From NCBI GenBank assembly GCA_963402885.1, contig OY727097.1, positions 17,670,001 to 17,734,000 on the forward strand: a DNA stretch of 64,000 bases, read 5' to 3'. The DNA is from Antedon bifida (Eukaryota; Echinodermata; Crinoidea; Comatulida; Antedonidae). Both the position numbers and the translations under genes were made by a program. The notes beneath the pieces are model-generated. The model saw only the letters and a program-made list of their open reading frames with translations. It ran no database searches and was not told where the DNA came from. The number at the start of each line of letters is the position of its first letter. Within the stretch, counting starts at the first letter, position 1. Below are positions 1-64,000 of the stretch, piece by piece.

Positions 1-40
1 CAATTTTAAAACAATAGAAACGGTAAAGCAAAGAAAGCGG

Positions 41-226
41 ATGACACTTTAATGATTTGTCGGTATGAAATTAAAACTTCCAATACTATTACAAACAACT
101 AGCATTTAAATTTAGTTGATATGAAAATATGTTTGAGAATAGACTACAGTTACTGTAAGTTACAGAAGATTATATTACCATTTACATTATGACACTGTAA
201 CTGAATATAAATACCAGAATGACACT
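41..226 (+). promoter_or_regulatory. ATGACACT elements upstream of U1
   Basis: The octamer ATGACACT occurs three times on the + strand before U1: 41-48, 189-196 and 219-226. The last lies at -63 to -56 from the U1 start, where animal snRNA genes carry their proximal sequence element, so about 219-240 is the best PSE candidate. The core sequence is species-specific in animals and cannot be confirmed here. The same spacing recurs in every unit. Confidence 0.35.
146..165. repeat. Overlapping short palindromes (ACTGTAA elements)
   Basis: Two inverted repeats overlap: ACAGT-T-ACTGT (146-156) and CTGTAA-G-TTACAG (153-165). A further CTGTAACTG follows at 195-203, and two copies of AAGTACTGTAA lie inside the - strand gene's intron at 1232-1242 and 1249-1259. 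This may be a binding-site family serving the shared promoter; function is inferred only. Confidence 0.35.
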
Positions 227-281
227 TGTACAACAATACCAAGCCAATATCTCAGCTAAGAACGTGGTATGGCGTTTAAGC

Positions 282-447
282 ATACTTACCTGGCACAGGA
301 GCGACTTTGATCAGGAAGGAATGTCCTCCCAAGATGAGGCCTCGGCATTGCACACACGGCTGCGGTTGACCCTTGCGATTCCCCCAAACGTGGGGAACTC
401 GGGTGTATAATTTATGGTAGCGGGGGACTGCGTTCGCGCTAACCCCC
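282..447 (+). ncRNA. RNU1: U1 snRNA, copy 1
   Basis: U1 RNA of the U1 snRNP, which recognises 5' splice sites. The 166-nt length fits the family (human 164). Numbering from 282: nt 1-11 ATACTTACCTG is the splice-donor-pairing 5' end; stem-loop I (about 17-48) has the loop GATCAGGAAG for U1-70K; stem-loop II has the loop ATTGCAC (66-72) for U1A/SNF, followed by ACAC where vertebrates have TCC; stem-loop III pairs 98-103 with 111-116; the Sm site AATTTATGG is at 409-417; stem-loop IV (422-447) is a G5/C5 stem topped by GCG-TTCG-CGC. The first base is set by homology, the 3' end by the closing C run. All functional elements are intact, so it should be expressible. Confidence 0.97.
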
Positions 448-779
448 AATTCGACATTAATATTAGATAGCCTATGCAGTTCACGATAATCGTTAGGTTA
501 ATTAAGAACACTTGATATATAACTATTTATGGTTACATTATCTGTTAAGAAACTTTGTTGGTTTGTAACTATATTTATTTTTCCTTTACAACTGTTGGTA
601 TAGAATATTAACATGCATTGAACGCTTCATGATTATTTCGAAGAATAATATCAATTATAGGCTCAAACTCTAGATTAAACAACATAAAGTAGTCTATTAT
701 AGAACTTATACTTATTTAAATACTTTTATTATTATATTTCATTTACAATATGTATTAAATGGTATTTAATTATAGATAT
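448..779. other. Convergent spacer between U1 and the - strand gene
   Basis: About 330 bp of A+T-rich sequence between the two convergent 3' ends. Beyond the 3' box I see no gene. It holds the 18-bp insertion site (after about 730 in this unit, which lacks the insert). A 24-codon + ORF at 529-603 is compatible with chance. Confidence 0.6.
459..467 (+). terminator. Candidate snRNA 3' box
   Basis: AATATTAGA begins 12 nt after the U1 3' end and matches eight of nine bases of the AAARNNAGA half of the vertebrate snRNA 3' box, at the usual 9-19 nt spacing. It would direct Integrator-dependent 3' processing. It is present after every U1 copy that I checked. Confidence 0.4.
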
Positions 780-789
780 TTTATTTATT
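780..789 (-). terminator. Tandem poly(A) signals overlapping the stop codon
   Basis: Read on the - strand, AATAAA occurs at 789-784 and again at 785-780. The first shares its leading base with the TAA stop (791-789). If used, the 3' UTR would be only some 15-35 nt, leaving no coding sequence beyond the signal. This supports the - strand gene as a genuine Pol II transcription unit. Confidence 0.55.
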
Positions 790-1610
790 TACATGTCATA
801 TTGTTCTTGTCGAAGAAGTTTGGCGATAGAAAACCTTTGACATTTTACACTCAATGATGAAGACGTAGTATGTACACCGTTTAATTGTTCTGTTTCAGTT
901 TGTAAGCAATGTTGTTTTTCGCCATTTCTATCGCTGCAATTCAAGTGGTTTATGGATTGGAGATCTAGCTCCATCGGTGCATTGCGTGATATCGTATACA
1001 GGTATGCCACCCACTCGTTGTAAGTGTTGGATGTTACGTGGTACTTCGTTCCATTCACTATAATGATATATGGCAGATAGTATTGCCAACCGTCTGTCAA
1101 TCGATACCTATAACAAGAAAACAAACTTATTTATTAATAATGATGATCATGTAAATAAATAATAAGGATGATAATCAATGGTATTTCTGTTAAAATTACA
1201 AATGTAGGGAGCATTATTAAGTAAAATGACAAAGTACTGTAACCGAATAAGTACTGTAAGTAAGTTGCAGGCAGTGAGTTTTATTTAAGAAAAGGTTATT
1301 ACAAATAATGCGTTACCTGTAAAGGCCAACATAGTTATTGCAATGAATAAGTTGGTTTAATAATGTAAATCACATACCTGTGTCTGTCAACCTTTTCGAT
1401 ATACGGAGATTCACTGAAGATCTGACGAACGCATTCTCTGACATTCCTCATGTTATACTTCTCCGGACAAATTGTATCAATAATATGCAGCACGTTTAGA
1501 GAACCGCTGGTAGTATCTGGACAACGGAGAAGAGCCGCCACAACAAGTTCTTGAAATGATAGAGGCATCATCAATGTATCGGTGAGATCGGAGAACATCA
1601 TGCAAGACAT
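789..1610 (-). CDS. Two-exon array gene, copy 1 (183 aa, unknown; winged-helix-like N-terminal half)
   Basis: Not recognised as a named family. Exon 1 is 1378-1610 and exon 2 is 789-1107; the 270-nt intron runs from donor CAG|GTATGTG to acceptor TTCTTGTTATAG|G. It is a phase-2 intron splitting Arg78 (AG|G), and both exons keep one frame for 183 codons plus TAA. The ATG has A at -3 and an in-frame TAA lies upstream, so the start is well set. Residues about 18-81 look like a small winged helix: helix SFQELVVAALLRC, a second helix near 36-47, a third near 54-66, then strands ending RYRL, reminiscent of linker-histone/forkhead-like folds (inference). Residues 85-125 are aromatic-rich; 130-183 are polar with a basic tail. 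No signal peptide or membrane segment. It converges on U1 of its own unit and diverges from the next U1. It could instead be a chance-preserved fossil kept by array homogenisation. Confidence 0.62.
1108..1377 (-). other. Intron with internal AG|GT site (alternative donor or zero-length exon)
   Basis: At 1316/1317 the - strand reads TTTACAG|GTAACG, an acceptor-like tract abutting a donor, the form of a recursive splice site. Used as an alternative donor, it would add 61 nt to exon 1 here and shift the frame. In the 15 units with one T fewer (intron 269 nt) the addition is 60 nt, preserves phase and would insert 20 residues with no stop. Used as an acceptor, exon 1 would run straight into a TAA stop. 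Confidence 0.4.
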
Positions 1611-2094
1611 ATTTAGGTTACTCGTAGTTCGGATAATAGTCGAATGGTAGCTTTTCAGATAATTCAGTTGACTTTAATAGTTGAATGCCGTAGAAATCAA
1701 AGGCACACCATTTTAAAAATGTCTTTGTTGGTTAGATATTAATGAAAGAACAAGAAAAACACAATAGAAACAATGGCTGCGTTGAGTAACGCGGGCGCAA
1801 TCGCAACAATAAACAATTTTAAAACAATAGAAACGGTAAAGCAAAGAAAGCGGATGACACTTTAATGATTTGTCGGTATGAAATTAAAACTTCCAATACT
1901 ATTACAAACAACTAGCATTTAAATTTAGTTGATATGAAAATATGTTTGAGAATAGACTACAGTTACTGTAAGTTACAGAAGATTATATTACCATTTACAT
2001 TATGACACTGTAACTGAATATAAATACCAGAATGACACTTGTACAACAATACCAAGCCAATATCTCAGCTAAGAACGTGGTATGGCGTTTAAGC
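1611..2094. promoter_or_regulatory. Shared divergent upstream region (- strand gene / next U1)
   Basis: 484 bp separate the ATG of the unit-1 gene from the next U1. Both transcription units must start here, back to back. It contains the ATGACACT and ACTGTAA elements and a GC-richer patch (1775-1805) with a small hairpin, GCGTT-GAGT-AACGC (1779-1792). No convincing TATA box for the - strand gene can be singled out in such A+T-rich sequence. The region recurs between all units except where deletions cut it. Confidence 0.5.
1773..1865 (+). other. Small + strand ORF across the unit junction (30 codons)
   Basis: ATG with A at -3 and G at +4 opens 30 codons ending TAA; the peptide starts MAALSNAGAIA and ends KQRKRMTL. 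The codons lie in the only GC-richer patch outside U1. A possible donor, ACG|GTAAAG, lies at 1836, so it could be a first exon or a remnant, but I find no matching downstream exon. It recurs 41 bp before each unit start except after unit 2, where the ATG is deleted. Variants: R to K in the copy entering unit 32, N to S entering units 33 and 34, and an A to S change plus a 1-bp frameshift entering unit 36, which extends the frame. Confidence 0.25.
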
Positions 2095-2260
2095 ATACTT
2101 ACCTGGCACAGGAGCGACTTTGATCAGGAAGGAATGTCCTCCCAAGATGAGGCCTCGGCATTGCACACACGGCTGCGGTTGACCCTTGCGATTCCCCCAA
2201 ACGTGGGGAACTCGGGTGTATAATTTATGGTAGCGGGGGACTGCGTTCGCGCTAACCCCC
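2095..2260 (+). ncRNA. RNU1: U1 snRNA, copy 2
   Basis: Reads the same as copy 1. It is the divergent partner of the unit-1 protein gene. Confidence 0.96.
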
Positions 2261-2601
2261 AATTCGACATTAATATTAGATAGCCTATGCAGTTCACGAT
2301 AATCGTTAGGTTAATTAAGAACACTTGATATATAACTATTTATGGTTACATTATCTGTTAAGAAACTTTGTTGGTTTGTAACTATATTTATTTTTCCTTT
2401 ACAACTGTTGGTATAGAATATTAACATGCATTGAACGCTTCATGATTATTTCGAAGAATAATATCAATTATAGGCTCAAACTCTAGATTAAACAACATAA
2501 AGTAGTCTATTATAGAACTTATACTTATTTAAATACTTTTATTATTATATTTCATTTACAATATGTATTAAATGCTATTTAATTATAGATATTTTATTTA
2601 T

Positions 2602-3356
2602 TTACATGTCATATTGTTCTTGTCGAAGAAGTTTGGCGATAGAAAACCTTTGACATTTTACACTCAATGATGAAGACGTAGTATGTACACCGTTTAATTG
2701 TTCTGTTTCAGTTTGTAAGCAATGTTGTTTTTCGCCATTTCTATCGCTGCAATTCAAGTGGTTTATGGATTGGAGATCTAGCTCCATCGGTGCATTGCGT
2801 GATATCGTATACAGGTATGCCACCCACTCGTTGTAAGTGTTGGATGTTACGTGGTACTTCGTTCCATTCACTATAATGATATATGGCAGATAGTATTGCC
2901 AACCGTCTGTCAATCGATACCTATAACAAGAAAACAAACTTATTTATTAATAATGATGATCATGTAAATAAATAATAAGGATGATAATCAATGGTATTTC
3001 TGTTAAAATTACAAATGTAGGGAGCATTATTAAGTAAAATGACAAAGTACTGTAACCGAATAAGTACTGTAAGTAAGTTGCAGGCAGTGAGTTTTATTTA
3101 AGAAAAGGTTATTACAAATAATGCGTTACCTGTAAAGGCCAACATAGTTATTGCAATGAATAAGTTGGTTTAATAATGTAAATCACATACCTGTGTCTGT
3201 CAACCTTTTCGATATACGGAGATTCACTGAAGATCTGACGAACGCATTCTCTGACATTCCTCATGTTATACTTCTCCGGACAAATTGTATCAATAATATG
3301 CAGCACGTTTAGAGAACCGCTGGTAGTATCTGGACAACGGAGAAGAGCCGCCACAA
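2602..3356 (-). pseudogene. Array gene, copy 2, 5' end deleted
   Basis: Exon 2 (2602-2920) and the intron (2921-3190) are normal, but exon 1 stops at 3356: its first 67 nt, including the ATG, are lost in a 266-bp deletion whose ends share ACAA. The frame can continue upstream only to a TTG, so no normal start remains. Confidence 0.8.
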
Positions 3357-3362
3357 TAAACA
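3351..3362. other. 266-bp deletion junction
   Basis: CCACAA of exon 1 joins TAAACAAT of the next unit's start. The missing segment equals 1544-1809 of unit 1: the start of the protein gene, its 5' region and the GC-richer patch. U1 copy 3 keeps 285 bp of its usual upstream sequence. Confidence 0.85.
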
Positions 3363-3641
3363 ATTTTAAAACAATAGAAACGGTAAAGCAAAGAAAGCGG
3401 ATGACACTTTAATGATTTGTCGGTATGAAATTAAAACTTCCAATACTATTACAAACAACTAGCATTTAAATTTAGTTGATATGAAAATATGTTTGAGAAT
3501 AGACTACAGTTACTGTAAGTTACAGAAGATTATATTACCATTTACATTATGACACTGTAACTGAATATAAATACCAGAATGACACTTGTACAACAATACC
3601 AAGCCAATATCTCAGCTAAGAACGTGGTATGGCGTTTAAGC

Positions 3642-3807
3642 ATACTTACCTGGCACAGGAGCGACTTTGATCAGGAAGGAATGTCCTCCCAAGATGAGGC
3701 CTCGGCATTGCACACACGGCTGCGGTTGACCCTTGCGATTCCCCCAAACGTGGGGAACTCGGGTGTATAATTTATGGTAGCGGGGGACTGCGTTCGCGCT
3801 AACCCCC
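3642..3807 (+). ncRNA. RNU1: U1 snRNA, copy 3
   Basis: Same sequence as copy 1; its upstream region is shortened by the preceding deletion but the candidate PSE is intact. Confidence 0.96.
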
Positions 3808-4148
3808 AATTCGACATTAATATTAGATAGCCTATGCAGTTCACGATAATCGTTAGGTTAATTAAGAACACTTGATATATAACTATTTATGGTTACATTA
3901 TCTGTTAAGAAACTTTGTTGGTTTGTAACTATATTTATTTTTCCTTTACAACTGTTGGTATAGAATATTAACATGCATTGAACGCTTCATGATTATTTCG
4001 AAGAATAATATCAATTATAGGCTCAAACTCTAGATTAAACAACATAAAGTAGTCTATTATAGAACTTATACTTATTTAAATACTTTTATTATTATATTTC
4101 ATTTACAATATGTATTAAATGCTATTTAATTATAGATATTTTATTTAT

Positions 4149-4970
4149 TTACATGTCATATTGTTCTTGTCGAAGAAGTTTGGCGATAGAAAACCTTTGA
4201 CATTTTACACTCAATGATGAAGACGTAGTATGTACACCGTTTAATTGTTCTGTTTCAGTTTGTAAGCAATGTTGTTTTTCGCCATTTCTATCGCTGCAAT
4301 TCAAGTGGTTTATGGATTGGAGATCTAGCTCCATCGGTGCATTGCGTGATATCGTATACAGGTATGCCACCCACTCGTTGTAAGTGTTGGATGTTACGTG
4401 GTACTTCGTTCCATTCACTATAATGATATATGGCAGATAGTATTGCCAACCGTCTGTCAATCGATACCTATAACAAGAAAACAAACTTATTTATTAATAA
4501 TGATGATCATGTAAATAAATAATAAGGATGATAATCAATGGTATTTCTGTTAAAATTACAAATGTAGGGAGCATTATTAAGTAAAATGACAAAGTACTGT
4601 AACCGAATAAGTACTGTAAGTAAGTTGCAGGCAGTGAGTTTTATTTAAGAAAAGGTTATTACAAATAATGCGTTACCTGTAAAGGCCAACATAGTTATTG
4701 CAATGAATAAGTTGGTTTAATAATGTAAATCACATACCTGTGTCTGTCAACCTTTTCGATATACGGAGATTCACTGAAGATCTGACGAACGCATTCTCTG
4801 ACATTCCTCATGTTATACTTCTCCGGACAAATTGTATCAATAATATGCAGCACGTTTAGAGAACCGCTGGTAGTATCTGGACAACGGAGAAGAGCCGCCA
4901 CAACAAGTTCTTGAAATGATAGAGGCATCATCAATGTATCGGTGAGATCGGAGAACATCATGCAAGACAT
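4149..4970 (-). CDS. Array gene, copy 3
   Basis: Exon 1 4738-4970, exon 2 4149-4467. Intact; predicted protein the same as copy 1. Lineage A (270-nt intron). Confidence 0.6.
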
Positions 4971-5454
4971 ATTTAGGTTACTCGTAGTTCGGATAATAGT
5001 CGAATGGTAGCTTTTCAGATAATTCAGTTGACTTTAATAGTTGAATGCCGTAGAAATCAAAGGCACACCATTTTAAAAATGTCTTTGTTGGTTAGATATT
5101 AATGAAAGAACAAGAAAAACACAATAGAAACAATGGCTGCGTTGAGTAACGCGGGCGCAATCGCAACAATAAACAATTTTAAAACAATAGAAACGGTAAA
5201 GCAAAGAAAGCGGATGACACTTTAATGATTTGTCGGTATGAAATTAAAACTTCCAATACTATTACAAACAACTAGCATTTAAATTTAGTTGATATGAAAA
5301 TATGTTTGAGAATAGACTACAGTTACTGTAAGTTACAGAAGATTATATTACCATTTACATTATGACACTGTAACTGAATATAAATACCAGAATGACACTT
5401 GTACAACAATACCAAGCCAATATCTCAGCTAAGAACGTGGTATGGCGTTTAAGC

Positions 5455-5620
5455 ATACTTACCTGGCACAGGAGCGACTTTGATCAGGAAGGAATGTCCT
5501 CCCAAGATGAGGCCTCGGCATTGCACACACGGCTGCGGTTGACCCTTGCGATTCCCCCAAACGTGGGGAACTCGGGTGTATAATTTATGGTAGCGGGGGA
5601 CTGCGTTCGCGCTAACCCCC
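5455..5620 (+). ncRNA. RNU1: U1 snRNA, copy 4
   Basis: Same as copy 1; unit of 1813 bp. Confidence 0.96.
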
Positions 5621-5961
5621 AATTCGACATTAATATTAGATAGCCTATGCAGTTCACGATAATCGTTAGGTTAATTAAGAACACTTGATATATAACTATT
5701 TATGGTTACATTATCTGTTAAGAAACTTTGTTGGTTTGTAACTATATTTATTTTTCCTTTACAACTGTTGGTATAGAATATTAACATGCATTGAACGCTT
5801 CATGATTATTTCGAAGAATAATATCAATTATAGGCTCAAACTCTAGATTAAACAACATAAAGTAGTCTATTATAGAACTTATACTTATTTAAATACTTTT
5901 ATTATTATATTTCATTTACAATATGTATTAAATGGTATTTAATTATAGATATTTTATTTAT

Positions 5962-6783
5962 TTACATGTCATATTGTTCTTGTCGAAGAAGTTTGGCGAT
6001 AGAAAACCTTTGACATTTTACACTCAATGATGAAGACGTAGTATGTACACCGTTTAATTGTTCTGTTTCAGTTTGTAAGCAATGTTGTTTTTCGCCATTT
6101 CTATCGCTGCAATTCAAGTGGTTTATGGATTGGAGATCTAGCTCCATCGGTGCATTGCGTGATATCGTATACAGGTATGCCACCCACTCGTTGTAAGTGT
6201 TGGATGTTACGTGGTACTTCGTTCCATTCACTATAATGATATATGGCAGATAGTATTGCCAACCGTCTGTCAATCGATACCTATAACAAGAAAACAAACT
6301 TATTTATTAATAATGATGATCATGTAAATAAATAATAAGGATGATAATCAATGGTATTTCTGTTAAAATTACAAATGTAGGGAGCATTATTAAGTAAAAT
6401 GACAAAGTACTGTAACCGAATAAGTACTGTAAGTAAGTTGCAGGCAGTGAGTTTTATTTAAGAAAAGGTTATTACAAATAATGCGTTACCTGTAAAGGCC
6501 AACATAGTTATTGCAATGAATAAGTTGGTTTAATAATGTAAATCACATACCTGTGTCTGTCAACCTTTTCGATATACGGAGATTCACTGAAGATCTGACG
6601 AACGCATTCTCTGACATTCCTCATGTTATACTTCTCCGGACAAATTGTATCAATAATATGCAGCACGTTTAGAGAACCGCTGGTAGTATCTGGACAACGG
6701 AGAAGAGCCGCCACAACAAGTTCTTGAAATGATAGAGGCATCATCAATGTATCGGTGAGATCGGAGAACATCATGCAAGACAT
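5962..6783 (-). CDS. Array gene, copy 4
   Basis: Exon 1 6551-6783, exon 2 5962-6280. Intact, lineage A, protein as copy 1. Confidence 0.6.
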
Positions 6784-7267
6784 ATTTAGGTTACTCGTAG
6801 TTCGGATAATAGTCGAATGGTAGCTTTTCAGATAATTCAGTTGACTTTAATAGTTGAATGCCGTAGAAATCAAAGGCACACCATTTTAAAAATGTCTTTG
6901 TTGGTTAGATATTAATGAAAGAACAAGAAAAACACAATAGAAACAATGGCTGCGTTGAGTAACGCGGGCGCAATCGCAACAATAAACAATTTTAAAACAA
7001 TAGAAACGGTAAAGCAAAGAAAGCGGATGACACTTTAATGATTTGTCGGTATGAAATTAAAACTTCCAATACTATTACAAACAACTAGCATTTAAATTTA
7101 GTTGATATGAAAATATGTTTGAGAATAGACTACAGTTACTGTAAGTTACAGAAGATTATATTACCATTTACATTATGACACTGTAACTGAATATAAATAC
7201 CAGAATGACACTTGTACAACAATACCAAGCCAATATCTCAGCTAAGAACGTGGTATGGCGTTTAAGC

Positions 7268-7433
7268 ATACTTACCTGGCACAGGAGCGACTTTGATCAG
7301 GAAGGAATGTCCTCCCAAGATGAGGCCTCGGCATTGCACACACGGCTGCGGTTGACCCTTGCGATTCCCCCAAACGTGGGGAACTCGGGTGTATAATTTA
7401 TGGTAGCGGGGGACTGCGTTCGCGCTAACCCCC
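7268..7433 (+). ncRNA. RNU1: U1 snRNA, copy 5
   Basis: Same as copy 1; last of the opening run of units lacking the 18-bp insert. Confidence 0.96.
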
Positions 7434-7774
7434 AATTCGACATTAATATTAGATAGCCTATGCAGTTCACGATAATCGTTAGGTTAATTAAGAACACTTG
7501 ATATATAACTATTTATGGTTACATTATCTGTTAAGAAACTTTGTTGGTTTGTAACTATATTTATTTTTCCTTTACAACTGTTGGTATAGAATATTAACAT
7601 GCATTGAACGCTTCATGATTATTTCGAAGAATAATATCAATTATAGGCTCAAACTCTAGATTAAACAACATAAAGTAGTCTATTATAGAACTTATACTTA
7701 TTTAAATACTTTTATTATTATATTTCATTTACAATATGTATTAAATGCTATTTAATTATAGATATTTTATTTAT

Positions 7775-8596
7775 TTACATGTCATATTGTTCTTGTCGAA
7801 GAAGTTTGGCGATAGAAAACCTTTGACATTTTACACTCAATGATGAAGACGTAGTATGTACACCGTTTAATTGTTCTGTTTCAGTTTGTAAGCAATGTTG
7901 TTTTTCGCCATTTCTATCGCTGCAATTCAAGTGGTTTATGGATTGGAGATCTAGCTCCATCGGTGCATTGCGTGATATCGTATACAGGTATGCCACCCAC
8001 TCGTTGTAAGTGTTGGATGTTACGTGGTACTTCGTTCCATTCACTATAATGATATATGGCAGATAGTATTGCCAACCGTCTGTCAATCGATACCTATAAC
8101 AAGAAAACAAACTTATTTATTAATAATGATGATCATGTAAATAAATAATAAGGATGATAATCAATGGTATTTCTGTTAAAATTACAAATGTAGGGAGCAT
8201 TATTAAGTAAAATGACAAAGTACTGTAACCGAATAAGTACTGTAAGTAAGTTGCAGGCAGTGAGTTTTATTTAAGAAAAGGTTATTACAAATAATGCGTT
8301 ACCTGTAAAGGCCAACATAGTTATTGCAATGAATAAGTTGGTTTAATAATGTAAATCACATACCTGTGTCTGTCAACCTTTTCGATATACGGAGATTCAC
8401 TGAAGATCTGACGAACGCATTCTCTGACATTCCTCATGTTATACTTCTCCGGACAAATTGTATCAATAATATGCAGCACGTTTAGAGAACCGCTGGTAGT
8501 ATCTGGACAACGGAGAAGAGCCGCCACAACAAGTTCTTGAAATGATAGAGGCATCATCAATGTATCGGTGAGATCGGAGAACATCATGCAAGACAT
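7775..8596 (-). CDS. Array gene, copy 5
   Basis: Exon 1 8364-8596, exon 2 7775-8093. Intact, lineage A. Upstream carries TAAAAATC instead of TAGAAATC, shared with units 7 and 8. Confidence 0.6.
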
Positions 8597-9080
8597 ATTT
8601 AGGTTACTCGTAGTTCGGATAATAGTCGAATGGTAGCTTTTCAGATAATTCAGTTGACTTTAATAGTTGAATGCCGTAAAAATCAAAGGCACACCATTTT
8701 AAAAATGTCTTTGTTGGTTAGATATTAATGAAAGAACAAGAAAAACACAATAGAAACAATGGCTGCGTTGAGTAACGCGGGCGCAATCGCAACAATAAAC
8801 AATTTTAAAACAATAGAAACGGTAAAGCAAAGAAAGCGGATGACACTTTAATGATTTGTCGGTATGAAATTAAAACTTCCAATACTATTACAAACAACTA
8901 GCATTTAAATTTAGTTGATATGAAAATATGTTTGAGAATAGACTACAGTTACTGTAAGTTACAGAAGATTATATTACCATTTACATTATGACACTGTAAC
9001 TGAATATAAATACCAGAATGACACTTGTACAACAATACCAAGCCAATATCTCAGCTAAGAACGTGGTATGGCGTTTAAGC

Positions 9081-9246
9081 ATACTTACCTGGCACAGGAG
9101 CGACTTTGATCAGGAAGGAATGTCCTCCCAAGATGAGGCCTCGGCATTGCACACACGGCTGCGGTTGACCCTTGCGATTCCCCCAAACGTGGGGAACTCG
9201 GGTGTATAATTTATGGTAGCGGGGGACTGCGTTCGCGCTAACCCCC
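9081..9246 (+). ncRNA. RNU1: U1 snRNA, copy 6
   Basis: Same as copy 1; first unit with the 18-bp insert in the downstream spacer. Confidence 0.96.
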
Positions 9247-9530
9247 AATTCGACATTAATATTAGATAGCCTATGCAGTTCACGATAATCGTTAGGTTAA
9301 TTAAGAACACTTGATATATAACTATTTATGGTTACATTATCTGTTAAGAAACTTTGTTGGTTTGTAACTATATTTATTTTTCCTTTACAACTGTTGGTAT
9401 AGAATATTAACATGCATTGAACGCTTCATGATTATTTCGAAGAATAATATCAATTATAGGCTCAAACTCTAGATTAAACAACATAAAGTAGTCTATTATA
9501 GAACTTATACTTATTTAAATACTTTTATTA

Positions 9531-9548
9531 CTTTCTGTTAAACGATAA
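9531..9548. other. 18-bp insertion/deletion polymorphism
   Basis: CTTTCTGTTAAACGATAA is present here and in units 8-36 but absent from units 1-5 and 7. Flanks are A+T-rich; placement is ambiguous by a base or two. It explains the 1813 versus 1830/1831 bp unit lengths. Confidence 0.85.
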
Positions 9549-9605
9549 TTATATTTCATTTACAATATGTATTAAATGCTATTTAATTATAGATATTTTA
9601 TTTAT

Positions 9606-10426
9606 TTACATGTCATATTGTTCTTGTCGAAGAAGTTTGGCGATAGAAAACCTTTGACATTTTACACTCAATGATGAAGACGTAGTATGTACACCGTTTA
9701 ATTGTTCTGTTTCAGTTTGTAAGCAATGTTGTTTTTCGCCATTTCTATCGCTGCAATTCAAGTGGTTTATGGATTGGAGATCTAGCTCCATCGGTGCATT
9801 GCGTGATATCGTATACAGGTATGCCACCCACTCGTTGTAAGTGTTGGATGTTACGTGGTACTTCGTTCCATTCACTATAATGATATATGGCAGATAGTAT
9901 TGCCAACCGTCTGTCAATCGATACCTATAACAAGAAAACAAACTTATTTATTAATAATGATGATCATGTAAATAAATAATAAGGATGATAATCAATGGTA
10001 TTTCTGTTAAAATTACAAATGTAGGGAGCATTATTAAGTAAAATGACAAAGTACTGTAACCGAATAAGTACTGTAAGTAAGTTGCAGGCAGTGAGTTTTA
10101 TTTAAGAAAAGGTTATTACAAATAATGCGTTACCTGTAAAGGCCAACATAGTTATTGCAATGAATAAGTTGGTTAATAATGTAAATCACATACCTGTGTC
10201 TGTCAACCTTTTCGATATACGGTGATTCACTGAAGATCTGACGAACGCATTCTCTGACATTCCTCATGTTATACTTCTCCGGACAAATTGTATCAATAAT
10301 ATGCAGCACGTTTAGAGAACCGCTGGTAGTATCTGGACAACGGAGAAGAGCCGCCACAACAAGTTCTTGAAATGATAGAGGCATCATCAATGTATCGGTG
10401 AGATCGGAGAACATCATGCAAGACAT
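9606..10426 (-). CDS. Array gene, copy 6
   Basis: Exon 1 10194-10426, exon 2 9606-9924. Intact, first lineage-B copy: intron 269 nt (one T fewer) and a silent TCA for TCT at Ser68. The alternative donor would add 20 residues in frame. Confidence 0.6.
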
Positions 10427-10910
10427 ATTTAGGTTACTCGTAGTTCGGATAATAGTCGAATGGTAGCTTTTCAGATAATTCAGTTGACTTTAATAGTTGA
10501 ATGCCGTAGAAATCAAAGGCACACCATTTTAAAAATGTCTTTGTTGGTTAGATATTAATGAAAGAACAAGAAAAACACAATAGAAACAATGGCTGCGTTG
10601 AGTAACGCGGGCGCAATCGCAACAATAAACAATTTTAAAACAATAGAAACGGTAAAGCAAAGAAAGCGGATGACACTTTAATGATTTGTCGGTATGAAAT
10701 TAAAACTTCCAATACTATTACAAACAACTAGCATTTAAATTTAGTTGATATGAAAATATGTTTGAGAATAGACTACAGTTACTGTAAGTTACAGAAGATT
10801 ATATTACCATTTACATTATGACACTGTAACTGAATATAAATACCAGAATGACACTTGTACAACAATACCAAGCCAATATCTCAGCTAAGAACGTGGTATG
10901 GCGTTTAAGC

Positions 10911-11076
10911 ATACTTACCTGGCACAGGAGCGACTTTGATCAGGAAGGAATGTCCTTCCAAGATGAGGCCTCGGCATTGCACACACGGCTGCGGTTGACC
11001 CTTGCGATTCCCCCAAACGTGGGGAACTCGGGTGTATAATTTATGGTAGCGGGGGACTGCGTTCGCGCTAACCCCC
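10911..11076 (+). ncRNA. RNU1: U1 snRNA, copy 7 (C47T variant)
   Basis: One change, C to T at 10957 (nt 47), on the 3' side of stem-loop I. In my fold G18-C47 becomes a G-U wobble, so the stem should survive. All other elements match copy 1. Confidence 0.95.
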
Positions 11077-11417
11077 AATTCGACATTAATATTAGATAGC
11101 CTATGCAGTTCACGATAATCGTTAGGTTAATTAAGAACACTTGATATATAACTATTTATGGTTACATTATCTGTTAAGAAACTTTGTTGGTTTGTAACTA
11201 TATTTATTTTTCCTTTACAACTGTTGGTATAGAATATTAACATGCATTGAACGCTTCATGATTATTTCGAAGAATAATATCAATTATAGGCTCAAACTCT
11301 AGATTAAACAACATAAAGTAGTCTATTATAGAACTTATACTTATTTAAATACTTTTATTATTATATTTCATTTACAATATGTATTAAATGCTATTTAATT
11401 ATAGATATTTTATTTAT

Positions 11418-12239
11418 TTACATGTCATATTGTTCTTGTCGAAGAAGTTTGGCGATAGAAAACCTTTGACATTTTACACTCAATGATGAAGACGTAGTAT
11501 GTACACCGTTTAATTGTTCTGTTTCAGTTTGTAAGCAATGTTGTTTTTCGCCATTTCTATCGCTGCAATTCAAGTGGTTTATGGATTGGAGATCTAGCTC
11601 CATCGGTGCATTGCGTGATATCGTATACAGGTATGCCACCCACTCGTTGTAAGTGTTGGATGTTACGTGGTACTTCGTTCCATTCACTATAATGATATAT
11701 GGCAGATAGTATTGCCAACCGTCTGTCAATCGATACCTATAACAAGAAAACAAACTTATTTATTAATAATGATGATCATGTAAATAAATAATAAGGATGA
11801 TAATCAATGGTATTTCTGTTAAAATTACAAATGTAGGGAGCATTATTAAGTAAAATGACAAAGTACTGTAACCGAATAAGTACTGTAAGTAAGTTGCAGG
11901 CAGTGAGTTTTATTTAAGAAAAGGTTATTACAAATAATGCGTTACCTGTAAAGGCCAACATAGTTATTGCAATGAATAAGTTGGTTTAATAATGTAAATC
12001 ACATACCTGTGTCTGTCAACCTTTTCGATATACGGAGATTCACTGAAGATCTGACGAACGCATTCTCTGACATTCCTCATGTTATACTTCTCCGGACAAA
12101 TTGTATCAATAATATGCAGCACGTTTAGAGAACCGCTGGTAGTATCTGGACAACGGAGAAGAGCCGCCACAACAAGTTCTTGAAATGATAGAGGCATCAT
12201 CAATGTATCGGTGAGATCGGAGAACATCATGCAAGACAT
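11418..12239 (-). CDS. Array gene, copy 7
   Basis: Exon 1 12007-12239, exon 2 11418-11736. Intact, lineage A; this unit lacks the 18-bp insert although both neighbours have it. Confidence 0.6.
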
Positions 12240-12723
12240 ATTTAGGTTACTCGTAGTTCGGATAATAGTCGAATGGTAGCTTTTCAGATAATTCAGTTGA
12301 CTTTAATAGTTGAATGCCGTAAAAATCAAAGGCACACCATTTTAAAAATGTCTTTGTTGGTTAGATATTAATGAAAGAACAAGAAAAACACAATAGAAAC
12401 AATGGCTGCGTTGAGTAACGCGGGCGCAATCGCAACAATAAACAATTTTAAAACAATAGAAACGGTAAAGCAAAGAAAGCGGATGACACTTTAATGATTT
12501 GTCGGTATGAAATTAAAACTTCCAATACTATTACAAACAACTAGCATTTAAATTTAGTTGATATGAAAATATGTTTGAGAATAGACTACAGTTACTGTAA
12601 GTTACAGAAGATTATATTACCATTTACATTATGACACTGTAACTGAATATAAATACCAGAATGACACTTGTACAACAATACCAAGCCAATATCTCAGCTA
12701 AGAACGTGGTATGGCGTTTAAGC

Positions 12724-12889
12724 ATACTTACCTGGCACAGGAGCGACTTTGATCAGGAAGGAATGTCCTCCCAAGATGAGGCCTCGGCATTGCACACACG
12801 GCTGCGGTTGACCCTTGCGATTCCCCCAAACGTGGGGAACTCGGGTGTATAATTTATGGTAGCGGGGGACTGCGTTCGCGCTAACCCCC
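12724..12889 (+). ncRNA. RNU1: U1 snRNA, copy 8
   Basis: Same as copy 1. Confidence 0.96.
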
Positions 12890-13248
12890 AATTCGACATT
12901 AATATTAGATAGCCTATGCAGTTCACGATAATCGTTAGGTTAATTAAGAACACTTGATATATAACTATTTATGGTTACATTATCTGTTAAGAAACTTTGT
13001 TGGTTTGTAACTATATTTATTTTTCCTTTACAACTGTTGGTATAGAATATTAACATGCATTGAACGCTTCATGATTATTTCGAAGAATAATATCAATTAT
13101 AGGCTCAAACTCTAGATTAAACAACATAAAGTAGTCTATTATAGAACTTATACTTATTTAAATACTTTTATTACTTTCTGTTAAACGATAATTATATTTC
13201 ATTTACAATATGTATTAAATGCTATTTAATTATAGATATTTTATTTAT

Positions 13249-14069
13249 TTACATGTCATATTGTTCTTGTCGAAGAAGTTTGGCGATAGAAAACCTTTGA
13301 CATTTTACACTCAATGATGAAGACGTAGTATGTACACCGTTTAATTGTTCTGTTTCAGTTTGTAAGCAATGTTGTTTTTCGCCATTTCTATCGCTGCAAT
13401 TCAAGTGGTTTATGGATTGGAGATCTAGCTCCATCGGTGCATTGCGTGATATCGTATACAGGTATGCCACCCACTCGTTGTAAGTGTTGGATGTTACGTG
13501 GTACTTCGTTCCATTCACTATAATGATATATGGCAGATAGTATTGCCAACCGTCTGTCAATCGATACCTATAACAAGAAAACAAACTTATTTATTAATAA
13601 TGATGATCATGTAAATAAATAATAAGGATGATAATCAATGGTATTTCTGTTAAAATTACAAATGTAGGGAGCATTATTAAGTAAAATGACAAAGTACTGT
13701 AACCGAATAAGTACTGTAAGTAAGTTGCAGGCAGTGAGTTTTATTTAAGAAAAGGTTATTACAAATAATGCGTTACCTGTAAAGGCCAACATAGTTATTG
13801 CAATGAATAAGTTGGTTAATAATGTAAATCACATACCTGTGTCTGTCAACCTTTTCGATATACGGTGATTCACTGAAGATCTGACGAACGCATTCTCTGA
13901 CATTCCTCATGTTATACTTCTCCGGACAAATTGTATCAATAATATGCAGCACGTTTAGAGAACCGCTGGTAGTATCTGGACAACGGAGAAGAGCCGCCAC
14001 AACAAGTTCTTGAAATGATAGAGGCATCATCAATGTATCGGTGAGATCGGAGAACATCATGCAAGACAT
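13249..14069 (-). CDS. Array gene, copy 8
   Basis: Exon 1 13837-14069, exon 2 13249-13567. Intact, lineage B with the in-frame 60-nt alternative extension. Confidence 0.6.
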
Positions 14070-14553
14070 ATTTAGGTTACTCGTAGTTCGGATAATAGTC
14101 GAATGGTAGCTTTTCAGATAATTCAGTTGACTTTAATAGTTGAATGCCGTAAAAATCAAAGGCACACCATTTTAAAAATGTCTTTGTTGGTTAGATATTA
14201 ATGAAAGAACAAGAAAAACACAATAGAAACAATGGCTGCGTTGAGTAACGCGGGCGCAATCGCAACAATAAACAATTTTAAAACAATAGAAACGGTAAAG
14301 CAAAGAAAGCGGATGACACTTTAATGATTTGTCGGTATGAAATTAAAACTTCCAATACTATTACAAACAACTAGCATTTAAATTTAGTTGATATGAAAAT
14401 ATGTTTGAGAATAGACTACAGTTACTGTAAGTTACAGAAGATTATATTACCATTTACATTATGACACTGTAACTGAATATAAATACCAGAATGACACTTG
14501 TACAACAATACCAAGCCAATATCTCAGCTAAGAACGTGGTATGGCGTTTAAGC

Positions 14554-14719
14554 ATACTTACCTGGCACAGGAGCGACTTTGATCAGGAAGGAATGTCCTC
14601 CCAAGATGAGGCCTCGGCATTGCACACACGGCTGCGGTTGACCCTTGCGATTCCCCCAAACGTGGGGAACTCGGGTGTATAATTTATGGTAGCGGGGGAC
14701 TGCGTTCGCGCTAACCCCC
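14554..14719 (+). ncRNA. RNU1: U1 snRNA, copy 9
   Basis: Same as copy 1. Confidence 0.96.
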
Positions 14720-15078
14720 AATTCGACATTAATATTAGATAGCCTATGCAGTTCACGATAATCGTTAGGTTAATTAAGAACACTTGATATATAACTATTT
14801 ATGGTTACATTATCTGTTAAGAAACTTTGTTGGTTTGTAACTATATTTATTTTTCCTTTACAACTGTTGGTATAGAATATTAACATGCATTGAACGCTTC
14901 ATGATTATTTCGAAGAATAATATCAATTATAGGCTCAAACTCTAGATTAAACAACATAAAGTAGTCTATTATAGAACTTATACTTATTTAAATACTTTTA
15001 TTACTTTCTGTTAAACGATAATTATATTTCATTTACAATATGTATTAAATGCTATTTAATTATAGATATTTTATTTAT

Positions 15079-15900
15079 TTACATGTCATATTGTTCTTGT
15101 CGAAGAAGTTTGGCGATAGAAAACCTTTGACATTTTACACTCAATGATGAAGACGTAGTATGTACACCGTTTAATTGTTCTGTTTCAGTTTGTAAGCAAT
15201 GTTGTTTTTCGCCATTTCTATCGCTGCAATTCAAGTGGTTTATGGATTGGAGATCTAGCTCCATCGGTGCATTGCGTGATATCGTATACAGGTATGCCAC
15301 CCACTCGTTGTAAGTGTTGGATGTTACGTGGTACTTCGTTCCATTCACTATAATGATATATGGCAGATAGTATTGCCAACCGTCTGTCAATCGATACCTA
15401 TAACAAGAAAACAAACTTATTTATTAATAATGATGATCATGTAAATAAATAATAAGGATGATAATCAATGGTATTTCTGTTAAAATTACAAATGTAGGGA
15501 GCATTATTAAGTAAAATGACAAAGTACTGTAACCGAATAAGTACTGTAAGTAAGTTGCAGGCAGTGAGTTTTATTTAAGAAAAGGTTATTACAAATAATG
15601 CGTTACCTGTAAAGGCCAACATAGTTATTGCAATGAATAAGTTGGTTTAATAATGTAAATCACATACCTGTGTCTGTCAACCTTTTCGATATACGGAGAT
15701 TCACTGAAGATCTGACGAACGCATTCTCTGACATTCCTCATGTTATACTTCTCCGGACAAATTGTATCAATAATATGCAGCACGTTTAGAGAACCGCTGG
15801 TAGTATCTGGACAACGGAGAAGAGCCGCCACAACAAGTTCTTGAAATGATAGAGGCATCATCAATGTATCGGTGAGATCGGAGAACATCATGCAAGACAT
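15079..15900 (-). CDS. Array gene, copy 9
   Basis: Exon 1 15668-15900, exon 2 15079-15397. Intact, lineage A, now with the 18-bp insert. Confidence 0.6.
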
Positions 15901-16384
15901 ATTTAGGTTACTCGTAGTTCGGATAATAGTCGAATGGTAGCTTTTCAGATAATTCAGTTGACTTTAATAGTTGAATGCCGTAGAAATCAAAGGCACACCA
16001 TTTTAAAAATGTCTTTGTTGGTTAGATATTAATGAAAGAACAAGAAAAACACAATAGAAACAATGGCTGCGTTGAGTAACGCGGGCGCAATCGCAACAAT
16101 AAACAATTTTAAAACAATAGAAACGGTAAAGCAAAGAAAGCGGATGACACTTTAATGATTTGTCGGTATGAAATTAAAACTTCCAATACTATTACAAACA
16201 ACTAGCATTTAAATTTAGTTGATATGAAAATATGTTTGAGAATAGACTACAGTTACTGTAAGTTACAGAAGATTATATTACCATTTACATTATGACACTG
16301 TAACTGAATATAAATACCAGAATGACACTTGTACAACAATACCAAGCCAATATCTCAGCTAAGAACGTGGTATGGCGTTTAAGC

Positions 16385-16550
16385 ATACTTACCTGGCACA
16401 GGAGCGACTTTGATCAGGAAGGAATGTCCTCCCAAGATGAGGCCTCGGCATTGCACACACGGCTGCGGTTGACCCTTGCGATTCCCCCAAACGTGGGGAA
16501 CTCGGGTGTATAATTTATGGTAGCGGGGGACTGCGTTCGCGCTAACCCCC
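16385..16550 (+). ncRNA. RNU1: U1 snRNA, copy 10
   Basis: Same as copy 1. Confidence 0.96.
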
Positions 16551-16909
16551 AATTCGACATTAATATTAGATAGCCTATGCAGTTCACGATAATCGTTAGG
16601 TTAATTAAGAACACTTGATATATAACTATTTATGGTTACATTATCTGTTAAGAAACTTTGTTGGTTTGTAACTATATTTATTTTTCCTTTACAACTGTTG
16701 GTATAGAATATTAACATGCATTGAACGCTTCATGATTATTTCGAAGAATAATATCAATTATAGGCTCAAACTCTAGATTAAACAACATAAAGTAGTCTAT
16801 TATAGAACTTATACTTATTTAAATACTTTTATTACTTTCTGTTAAACGATAATTATATTTCATTTACAATATGTATTAAATGCTATTTAATTATAGATAT
16901 TTTATTTAT

Positions 16910-17731
16910 TTACATGTCATATTGTTCTTGTCGAAGAAGTTTGGCGATAGAAAACCTTTGACATTTTACACTCAATGATGAAGACGTAGTATGTACACCG
17001 TTTAATTGTTCTGTTTCAGATTGTAAGCAATGTTGTTTTTCGCCATTTCTATCGCTGCAATTCAAGTGGTTTATGGATTGGAGATCTAGCTCCATCGGTG
17101 CATTGCGTGATATCGTATACAGGTATGCCACCCACTCGTTGTAAGTGTTGGATGTTACGTGGTACTTCGTTCCATTCACTATAATGATATATGGCAGATA
17201 GTATTGCCAACCGTCTGTCAATCGATACCTATAACAAGAAAACAAACTTATTTATTAATAATGATGATCATGTAAATAAATAATAAGGATGATAATCAAT
17301 GGTATTTCTGTTAAAATTACAAATGTAGGGAGCATTATTAAGTAAAATGACAAAGTACTGTAACCGAATAAGTACTGTAAGTAAGTTGCAGGCAGTGAGT
17401 TTTATTTAAGAAAAGGTTATTACAAATAATGCGTTACCTGTAAAGGCCAACATAGTTATTGCAATGAATAAGTTGGTTTAATAATGTAAATCACATACCT
17501 GTGTCTGTCAACCTTTTCGATATACGGAGATTCACTGAAGATCTGACGAACGCATTCTCTGACATTCCTCATGTTATACTTCTCCGGACAAATTGTATCA
17601 ATAATATGCAGCACGTTTAGAGAACCGCTGGTAGTATCTGGACAACGGAGAAGAGCCGCCACAACAAGTTCTTGAAATGATAGAGGCATCATCAATGTAT
17701 CGGTGAGATCGGAGAACATCATGCAAGACAT
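16910..17731 (-). CDS. Array gene, copy 10 (T148S)
   Basis: Exon 1 17499-17731, exon 2 16910-17228. Intact, lineage A; one conservative change, Thr148 to Ser, seen in no other copy. Confidence 0.6.
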
Positions 17732-18215
17732 ATTTAGGTTACTCGTAGTTCGGATAATAGTCGAATGGTAGCTTTTCAGATAATTCAGTTGACTTTAATA
17801 GTTGAATGCCGTAGAAATCAAAGGCACACCATTTTAAAAATGTCTTTGTTGGTTAGATATTAATGAAAGAACAAGAAAAACACAATAGAAACAATGGCTG
17901 CGTTGAGTAACGCGGGCGCAATCGCAACAATAAACAATTTTAAAACAATAGAAACGGTAAAGCAAAGAAAGCGGATGACACTTTAATGATTTGTCGGTAT
18001 GAAATTAAAACTTCCAATACTATTACAAACAACTAGCATTTAAATTTAGTTGATATGAAAATATGTTTGAGAATAGACTACAGTTACTGTAAGTTACAGA
18101 AGATTATATTACCATTTACATTATGACACTGTAACTGAATATAAATACCAGAATGACACTTGTACAACAATACCAAGCCAATATCTCAGCTAAGAACGTG
18201 GTATGGCGTTTAAGC

Positions 18216-18381
18216 ATACTTACCTGGCACAGGAGCGACTTTGATCAGGAAGGAATGTCCTCCCGAGATGAGGCCTCGGCATTGCACACACGGCTGCGGT
18301 TGACCCTTGCGATTCCCCCAAACGTGGGGAACTCGGGTGTATAATTTATGGTAGCGGGGGACTGCGTTCGCGCTAACCCCC
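18216..18381 (+). ncRNA. RNU1: U1 snRNA, copy 11 (A50G variant)
   Basis: One change, A to G at 18265 (nt 50), in the linker between stem-loops I and II. Binding loops and Sm site are unchanged. Confidence 0.95.
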
Positions 18382-18740
18382 AATTCGACATTAATATTAG
18401 ATAGCCTATGCAGTTCACGATAATCGTTAGGTTAATTAAGAACACTTGATATATAACTATTTATGGTTACATTATCTGTTAAGAAACTTTGTTGGTTTGT
18501 AACTATATTTATTTTTCCTTTACAACTGTTGGTATAGAATATTAACATGCATTGAACGCTTCATGATTATTTCGAAGAATAATATCAATTATAGGCTCAA
18601 ACTCTAGATTAAACAACATAAAGTAGTCTATTATAGAACTTATACTTATTTAAATACTTTTATTACTTTCTGTTAAACGATAATTATATTTCATTTACAA
18701 TATGTATTAAATGCTATTTAATTATAGATATTTTATTTAT

Positions 18741-19561
18741 TTACATGTCATATTGTTCTTGTCGAAGAAGTTTGGCGATAGAAAACCTTTGACATTTTAC
18801 ACTCAATGATGAAGACGTAGTATGTACACCGTTTAATTGTTCTGTTTCAGTTTGTAAGCAATGTTGTTTTTCGCCATTTCTATCGCTGCAATTCAAGTGG
18901 TTTATGGATTGGAGATCTAGCTCCATCGGTGCATTGCGTGATATCGTATACAGGTATGCCACCCACTCGTTGTAAGTGTTGGATGTTACGTGGTACTTCG
19001 TTCCATTCACTATAATGATATATGGCAGATAGTATTGCCAACCGTCTGTCAATCGATACCTATAACAAGAAAACAAACTTATTTATTAATAATGATGATC
19101 ATGTAAATAAATAATAAGGATGATAATCAATGGTATTTCTGTTAAAATTACAAATGTAGGGAGCATTATTAAGTAAAATGACAAAGTACTGTAACCGAAT
19201 AAGTACTGTAAGTAAGTTGCAGGCAGTGAGTTTTATTTAAGAAAAGGTTATTACAAATAATGCGTTACCTGTAAAGGCCAACATAGTTATTGCAATGAAT
19301 AAGTTGGTTAATAATGTAAATCACATACCTGTGTCTGTCAACCTTTTCGATATACGGTTATTCACTGAAGATCTGACGAACGCATTCTCTGACATTCCTC
19401 ATGTTATACTTCTCCGGACAAATTGTATCAATAATATGCAGCACGTTTAGAGAACCGCTGGTAGTATCTGGACAACGGAGAAGAGCCGCCACAACAAGTT
19501 CTTGAAATGATAGAGGCATCATCAATGTATCGGTGAGATCGGAGAACATCATGCAAGACAT
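18741..19561 (-). pseudogene. Array gene, copy 11, nonsense codon 68
   Basis: Exon 1 19329-19561, exon 2 18741-19059. Ser68 (TCA) is TAA at 19358-19360, leaving 67 residues and cutting off the wing of the putative winged helix. Lineage B; splice sites intact. Confidence 0.8.
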
Positions 19562-20045
19562 ATTTAGGTTACTCGTAGTTCGGATAATAGTCGAATGGTA
19601 GCTTTTCAGATAATTCAGTTGACTTTAATAGTTGAATGCCGTAGAAATCAAAGGCACACCATTTTAAAAATGTCTTTGTTGGTTAGATATTAATGAAAGA
19701 ACAAGAAAAACACAATAGAAACAATGGCTGCGTTGAGTAACGCGGGCGCAATCGCAACAATAAACAATTTTAAAACAATAGAAACGGTAAAGCAAAGAAA
19801 GCGGATGACACTTTAATGATTTGTCGGTATGAAATTAAAACTTCCAATACTATTACAAACAACTAGCATTTAAATTTAGTTGATATGAAAATATGTTTGA
19901 GAATAGACTACAGTTACTGTAAGTTACAGAAGATTATATTACCATTTACATTATGACACTGTAACTGAATATAAATACCAGAATGACACTTGTACAACAA
20001 TACCAAGCCAATATCTCAGCTAAGAACGTGGTATGGCGTTTAAGC

Positions 20046-20211
20046 ATACTTACCTGGCACAGGAGCGACTTTGATCAGGAAGGAATGTCCTCCCAAGATG
20101 AGGCCTCGGCATTGCACACACGGCTGCGGTTGACCCTTGCGATTCCCCCAAACGTGGGGAACTCGGGTGTATAATTTATGGTAGCGGGGGACTGCGTTCG
20201 CGCTAACCCCC
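20046..20211 (+). ncRNA. RNU1: U1 snRNA, copy 12
   Basis: Same as copy 1. From this unit to unit 31 the downstream spacer reads CTTTTGG where others read CTGTTGG. Confidence 0.96.
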
Positions 20212-20570
20212 AATTCGACATTAATATTAGATAGCCTATGCAGTTCACGATAATCGTTAGGTTAATTAAGAACACTTGATATATAACTATTTATGGTTAC
20301 ATTATCTGTTAAGAAACTTTGTTGGTTTGTAACTATATTTATTTTTCCTTTACAACTTTTGGTATAGAATATTAACATGCATTGAACGCTTCATGATTAT
20401 TTCGAAGAATAATATCAATTATAGGCTCAAACTCTAGATTAAACAACATAAAGTAGTCTATTATAGAACTTATACTTATTTAAATACTTTTATTACTTTC
20501 TGTTAAACGATAATTATATTTCATTTACAATATGTATTAAATGGTATTTAATTATAGATATTTTATTTAT

Positions 20571-21391
20571 TTACATGTCATATTGTTCTTGTCGAAGAAG
20601 TTTGGCGATAGAAAACCTTTGACATTTTACACTCAATGATGAAGACGTAGTATGTACACCGTTTAATTGTTCTGTTTCAGTTTGTAAGCAATGTTGTTTT
20701 TCGCCATTTCTATCGCTGCAATTCAAGTGGTTTATGGATTGGAGATCTAGCTCCATCGGTGCATTGCGTGATATCGTATACAGGTATGCCACCCACTCGT
20801 TGTAAGTGTTGGATGTTACGTGGTACTTCGTTCCATTCACTATAATGATATATGGCAGATAGTATTGCCAACCGTCTGTCAATCGATACCTATAACAAGA
20901 AAACAAACTTATTTATTAATAATGATGATCATGTAAATAAATAATAAGGATGATAATCAATGGTATTTCTGTTAAAATTACAAATGTAGGGAGCATTATT
21001 AAGTAAAATGACAAAGTACTGTAACCGAATAAGTACTGTAAGTAAGTTGCAGGCAGTGAGTTTTATTTAAGAAAAGGTTATTACAAATAATGCGTTACCT
21101 GTAAAGGCCAACATAGTTATTGCAATGAATAAGTTGGTTAATAATGTAAATCACATACCTGTGTCTGTCAACCTTTTCGATATACGGTTATTCACTGAAG
21201 ATCTGACGAACGCATTCTCTGACATTCCTCATGTTATACTTCTCCGGACAAATTGTATCAATAATATGCAGCACGTTTAGAGAACCGCTGGTAGTATCTG
21301 GACAACGGAGAAGAGCCGCCACAACAAGTTCTTGAAATGATAGAGGCATCATCAATGTATCGGTGAGATCGGAGAACATCATGCAAGACAT
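20571..21391 (-). pseudogene. Array gene, copy 12, nonsense codon 68
   Basis: Exon 1 21159-21391, exon 2 20571-20889. Shares the TAA at codon 68 (21188-21190) with copy 11, so the lesion was spread by unit duplication or conversion. Confidence 0.8.
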
Positions 21392-21875
21392 ATTTAGGTT
21401 ACTCGTAGTTCGGATAATAGTCGAATGGTAGCTTTTCAGATAATTCAGTTGACTTTAATAGTTGAATGCCGTAGAAATCAAAGGCACACCATTTTAAAAA
21501 TGTCTTTGTTGGTTAGATATTAATGAAAGAACAAGAAAAACACAATAGAAACAATGGCTGCGTTGAGTAACGCGGGCGCAATCGCAACAATAAACAATTT
21601 TAAAACAATAGAAACGGTAAAGCAAAGAAAGCGGATGACACTTTAATGATTTGTCGGTATGAAATTAAAACTTCCAATACTATTACAAACAACTAGCATT
21701 TAAATTTAGTTGATATGAAAATATGTTTGAGAATAGACTACAGTTACTGTAAGTTACAGAAGATTATATTACCATTTACATTATGACACTGTAACTGAAT
21801 ATAAATACCAGAATGACACTTGTACAACAATACCAAGCCAATATCTCAGCTAAGAACGTGGTATGGCGTTTAAGC

Positions 21876-22041
21876 ATACTTACCTGGCACAGGAGCGACT
21901 TTGATCAGGAAGGAATGTCCTCCCAAGATGAGGCCTCGGCATTGCACACACGGCTGCGGTTGACCCTTGCGATTCCCCCAAACGTGGGGAACTCGGGTGT
22001 ATAATTTATGGTAGCGGGGGACTGCGTTCGCGCTAACCCCC
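21876..22041 (+). ncRNA. RNU1: U1 snRNA, copy 13
   Basis: Same as copy 1. Confidence 0.96.
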
Positions 22042-22400
22042 AATTCGACATTAATATTAGATAGCCTATGCAGTTCACGATAATCGTTAGGTTAATTAAG
22101 AACACTTGATATATAACTATTTATGGTTACATTATCTGTTAAGAAACTTTGTTGGTTTGTAACTATATTTATTTTTCCTTTACAACTTTTGGTATAGAAT
22201 ATTAACATGCATTGAACGCTTCATGATTATTTCGAAGAATAATATCAATTATAGGCTCAAACTCTAGATTAAACAACATAAAGTAGTCTATTATAGAACT
22301 TATACTTATTTAAATACTTTTATTACTTTCTGTTAAACGATAATTATATTTCATTTACAATATGTATTAAATGGTATTTAATTATAGATATTTTATTTAT

Positions 22401-23222
22401 TTACATGTCATATTGTTCTTGTCGAAGAAGTTTGGCGATAGAAAACCTTTGACATTTTACACTCAATGATGAAGACGTAGTATGTACACCGTTTAATTGT
22501 TCTGTTTCAGTTTGTAAGCAATGTTGTTTTTCGCCATTTCTATCGCTGCAATTCAAGTGGTTTATGGATTGGAGATCTAGCTCCATCGGTGCATTGCGTG
22601 ATATCGTATACAGGTATGCCACCCACTCGTTGTAAGTGTTGGATGTTACGTGGTACTTCGTTCCATTCACTATAATGATATATGGCAGATAGTATTGCCA
22701 ACCGTCTGTCAATCGATACCTATAACAAGAAAACAAACTTATTTATTAATAATGATGATCATGTAAATAAATAATAAGGATGATAATCAATGGTATTTCT
22801 GTTAAAATTACAAATGTAGGGAGCATTATTAAGTAAAATGACAAAGTACTGTAACCGAATAAGTACTGTAAGTAAGTTGCAGGCAGTGAGTTTTATTTAA
22901 GAAAAGGTTATTACAAATAATGCGTTACCTGTAAAGGCCAACATAGTTATTGCAATGAATAAGTTGGTTAATAATGTAAATCACATACCTGTGTCTGTCA
23001 ACCTTTTCGATATACGGTGATTCACTGAAGATCTGACGAACGCATTCTCTGACATTCCTCATGTTTATACTTCTCCGGACAAATTGTATCAATAATATGC
23101 AGCACGTTTAGAGAACCGCTGGTAGTATCTGGACAACGGAGAAGAGCCGCCACAACAAGTTCTTGAAATGATAGAGGCATCATCAATGTATCGGTGAGAT
23201 CGGAGAACATCATGCAAGACAT
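22401..23222 (-). pseudogene. Array gene, copy 13, frameshifted
   Basis: Exon 1 22989-23222 (234 nt), exon 2 22401-22719. One extra T on the + strand (CATGTTTATAC) shifts the frame after Tyr52 and stops at 66 residues. Lineage B. Confidence 0.8.
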
Positions 23223-23706
23223 ATTTAGGTTACTCGTAGTTCGGATAATAGTCGAATGGTAGCTTTTCAGATAATTCAGTTGACTTTAATAGTTGAATGC
23301 CGTAGAAATCAAAGGCACACCATTTTAAAAATGTCTTTGTTGGTTAGATATTAATGAAAGAACAAGAAAAACACAATAGAAACAATGGCTGCGTTGAGTA
23401 ACGCGGGCGCAATCGCAACAATAAACAATTTTAAAACAATAGAAACGGTAAAGCAAAGAAAGCGGATGACACTTTAATGATTTGTCGGTATGAAATTAAA
23501 ACTTCCAATACTATTACAAACAACTAGCATTTAAATTTAGTTGATATGAAAATATGTTTGAGAATAGACTACAGTTACTGTAAGTTACAGAAGATTATAT
23601 TACCATTTACATTATGACACTGTAACTGAATATAAATACCAGAATGACACTTGTACAACAATACCAAGCCAATATCTCAGCTAAGAACGTGGTATGGCGT
23701 TTAAGC

Positions 23707-23872
23707 ATACTTACCTGGCACAGGAGCGACTTTGATCAGGAAGGAATGTCCTCCCAAGATGAGGCCTCGGCATTGCACACACGGCTGCGGTTGACCCTTG
23801 CGATTCCCCCAAACGTGGGGAACTCGGGTGTATAATTTATGGTAGCGGGGGACTGCGTTCGCGCTAACCCCC
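23707..23872 (+). ncRNA. RNU1: U1 snRNA, copy 14
   Basis: Same as copy 1. Just downstream the spacer reads CCTATACAG, a G to A change shared with units 17 and 30. Confidence 0.96.
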
Positions 23873-24239
23873 AATTCGACATTAATATTAGATAGCCTAT
23901 ACAGTTCACGATAATCGTTAGGTTAATTAAGAACACTTGATATATAACTATTTATGGTTACATTATCTGTTAAGAAACTTTGTTGGTTTGTAACTATATT
24001 TATTTTTCCTTTACAACTTTTGGTATAGAATATTAACATGCATTGAACGCTTCATGATTATTTCGAAGAATAATATCAATTATAGGCTCAAACTCTAGAT
24101 TAAACAACATAAAGTAGTCTATTATAGAACTTATACTTATTTAAATACTTTTATTACTTTCTTACTTTCTGTTAAACGATAATTATATTTCATTTACAAT
24201 ATGTATTAAATGCTATTTAATTATAGATATTTTATTTAT

Positions 24240-25060
24240 TTACATGTCATATTGTTCTTGTCGAAGAAGTTTGGCGATAGAAAACCTTTGACATTTTACA
24301 CTCAATGATGAAGACGTAGTATGTACACCGTTTAATTGTTCTGTTTCAGTTTGTAAGCAATGTTGTTTTTCGCCATTTCTATCGCTGCAATTCAAGTGGT
24401 TTATGGATTGGAGATCTAGCTCCATCGGTGCATTGCGTGATATCGTATACAGGTATGCCACCCACTCGTTGTAAGTGTTGGATGTTACGTGGTACTTCGT
24501 TCCATTCACTATAATGATATATGGCAGATAGTATTGCCAACCGTCTGTCAATCGATACCTATAACAAGAAAACAAACTTATTTATTAATAATGATGATCA
24601 TGTAAATAAATAATAAGGATGATAATCAATGGTATTTCTGTTAAAATTACAAATGTAGGGAGCATTATTAAGTAAAATGACAAAGTACTGTAACCGAATA
24701 AGTACTGTAAGTAAGTTGCAGGCAGTGAGTTTTATTTAAGAAAAGGTTATTACAAATAATGCGTTACCTGTAAAGGCCAACATAGTTATTGCAATGAATA
24801 AGTTGGTTAATAATGTAAATCACATACCTGTGTCTGTCAACCTTTTCGATATACGGTGATTCACTGAAGATCTGACGAACGCATTCTCTGACATTCCTCA
24901 TGTTATACTTCTCCGGACAAATTGTATCAATAATATGCAACACGTTTAGAGAACCGCTGGTAGTATCTGGACAACGGAGAAGAGCCGCCACAACAAGTTC
25001 TTGAAATGATAGAGGCATCATCAATGTATCGGTGAGATCGGAGAACATCATGCAAGACAT
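24240..25060 (-). CDS. Array gene, copy 14
   Basis: Exon 1 24828-25060, exon 2 24240-24558. Intact, lineage B, silent change at Leu41. An 8-bp duplication in the 3' spacer (near 24156-24171) makes this unit 1838 bp. Confidence 0.6.
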
Positions 25061-25544
25061 ATTTAGGTTACTCGTAGTTCGGATAATAGTCGAATGGTAG
25101 CTTTTCAGATAATTCAGTTGACTTTAATAGTTGAATGCCGTAGAAATCAAAGGCACACCATTTTAAAAATGTCTTTGTTGGTTAGATATTAATGAAAGAA
25201 CAAGAAAAACACAATAGAAACAATGGCTGCGTTGAGTAACGCGGGCGCAATCGCAACAATAAACAATTTTAAAACAATAGAAACGGTAAAGCAAAGAAAG
25301 CGGATGACACTTTAATGATTTGTCGGTATGAAATTAAAACTTCCAATACTATTACAAACAACTAGCATTTAAATTTAGTTGATATGAAAATATGTTTGAG
25401 AATAGACTACAGTTACTGTAAGTTACAGAAGATTATATTACCATTTACATTATGACACTGTAACTGAATATAAATACCAGAATGACACTTGTACAACAAT
25501 ACCAAGCCAATATCTCAGCTAAGAACGTGGTATGGCGTTTAAGC

Positions 25545-25710
25545 ATACTTACCTGGCACAGGAGCGACTTTGATCAGGAAGGAATGTCCTCCCAAGATGA
25601 GGCCTCGGCATTGCACACACGGCTGCGGTTGACCCTTGCGATTCCCCCAAACGTGGGGAACTCGGGTGTATAATTTATGGTAGCGGGGGACTGCGTTCGC
25701 GCTAACCCCC
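25545..25710 (+). ncRNA. RNU1: U1 snRNA, copy 15
   Basis: Same as copy 1. Confidence 0.96.
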
Positions 25711-26069
25711 AATTCGACATTAATATTAGATAGCCTATGCAGTTCACGATAATCGTTAGGTTAATTAAGAACACTTGATATATAACTATTTATGGTTACA
25801 TTATCTGTTAAGAAACTTTGTTGGTTTGTAACTATATTTATTTTTCCTTTACAACTTTTGGTATAGAATATTAACATGCATTGAACGCTTCATGATTATT
25901 TCGAAGAATAATATCAATTATAGGCTCAAACTCTAGATTAAACAACATAAAGTAGTCTATTATAGAACTTATACTTATTTAAATACTTTTATTACTTTCT
26001 GTTAAACGATAATTATATTTCATTTACAATATGTATTAAATGCTATTTAATTATAGATATTTTATTTAT

Positions 26070-26891
26070 TTACATGTCATATTGTTCTTGTCGAAGAAGT
26101 TTGGCGATAGAAAACCTTTGACATTTTACACTCAATGATGAAGACGTAGTATGTACAACGTTTAATTGTTCTGTTTCAGTTTGTAAGCAATGTTGTTTTT
26201 CGCCATTTCTATCGCTGCAATTCAAGTGGTTTATGGATTGGAGATCTAGCTCCATCGGTGCATTGCGTGATATCGTATACAGGTATGCCACCCACTCGTT
26301 GTAAGTGTTGGATGTTACGTGGTACTTCGTTCCATTCACTATAATGATATATGGCAGATAGTATTGCCAACCGTCTGTCAATCGATACCTATAACAAGAA
26401 AACAAACTTATTTATTAATAATGATGATCATGTAAATAAATAATAAGGATGATAATCAATGGTATTTCTGTTAAAATTACAAATGTAGGGAGCATTATTA
26501 AGTAAAATGACAAAGTACTGTAACCGAATAAGTACTGTAAGTAAGTTGCAGGCAGTGAGTTTTATTTAAGAAAAGGTTATTACAAATAATGCGTTACCTG
26601 TAAAGGCCAACATAGTTATTGCAATGAATAAGTTGGTTTAATAATGTAAATCACATACCTGTGTCTGTCAACCTTTTCGATATACGGAGATTCACTGAAG
26701 ATCTGACGAACGCATTCTCTGACATTCCTCATGTTATACTTCTCCGGACAAATTGTATCAATAATATGCAGCACGTTTAGAGAACCGCTGGTAGTATCTG
26801 GACAACGGAGAAGAGCCGCCACAACAAGTTCTTGAAATGATAGAGGCATCATCAATGTATCGGTGAGATCGGAGAACATCATGCAAGACAT
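26070..26891 (-). CDS. Array gene, copy 15 (G155V)
   Basis: Exon 1 26659-26891, exon 2 26070-26388. Intact, lineage A. Gly155 is Val, a variant shared with copies 20, 23, 26, 28 and 31. Confidence 0.6.
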
Positions 26892-27375
26892 ATTTAGGTT
26901 ACTCGTAGTTCGGATAATAGTCGAATGGTAGCTTTTCAGATAATTCAGTTGACTTTAATAGTTGAATGCCGTAGAAATCAAAGGCACACCATTTTAAAAA
27001 TGTCTTTGTTGGTTAGATATTAATGAAAGAACAAGAAAAACACAATAGAAACAATGGCTGCGTTGAGTAACGCGGGCGCAATCGCAACAATAAACAATTT
27101 TAAAACAATAGAAACGGTAAAGCAAAGAAAGCGGATGACACTTTAATGATTTGTCGGTATGAAATTAAAACTTCCAATACTATTACAAACAACTAGCATT
27201 TAAATTTAGTTGATATGAAAATATGTTTGAGAATAGACTACAGTTACTGTAAGTTACAGAAGATTATATTACCATTTACATTATGACACTGTAACTGAAT
27301 ATAAATACCAGAATGACACTTGTACAACAATACCAAGCCAATATCTCAGCTAAGAACGTGGTATGGCGTTTAAGC

Positions 27376-27541
27376 ATACTTACCTGGCACAGGAGCGACT
27401 TTGATCAGGAAGGAATGTCCTCCCAAGATGAGGCCTCGGCATTGCACACACGGCTGCGGTTGACCCTTGCGATTCCCCCAAACGTGGGGAACTCGGGTGT
27501 ATAATTTATGGTAGCGGGGGACTGCGTTCGCGCTAACCCCC
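27376..27541 (+). ncRNA. RNU1: U1 snRNA, copy 16
   Basis: Same as copy 1. Confidence 0.96.
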
Positions 27542-27900
27542 AATTCGACATTAATATTAGATAGCCTATGCAGTTCACGATAATCGTTAGGTTAATTAAG
27601 AACACTTGATATATAACTATTTATGGTTACATTATCTGTTAAGAAACTTTGTTGGTTTGTAACTATATTTATTTTTCCTTTACAACTTTTGGTATAGAAT
27701 ATTAACATGCATTGAACGCTTCATGATTATTTCGAAGAATAATATCAATTATAGGCTCAAACTCTAGATTAAACAACATAAAGTAGTCTATTATAGAACT
27801 TATACTTATTTAAATACTTTTATTACTTTCTGTTAAACGATAATTATATTTCATTTACAATATGTATTAAATGGTATTTAATTATAGATATTTTATTTAT

Positions 27901-28722
27901 TTACATGTCATATTGTTCTTGTCGAAGAAGTTTGGCGATAGAAAACCTTTGACATTTTACACTCAATGATGAAGACGTAGTATGTACACCGTTTAATTGT
28001 TCTGTTTCAGTTTGTAAGCAATGTTGTTTTTCGCCATTTCTATCGCTGCAATTCAAGTGGTTTATGGATTGGAGATCTAGCTCCATCGGTGCATTGCGTG
28101 ATATCGTATACAGGTATGCCACCCACTCGTTGTAAGTGTTGGATGTTACGTGGTACTTCGTTCCATTCACTATAATGATATATGGCAGATAGTATTGCCA
28201 ACCGTCTGTCAATCGATACCTATAACAAGAAAACAAACTTATTTATTAATAATGATGATCATGTAAATAAATAATAAGGATGATAATCAATGGTATTTCT
28301 GTTAAAATTACAAATGTAGGGAGCATTATTAAGTAAAATGACAAAGTACTGTAACCGAATAAGTACTGTAAGTAAGTTGCAGGCAGTGAGTTTTATTTAA
28401 GAAAAGGTTATTACAAATAATGCGTTACCTGTAAAGGCCAACATAGTTATTGCAATGAATAAGTTGGTTAATAATGTAAATCACATACCTGTGTCTGTCA
28501 ACCTTTTCGATATACGGTGATTCACTGAAGATCTGACGAACGCATTCTCTGACATTCCTCATGTTTATACTTCTCCGGACAAATTGTATCAATAATATGC
28601 AGCACGTTTAGAGAACCGCTGGTAGTATCTGGACAACGGAGAAGAGCCGCCACAACAAGTTCTTGAAATGATAGAGGCATCATCAATGTATCGGTGAGAT
28701 CGGAGAACATCATGCAAGACAT
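27901..28722 (-). pseudogene. Array gene, copy 16, frameshifted
   Basis: Exon 1 28489-28722, exon 2 27901-28219. Same single-T frameshift as copy 13; lineage B. Confidence 0.8.
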
Positions 28723-29206
28723 ATTTAGGTTACTCGTAGTTCGGATAATAGTCGAATGGTAGCTTTTCAGATAATTCAGTTGACTTTAATAGTTGAATGC
28801 CGTAGAAATCAAAGGCACACCATTTTAAAAATGTCTTTGTTGGTTAGATATTAATGAAAGAACAAGAAAAACACAATAGAAACAATGGCTGCGTTGAGTA
28901 ACGCGGGCGCAATCGCAACAATAAACAATTTTAAAACAATAGAAACGGTAAAGCAAAGAAAGCGGATGACACTTTAATGATTTGTCGGTATGAAATTAAA
29001 ACTTCCAATACTATTACAAACAACTAGCATTTAAATTTAGTTGATATGAAAATATGTTTGAGAATAGACTACAGTTACTGTAAGTTACAGAAGATTATAT
29101 TACCATTTACATTATGACACTGTAACTGAATATAAATACCAGAATGACACTTGTACAACAATACCAAGCCAATATCTCAGCTAAGAACGTGGTATGGCGT
29201 TTAAGC

Positions 29207-29372
29207 ATACTTACCTGGCACAGGAGCGACTTTGATCAGGAAGGAATGTCCTCCCAAGATGAGGCCTCGGCATTGCACACACGGCTGCGGTTGACCCTTG
29301 CGATTCCCCCAAACGTGGGGAACTCGGGTGTATAATTTATGGTAGCGGGGGACTGCGTTCGCGCTAACCCCC
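29207..29372 (+). ncRNA. RNU1: U1 snRNA, copy 17
   Basis: Same as copy 1; carries the downstream CCTATACAG spacer variant. Confidence 0.96.
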
Positions 29373-29731
29373 AATTCGACATTAATATTAGATAGCCTAT
29401 ACAGTTCACGATAATCGTTAGGTTAATTAAGAACACTTGATATATAACTATTTATGGTTACATTATCTGTTAAGAAACTTTGTTGGTTTGTAACTATATT
29501 TATTTTTCCTTTACAACTTTTGGTATAGAATATTAACATGCATTGAACGCTTCATGATTATTTCGAAGAATAATATCAATTATAGGCTCAAACTCTAGAT
29601 TAAACAACATAAAGTAGTCTATTATAGAACTTATACTTATTTAAATACTTTTATTACTTTCTGTTAAACGATAATTATATTTCATTTACAATATGTATTA
29701 AATGCTATTTAATTATAGATATTTTATTTAT

Positions 29732-30553
29732 TTACATGTCATATTGTTCTTGTCGAAGAAGTTTGGCGATAGAAAACCTTTGACATTTTACACTCAATGA
29801 TGAAGACGTAGTATGTACACCGTTTAATTGTTCTGTTTCAGTTTGTAAGCAATGTTGTTTTTCGCCATTTCTATCGCTGCAATTCAAGTGGTTTATGGAT
29901 TGGAGATCTAGCTCCATCGGTGCATTGCGTGATATCGTATACAGGTATGCCACCCACTCGTTGTAAGTGTTGGATGTTACGTGGTACTTCGTTCCATTCA
30001 CTATAATGATATATGGCAGATAGTATTGCCAACCGTCTGTCAATCGATACCTATAACAAGAAAACAAACTTATTTATTAATAATGATGATCATGTAAATA
30101 AATAATAAGGATGATAATCAATGGTATTTCTGTTAAAATTACAAATGTAGGGAGCATTATTAAGTAAAATGACAAAGTACTGTAACCGAATAAGTACTGT
30201 AAGTAAGTTGCAGGCAGTGAGTTTTATTTAAGAAAAGGTTATTACAAATAATGCGTTACCTGTAAAGGCCAACATAGTTATTGCAATGAATAAGTTGGTT
30301 TAATAATGTAAATCACATACCTGTGTCTGTCAACCTTTTCGATATACGGAGATTCACTGAAGATCTGACGAACGCATTCTCTGACATTCCTCATGTTATA
30401 CTTCTCCGGACAAATTGTATCAATAATATGCAGCACGTTTAGAGAACCGCTGGTAGTATCTGGACAACGGAGAAGAGCCGCCACAACAAGTTCTTGAAAT
30501 GATAGAGGCATCATCAATGTATCGGTGAGATCGGAGAACATCATGCAAGACAT
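29732..30553 (-). CDS. Array gene, copy 17
   Basis: Exon 1 30321-30553, exon 2 29732-30050. Intact, lineage A, protein as copy 1. Confidence 0.6.
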
Positions 30554-31037
30554 ATTTAGGTTACTCGTAGTTCGGATAATAGTCGAATGGTAGCTTTTCA
30601 GATAATTCAGTTGACTTTAATAGTTGAATGCCGTAGAAATCAAAGGCACACCATTTTAAAAATGTCTTTGTTGGTTAGATATTAATGAAAGAACAAGAAA
30701 AACACAATAGAAACAATGGCTGCGTTGAGTAACGCGGGCGCAATCGCAACAATAAACAATTTTAAAACAATAGAAACGGTAAAGCAAAGAAAGCGGATGA
30801 CACTTTAATGATTTGTCGGTATGAAATTAAAACTTCCAATACTATTACAAACAACTAGCATTTAAATTTAGTTGATATGAAAATATGTTTGAGAATAGAC
30901 TACAGTTACTGTAAGTTACAGAAGATTATATTACCATTTACATTATGACACTGTAACTGAATATAAATACCAGAATGACACTTGTACAACAATACCAAGC
31001 CAATATCTCAGCTAAGAACGTGGTATGGCGTTTAAGC

Positions 31038-31203
31038 ATACTTACCTGGCACAGGAGCGACTTTGATCAGGAAGGAATGTCCTCCCAAGATGAGGCCTCG
31101 GCATTGCACACACGGCTGCGGTTGACCCTTGCGATTCCCCCAAACGTGGGGAACTCGGGTGTATAATTTATGGTAGCGGGGGACTGCGTTCGCGCTAACC
31201 CCC
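31038..31203 (+). ncRNA. RNU1: U1 snRNA, copy 18
   Basis: Same as copy 1. Confidence 0.96.
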
Positions 31204-31562
31204 AATTCGACATTAATATTAGATAGCCTATGCAGTTCACGATAATCGTTAGGTTAATTAAGAACACTTGATATATAACTATTTATGGTTACATTATCTG
31301 TTAAGAAACTTTGTTGGTTTGTAACTATATTTATTTTTCCTTTACAACTTTTGGTATAGAATATTAACATGCATTGAACGCTTCATGATTATTTCGAAGA
31401 ATAATATCAATTATAGGCTCAAACTCTAGATTAAACAACATAAAGTAGTCTATTATAGAACTTATACTTATTTAAATACTTTTATTACTTTCTGTTAAAC
31501 GATAATTATATTTCATTTACAATATGTATTAAATGGTATTTAATTATAGATATTTTATTTAT

Positions 31563-32384
31563 TTACATGTCATATTGTTCTTGTCGAAGAAGTTTGGCGA
31601 TAGAAAACCTTTGACATTTTACACTCAATGATGAAGACGTAGTATGTACACCGTTTAATTGTTCTGTTTCAGTTTGTAAGCAATGTTGTTTTTCGCCATT
31701 TCTATCGCTGCAATTCAAGTGGTTTATGGATTGGAGATCTAGCTCCATCGGTGCATTGCGTGATATCGTATACAGGTATGCCACCCACTCGTTGTAAGTG
31801 TTGGATGTTACGTGGTACTTCGTTCCATTCACTATAATGATATATGGCAGATAGTATTGCCAACCGTCTGTCAATCGATACCTATAACAAGAAAACAAAC
31901 TTATTTATTAATAATGATGATCATGTAAATAAATAATAAGGATGATAATCAATGGTATTTCTGTTAAAATTACAAATGTAGGGAGCATTATTAAGTAAAA
32001 TGACAAAGTACTGTAACCGAATAAGTACTGTAAGTAAGTTGCAGGCAGTGAGTTTTATTTAAGAAAAGGTTATTACAAATAATGCGTTACCTGTAAAGGC
32101 CAACATAGTTATTGCAATGAATAAGTTGGTTAATAATGTAAATCACATACCTGTGTCTGTCAACCTTTTCGATATACGGTGATTCACTGAAGATCTGACG
32201 AACGCATTCTCTGACATTCCTCATGTTTATACTTCTCCGGACAAATTGTATCAATAATATGCAACACGTTTAGAGAACCGCTGGTAGTATCTGGACAACG
32301 GAGAAGAGCCGCCACAACAAGTTCTTGAAATGATAGAGGCATCATCAATGTATCGGTGAGATCGGAGAACATCATGCAAGACAT
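31563..32384 (-). pseudogene. Array gene, copy 18, frameshifted
   Basis: Exon 1 32151-32384, exon 2 31563-31881. Single-T frameshift combined with the silent Leu41 change (also in copies 19 and 22). Confidence 0.8.
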
Positions 32385-32868
32385 ATTTAGGTTACTCGTA
32401 GTTCGGATAATAGTCGAATGGTAGCTTTTCAGATAATTCAGTTGACTTTAATAGTTGAATGCCGTAGAAATCAAAGGCACACCATTTTAAAAATGTCTTT
32501 GTTGGTTAGATATTAATGAAAGAACAAGAAAAACACAATAGAAACAATGGCTGCGTTGAGTAACGCGGGCGCAATCGCAACAATAAACAATTTTAAAACA
32601 ATAGAAACGGTAAAGCAAAGAAAGCGGATGACACTTTAATGATTTGTCGGTATGAAATTAAAACTTCCAATACTATTACAAACAACTAGCATTTAAATTT
32701 AGTTGATATGAAAATATGTTTGAGAATAGACTACAGTTACTGTAAGTTACAGAAGATTATATTACCATTTACATTATGACACTGTAACTGAATATAAATA
32801 CCAGAATGACACTTGTACAACAATACCAAGCCAATATCTCAGCTAAGAACGTGGTATGGCGTTTAAGC

Positions 32869-33034
32869 ATACTTACCTGGCACAGGAGCGACTTTGATCA
32901 GGAAGGAATGTCCTCCCAAGATGAGGCCTCGGCATTGCACACACGGCTGCGGTTGACCCTTGCGATTCCCCCAAACGTGGGGAACTCGGGTGTATAATTT
33001 ATGGTAGCGGGGGACTGCGTTCGCGCTAACCCCC
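32869..33034 (+). ncRNA. RNU1: U1 snRNA, copy 19
   Basis: Same as copy 1. The downstream deletion starts 33 bp after its end, leaving the candidate 3' box in place. Confidence 0.96.
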
Positions 33035-33067
33035 AATTCGACATTAATATTAGATAGCCTATGCAGT

Positions 33068-33741
33068 GCATTCAAGTGGTTTATGGATTGGAGATCTAGC
33101 TCCATCGGTGCATTGCGTGATATCGTATACAGGTATGCCACCCACTCGTTGTAAGTGTTGGATGTTACGTGGTACTTCGTTCCATTCACTATAATGATAT
33201 ATGGCAGATAGTATTGCCAACCGTCTGTCAATCGATACCTATAACAAGAAAACAAACTTATTTATTAATAATGATGATCATGTAAATAAATAATAAGGAT
33301 GATAATCAATGGTATTTCTGTTAAAATTACAAATGTAGGGAGCATTATTAAGTAAAATGACAAAGTACTGTAACCGAATAAGTACTGTAAGTAAGTTGCA
33401 GGCAGTGAGTTTTATTTAAGAAAAGGTTATTACAAATAATGCGTTACCTGTAAAGGCCAACATAGTTATTGCAATGAATAAGTTGGTTAATAATGTAAAT
33501 CACATACCTGTGTCTGTCAACCTTTTCGATATACGGTGATTCACTGAAGATCTGACGAACGCATTCTCTGACATTCCTCATGTTTATACTTCTCCGGACA
33601 AATTGTATCAATAATATGCAACACGTTTAGAGAACCGCTGGTAGTATCTGGACAACGGAGAAGAGCCGCCACAACAAGTTCTTGAAATGATAGAGGCATC
33701 ATCAATGTATCGGTGAGATCGGAGAACATCATGCAAGACAT
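33068..33741 (-). pseudogene. Array gene, copy 19, frameshifted and 3'-deleted
   Basis: Exon 1 33508-33741 has the single-T frameshift. Exon 2 starts normally at 33238 but ends at a deletion near 33068, losing residues after Asn134, the stop and both poly(A) signals. Its frame runs on, open, through the complete antisense strand of U1 copy 19 and stops at 32863. Confidence 0.85.
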
Positions 33742-34225
33742 ATTTAGGTTACTCGTAGTTCGGATAATAGTCGAATGGTAGCTTTTCAGATAATTCAGTT
33801 GACTTTAATAGTTGAATGCCGTAGAAATCAAAGGCACACCATTTTAAAAATGTCTTTGTTGGTTAGATATTAATGAAAGAACAAGAAAAACACAATAGAA
33901 ACAATGGCTGCGTTGAGTAACGCGGGCGCAATCGCAACAATAAACAATTTTAAAACAATAGAAACGGTAAAGCAAAGAAAGCGGATGACACTTTAATGAT
34001 TTGTCGGTATGAAATTAAAACTTCCAATACTATTACAAACAACTAGCATTTAAATTTAGTTGATATGAAAATATGTTTGAGAATAGACTACAGTTACTGT
34101 AAGTTACAGAAGATTATATTACCATTTACATTATGACACTGTAACTGAATATAAATACCAGAATGACACTTGTACAACAATACCAAGCCAATATCTCAGC
34201 TAAGAACGTGGTATGGCGTTTAAGC

Positions 34226-34391
34226 ATACTTACCTGGCACAGGAGCGACTTTGATCAGGAAGGAATGTCCTCCCAAGATGAGGCCTCGGCATTGCACACA
34301 CGGCTGCGGTTGACCCTTGCGATTCCCCCAAACGTGGGGAACTCGGGTGTATAATTTATGGTAGCGGGGGACTGCGTTCGCGCTAACCCCC
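34226..34391 (+). ncRNA. RNU1: U1 snRNA, copy 20
   Basis: Same as copy 1. Confidence 0.96.
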
Positions 34392-34750
34392 AATTCGACA
34401 TTAATATTAGATAGCCTATGCAGTTCACGATAATCGTTAGGTTAATTAAGAACACTTGATATATAACTATTTATGGTTACATTATCTGTTAAGAAACTTT
34501 GTTGGTTTGTAACTATATTTATTTTTCCTTTACAACTTTTGGTATAGAATATTAACATGCATTGAACGCTTCATGATTATTTCGAAGAATAATATCAATT
34601 ATAGGCTCAAACTCTAGATTAAACAACATAAAGTAGTCTATTATAGAACTTATACTTATTTAAATACTTTTATTACTTTCTGTTAAACGATAATTATATT
34701 TCATTTACAATATGTATTAAATGCTATTTAATTATAGATATTTTATTTAT

Positions 34751-35572
34751 TTACATGTCATATTGTTCTTGTCGAAGAAGTTTGGCGATAGAAAACCTTT
34801 GACATTTTACACTCAATGATGAAGACGTAGTATGTACAACGTTTAATTGTTCTGTTTCAGTTTGTAAGCAATGTTGTTTTTCGCCATTTCTATCGCTGCA
34901 ATTCAAGTGGTTTATGGATTGGAGATCTAGCTCCATCGGTGCATTGCGTGATATCGTATACAGGTATGCCACCCACTCGTTGTAAGTGTTGGATGTTACG
35001 TGGTACTTCGTTCCATTCACTATAATGATATATGGCAGATAGTATTGCCAACCGTCTGTCAATCGATACCTATAACAAGAAAACAAACTTATTTATTAAT
35101 AATGATGATCATGTAAATAAATAATAAGGATGATAATCAGTGGTATTTCTGTTAAAATTACAAATGTAGGGAGCATTATTAAGTAAAATGACAAAGTACT
35201 GTAACCGAATAAGTACTGTAAGTAAGTTGCAGGCAGTGAGTTTTATTTAAGAAAAGGTTATTACAAATAATGCGTTACCTGTAAAGGCCAACATAGTTAT
35301 TGCAATGAATAAGTTGGTTTAATAATGTAAATCACATACCTGTGTCTGTCAACCTTTTCGATATACGGAGATTCACTGAAGATCTGACGAACGCATTCTC
35401 TGACATTCCTCATGTTATACTTCTCCGGACAAATTGTATCAATAATATGCAGCACGTTTAGAGAACCGCTGGTAGTATCTGGACAACGGAGAAGAGCCGC
35501 CACAACAAGTTCTTGAAATGATAGAGGCATCATCAATGTATCGGTGAGATCGGAGAACATCATGCAAGACAT
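34751..35572 (-). CDS. Array gene, copy 20 (G155V)
   Basis: Exon 1 35340-35572, exon 2 34751-35069. Intact, lineage A; intron variant ATAATCAGTGG shared only with copy 23. Confidence 0.6.
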
Positions 35573-36056
35573 ATTTAGGTTACTCGTAGTTCGGATAATA
35601 GTCGAATGGTAGCTTTTCAGATAATTCAGTTGACTTTAATAGTTGAATGCCGTAGAAATCAAAGGCACACCATTTTAAAAATGTCTTTGTTGGTTAGATA
35701 TTAATGAAAGAACAAGAAAAACACAATAGAAACAATGGCTGCGTTGAGTAACGCGGGCGCAATCGCAACAATAAACAATTTTAAAACAATAGAAACGGTA
35801 AAGCAAAGAAAGCGGATGACACTTTAATGATTTGTCGGTATGAAATTAAAACTTCCAATACTATTACAAACAACTAGCATTTAAATTTAGTTGATATGAA
35901 AATATGTTTGAGAATAGACTACAGTTACTGTAAGTTACAGAAGATTATATTACCATTTACATTATGACACTGTAACTGAATATAAATACCAGAATGACAC
36001 TTGTACAACAATACCAAGCCAATATCTCAGCTAAGAACGTGGTATGGCGTTTAAGC

Positions 36057-36222
36057 ATACTTACCTGGCACAGGAGCGACTTTGATCAGGAAGGAATGTC
36101 CTCCCAAGATGAGGCCTCGGCATTGCACACACGGCTGCGGTTGACCCTTGCGATTCCCCCAAACGTGGGGAACTCGGGTGTATAATTTATGGTAGCGGGG
36201 GACTGCGTTCGCGCTAACCCCC
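36057..36222 (+). ncRNA. RNU1: U1 snRNA, copy 21
   Basis: Same as copy 1; spacer variant TTAGTACTTT downstream, shared only with unit 24. Confidence 0.96.
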
Positions 36223-36581
36223 AATTCGACATTAATATTAGATAGCCTATGCAGTTCACGATAATCGTTAGGTTAATTAAGAACACTTGATATATAACTA
36301 TTTATGGTTACATTATCTGTTAAGAAACTTTGTTGGTTTGTAACTATATTTATTTTTCCTTTACAACTTTTGGTATAGAATATTAACATGCATTGAACGC
36401 TTCATGATTATTTCGAAGAATAATATCAATTATAGGCTCAAACTCTAGATTAAACAACATAAAGTAGTCTATTATAGAACTTATACTTATTTAAATACTT
36501 TTAGTACTTTCTGTTAAACGATAATTATATTTCATTTACAATATGTATTAAATGGTATTTAATTATAGATATTTTATTTAT

Positions 36582-37403
36582 TTACATGTCATATTGTTCT
36601 TGTCGAAGAAGTTTGGCGATAGAAAACCTTTGACATTTTACACTCAATGATGAAGACGTAGTATGTACACCGTTTAATTGTTCTGTTTCAGTTTGTAAGC
36701 AATGTTGTTTTTCGCCATTTCTATCGCTGCAATTCAAGTGGTTTATGGATTGGAGATCTAGCTCCATCGGTGCATTGCGTGATATCGTATACAGGTATGC
36801 CACCCACTCGTTGTAAGTGTTGGATGTTACGTGGTACTTCGTTCCATTCACTATAATGATATATGGCAGATAGTATTGCCAACCGTCTGTCAATCGATAC
36901 CTATAACAAGAAAACAAACTTATTTATTAATAATGATGATCATGTAAATAAATAATAAGGATGATAATCAATGGTATTTCTGTTAAAATTACAAATGTAG
37001 GGAGCATTATTAAGTAAAATGACAAAGTACTGTAACCGAATAAGTACTGTAAGTAAGTTGCAGGCAGTGAGTTTTATTTAAGAAAAGGTTATTACAAATA
37101 ATGCGTTACCTGTAAAGGCCAACATAGTTATTGCAATGAATAAGTTGGTTTAATAATGTAAATCACATACCTGTGTCTGTCAACCTTTTCGATATACGGA
37201 GATTCACTGAAGATCTGACGAACGCATTCTCTGACATTCCTCATGTTATACTTCTCCGGACAAATTGTATCAATAATATGCAGCACGTTTAGAGAACCGC
37301 TGGTAGTATCTGGACAACGGAGAAGAGCCGCCACAACAAGTTCTTGAAATGATAGAGGCATCATCAATGTATCGGTGAGATCGGAGAACATCATGCAAGA
37401 CAT
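36582..37403 (-). CDS. Array gene, copy 21
   Basis: Exon 1 37171-37403, exon 2 36582-36900. Intact, lineage A, protein as copy 1. Confidence 0.6.
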
Positions 37404-37887
37404 ATTTAGGTTACTCGTAGTTCGGATAATAGTCGAATGGTAGCTTTTCAGATAATTCAGTTGACTTTAATAGTTGAATGCCGTAGAAATCAAAGGCACA
37501 CCATTTTAAAAATGTCTTTGTTGGTTAGATATTAATGAAAGAACAAGAAAAACACAATAGAAACAATGGCTGCGTTGAGTAACGCGGGCGCAATCGCAAC
37601 AATAAACAATTTTAAAACAATAGAAACGGTAAAGCAAAGAAAGCGGATGACACTTTAATGATTTGTCGGTATGAAATTAAAACTTCCAATACTATTACAA
37701 ACAACTAGCATTTAAATTTAGTTGATATGAAAATATGTTTGAGAATAGACTACAGTTACTGTAAGTTACAGAAGATTATATTACCATTTACATTATGACA
37801 CTGTAACTGAATATAAATACCAGAATGACACTTGTACAACAATACCAAGCCAATATCTCAGCTAAGAACGTGGTATGGCGTTTAAGC

Positions 37888-38053
37888 ATACTTACCTGGC
37901 ACAGGAGCGACTTTGATCAGGAAGGAATGTCCTCCCAAGATGAGGCCTCGGCATTGCACACACGGCTGCGGTTGACCCTTGCGATTCCCCCAAACGTGGG
38001 GAACTCGGGTGTATAATTTATGGTAGCGGGGGACTGCGTTCGCGCTAACCCCC
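37888..38053 (+). ncRNA. RNU1: U1 snRNA, copy 22
   Basis: Same as copy 1; counterpart of copy 19 in the duplicated block. Confidence 0.96.
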
Positions 38054-38086
38054 AATTCGACATTAATATTAGATAGCCTATGCAGT

Positions 38087-38760
38087 GCATTCAAGTGGTT
38101 TATGGATTGGAGATCTAGCTCCATCGGTGCATTGCGTGATATCGTATACAGGTATGCCACCCACTCGTTGTAAGTGTTGGATGTTACGTGGTACTTCGTT
38201 CCATTCACTATAATGATATATGGCAGATAGTATTGCCAACCGTCTGTCAATCGATACCTATAACAAGAAAACAAACTTATTTATTAATAATGATGATCAT
38301 GTAAATAAATAATAAGGATGATAATCAATGGTATTTCTGTTAAAATTACAAATGTAGGGAGCATTATTAAGTAAAATGACAAAGTACTGTAACCGAATAA
38401 GTACTGTAAGTAAGTTGCAGGCAGTGAGTTTTATTTAAGAAAAGGTTATTACAAATAATGCGTTACCTGTAAAGGCCAACATAGTTATTGCAATGAATAA
38501 GTTGGTTAATAATGTAAATCACATACCTGTGTCTGTCAACCTTTTCGATATACGGTGATTCACTGAAGATCTGACGAACGCATTCTCTGACATTCCTCAT
38601 GTTTATACTTCTCCGGACAAATTGTATCAATAATATGCAACACGTTTAGAGAACCGCTGGTAGTATCTGGACAACGGAGAAGAGCCGCCACAACAAGTTC
38701 TTGAAATGATAGAGGCATCATCAATGTATCGGTGAGATCGGAGAACATCATGCAAGACAT
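38087..38760 (-). pseudogene. Array gene, copy 22, frameshifted and 3'-deleted
   Basis: Exon 1 38527-38760 frameshifted; exon 2 remnant 38087-38257. Same lesions and junction as copy 19; open antisense-U1 frame ends at 37882. Confidence 0.85.
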
Positions 38761-39244
38761 ATTTAGGTTACTCGTAGTTCGGATAATAGTCGAATGGTAG
38801 CTTTTCAGATAATTCAGTTGACTTTAATAGTTGAATGCCGTAGAAATCAAAGGCACACCATTTTAAAAATGTCTTTGTTGGTTAGATATTAATGAAAGAA
38901 CAAGAAAAACACAATAGAAACAATGGCTGCGTTGAGTAACGCGGGCGCAATCGCAACAATAAACAATTTTAAAACAATAGAAACGGTAAAGCAAAGAAAG
39001 CGGATGACACTTTAATGATTTGTCGGTATGAAATTAAAACTTCCAATACTATTACAAACAACTAGCATTTAAATTTAGTTGATATGAAAATATGTTTGAG
39101 AATAGACTACAGTTACTGTAAGTTACAGAAGATTATATTACCATTTACATTATGACACTGTAACTGAATATAAATACCAGAATGACACTTGTACAACAAT
39201 ACCAAGCCAATATCTCAGCTAAGAACGTGGTATGGCGTTTAAGC

Positions 39245-39410
39245 ATACTTACCTGGCACAGGAGCGACTTTGATCAGGAAGGAATGTCCTCCCAAGATGA
39301 GGCCTCGGCATTGCACACACGGCTGCGGTTGACCCTTGCGATTCCCCCAAACGTGGGGAACTCGGGTGTATAATTTATGGTAGCGGGGGACTGCGTTCGC
39401 GCTAACCCCC
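39245..39410 (+). ncRNA. RNU1: U1 snRNA, copy 23
   Basis: Same as copy 1. Confidence 0.96.
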
Positions 39411-39769
39411 AATTCGACATTAATATTAGATAGCCTATGCAGTTCACGATAATCGTTAGGTTAATTAAGAACACTTGATATATAACTATTTATGGTTACA
39501 TTATCTGTTAAGAAACTTTGTTGGTTTGTAACTATATTTATTTTTCCTTTACAACTTTTGGTATAGAATATTAACATGCATTGAACGCTTCATGATTATT
39601 TCGAAGAATAATATCAATTATAGGCTCAAACTCTAGATTAAACAACATAAAGTAGTCTATTATAGAACTTATACTTATTTAAATACTTTTATTACTTTCT
39701 GTTAAACGATAATTATATTTCATTTACAATATGTATTAAATGCTATTTAATTATAGATATTTTATTTAT

Positions 39770-40591
39770 TTACATGTCATATTGTTCTTGTCGAAGAAGT
39801 TTGGCGATAGAAAACCTTTGACATTTTACACTCAATGATGAAGACGTAGTATGTACAACGTTTAATTGTTCTGTTTCAGTTTGTAAGCAATGTTGTTTTT
39901 CGCCATTTCTATCGCTGCAATTCAAGTGGTTTATGGATTGGAGATCTAGCTCCATCGGTGCATTGCGTGATATCGTATACAGGTATGCCACCCACTCGTT
40001 GTAAGTGTTGGATGTTACGTGGTACTTCGTTCCATTCACTATAATGATATATGGCAGATAGTATTGCCAACCGTCTGTCAATCGATACCTATAACAAGAA
40101 AACAAACTTATTTATTAATAATGATGATCATGTAAATAAATAATAAGGATGATAATCAGTGGTATTTCTGTTAAAATTACAAATGTAGGGAGCATTATTA
40201 AGTAAAATGACAAAGTACTGTAACCGAATAAGTACTGTAAGTAAGTTGCAGGCAGTGAGTTTTATTTAAGAAAAGGTTATTACAAATAATGCGTTACCTG
40301 TAAAGGCCAACATAGTTATTGCAATGAATAAGTTGGTTTAATAATGTAAATCACATACCTGTGTCTGTCAACCTTTTCGATATACGGAGATTCACTGAAG
40401 ATCTGACGAACGCATTCTCTGACATTCCTCATGTTATACTTCTCCGGACAAATTGTATCAATAATATGCAGCACGTTTAGAGAACCGCTGGTAGTATCTG
40501 GACAACGGAGAAGAGCCGCCACAACAAGTTCTTGAAATGATAGAGGCATCATCAATGTATCGGTGAGATCGGAGAACATCATGCAAGACAT
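39770..40591 (-). CDS. Array gene, copy 23 (G155V)
   Basis: Exon 1 40359-40591, exon 2 39770-40088. Intact, lineage A; duplicate of copy 20. Confidence 0.6.
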
Positions 40592-41075
40592 ATTTAGGTT
40601 ACTCGTAGTTCGGATAATAGTCGAATGGTAGCTTTTCAGATAATTCAGTTGACTTTAATAGTTGAATGCCGTAGAAATCAAAGGCACACCATTTTAAAAA
40701 TGTCTTTGTTGGTTAGATATTAATGAAAGAACAAGAAAAACACAATAGAAACAATGGCTGCGTTGAGTAACGCGGGCGCAATCGCAACAATAAACAATTT
40801 TAAAACAATAGAAACGGTAAAGCAAAGAAAGCGGATGACACTTTAATGATTTGTCGGTATGAAATTAAAACTTCCAATACTATTACAAACAACTAGCATT
40901 TAAATTTAGTTGATATGAAAATATGTTTGAGAATAGACTACAGTTACTGTAAGTTACAGAAGATTATATTACCATTTACATTATGACACTGTAACTGAAT
41001 ATAAATACCAGAATGACACTTGTACAACAATACCAAGCCAATATCTCAGCTAAGAACGTGGTATGGCGTTTAAGC

Positions 41076-41241
41076 ATACTTACCTGGCACAGGAGCGACT
41101 TTGATCAGGAAGGAATGTCCTCCCAAGATGAGGCCTCGGCATTGCACACACGGCTGCGGTTGACCCTTGCGATTCCCCCAAACGTGGGGAACTCGGGTGT
41201 ATAATTTATGGTAGCGGGGGACTGCGTTCGCGCTAACCCCC
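41076..41241 (+). ncRNA. RNU1: U1 snRNA, copy 24
   Basis: Same as copy 1. Confidence 0.96.
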
Positions 41242-41600
41242 AATTCGACATTAATATTAGATAGCCTATGCAGTTCACGATAATCGTTAGGTTAATTAAG
41301 AACACTTGATATATAACTATTTATGGTTACATTATCTGTTAAGAAACTTTGTTGGTTTGTAACTATATTTATTTTTCCTTTACAACTTTTGGTATAGAAT
41401 ATTAACATGCATTGAACGCTTCATGATTATTTCGAAGAATAATATCAATTATAGGCTCAAACTCTAGATTAAACAACATAAAGTAGTCTATTATAGAACT
41501 TATACTTATTTAAATACTTTTAGTACTTTCTGTTAAACGATAATTATATTTCATTTACAATATGTATTAAATGGTATTTAATTATAGATATTTTATTTAT

Positions 41601-42422
41601 TTACATGTCATATTGTTCTTGTCGAAGAAGTTTGGCGATAGAAAACCTTTGACATTTTACACTCAATGATGAAGACGTAGTATGTACACCGTTTAATTGT
41701 TCTGTTTCAGTTTGTAAGCAATGTTGTTTTTCGCCATTTCTATCGCTGCAATTCAAGTGGTTTATGGATTGGAGATCTAGCTCCATCGGTGCATTGCGTG
41801 ATATCGTATACAGGTATGCCACCCACTCGTTGTAAGTGTTGGATGTTACGTGGTACTTCGTTCCATTCACTATAATGATATATGGCAGATAGTATTGCCA
41901 ACCGTCTGTCAATCGATACCTATAACAAGAAAACAAACTTATTTATTAATAATGATGATCATGTAAATAAATAATAAGGATGATAATCAATGGTATTTCT
42001 GTTAAAATTACAAATGTAGGGAGCATTATTAAGTAAAATGACAAAGTACTGTAACCGAATAAGTACTGTAAGTAAGTTGCAGGCAGTGAGTTTTATTTAA
42101 GAAAAGGTTATTACAAATAATGCGTTACCTGTAAAGGCCAACATAGTTATTGCAATGAATAAGTTGGTTTAATAATGTAAATCACATACCTGTGTCTGTC
42201 AACCTTTTCGATATACGGAGATTCACTGAAGATCTGACGAACGCATTCTCTGACATTCCTCATGTTATACTTCTCCGGACAAATTGTATCAATAATATGC
42301 AGCACGTTTAGAGAACCGCTGGTAGTATCTGGACAACGGAGAAGAGCCGCCACAACAAGTTCTTGAAATGATAGAGGCATCATCAATGTATCGGTGAGAT
42401 CGGAGAACATCATGCAAGACAT
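41601..42422 (-). CDS. Array gene, copy 24
   Basis: Exon 1 42190-42422, exon 2 41601-41919. Intact, lineage A; duplicate of copy 21. Confidence 0.6.
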
Positions 42423-42906
42423 ATTTAGGTTACTCGTAGTTCGGATAATAGTCGAATGGTAGCTTTTCAGATAATTCAGTTGACTTTAATAGTTGAATGC
42501 CGTAGAAATCAAAGGCACACCATTTTAAAAATGTCTTTGTTGGTTAGATATTAATGAAAGAACAAGAAAAACACAATAGAAACAATGGCTGCGTTGAGTA
42601 ACGCGGGCGCAATCGCAACAATAAACAATTTTAAAACAATAGAAACGGTAAAGCAAAGAAAGCGGATGACACTTTAATGATTTGTCGGTATGAAATTAAA
42701 ACTTCCAATACTATTACAAACAACTAGCATTTAAATTTAGTTGATATGAAAATATGTTTGAGAATAGACTACAGTTACTGTAAGTTACAGAAGATTATAT
42801 TACCATTTACATTATGACACTGTAACTGAATATAAATACCAGAATGACACTTGTACAACAATACCAAGCCAATATCTCAGCTAAGAACGTGGTATGGCGT
42901 TTAAGC

Positions 42907-43072
42907 ATACTTACCTGGCACAGGAGCGACTTTGATCAGGAAGGAATGTCCTCCCAAGATGAGGCCTCGGCATTGCACACACGGCTGCGGTTGACCCTTG
43001 CGATTCCCCCAAACGTGGGGAACTCGGGTGTATAATTTATGGTAGCGGGGGACTGCGTTCGCGCTAACCCCC
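42907..43072 (+). ncRNA. RNU1: U1 snRNA, copy 25
   Basis: Same as copy 1. Confidence 0.96.
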
Positions 43073-43431
43073 AATTCGACATTAATATTAGATAGCCTAT
43101 GCAGTTCACGATAATCGTTAGGTTAATTAAGAACACTTGATATATAACTATTTATGGTTACATTATCTGTTAAGAAACTTTGTTGGTTTGTAACTATATT
43201 TATTTTTCCTTTACAACTTTTGGTATAGAATATTAACATGCATTGAACGCTTCATGATTATTTCGAAGAATAATATCAATTATAGGCTCAAACTCTAGAT
43301 TAAACAACATAAAGTAGTCTATTATAGAACTTATACTTATTTAAATACTTTTATTACTTTCTGTTAAACGATAATTATATTTCATTTACAATATGTATTA
43401 AATGCTATTTAATTATAGATATTTTATTTAT

Positions 43432-44252
43432 TTACATGTCATATTGTTCTTGTCGAAGAAGTTTGGCGATAGAAAACCTTTGACATTTTACACTCAATGA
43501 TGAAGACGTAGTATGTACACCGTTTAATTGTTCTGTTTCAGTTTGTAAGCAATGTTGTTTTTCGCCATTTCTATCGCTGCAATTCAAGTGGTTTATGGAT
43601 TGGAGATCTAGCTCCATCGGTGCATTGCGTGATATCGTATACAGGTATGCCACCCACTCGTTGTAAGTGTTGGATGTTACGTGGTACTTCGTTCCATTCA
43701 CTATAATGATATATGGCAGATAGTATTGCCAACCGTCTGTCAATCGATACCTATAACAAGAAAACAAACTTATTTATTAATAATGATGATCATGTAAATA
43801 AATAATAAGGATGATAATCAATGGTATTTCTGTTAAAATTACAAATGTAGGGAGCATTATTAAGTAAAATGACAAAGTACTGTAACCGAATAAGTACTGT
43901 AAGTAAGTTGCAGGCAGTGAGTTTTATTTAAGAAAAGGTTATTACAAATAATGCGTTACCTGTAAAGGCCAACATAGTTATTGCAATGAATAAGTTGGTT
44001 AATAATGTAAATCACATACCTGTGTCTGTCAACCTTTTCGATATACGGTGATTCACTGAAGATCTGACGAACGCATTCTCTGACATTCCTCATGTTATAC
44101 TTCTCCGGACAAATTGTATCAATAATATGCAACACGTTTAGAGAACCGCTGGTAGTATCTGGACAACGGAGAAGAGCCGCCACAACAAGTTCTTGAAATG
44201 ATAGAGGCATCATCAATGTATCGGTGAGATCGGAGAACATCATGCAAGACAT
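43432..44252 (-). CDS. Array gene, copy 25
   Basis: Exon 1 44020-44252, exon 2 43432-43750. Intact, lineage B, silent Leu41 change; first of three consecutive intact B copies. Confidence 0.6.
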
Positions 44253-44736
44253 ATTTAGGTTACTCGTAGTTCGGATAATAGTCGAATGGTAGCTTTTCAG
44301 ATAATTCAGTTGACTTTAATAGTTGAATGCCGTAGAAATCAAAGGCACACCATTTTAAAAATGTCTTTGTTGGTTAGATATTAATGAAAGAACAAGAAAA
44401 ACACAATAGAAACAATGGCTGCGTTGAGTAACGCGGGCGCAATCGCAACAATAAACAATTTTAAAACAATAGAAACGGTAAAGCAAAGAAAGCGGATGAC
44501 ACTTTAATGATTTGTCGGTATGAAATTAAAACTTCCAATACTATTACAAACAACTAGCATTTAAATTTAGTTGATATGAAAATATGTTTGAGAATAGACT
44601 ACAGTTACTGTAAGTTACAGAAGATTATATTACCATTTACATTATGACACTGTAACTGAATATAAATACCAGAATGACACTTGTACAACAATACCAAGCC
44701 AATATCTCAGCTAAGAACGTGGTATGGCGTTTAAGC

Positions 44737-44902
44737 ATACTTACCTGGCACAGGAGCGACTTTGATCAGGAAGGAATGTCCTCCCAAGATGAGGCCTCGG
44801 CATTGCACACACGGCTGCGGTTGACCCTTGCGATTCCCCCAAACGTGGGGAACTCGGGTGTATAATTTATGGTAGCGGGGGACTGCGTTCGCGCTAACCC
44901 CC
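44737..44902 (+). ncRNA. RNU1: U1 snRNA, copy 26
   Basis: Same as copy 1. Confidence 0.96.
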
Positions 44903-45261
44903 AATTCGACATTAATATTAGATAGCCTATGCAGTTCACGATAATCGTTAGGTTAATTAAGAACACTTGATATATAACTATTTATGGTTACATTATCTGT
45001 TAAGAAACTTTGTTGGTTTGTAACTATATTTATTTTTCCTTTACAACTTTTGGTATAGAATATTAACATGCATTGAACGCTTCATGATTATTTCGAAGAA
45101 TAATATCAATTATAGGCTCAAACTCTAGATTAAACAACATAAAGTAGTCTATTATAGAACTTATACTTATTTAAATACTTTTATTACTTTCTGTTAAACG
45201 ATAATTATATTTCATTTACAATATGTATTAAATGCTATTTAATTATAGATATTTTATTTAT

Positions 45262-46082
45262 TTACATGTCATATTGTTCTTGTCGAAGAAGTTTGGCGAT
45301 AGAAAACCTTTGACATTTTACACTCAATGATGAAGACGTAGTATGTACAACGTTTAATTGTTCTGTTTCAGTTTGTAAGCAATGTTGTTTTTCGCCATTT
45401 CTATCGCTGCAATTCAAGTGGTTTATGGATTGGAGATCTAGCTCCATCGGTGCATTGCGTGATATCGTATACAGGTATGCCACCCACTCGTTGTAAGTGT
45501 TGGATGTTACGTGGTACTTCGTTCCATTCACTATAATGATATATGGCAGATAGTATTGCCAACCGTCTGTCAATCGATACCTATAACAAGAAAACAAACT
45601 TATTTATTAATAATGATGATCATGTAAATAAATAATAAGGATGATAATCAATGGTATTTCTGTTAAAATTACAAATGTAGGGAGCATTATTAAGTAAAAT
45701 GACAAAGTACTGTAACCGAATAAGTACTGTAAGTAAGTTGCAGGCAGTGAGTTTTATTTAAGAAAAGGTTATTACAAATAATGCGTTACCTGTAAAGGCC
45801 AACATAGTTATTGCAATGAATAAGTTGGTTAATAATGTAAATCACATACCTGTGTCTGTCAACCTTTTCGATATACGGTGATTCACTGAAGATCTGACGA
45901 ACGCATTCTCTGACATTCCTCATGTTATACTTCTCCGGACAAATTGTATCAATAATATGCAACACGTTTAGAGAACCGCTGGTAGTATCTGGACAACGGA
46001 GAAGAGCCGCCACAACAAGTTCTTGAAATGATAGAGGCATCATCAATGTATCGGTGAGATCGGAGAACATCATGCAAGACAT
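45262..46082 (-). CDS. Array gene, copy 26 (G155V)
   Basis: Exon 1 45850-46082, exon 2 45262-45580. Intact. It combines G155V, elsewhere tied to lineage A, with a lineage-B intron and exon 1, so it looks recombinant. Confidence 0.6.
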
Positions 46083-46566
46083 ATTTAGGTTACTCGTAGT
46101 TCGGATAATAGTCGAATGGTAGCTTTTCAGATAATTCAGTTGACTTTAATAGTTGAATGCCGTAGAAATCAAAGGCACACCATTTTAAAAATGTCTTTGT
46201 TGGTTAGATATTAATGAAAGAACAAGAAAAACACAATAGAAACAATGGCTGCGTTGAGTAACGCGGGCGCAATCGCAACAATAAACAATTTTAAAACAAT
46301 AGAAACGGTAAAGCAAAGAAAGCGGATGACACTTTAATGATTTGTCGGTATGAAATTAAAACTTCCAATACTATTACAAACAACTAGCATTTAAATTTAG
46401 TTGATATGAAAATATGTTTGAGAATAGACTACAGTTACTGTAAGTTACAGAAGATTATATTACCATTTACATTATGACACTGTAACTGAATATAAATACC
46501 AGAATGACACTTGTACAACAATACCAAGCCAATATCTCAGCTAAGAACGTGGTATGGCGTTTAAGC

Positions 46567-46732
46567 ATACTTACCTGGCACAGGAGCGACTTTGATCAGG
46601 AAGGAATGTCCTCCCAAGATGAGGCCTCGGCATTGCACACACGGCTGCGGTTGACCCTTGCGATTCCCCCAAACGTGGGGAACTCGGGTGTATAATTTAT
46701 GGTAGCGGGGGACTGCGTTCGCGCTAACCCCC
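46567..46732 (+). ncRNA. RNU1: U1 snRNA, copy 27
   Basis: Same as copy 1. Confidence 0.96.
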
Positions 46733-47091
46733 AATTCGACATTAATATTAGATAGCCTATGCAGTTCACGATAATCGTTAGGTTAATTAAGAACACTTGA
46801 TATATAACTATTTATGGTTACATTATCTGTTAAGAAACTTTGTTGGTTTGTAACTATATTTATTTTTCCTTTACAACTTTTGGTATAGAATATTAACATG
46901 CATTGAACGCTTCATGATTATTTCGAAGAATAATATCAATTATAGGCTCAAACTCTAGATTAAACAACATAAAGTAGTCTATTATAGAACTTATACTTAT
47001 TTAAATACTTTTATTACTTTCTGTTAAACGATAATTATATTTCATTTACAATATGTATTAAATGCTATTTAATTATAGATATTTTATTTAT

Positions 47092-47912
47092 TTACATGTC
47101 ATATTGTTCTTGTCGAAGAAGTTTGGCGATAGAAAACCTTTGACATTTTACACTCAATGATGAAGACGTAGTATGTACACCGTTTAATTGTTCTGTTTCA
47201 GTTTGTAAGCAATGTTGTTTTTCGCCATTTCTATCGCTGCAATTCAAGTGGTTTATGGATTGGAGATCTAGCTCCATCGGTGCATTGCGTGATATCGTAT
47301 ACAGGTATGCCACCCACTCGTTGTAAGTGTTGGATGTTACGTGGTACTTCGTTCCATTCACTATAATGATATATGGCAGATAGTATTGCCAACCGTCTGT
47401 CAATCGATACCTATAACAAGAAAACAAACTTATTTATTAATAATGATGATCATGTAAATAAATAATAAGGATGATAATCAATGGTATTTCTGTTAAAATT
47501 ACAAATGTAGGGAGCATTATTAAGTAAAATGACAAAGTACTGTAACCGAATAAGTACTGTAAGTAAGTTGCAGGCAGTGAGTTTTATTTAAGAAAAGGTT
47601 ATTACAAATAATGCGTTACCTGTAAAGGCCAACATAGTTATTGCAATGAATAAGTTGGTTAATAATGTAAATCACATACCTGTGTCTGTCAACCTTTTCG
47701 ATATACGGTGATTCACTGAAGATCTGACGAACGCATTCTCTGACATTCCTCATGTTATACTTCTCCGGACAAATTGTATCAATAATATGCAACACGTTTA
47801 GAGAACCGCTGGTAGTATCTGGACAACGGAGAAGAGCCGCCACAACAAGTTCTTGAAATGATAGAGGCATCATCAATGTATCGGTGAGATCGGAGAACAT
47901 CATGCAAGACAT
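47092..47912 (-). CDS. Array gene, copy 27
   Basis: Exon 1 47680-47912, exon 2 47092-47410. Intact, lineage B. Confidence 0.6.
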
Positions 47913-48396
47913 ATTTAGGTTACTCGTAGTTCGGATAATAGTCGAATGGTAGCTTTTCAGATAATTCAGTTGACTTTAATAGTTGAATGCCGTAGAAATC
48001 AAAGGCACACCATTTTAAAAATGTCTTTGTTGGTTAGATATTAATGAAAGAACAAGAAAAACACAATAGAAACAATGGCTGCGTTGAGTAACGCGGGCGC
48101 AATCGCAACAATAAACAATTTTAAAACAATAGAAACGGTAAAGCAAAGAAAGCGGATGACACTTTAATGATTTGTCGGTATGAAATTAAAACTTCCAATA
48201 CTATTACAAACAACTAGCATTTAAATTTAGTTGATATGAAAATATGTTTGAGAATAGACTACAGTTACTGTAAGTTACAGAAGATTATATTACCATTTAC
48301 ATTATGACACTGTAACTGAATATAAATACCAGAATGACACTTGTACAACAATACCAAGCCAATATCTCAGCTAAGAACGTGGTATGGCGTTTAAGC

Positions 48397-48562
48397 ATAC
48401 TTACCTGGCACAGGAGCGACTTTGATCAGGAAGGAATGTCCTCCCAAGATGAGGCCTCGGCATTGCACACACGGCTGCGGTTGACCCTTGCGATTCCCCC
48501 AAACGTGGGGAACTCGGGTGTATAATTTATGGTAGCGGGGGACTGCGTTCGCGCTAACCCCC
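48397..48562 (+). ncRNA. RNU1: U1 snRNA, copy 28
   Basis: Same as copy 1. Confidence 0.96.
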
Positions 48563-48921
48563 AATTCGACATTAATATTAGATAGCCTATGCAGTTCACG
48601 ATAATCGTTAGGTTAATTAAGAACACTTGATATATAACTATTTATGGTTACATTATCTGTTAAGAAACTTTGTTGGTTTGTAACTATATTTATTTTTCCT
48701 TTACAACTTTTGGTATAGAATATTAACATGCATTGAACGCTTCATGATTATTTCGAAGAATAATATCAATTATAGGCTCAAACTCTAGATTAAACAACAT
48801 AAAGTAGTCTATTATAGAACTTATACTTATTTAAATACTTTTATTACTTTCTGTTAAACGATAATTATATTTCATTTACAATATGTATTAAATGCTATTT
48901 AATTATAGATATTTTATTTAT

Positions 48922-49743
48922 TTACATGTCATATTGTTCTTGTCGAAGAAGTTTGGCGATAGAAAACCTTTGACATTTTACACTCAATGATGAAGACGTA
49001 GTATGTACAACGTTTAATTGTTCTGTTTCAGTTTGTAAGCAATGTTGTTTTTCGCCATTTCTATCGCTGCAATTCAAGTGGTTTATGGATTGGAGATCTA
49101 GCTCCATCGGTGCATTGCGTGATATCGTATACAGGTATGCCACCCACTCGTTGTAAGTGTTGGATGTTACGTGGTACTTCGTTCCATTCACTATAATGAT
49201 ATATGGCAGATAGTATTGCCAACCGTCTGTCAATCGATACCTATAACAAGAAAACAAACTTATTTATTAATAATGATGATCATGTAAATAAATAATAAGG
49301 ATGATAATCAATGGTATTTCTGTTAAAATTACAAATGTAGGGAGCATTATTAAGTAAAATGACAAAGTACTGTAACCGAATAAGTACTGTAAGTAAGTTG
49401 CAGGCAGTGAGTTTTATTTAAGAAAAGGTTATTACAAATAATGCGTTACCTGTAAAGGCCAACATAGTTATTGCAATGAATAAGTTGGTTTAATAATGTA
49501 AATCACATACCTGTGTCTGTCAACCTTTTCGATATACGGAGATTCACTGAAGATCTGACGAACGCATTCTCTGACATTCCTCATGTTATACTTCTCCGGA
49601 CAAATTGTATCAATAATATGCAGCACGTTTAGAGAACCGCTGGTAGTATCTGGACAACGGAGAAGAGCCGCCACAACAAGTTCTTGAAATGATAGAGGCA
49701 TCATCAATGTATCGGTGAGATCGGAGAACATCATGCAAGACAT
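48922..49743 (-). CDS. Array gene, copy 28 (G155V)
   Basis: Exon 1 49511-49743, exon 2 48922-49240. Intact, lineage A. Confidence 0.6.
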
Positions 49744-50227
49744 ATTTAGGTTACTCGTAGTTCGGATAATAGTCGAATGGTAGCTTTTCAGATAATTCAG
49801 TTGACTTTAATAGTTGAATGCCGTAGAAATCAAAGGCACACCATTTTAAAAATGTCTTTGTTGGTTAGATATTAATGAAAGAACAAGAAAAACACAATAG
49901 AAACAATGGCTGCGTTGAGTAACGCGGGCGCAATCGCAACAATAAACAATTTTAAAACAATAGAAACGGTAAAGCAAAGAAAGCGGATGACACTTTAATG
50001 ATTTGTCGGTATGAAATTAAAACTTCCAATACTATTACAAACAACTAGCATTTAAATTTAGTTGATATGAAAATATGTTTGAGAATAGACTACAGTTACT
50101 GTAAGTTACAGAAGATTATATTACCATTTACATTATGACACTGTAACTGAATATAAATACCAGAATGACACTTGTACAACAATACCAAGCCAATATCTCA
50201 GCTAAGAACGTGGTATGGCGTTTAAGC

Positions 50228-50393
50228 ATACTTACCTGGCACAGGAGCGACTTTGATCAGGAAGGAATGTCCTCCCAAGATGAGGCCTCGGCATTGCACA
50301 CACGGCTGCGGTTGACCCTTGCGATTCCCCCAAACGTGGGGAACTCGGGTGTATAATTTATGGTAGCGGGGGACTGCGTTCGCGCTAACCCCC
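50228..50393 (+). ncRNA. RNU1: U1 snRNA, copy 29
   Basis: Same as copy 1. Confidence 0.96.
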
Positions 50394-50752
50394 AATTCGA
50401 CATTAATATTAGATAGCCTATGCAGTTCACGATAATCGTTAGGTTAATTAAGAACACTTGATATATAACTATTTATGGTTACATTATCTGTTAAGAAACT
50501 TTGTTGGTTTGTAACTATATTTATTTTTCCTTTACAACTTTTGGTATAGAATATTAACATGCATTGAACGCTTCATGATTATTTCGAAGAATAATATCAA
50601 TTATAGGCTCAAACTCTAGATTAAACAACATAAAGTAGTCTATTATAGAACTTATACTTATTTAAATACTTTTATTACTTTCTGTTAAACGATAATTATA
50701 TTTCATTTACAATATGTATTAAATGCTATTTAATTATAGATATTTTATTTAT

Positions 50753-51574
50753 TTACATGTCATATTGTTCTTGTCGAAGAAGTTTGGCGATAGAAAACCT
50801 TTGACATTTTACACTCAATGATGAAGACGTAGTATGTACACCGTTTAATTGTTCTGTTTCAGTTTGTAAGCAATGTTGTTTTTCGCCATTTCTATCGCTG
50901 CAATTCAAGTGGTTTATGGATTGGAGATCTAGCTCCATCGGTGCATTGCGTGATATCGTATACAGGTATGCCACCCACTCGTTGTAAGTGTTGGATGTTA
51001 CGTGGTACTTCGTTCCATTCACTATAATGATATATGGCAGATAGTATTGCCAACCGTCTGTCAATCGATACCTATAACAAGAAAACAAACTTATTTATTA
51101 ATAATGATGATCATGTAAATAAATAATAAGGATGATAATCAATGGTATTTCTGTTAAAATTACAAATGTAGGGAGCATTATTAAGTAAAATGACAAAGTA
51201 CTGTAACCGAATAAGTACTGTAAGTAAGTTGCAGGCAGTGAGTTTTATTTAAGAAAAGGTTATTACAAATAATGCGTTACCTGTAAAGGCCAACATAGTT
51301 ATTGCAATGAATAAGTTGGTTAATAATGTAAATCACATACCTGTGTCTGTCAACCTTTTCGATATACGGTGATTCACTGAAGATCTGACGAACGCATTCT
51401 CTGACATTCCTCATGTTTATACTTCTCCGGACAAATTGTATCAATAATATGCAGCACGTTTAGAGAACCGCTGGTAGTATCTGGACAACGGAGAAGAGCC
51501 GCCACAACAAGTTCTTGAAATGATAGAGGCATCATCAATGTATCGGTGAGATCGGAGAACATCATGCAAGACAT
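50753..51574 (-). pseudogene. Array gene, copy 29, frameshifted
   Basis: Exon 1 51341-51574, exon 2 50753-51071. Single-T frameshift; lineage B. It is followed by a CCTATACAG unit, as copies 13 and 16 are. Confidence 0.8.
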
Positions 51575-52058
51575 ATTTAGGTTACTCGTAGTTCGGATAA
51601 TAGTCGAATGGTAGCTTTTCAGATAATTCAGTTGACTTTAATAGTTGAATGCCGTAGAAATCAAAGGCACACCATTTTAAAAATGTCTTTGTTGGTTAGA
51701 TATTAATGAAAGAACAAGAAAAACACAATAGAAACAATGGCTGCGTTGAGTAACGCGGGCGCAATCGCAACAATAAACAATTTTAAAACAATAGAAACGG
51801 TAAAGCAAAGAAAGCGGATGACACTTTAATGATTTGTCGGTATGAAATTAAAACTTCCAATACTATTACAAACAACTAGCATTTAAATTTAGTTGATATG
51901 AAAATATGTTTGAGAATAGACTACAGTTACTGTAAGTTACAGAAGATTATATTACCATTTACATTATGACACTGTAACTGAATATAAATACCAGAATGAC
52001 ACTTGTACAACAATACCAAGCCAATATCTCAGCTAAGAACGTGGTATGGCGTTTAAGC

Positions 52059-52224
52059 ATACTTACCTGGCACAGGAGCGACTTTGATCAGGAAGGAATG
52101 TCCTCCCAAGATGAGGCCTCGGCATTGCACACACGGCTGCGGTTGACCCTTGCGATTCCCCCAAACGTGGGGAACTCGGGTGTATAATTTATGGTAGCGG
52201 GGGACTGCGTTCGCGCTAACCCCC
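52059..52224 (+). ncRNA. RNU1: U1 snRNA, copy 30
   Basis: Same as copy 1; CCTATACAG spacer variant downstream. Confidence 0.96.
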
Positions 52225-52583
52225 AATTCGACATTAATATTAGATAGCCTATACAGTTCACGATAATCGTTAGGTTAATTAAGAACACTTGATATATAAC
52301 TATTTATGGTTACATTATCTGTTAAGAAACTTTGTTGGTTTGTAACTATATTTATTTTTCCTTTACAACTTTTGGTATAGAATATTAACATGCATTGAAC
52401 GCTTCATGATTATTTCGAAGAATAATATCAATTATAGGCTCAAACTCTAGATTAAACAACATAAAGTAGTCTATTATAGAACTTATACTTATTTAAATAC
52501 TTTTATTACTTTCTGTTAAACGATAATTATATTTCATTTACAATATGTATTAAATGCTATTTAATTATAGATATTTTATTTAT

Positions 52584-53405
52584 TTACATGTCATATTGTT
52601 CTTGTCGAAGAAGTTTGGCGATAGAAAACCTTTGACATTTTACACTCAATGATGAAGACGTAGTATGTACACCGTTTAATTGTTCTGTTTCAGTTTGTAA
52701 GCAATGTTGTTTTTCGCCATTTCTATCGCTGCAATTCAAGTGGTTTATGGATTGGAGATCTAGCTCCATCGGTGCATTGCGTGATATCGTATACAGGTAT
52801 GCCACCCACTCGTTGTAAGTGTTGGATGTTACGTGGTACTTCGTTCCATTCACTATAATGATATATGGCAGATAGTATTGCCAACCGTCTGTCAATCGAT
52901 ACCTATAACAAGAAAACAAACTTATTTATTAATAATGATGATCATGTAAATAAATAATAAGGATGATAATCAATGGTATTTCTGTTAAAATTACAAATGT
53001 AGGGAGCATTATTAAGTAAAATGACAAAGTACTGTAACCGAATAAGTACTGTAAGTAAGTTGCAGGCAGTGAGTTTTATTTAAGAAAAGGTTATTACAAA
53101 TAATGCGTTACCTGTAAAGGCCAACATAGTTATTGCAATGAATAAGTTGGTTTAATAATGTAAATCACATACCTGTGTCTGTCAACCTTTTCGATATACG
53201 GAGATTCACTGAAGATCTGACGAACGCATTCTCTGACATTCCTCATGTTATACTTCTCCGGACAAATTGTATCAATAATATGCAGCACGTTTAGAGAACC
53301 GCTGGTAGTATCTGGACAACGGAGAAGAGCCGCCACAACAAGTTCTTGAAATGATAGAGGCATCATCAATGTATCGGTGAGATCGGAGAACATCATGCAA
53401 GACAT
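52584..53405 (-). CDS. Array gene, copy 30
   Basis: Exon 1 53173-53405, exon 2 52584-52902. Intact, lineage A. Confidence 0.6.
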
Positions 53406-53889
53406 ATTTAGGTTACTCGTAGTTCGGATAATAGTCGAATGGTAGCTTTTCAGATAATTCAGTTGACTTTAATAGTTGAATGCCGTAGAAATCAAAGGCA
53501 CACCATTTTAAAAATGTCTTTGTTGGTTAGATATTAATGAAAGAACAAGAAAAACACAATAGAAACAATGGCTGCGTTGAGTAACGCGGGCGCAATCGCA
53601 ACAATAAACAATTTTAAAACAATAGAAACGGTAAAGCAAAGAAAGCGGATGACACTTTAATGATTTGTCGGTATGAAATTAAAACTTCCAATACTATTAC
53701 AAACAACTAGCATTTAAATTTAGTTGATATGAAAATATGTTTGAGAATAGACTACAGTTACTGTAAGTTACAGAAGATTATATTACCATTTACATTATGA
53801 CACTGTAACTGAATATAAATACCAGAATGACACTTGTACAACAATACCAAGCCAATATCTCAGCTAAGAACGTGGTATGGCGTTTAAGC

Positions 53890-54055
53890 ATACTTACCTG
53901 GCACAGGAGCGACTTTGATCAGGAAGGAATGTCCTCCCAAGATGAGGCCTCGGCATTGCACACACGGCTGCGGTTGACCCTTGCGATTCCCCCAAACGTG
54001 GGGAACTCGGGTGTATAATTTATGGTAGCGGGGGACTGCGTTCGCGCTAACCCCC
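53890..54055 (+). ncRNA. RNU1: U1 snRNA, copy 31
   Basis: Same as copy 1. Confidence 0.96.
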
Positions 54056-54414
54056 AATTCGACATTAATATTAGATAGCCTATGCAGTTCACGATAATCG
54101 TTAGGTTAATTAAGAACACTTGATATATAACTATTTATGGTTACATTATCTGTTAAGAAACTTTGTTGGTTTGTAACTATATTTATTTTTCCTTTACAAC
54201 TTTTGGTATAGAATATTAACATGCATTGAACGCTTCATGATTATTTCGAAGAATAATATCAATTATAGGCTCAAACTCTAGATTAAACAACATAAAGTAG
54301 TCTATTATAGAACTTATACTTATTTAAATACTTTTATTACTTTCTGTTAAACGATAATTATATTTCATTTACAATATGTATTAAATGCTATTTAAATATA
54401 GATATTTTATTTAT

Positions 54415-55236
54415 TTACATGTCATATTGTTCTTGTCGAAGAAGTTTGGCGATAGAAAACCTTTGACATTTTACACTCAATGATGAAGACGTAGTATGTA
54501 CAACGTTTAATTGTTCTGTTTCAGTTTGTAAGCAATGTTGTTTTTCGCCATTTCTATCGCTGCAATTCAAGTGGTTTATGGATTGAAGATCTAGCTCCAT
54601 CGGTGCATTGCGTGATATCGTATACAGGTATGCCACCCACTCGTTGTAAGTGTTGGATGTTACGTGGTACTTCGTTCCATTCACTATAATGATATATGGC
54701 AGATAGTATTGCCAACCGTCTGTCAATCGATACCTATAACAAGAAAACAAACTTATTTATTAATAATGATGATCATGTAAATAAATAATAAGGATGATAA
54801 TCAATGGTATTTCTGTTAAAATTACAAATGTAGGGAGCATTATTAAGTAAAATGACAAAGTACTGTAACCGAATAAGTACTGTAAGTAAGTTGCAGGCAG
54901 TGAGTTTTATTTAAGAAAAGGTTATTACAAATAATGCGTTACCTGTAAAGGCCAACATAGTTATTGCAATGAATAAGTTGGTTTAATAATGTAAATCACA
55001 TACCTGTGTCTGTCAACCTTTTCGATATACGGAGATTCACTGAAGATCTGACGAACGCATTCTCTGACATTCCTCATGTTATACTTCTCCGGACAAATTG
55101 TATCAATAATATGCAGCACGTTTAGAGAACCGCTGGTAGTATCTGGACAACGGAGAAGAGCCGCCACAACAAGTTCTTGAAATGATAGAGGCATCATCAA
55201 TGTATCGGTGAGATCGGAGAACATCATGATAGACAT
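54415..55236 (-). CDS. Array gene, copy 31 (C3I, G155V)
   Basis: Exon 1 55004-55236, exon 2 54415-54733. Intact, lineage A. Cys3 is Ile by two adjacent base changes, and the 5' flank has CTCGTCG; both are shared only with copy 35. Confidence 0.6.
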
Positions 55237-55720
55237 ATTTAGGTTACTCGTCGTTCGGATAATAGTCGAATGGTAGCTTTTCAGATAATTCAGTTGACTT
55301 TAATAGTTGAATGCCGTAGAAATCAAATGCACACCATTTTAAAAATGTCTTTGTTGGTTAGATATTAATGAAAGAACAAGAAAAACACAATAGAAACAAT
55401 GGCTGCGTTGAGTAACGCGGGCGCAATCGCAACAATAAACAATTTTAAAACAATAGAAACGGTAAAGCAAAAAAAGCGGATGACACTTTAATGATTTGTC
55501 GGTATGAAATTAAAACTTCCAATACTATTACAAACAACTAGCATTTAAATTTAGTTGATATGAAAATATGTTTGAGAATAGACTACAGTTACTGTAAGTT
55601 ACAGAAGATTATCTTACCATTTACATTATGACACTGTAACTGAATATAAATACCAGAATGACACTTGTACAACAATACCAAGCCAATATCTCAGCTAAGA
55701 ACGTGGTATGGCGTTTAAGC

Positions 55721-55886
55721 ATACTTACCTGGCACAGGAGCGACTTTGATCAGGAAGGAATGTCCTCCCAAGATGAGGCCTCGGCATTGCACACACGGCT
55801 GCGGTTGACCCTTGCGATTCCCCCAAACGTGGGGAACTCGGGTGTATAATTTATGGTAGCGGGGGACTGCGTTCGCGCTAACCCCC
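55721..55886 (+). ncRNA. RNU1: U1 snRNA, copy 32
   Basis: Same as copy 1; upstream has ATCTTACC for ATATTACC about 109 bp before the start. Confidence 0.96.
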
Positions 55887-56245
55887 AATTCGACATTAAT
55901 ATTAGATAGCCTATGCAGTTCACGATAATCGTTAGGTTAATTAAGAACACTTGATATATAACTATTTATGGTTACATTATCTGTTAAGAAACTTTGTTGG
56001 TTTGTAACTATATTTATTTTTCCTTTACAACTGTTGGTATAGAATATTAACATGCATTGAACGCTTCATGATTATTTCGAAGAATAATATCAATTATAGG
56101 CTCAAACTCTAGATTAAACAACATAAAGTAGTCTATTATAGAACTTATACTTATTTAAATACTTTTATTACTTTCTGTTAAACGATAATTATATTTCATT
56201 TACAATATGTATTAAATGCTATTTAATTATAGATATTTTATTTAT

Positions 56246-56932
56246 TTACATGTCATATTGTTCTTGTCGAAGAAGTTTGGCGATAGAAAACCTTTGACAT
56301 TTTACACTCAATGATGAAGACGTAGTATGTACACCGTTTAATTGTTCTGTTTCAGTTTGTAAGCAATGTTGTTTTTCGCCATTTCTATCGCTGCAATTCA
56401 AGTGGTTTATGGATTGGAGATCTAGCTCCATCGGTGCATTGCGTGATATCGTATACAGGTATGCCACCCACTCGTTGTAAGAGTTGGATGTTACGTGGTA
56501 CTTCGTTCCATTCACTATAATGATATATGGCAGATAGTATTGCCAACCGTCTGTCAATCGATACCTATAACAAGAAAACAAACTTATTTATTAATAATGA
56601 TGATCATGTAAATAAATAATAAGGATGATAATCAATGGTATTTCTGTTAAAATTACAAATGTAGGGAGCATTATTAAGTAAAATGACAAAGTACTGTAAC
56701 CGAATAAGTACTGTAAGTAAGTTGCAGGCAGTGAGTTTTATTTAAGAAAAGGTTATTACAAATAATGCGTTACCTGTAAAGGCCAACATAGTTATTGCAA
56801 TGAATAAGTTGGTTTAATAATGTAAATCACATACCTGTGTCTGTCAACCTTTTCGATATACGGAGATTCACTGAAGATCTGACGAACGCATTCTCTGACA
56901 TGATTCCTCATGTTATACTTCTCCGGTGAGAT
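56246..56932 (-). pseudogene. Array gene, copy 32, exon 1 mostly deleted
   Basis: Exon 2 (56246-56564, T106S) and the intron (56565-56834) are normal. Exon 1 begins at 56835 but two deletions (116 and 62 bp) remove its 5' half and ATG, and TGA is inserted near 56901, giving a 1656-bp unit. Confidence 0.8.
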
Positions 56933-57376
56933 CTTTTCAGATAATTCAGTTGACTTTAATAGTTGAATGCCGTAGAAATCAAAGGCACACCATTTTAAAA
57001 ATGTCTTTGTTGGTTAGATATTAATGAAAGAACAAGAAAAACACAATAGAAACAATGGCTGCGTTGAGTAACGCGGGCGCAATCGCAACAATAAACAGTT
57101 TTAAAACAATAGAAACGGTAAAGCAAAGAAAGCGGATGACACTTTAATGATTTGTCGGTATGAAATTAAAACTTCCAATACTATTACAAACAACTAGCAT
57201 TTAAATTTAGTTGATATGAAAATATGTTTGAGAATAGACTACAGTTACTGTAAGTTACAGAAGATTATATTACCATTTACATTATGACACTGTAACTGAA
57301 TATAAATACCAGAATGACACTTGTACAACAATACCAAGCCAATATCTCAGCTAAGAACGTGGTATGGCGTTTAAGC

Positions 57377-57542
57377 ATACTTACCTGGCACAGGAGCGAC
57401 TTTGATCAGGAAGGAATGTCCTCCCAAGATGAGGCCTCGGCATTGCACACACGGCTGCGGTTGACCCTTGCGATTCCCCCAAACGTGGGGAACTCGGGTG
57501 TATAATTTATGGTAGCGGGGGACTGCGTTCGCGCTAACCCCC
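57377..57542 (+). ncRNA. RNU1: U1 snRNA, copy 33
   Basis: Same as copy 1. Confidence 0.96.
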
Positions 57543-57901
57543 AATTCGACATTAATATTAGATAGCCTATGCAGTTCACGATAATCGTTAGGTTAATTAA
57601 GAACACTTGATATATAACTATTTATGGTTACATTATCTGTTAAGAAACTTTGTTGGTTTGTAACTATATTTATTTTTCCTTTACAACTGTTGGTATAGAA
57701 TATTAACATGCATTGAACGCTTCATGATTATTTTGAAGAATAATATCAATTATAGGCTCAAACTCTAGATTAAACAACATAAAGTAGTCTATTATAGAAC
57801 TTATACTTATTTAAATACTTTTATTACTTTCTGTTAAACGATAATTATATTTCATTTACAATATGTATTAAATGCTATTTAATTATAGATATTTTATTTA
57901 T

Positions 57902-58722
57902 TTACATGTCATATTGTTCTTGTCGAAGAAGTTTGGCGATAGAAAACCTTTGACATTTTACACTCAATGATGAAGACGTAGTATGTACACCGTTTAATTG
58001 TTCTGTTTCAGTTTGTAAGCAATGTTGTTTTTCGCCATTTCTATCGCTGCAATTCAAGTGGTTTATGGATTGGAGATCTAGCTCCATCGGTGCATTGCGT
58101 GATATCGTATACAGGTATGCCACCCACTCGTTGTAAGTGTTGGATGTTACGTGGTACTTCGTTCCATTCACTATAATGATATATGGCAGATAGTATTGCC
58201 AACCGTCTGTCAATCGATACCTATAACAAGAAAACAAACTTATTTATTAATAATGATGATCATGTAAATAAATAATAAGGATGATAATCAATGGTATTTC
58301 TGTTAAAATTACAAATGTAGGGAGCATTATTAAGTAAAATGACAAAGTACTGTAACCGAATAAGTACTGTAAGTAAGTTGCAGGCAGTGAGTTTTATTTA
58401 AGAAAAGGTTATTACAAATAATGCGTTACCTGTAAAGGCCAACATAGTTATTGCAATGAATAAGTTGGTTAATAATGTAAATCACATACCTGTGTCTGTC
58501 AACCTTTTCGATATACGGTGATTCACTGAAGATCTGACGAACGCATTCTCTGACATTCCTCATGTTATACTTCTCCGGACAAATTGTATCAATAATATGC
58601 AGCACGTTTAGAGAACCGCTGGTAGTATCTGGACAACGGAAAAGAGCCGCCACAACAAGTTCTTGAAATGATAGAGGCATCATCAATGTATCGGTGAGAT
58701 CGGAGAACATCATGCAAGACAT
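57902..58722 (-). CDS. Array gene, copy 33 (L28F)
   Basis: Exon 1 58490-58722, exon 2 57902-58220. Intact, lineage B; Leu28 to Phe in the first predicted helix. Confidence 0.58.
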
Positions 58723-59206
58723 ATTTAGGTTACTCGTAGTTCGGATAATAGTCGAATGGTAGCTTTTCAGATAATTCAGTTGACTTTAATAGTTGAATGC
58801 CGTAGAAATCAAAGGCACACCATTTTAAAAATGTCTTTGTTGGTTAGATATTAATGAAAGAACAAGAAAAACACAATAGAAACAATGGCTGCGTTGAGTA
58901 ACGCGGGCGCAATCGCAACAATAAACAGTTTTAAAACAATAGAAACGGTAAAGCAAAGAAAGCGGATGACACTTTAATGATTTGTCGGTATGAAATTAAA
59001 ACTTCCAATACTATTACAAACAACTAGCATTTAAATTTAGTTGATATGAAAATATGTTTGAGAATAGACTACAGTTACTGTAAGTTACAGAAGATTATAT
59101 TACCATTTTCATTATGACACTGTAACTGAATATAAATACCAGAATGACACTTGTACAACAATACCAAGCCAATATCTCAGCTAAGAACGTGGTATGGCGT
59201 TTAAGC

Positions 59207-59372
59207 ATACTTACCTGGCACAGGAGCGACTTTGATCAGGAAGGAATGTCCTCCCAAGATGAGGCCTCGGCATTGCACACACGGCTGCGGTTGACCCTTG
59301 CGATTCCCCCAAACGTGGGGAACTCGGGTGTATAATTTATGGTAGCGGGGGACTGCGTTCGCGCTAACCCCC
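59207..59372 (+). ncRNA. RNU1: U1 snRNA, copy 34
   Basis: Same as copy 1; upstream has TTTTCATTATG for TTTACATTATG beside the second ATGACACT element. Confidence 0.96.
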
Positions 59373-59732
59373 AATTCGACATTAATATTAGATAGCCTAT
59401 GCAGTTCACGATAATCGTTAGGTTAATTAAGAACACTTGATATATAACTATTTATGGTTACATTATCTGTTAAGAAACTTTGTTGGTTTGTAACTATATT
59501 TATTTTTCCTTTACAACTGTTGGTATAGAATATTACATTAGCATTGAACGCTTCATGATTATTTCGAAGAATAATATCAATTATAGGCTCAAACTCTAGA
59601 TTAAACTACATAAAGTAGTCTATTATAGAACTTATACTTATTTAAATACTTTTATTACTTTCTGTTAAACGATAATTATATTTCATTTACAATATGTATT
59701 AAATGCTATTTAATTATAGATATTTTATTTAT

Positions 59733-60554
59733 TTACATGTCATATTGTTCTTGTCGAAGAAGTTTGGCGATAGAAAACCTTTGACATTTTACACTCAATG
59801 ATGAAGACGTAGTATGTACACCGTTTAATTGTTCTGTTTCAGTTTGTAAGCAATGTTGTTTTTCGCCATTTCTATCGCTGCAATTCAAGTGGTTTATGGA
59901 TTGGAAATCTAGCTCCATCGGTGCATTGCGTGATATCGTATACAGGTATGCCACCCACTCGTTGTAAGTGTTGGATGTTACGTGGTACTTCGTTCCATTC
60001 ACTATAATGATATATGGCAGATAGTATTGCCAACCGTCTGTCAATCGATACCTATAACAAGAAAACAAACTTATTTATTAATAATGATGATCATGTAAAT
60101 AAATAATAAGGATGATAATCAATGGTATTTCTGTTAAAATTACAAATGTAGGGAGCATTATTAAGTAAAATGACAAAGTACTGTAACCGAATAAGTACTG
60201 TAAGTAAGTTGCAGGCAGTGAGTTTTATTTAAGAAAAGGTTATTACAAATAATGCGTTACCTGTAAAGGCCAACATAGTTATTGCAATGAATAAGTTGGT
60301 TTAATAATGTAAATCACATACCTGTGTCTGTCAACCTTTTCGATATACGGTGATTCACTGAAGATCTGACGAACGCATTCTCTGACATTCCTCATGTTAT
60401 ACTTCTCCGGACAAATTGTATCAATAATATGCAGCACGTTTAGAGAACCGCTGGTAGTATCTGGACAACGGAGAAGAGCCGCCACAGCAAGTTCTTGAAA
60501 TGATAGAGGCATCATCAATGTATCGGTGAGATCGGAGAACATCATGCAAGACAT
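59733..60554 (-). CDS. Array gene, copy 34 (V23A, L127F)
   Basis: Exon 1 60322-60554, exon 2 59733-60051. Intact; it joins a lineage-A intron to the lineage-B Ser68 codon, so a crossover lies within the roughly 45 bp between them. Confidence 0.58.
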
Positions 60555-61038
60555 ATTTAGGTTACTCGTAGTTCGGATAATAGTCGAATGGTAGCTTTTC
60601 AGATAATTCAGTTGACTTTAATAGTTGAATGCCGTAGAAATCAAAGGCACACCATTTTAAAAATGTCTTTGTTGGTTAGATATTAATGAAAGAACAAGAA
60701 AAACACAATAGAAACAATGGCTGCGTTGAGTAACGCGGGCGCAATCGCAACAATAAACAATTTTAAAACAATAGAAACGGTAAAGCAAAGAAAGCGGATG
60801 ACACTTTAATGATTTGTCGGTATGAAATTAAAACTTCCAATACTATTACAAACAACTAGCATTTAAATTTAGTTGATATGAAAATATGTTTGAGAATAGA
60901 CTACAGTTACTGTAAGTTACAGAAGATTATATTACCATTTACATTATGACACTGTAACTGAATATAAATACCAGAATGACACTTGTACAACAATACCAAG
61001 CCAATATCTCAGCTAAGAACGTGGTATGGCGTTTAAGC

Positions 61039-61204
61039 ATACTTACCTGGCACAGGAGCGACTTTGATCAGGAAGGAATGTCCTCCCAAGATGAGGCCTC
61101 GGCATTGCACACACGGCTGCGGTTGACCCTTGCGATTCCCCCAAACGTGGGGAACTCGGGTGTATAATTTATGGTAGCGGGGGACTGCGTTCGCGCTAAC
61201 CCCC
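61039..61204 (+). ncRNA. RNU1: U1 snRNA, copy 35
   Basis: Same as copy 1; followed by the duplicated spacer. Confidence 0.96.
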
Positions 61205-61350
61205 AATTCGACATTAATATTAGATAGCCTATGCAGTTCACGATAATCGTTAGGTTAATTAAGAACACTTGATATATAACTATTTATGGTTACATTATCT
61301 GTTAAGAAACTTTGTTGGTTTGTAACTATATTTATTTTTCCTTTACAACT

Positions 61351-62120
61351 GTTGGTATAGAATATTAACATGCATTGAACGCTTCATGATTATTTCGAAG
61401 AATATCAATTATAGGCTCAAACTCTAGATTAAACAAAATAAAGTAGTCTATTATAGAACTTATACTTATTTAAATACTTTTATTACTTTCTGTTAAACGA
61501 TAATTATATTTCATTTACAATATGTATTAAATGCTATTTAATTATAGATATTTTATTTATTTACATGTCATATTGTTCTTGTCGAAGAAGTTTGGCGATA
61601 GAAAACCTTTGACATTTTACACTCAATGATGAAGACGTAGTATGTACACCGTTTAATTGTTCTGTTTCAGTTTGTAAGCAATGTTGTTTTTCGCCATTTC
61701 TATCGCTGCAATTCAAGTGGTTTATGGATTGGAAATCTGTTGGTATAGAATATTAACATGCATTGAACGCTTCATGATTATTTCGAAGAATATCAATTAT
61801 AGGCTCAAACTCTAGATTAAACAAAATAAAGTAGTCTATTATAGAACTTATTTAAATACTTTTATTACTTTCTGTTAAACGATAATTATATTTCATTTAC
61901 AATATGTATTAAATGCTATTTAATTATAGATATTTTATTTATTTACATGTCATATTGTTCTTGTCGAAGAAGTTTGGCGATAGAAAACCTTTGACATTTT
62001 ACACTCAATGATGAAGACGTAGTATGTACACCGTTTAATTGTTCTGTTTCAGTTTGTAAGCAATGTTGTTTTTCGCCATTTCTATCGCTGCAATTCAAGT
62101 GGTTTATGGATTGGAGATCT
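61351..62120. repeat. Internal tandem duplication in unit 35
   Basis: Segment 61351-61738 (388 bp: spacer plus the 3' part of exon 2) is repeated at 61739-62120 (382 bp after a 6-bp loss). The junction shares only CT. The first copy carries the L127F allele and the second the usual allele, so it arose between two different units rather than by slippage. Confidence 0.85.
61561..61738 (-). pseudogene. Orphan exon 2 fragment in unit 35
   Basis: Last 178 bp of exon 2 with stop and poly(A) signals, L127F allele, without acceptor or exon 1; product of the duplication. It lies downstream of the complete copy 35 gene. Confidence 0.85.
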
Positions 62121-62764
62121 AGCTCCATCGGTGCATTGCGTGATATCGTATACAGGTATGCCACCCACTCGTTGTAAGTGTTGGATGTTAAGTGGTACTT
62201 CGTTCCATTCACTATAATGATATATGGCAGATAGTATTGCCAACCGTCTGTCAATCGATACCTATAACAAGAAAACAAACTTATTTATTAATAATGATGA
62301 TCATGTAAATAAATAATAAGGATGATAATCAATGGTATTTCTGTTAAAATTACAAATGTAGGGAGCATTATTAAGTAAAATGACAAAGTACTGTAACCGA
62401 ATAAGTACTGTAAGTAAGTTGCAGGCAGTGAGTTTTATTTAAGAAAAGGTTATTACAAATAATGCGTTACCTGTAAAGGCCAACATAGTTATTGCAATGA
62501 ATAAGTTGGTTTAATAATGTAAATCACATACCTGTGTCTGTCAACCTTTTCGATATACGGAGATTCACTGAAGATCTGACGAACGCATTCTCTGACATTC
62601 CTCATGTTATACTTCTCCGGACAAATTGTATCAATAATATGCAGCACGTTTAGAGAACCGCTGGTAGTATCTGGACAACGGAGAAGAGCCGCCACAACAA
62701 GTTCTTGAAATGATAGAGGCATCATCAATGTATCGGTGAGATCGGAGAACATCATGATAGACAT
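61943..62764 (-). CDS. Array gene, copy 35 (C3I, V102L)
   Basis: Exon 1 62532-62764, exon 2 61943-62261. Intact, lineage A; shares Ile3 and the CTCGTCG flank with copy 31. Confidence 0.58.
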
Positions 62765-63248
62765 ATTTAGGTTACTCGTCGTTCGGATAATAGTCGAATG
62801 GTAGCTTTTCAGATAATTCAGTTGACTTTAATAGTTGAATGCCGTAGAAATCAAAGGCACACCATTTTAAAAATGTCTTTGTTGGTTAGATATTAATGAA
62901 AGAACAAGAAAAACACAATAGAAACAATGGCTGCGTTGAGTAACGCGGGTGCAATCTCAACAATAAACAATTTTAAAACAATAGAAACGGTAAAGCAAAA
63001 AAAAGCGGATGACACTTTAATGATTTGTCGGTATGAAATTAAAACTTCCAATACTATTACAAACAACTAGATTTAAATTTAGTTGATATGAAAATATGTT
63101 TGAGAATAGACTACAGTTACTGTAAGTTACAGAAGATTATATTACCATTTACATTATGACACTGTAACTGAATATAAATACCAGAATGACACTTGTACAA
63201 CAATACCAAGCCAATATCTCAGCTAAGAACGTGGTATGGCGTTTAAGC

Positions 63249-63414
63249 ATACTTACCTGGCACAGGAGCGACTTTGATCAGGAAGGAATGTCCTCCCAAG
63301 ATGAGGCCTCGGCATTGCACACACGGCTGCGGTTGACCCTTGCGATTCCCCCAAACGTGGGGAACTCGGGTGTATAATTTATGGTAGCGGGGGACTGCGT
63401 TCGCGCTAACCCCC
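63249..63414 (+). ncRNA. RNU1: U1 snRNA, copy 36
   Basis: Same as copy 1. Upstream there is an extra A in the A run near 63000 and a lost C near 63071. Confidence 0.96.
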
Positions 63415-63774
63415 AATTCGACATTAATATTAGATAGCCTATGCAGTTCACGATAATCGTTAGGTTAATTAAGAACACTTGATATATAACTATTTATGGT
63501 TACATTATCTGTTAAGAAACTTTGTTGGTTTGTAACTATATTTATTTTTCCTTTACAACTGTTGGTATAGAATATTAACATGCATTGAACGCTTCATGAT
63601 TATTTCGAAGAATAATATCAATTATAGGCTCAAACTCTAGATTAAACAACATTAAAGTAGTCTATTATAGAACTTATACTTATTTAAATACTTTTATTAC
63701 TTTCTGTTAAACGATAATTATATTTCATTTACAATATGTATTAAATGCTATTTAATTATAGATATTTTATTTAT

Positions 63775-64000
63775 TTACATGTCATATTGTTCTTGTCGAA
63801 GAAGTTTGGCGATAGAAAACCTTTGACATTTTACACTCAATGATGAAGACGTAGTATGTACACCGTTTAATTGTTCTGTTTCAGTTTGTAAGCAATGTTG
63901 TTTTTCGCCATTTCTATCGCTGCAATTCAAGTGGTTTATGGATTGGAAATCTAGCTCCATCGGTGCATTGCGTGATATCGTATACAGGTATGCCACCCAC
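63775..64000 (-). CDS. Array gene, copy 36, cut by window end (L127F)
   Basis: 3' part of exon 2 only, with normal stop and poly(A) signals; the rest lies outside the window. Confidence 0.58.
   Translation of the reverse strand, partial: WVAYLYTISRNAPMELDFQSINHLNCSDRNGEKQHCLQTETEQLNGVHTTSSSLSVKCQRFSIAKLLRQEQYDM

Follow-up and report, generated by a model that had tools for sequence, protein, structure and literature searches.

A tandem array of U1 snRNA genes with a divergent two-exon reading frame in the spacer of its repeat unit

The window analysed here, a stretch of 64,000 nucleotides from the crinoid Antedon bifida, is a single tandem array in which 36 U1 snRNA genes, each in + orientation, form 35 complete units, and the spacer of the unit carries a two-exon open reading frame (ORF) of 183 aa on the - strand. 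The reading that we favour, and to which we give about an even chance, is that a real small spliced gene became trapped between U1 copies and was amplified together with them, gene and U1 being linked through copy number. The pairing of a U1 RNA array with a small protein gene is unusual, and the open literature, covered mainly at the level of titles and abstracts, yielded no account of U1 repeat units that contain such a gene.

The 36 U1 copies were matched by the Rfam model RF00003 over its full length (model positions 1-166 of 166) with 126-129 bits, compared to a gathering score of 69.5. The gene of unit 1, used as the reference (282-448, + strand, 128.9 bits, full length), has the commonest sequence, to which 34 of the 36 copies are identical letter by letter, the remaining two each carrying one base change, at positions 47 and 50 only. 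Within this common sequence lie ATACTTACCTG at the 5' end, which we take to be the segment that pairs with 5' splice sites, and ATAATTTATGG, presumably an Sm-like site, and we regard the U1 of the array as animal-like in appearance. No small RNA besides U1 was detected above threshold in unit 1 (RT-3 reached 16.5 bits vs. a cut-off of 40.5). The units are arranged head-to-tail, with a length of 1813-1831 bp in 28 of the 35, and their sequence is homogenised: they differ by substitution at just 40 positions and by a few indels, they fall into 27 distinct versions, and a 5019-bp duplication spanning three units has zero mismatches. This organisation is best explained by an ordinary tandem array of U1 snRNA genes in which unequal exchange has homogenised the units.

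In unit 1, exon 1 (1378-1610, - strand, 233 nt) opens with an ATG at 1610 and stops two bases into a codon, the intron (1108-1377, - strand, 270 nt) runs from GTATGT to TTATAG, and exon 2 (789-1107, - strand) contributes 319 nt including the stop codon. The donor, CAG/GTATGT, agrees by eye with CAGGTAAGT at 8 of 9 bases, and the intron contains a branch-point-like TATTAAT beginning 32 nt before its end, as well as two AATAAA motifs. Past the coding region, AATAAA occurs on the - strand at 789-784, 785-780 and 730-725, overlapping and then following the stop codon, and it lies at most about 75 nt from the stop in 33 of the 35 units. An in-frame stop at 1676-1674 is found upstream of the ATG, which is separated by 484 bp (1611-2094) from the next U1, and the ORF points away from that U1; this spacer is the presumed site of both promoters. 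Where the 3' ends of U1 and the gene face each other, the spacer (449-788) is AT-rich, with 23% GC as measured in the full-length unit 10, and GC content is higher in the exons (39 and 43%) than in the intron (27%) or the spacers (23-32%). For unit 1, the proposal of an earlier note on this DNA, a two-exon ORF with AATAAA and a bounded ATG divergent from the next U1, was confirmed, including its intron (1108-1377), its start region (1611-2094) and its product of 183 aa.

When the spliced ORF was compared to those arising in dinucleotide shuffles, the best had 150 aa when donors had to match at 8/9 bases or more and 142 aa in a second set with a limit of 7/9, none of 1000 shuffles reaching 183 aa in either set. 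Shuffles preserving the composition of each segment gave a maximum of 182 aa, and none of 3000 reached 183 aa. Shuffling the exons with the ATG and the junction fixed left the frame open in none of 20000 trials. On the - strand, the two exons lie within the longest two stop-free stretches that the spacer offers (113 and 112 aa), and two such stretches of at least 112 aa were obtained in none of 2000 shuffles. The open frame across the GT-AG intron is beyond chance, and the gene model is real-looking. Triplet periodicity was absent from the joined CDS, 2239 of 5000 shuffles being as asymmetric, in a test that has low power for a frame of 552 nt; tested per exon, the asymmetry gave p of about 0.05 for exon 1 alone and 0.77 for exon 2.

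All counts out of 35 refer to complete units and leave out unit 36, which is cut by the window end (63249-64000; U1 63249-63415, exon 2 63775-64000). The donor GTATGT and the acceptor TTATAG were intact in the 35 units, and parts of both exons were found in each; the earlier claim that every unit carries the gene is too strong, because the ORF is whole in 25 units and broken in 10.

Besides unit 1, the whole ORF is present in the following units, given with their extent and the positions of U1 (+ strand), exon 2 and exon 1 (both - strand), in that order: 3 (3642-5454; 3642-3808, 4149-4467, 4738-4970), 4 (5455-7267; 5455-5621, 5962-6280, 6551-6783), 5 (7268-9080; 7268-7434, 7775-8093, 8364-8596), 6 (9081-10910; 9081-9247, 9606-9924, 10194-10426), 7 (10911-12723; 10911-11077 with one base different, 11418-11736, 12007-12239), 8 (12724-14553; 12724-12890, 13249-13567, 13837-14069), 9 (14554-16384; 14554-14720, 15079-15397, 15668-15900), 14 (23707-25544; 23707-23873, 24240-24558, 24828-25060), 17 (29207-31037; 29207-29373, 29732-30050, 30321-30553), 21 (36057-37887; 36057-36223, 36582-36900, 37171-37403), 24 (41076-42906; 41076-41242, 41601-41919, 42190-42422), 25 (42907-44736; 42907-43073, 43432-43750, 44020-44252), 27 (46567-48396; 46567-46733, 47092-47410, 47680-47912) and 30 (52059-53889; 52059-52225, 52584-52902, 53173-53405). 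Amino acid replacements accompany a whole ORF in unit 10 (16385-18215; 16385-16551, 16910-17228, 17499-17731; T148S), in five units with G155V, namely 15 (25545-27375; 25545-25711, 26070-26388, 26659-26891), 20 (34226-36056; 34226-34392, 34751-35069, 35340-35572), 23 (39245-41075; 39245-39411, 39770-40088, 40359-40591), 26 (44737-46566; 44737-44903, 45262-45580, 45850-46082) and 28 (48397-50227; 48397-48563, 48922-49240, 49511-49743), and in units 31 (53890-55720; 53890-54056, 54415-54733, 55004-55236; C3I, G155V), 33 (57377-59206; 57377-57543, 57902-58220, 58490-58722; L28F), 34 (59207-61038; 59207-59373, 59733-60051, 60322-60554; V23A, L127F) and 35 (61039-63248, 2210 bp; 61039-61205, 61943-62261, 62532-62764; C3I, V102L). 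In unit 35, a 382-bp tandem duplication gives an additional partial exon 2 at 61561-61738.

The broken copies, listed in the same order, include two with a stop at codon 68, units 11 (18216-20045; 18216-18382 with one base different, 18741-19059, 19329-19561) and 12 (20046-21875; 20046-20212, 20571-20889, 21159-21391), and two without part of exon 1, unit 2 (2095-3641; 2095-2261, 2602-2920, 3191-3356, the 5' part of exon 1 being deleted) and unit 32 (55721-57376; 55721-55887, 56246-56564, exon 1 cut to 56835-56926). In the other six, the frame is shifted by a single base inserted into exon 1: units 13 (21876-23706; 21876-22042, 22401-22719, 22989-23222), 16 (27376-29206; 27376-27542, 27901-28219, 28489-28722), 18 (31038-32868; 31038-31204, 31563-31881, 32151-32384), 29 (50228-52058; 50228-50394, 50753-51071, 51341-51574) and, both also without part of exon 2, units 19 (32869-34225, 1357 bp; 32869-33035, exon 2 cut to 33067-33238, 33508-33741) and 22 (37888-39244, 1357 bp and of the same sequence as unit 19; 37888-38054, 38086-38257, 38527-38760).

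No sign of protein constraint was found among the copies, in a test resting on 13 variable coding positions only: 3 of the 13 were synonymous vs. 21% expected by chance (p = 0.74). The power of this test is low, because redundancy and homogenisation would mask constraint in a functional multicopy gene as well. Variability was equal in exons and non-coding sequence (13/552 vs. 25/1112 positions, p = 0.86), and the intron was the least substituted part of the unit (1/270 variable positions vs. 39/1561, p = 0.02 unadjusted), in a count that omits a one-base length change present in 15 of the 35 introns. The broken copies, 10 of 35, the neutral-looking coding changes and the equal variability of exons and non-coding sequence argue against a need for each copy.

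Relatives of the 183-aa product were not found in Pfam, NCBIfam, PHROGs, PDB, or viral or prokaryote contigs, among which only Pfam and PDB hold many eukaryote proteins; the negatives from the contigs are weak, because the host is a eukaryote. Two U1 patterns searched for in the viral contigs and one in the prokaryote contigs also gave no matches. As for the fold, AlphaFold run without relatives gave low-confidence models both for exon 1 extended into the intron (91 aa, mean pLDDT 51) and for the exon 2 frame after a few intron-encoded residues (113 aa, mean pLDDT 39), and Foldseek of the exon 1 model against PDB gave a best E of 5.2. From the predicted H-H-H-E-E (helix/strand) layout encoded by exon 1, a small DNA-binding domain of winged-helix-like type may be proposed, which would be completed across the splice junction. 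A likeness to the forkhead domain, suspected by eye, was rejected (pairwise z = 1.6, with 38 of 500 shuffles as good), and no Pfam family of the winged-helix/forkhead kind was matched; a likeness to linker histone, also suspected by eye, was likewise rejected (z = 0.7 for the H1.0 globular domain, with 113 of 500 shuffles as good).

The main rival to co-amplification of a real gene is a decaying passenger: a gene or gene fragment would have entered the U1 spacer, been open at the time of array expansion and be decaying now, no protein being needed and the copies being alike solely through homogenisation for U1. We consider this a serious possibility that falls clearly short of an even chance. 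It is in line with the 10 broken copies, the neutral ratio of coding changes and the exons varying like the spacers, and also with the four shortened units (2, 19, 22 and 32) that retain U1 and lose exon sequence, although these represent three events at most, because units 19 and 22 copy one event. Against it, 25 of 35 units have an unbroken ORF and all 35 retain both splice sites, and the masking effect of redundancy and homogenisation applies to the 13 coding positions on which the neutral ratio is based. An accidental open frame in a non-coding spacer would likewise be compatible with neutral variation, and with the missing periodicity of the joined CDS and the lack of detected relatives; however, 183 aa were reached in none of two sets of 1000 shuffles and in none of a further 3000, although the best of these came to 182, and we hold an accident to be improbable.

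An origin of the ORF from a DNA transposon or another mobile element, inserted in the U1 spacer before array expansion, is similarly improbable, if anything very slightly less so. The arms at 689-771 and 1882-1960 would then be terminal inverted repeats, and they do flank the gene and share their first 10 bases, but they are just 67% alike, and an inverted pair scoring equally was found in 7 of 150 global and 11 of 150 block shuffles. Moreover, inspection of the ends at 689 and 1960 by eye showed no target-site duplication, no protein family at all scored above its cut-off, and transposases are usually longer than 183 aa. Identification as a DNA transposon was rejected, the terminal inverted repeats being not clearly above chance and without target-site duplication.

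According to the favoured reading, of a small spliced gene co-amplified with U1, the ancestral U1 unit would already have had the gene in its spacer, and dozens of near-identical copies, most of them able to encode 183 aa, would exist because U1 amplification took the gene along, an order of events that we infer. The intact copies would most likely be transcribed, now or recently, by RNA polymerase II from the gene's own promoter, which may lie within 1611-2094, with an ordinary U1-dependent donor used for splicing. Shared copy number, rather than a demonstrated shared promoter, would tie the dose of U1 to that of the putative protein. The interpretation given in the earlier note, with one promoter region setting both doses if both are expressed, is supported in part, as to a real-looking spliced gene divergent from U1.

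We also considered that the array may carry its own U1-dosage sensor in the divergent pre-mRNA, which we regard as very improbable. U1 suppresses early poly(A) sites, and an intronic AATAAA lies 92 nt past the 5' splice site, a good one, of the divergent gene. With ample U1, binding at the 5' splice site would silence the poly(A) signal in the intron and allow the full protein to be made; scarce U1 would lead to an early transcript end and to a truncated product of about 91 residues without the rest of the domain, and feedback on the array would come from the small protein, which may bind DNA. This reading predicts that the intron has the fewest substitutions, as found (1/270); the presence of an intronic AATAAA proves nothing, since 1361 of 5000 shuffled introns also contained one.

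Were the gene expressed, one step would alter the copy number of a core splicing RNA together with that of an unrelated protein, and expanding and shrinking arrays would constitute a natural test of gene-dosage tolerance. As a passenger, it would show how a protein gene can be multiplied dozens of times through selection acting on an RNA gene next to it. With either reading, dozens of apparent protein 'paralogues' in a gene annotation could in fact belong to an snRNA array.

Among known systems, the D4Z4/DUX4 and USP17 macrosatellites are protein-coding repeats whose tandem units each carry an ORF, a likeness to the present array; to our knowledge their units contain no snRNA gene, unlike this array. 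Two unrelated genes within one tandem unit or cluster, and therefore with a common copy number, also have precedents: U1 is arrayed with 5S in Astyanax (cited in PMC10361878) and with U2 in hake (PMC4696792), and histone genes with rDNA in the boll weevil (listed among the references of PMC8190105). The partners in those mixed arrays are RNA or histone multigene families that are themselves high-dose genes, whereas here the partner is a spliced gene without a recognised family. For the Xenopus U1 clusters, the passages of PMC10361878 that were consulted describe no protein gene in the unit; as in this array, U1 genes are grouped there in tens of copies, with about 20 on chromosome 1 of X. tropicalis and, in X. 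laevis, 11 on 1L and about 35 on 1S.

The whole window consists of a single tandem array, as established by an Rfam search and by comparison of the units. In these 64 kb, Rfam detected 36 full-length U1 snRNA genes (126-129 bits), all on the + strand, 34 of them letter-identical and the other two with a single change each. These genes bound 35 complete units, 27 of which are distinct, and as both window ends cut the array, it extends past the window on each side. Unit length was 1813-1831 bp in 28 cases, 1832 and 1838 bp in two and 2210 bp in one, and four units were shorter (1357 bp twice, 1547 and 1656 bp). The 1830/1831-bp units are distinguished from the 1813-bp ones by the presence of an 18-bp stretch in the spacer 3' of U1. 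Unit 6 and every unit from 8 to 35 carry this stretch, apart from 19 and 22, where wider deletions cover its place; units 1-5 and 7 are without it, and this unit type is gathered at the window's left end.

A two-exon open frame sits in the U1 spacer on the - strand, opposite to U1. Its coordinates in the earlier note were confirmed when the model was re-derived in unit 1: the ATG is at 1610, followed by exon 1 (1610-1378, 233 nt), an intron (1377-1108, 270 nt, GTATGT...TTATAG) and exon 2 including the stop (1107-789), with a joined product of 183 aa. An in-frame stop lies upstream of the ATG at 1676, and AATAAA overlaps the stop codon and recurs beyond it. By eye, the donor CAG|GTATGT agrees at 8 of 9 bases with CAGGTAAGT, the sequence complementary to the 5' end of U1. 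The next U1, oriented oppositely, starts 484 bp from the ATG, a layout that allows the single promoter region previously suggested as possibly common to both.

Within the intron, CCTTTACAG directly followed by GTAACG was noted by eye (1311-1330, - strand), an acceptor-like site abutting a donor-like site in a manner resembling recursive splice sites; use of CCTTTACAG as an acceptor would result in an immediate in-frame stop. The sequence ACTGTAAC(C/T)GAATA occurs in the intron (1236-1249) and again 75-88 bases before U1 (2007-2020), with 13 of 14 positions alike, and may be a promoter motif or chance (E 3.1).

That the frame is open by chance is very improbable. At 113 and 112 aa, the exon frames are the spacer's longest two stop-free stretches on the - strand; two stretches of at least 112 aa were found in 0/2000 shuffles and at least one in 24/2000. 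When both strands were searched for the best spliced ORF, 183 aa was reached in 0/1000 shuffles at each of two donor stringencies, and in 0/3000 (maximum 182) when dinucleotide make-up was kept per exon, intron and spacer; 0/20000 exon pairs shuffled with the ATG and junction fixed remained open. GC content was 39 and 43% in the exons, 27% in the intron and 23 and 32% in the spacers. A captured mobile element carrying the ORF is also unlikely: inverted arms (689-771 and 1882-1960) flank the protein gene, 67% alike across 84 columns and with 10 identical bases at their outer ends, but their score was equalled by 7/150 and 11/150 shuffles, a borderline result.

A decaying passenger gene in the U1 spacer deserves more serious consideration, even if we lean against it, as the variation data fit it as well as they fit a working gene. 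The earlier note had placed the gene in every unit; splice sites are indeed intact in 35/35, but the ORF is whole in 25 units and broken in 10, by a stop at codon 68 (two units), a one-base insertion (six, two of them additionally without part of exon 2) or partial loss of exon 1 (two). Across the copies, 40 positions of the unit carry substitutions, of which 13 are coding, with 3/13 synonymous (23% vs. 21% expected, p = 0.74). Exons (13/552) were as variable as intron plus spacers (25/1112, p = 0.86), a test of weak power because U1 itself was not significantly less variable than the remainder (2/167 vs. 38/1664, p = 0.58); homogenised copies cannot show much about constraint in either direction. 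Codon-position asymmetry of the joined CDS did not exceed that of shuffles (2239/5000 as asymmetric), being borderline for exon 1 (p about 0.05) and p 0.77 for exon 2. These selection data weaken the case for a working gene. An oddity in the opposite direction is that the intron was the least substituted segment (1/270 vs. 39/1561, p = 0.02 unadjusted for segment choice); its length differs by one base in 15/35 units, outside the substitution count.

Most likely, the small gene was originally within the U1 spacer or became inserted there, and both would have been multiplied together via selection for U1 dose and unequal exchange. If the pair multiplied as a unit, U1 and protein doses would therefore be linked by copy number. 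Exchange is visible in a 5019-bp block of three units (19-21) that recurs without mismatches as units 22-24 (repeat 32265-43105; exact match at that offset, first copy, 32265-38086), which may reflect an unequal exchange of recent date or else a duplication in the assembly. In unit 35, a tandem duplication of 382 bp (61349-62120, 98% match) produces a second, partial exon 2. Exon sequence was lost but U1 kept in four units, by at most three independent events, as expected if selection acts on U1, these cases being too few for proof.

The ORF product is placed in no family. No match close to a cut-off was obtained in Pfam or NCBIfam, none at all among viral and prokaryote contigs, and none convincing in PHROGs (best E 0.14) or PDB sequences (best E 0.037). 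A low-confidence structure prediction for exon 1 gave helices followed by two strands, a modelled layout that by eye recalls a winged helix, with its last strand putatively completed across the splice junction; Foldseek found no match for this model among structures. Likeness to a forkhead domain was rejected as within shuffle range (z 1.6, 38/500 as good), as was the weaker one to histone H1.0 (z 0.7, 113/500).

Mixed arrays of gene families and protein-coding macrosatellites are already known. In a literature search mostly at title, abstract or passage level, U1 clusters in Xenopus (PMC10361878) and U1 alongside U2 in hake (PMC4696792) were found already described, and no U1 unit also bearing a spliced protein gene was found, which at that level does not prove absence. 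For moths and a single caddisfly, ten species of insects in all, 2-31 U1 copies per haploid genome are reported (PMC8190105), a range exceeded by the at least 36 in this one array, which is close to the Xenopus numbers (PMC10361878).
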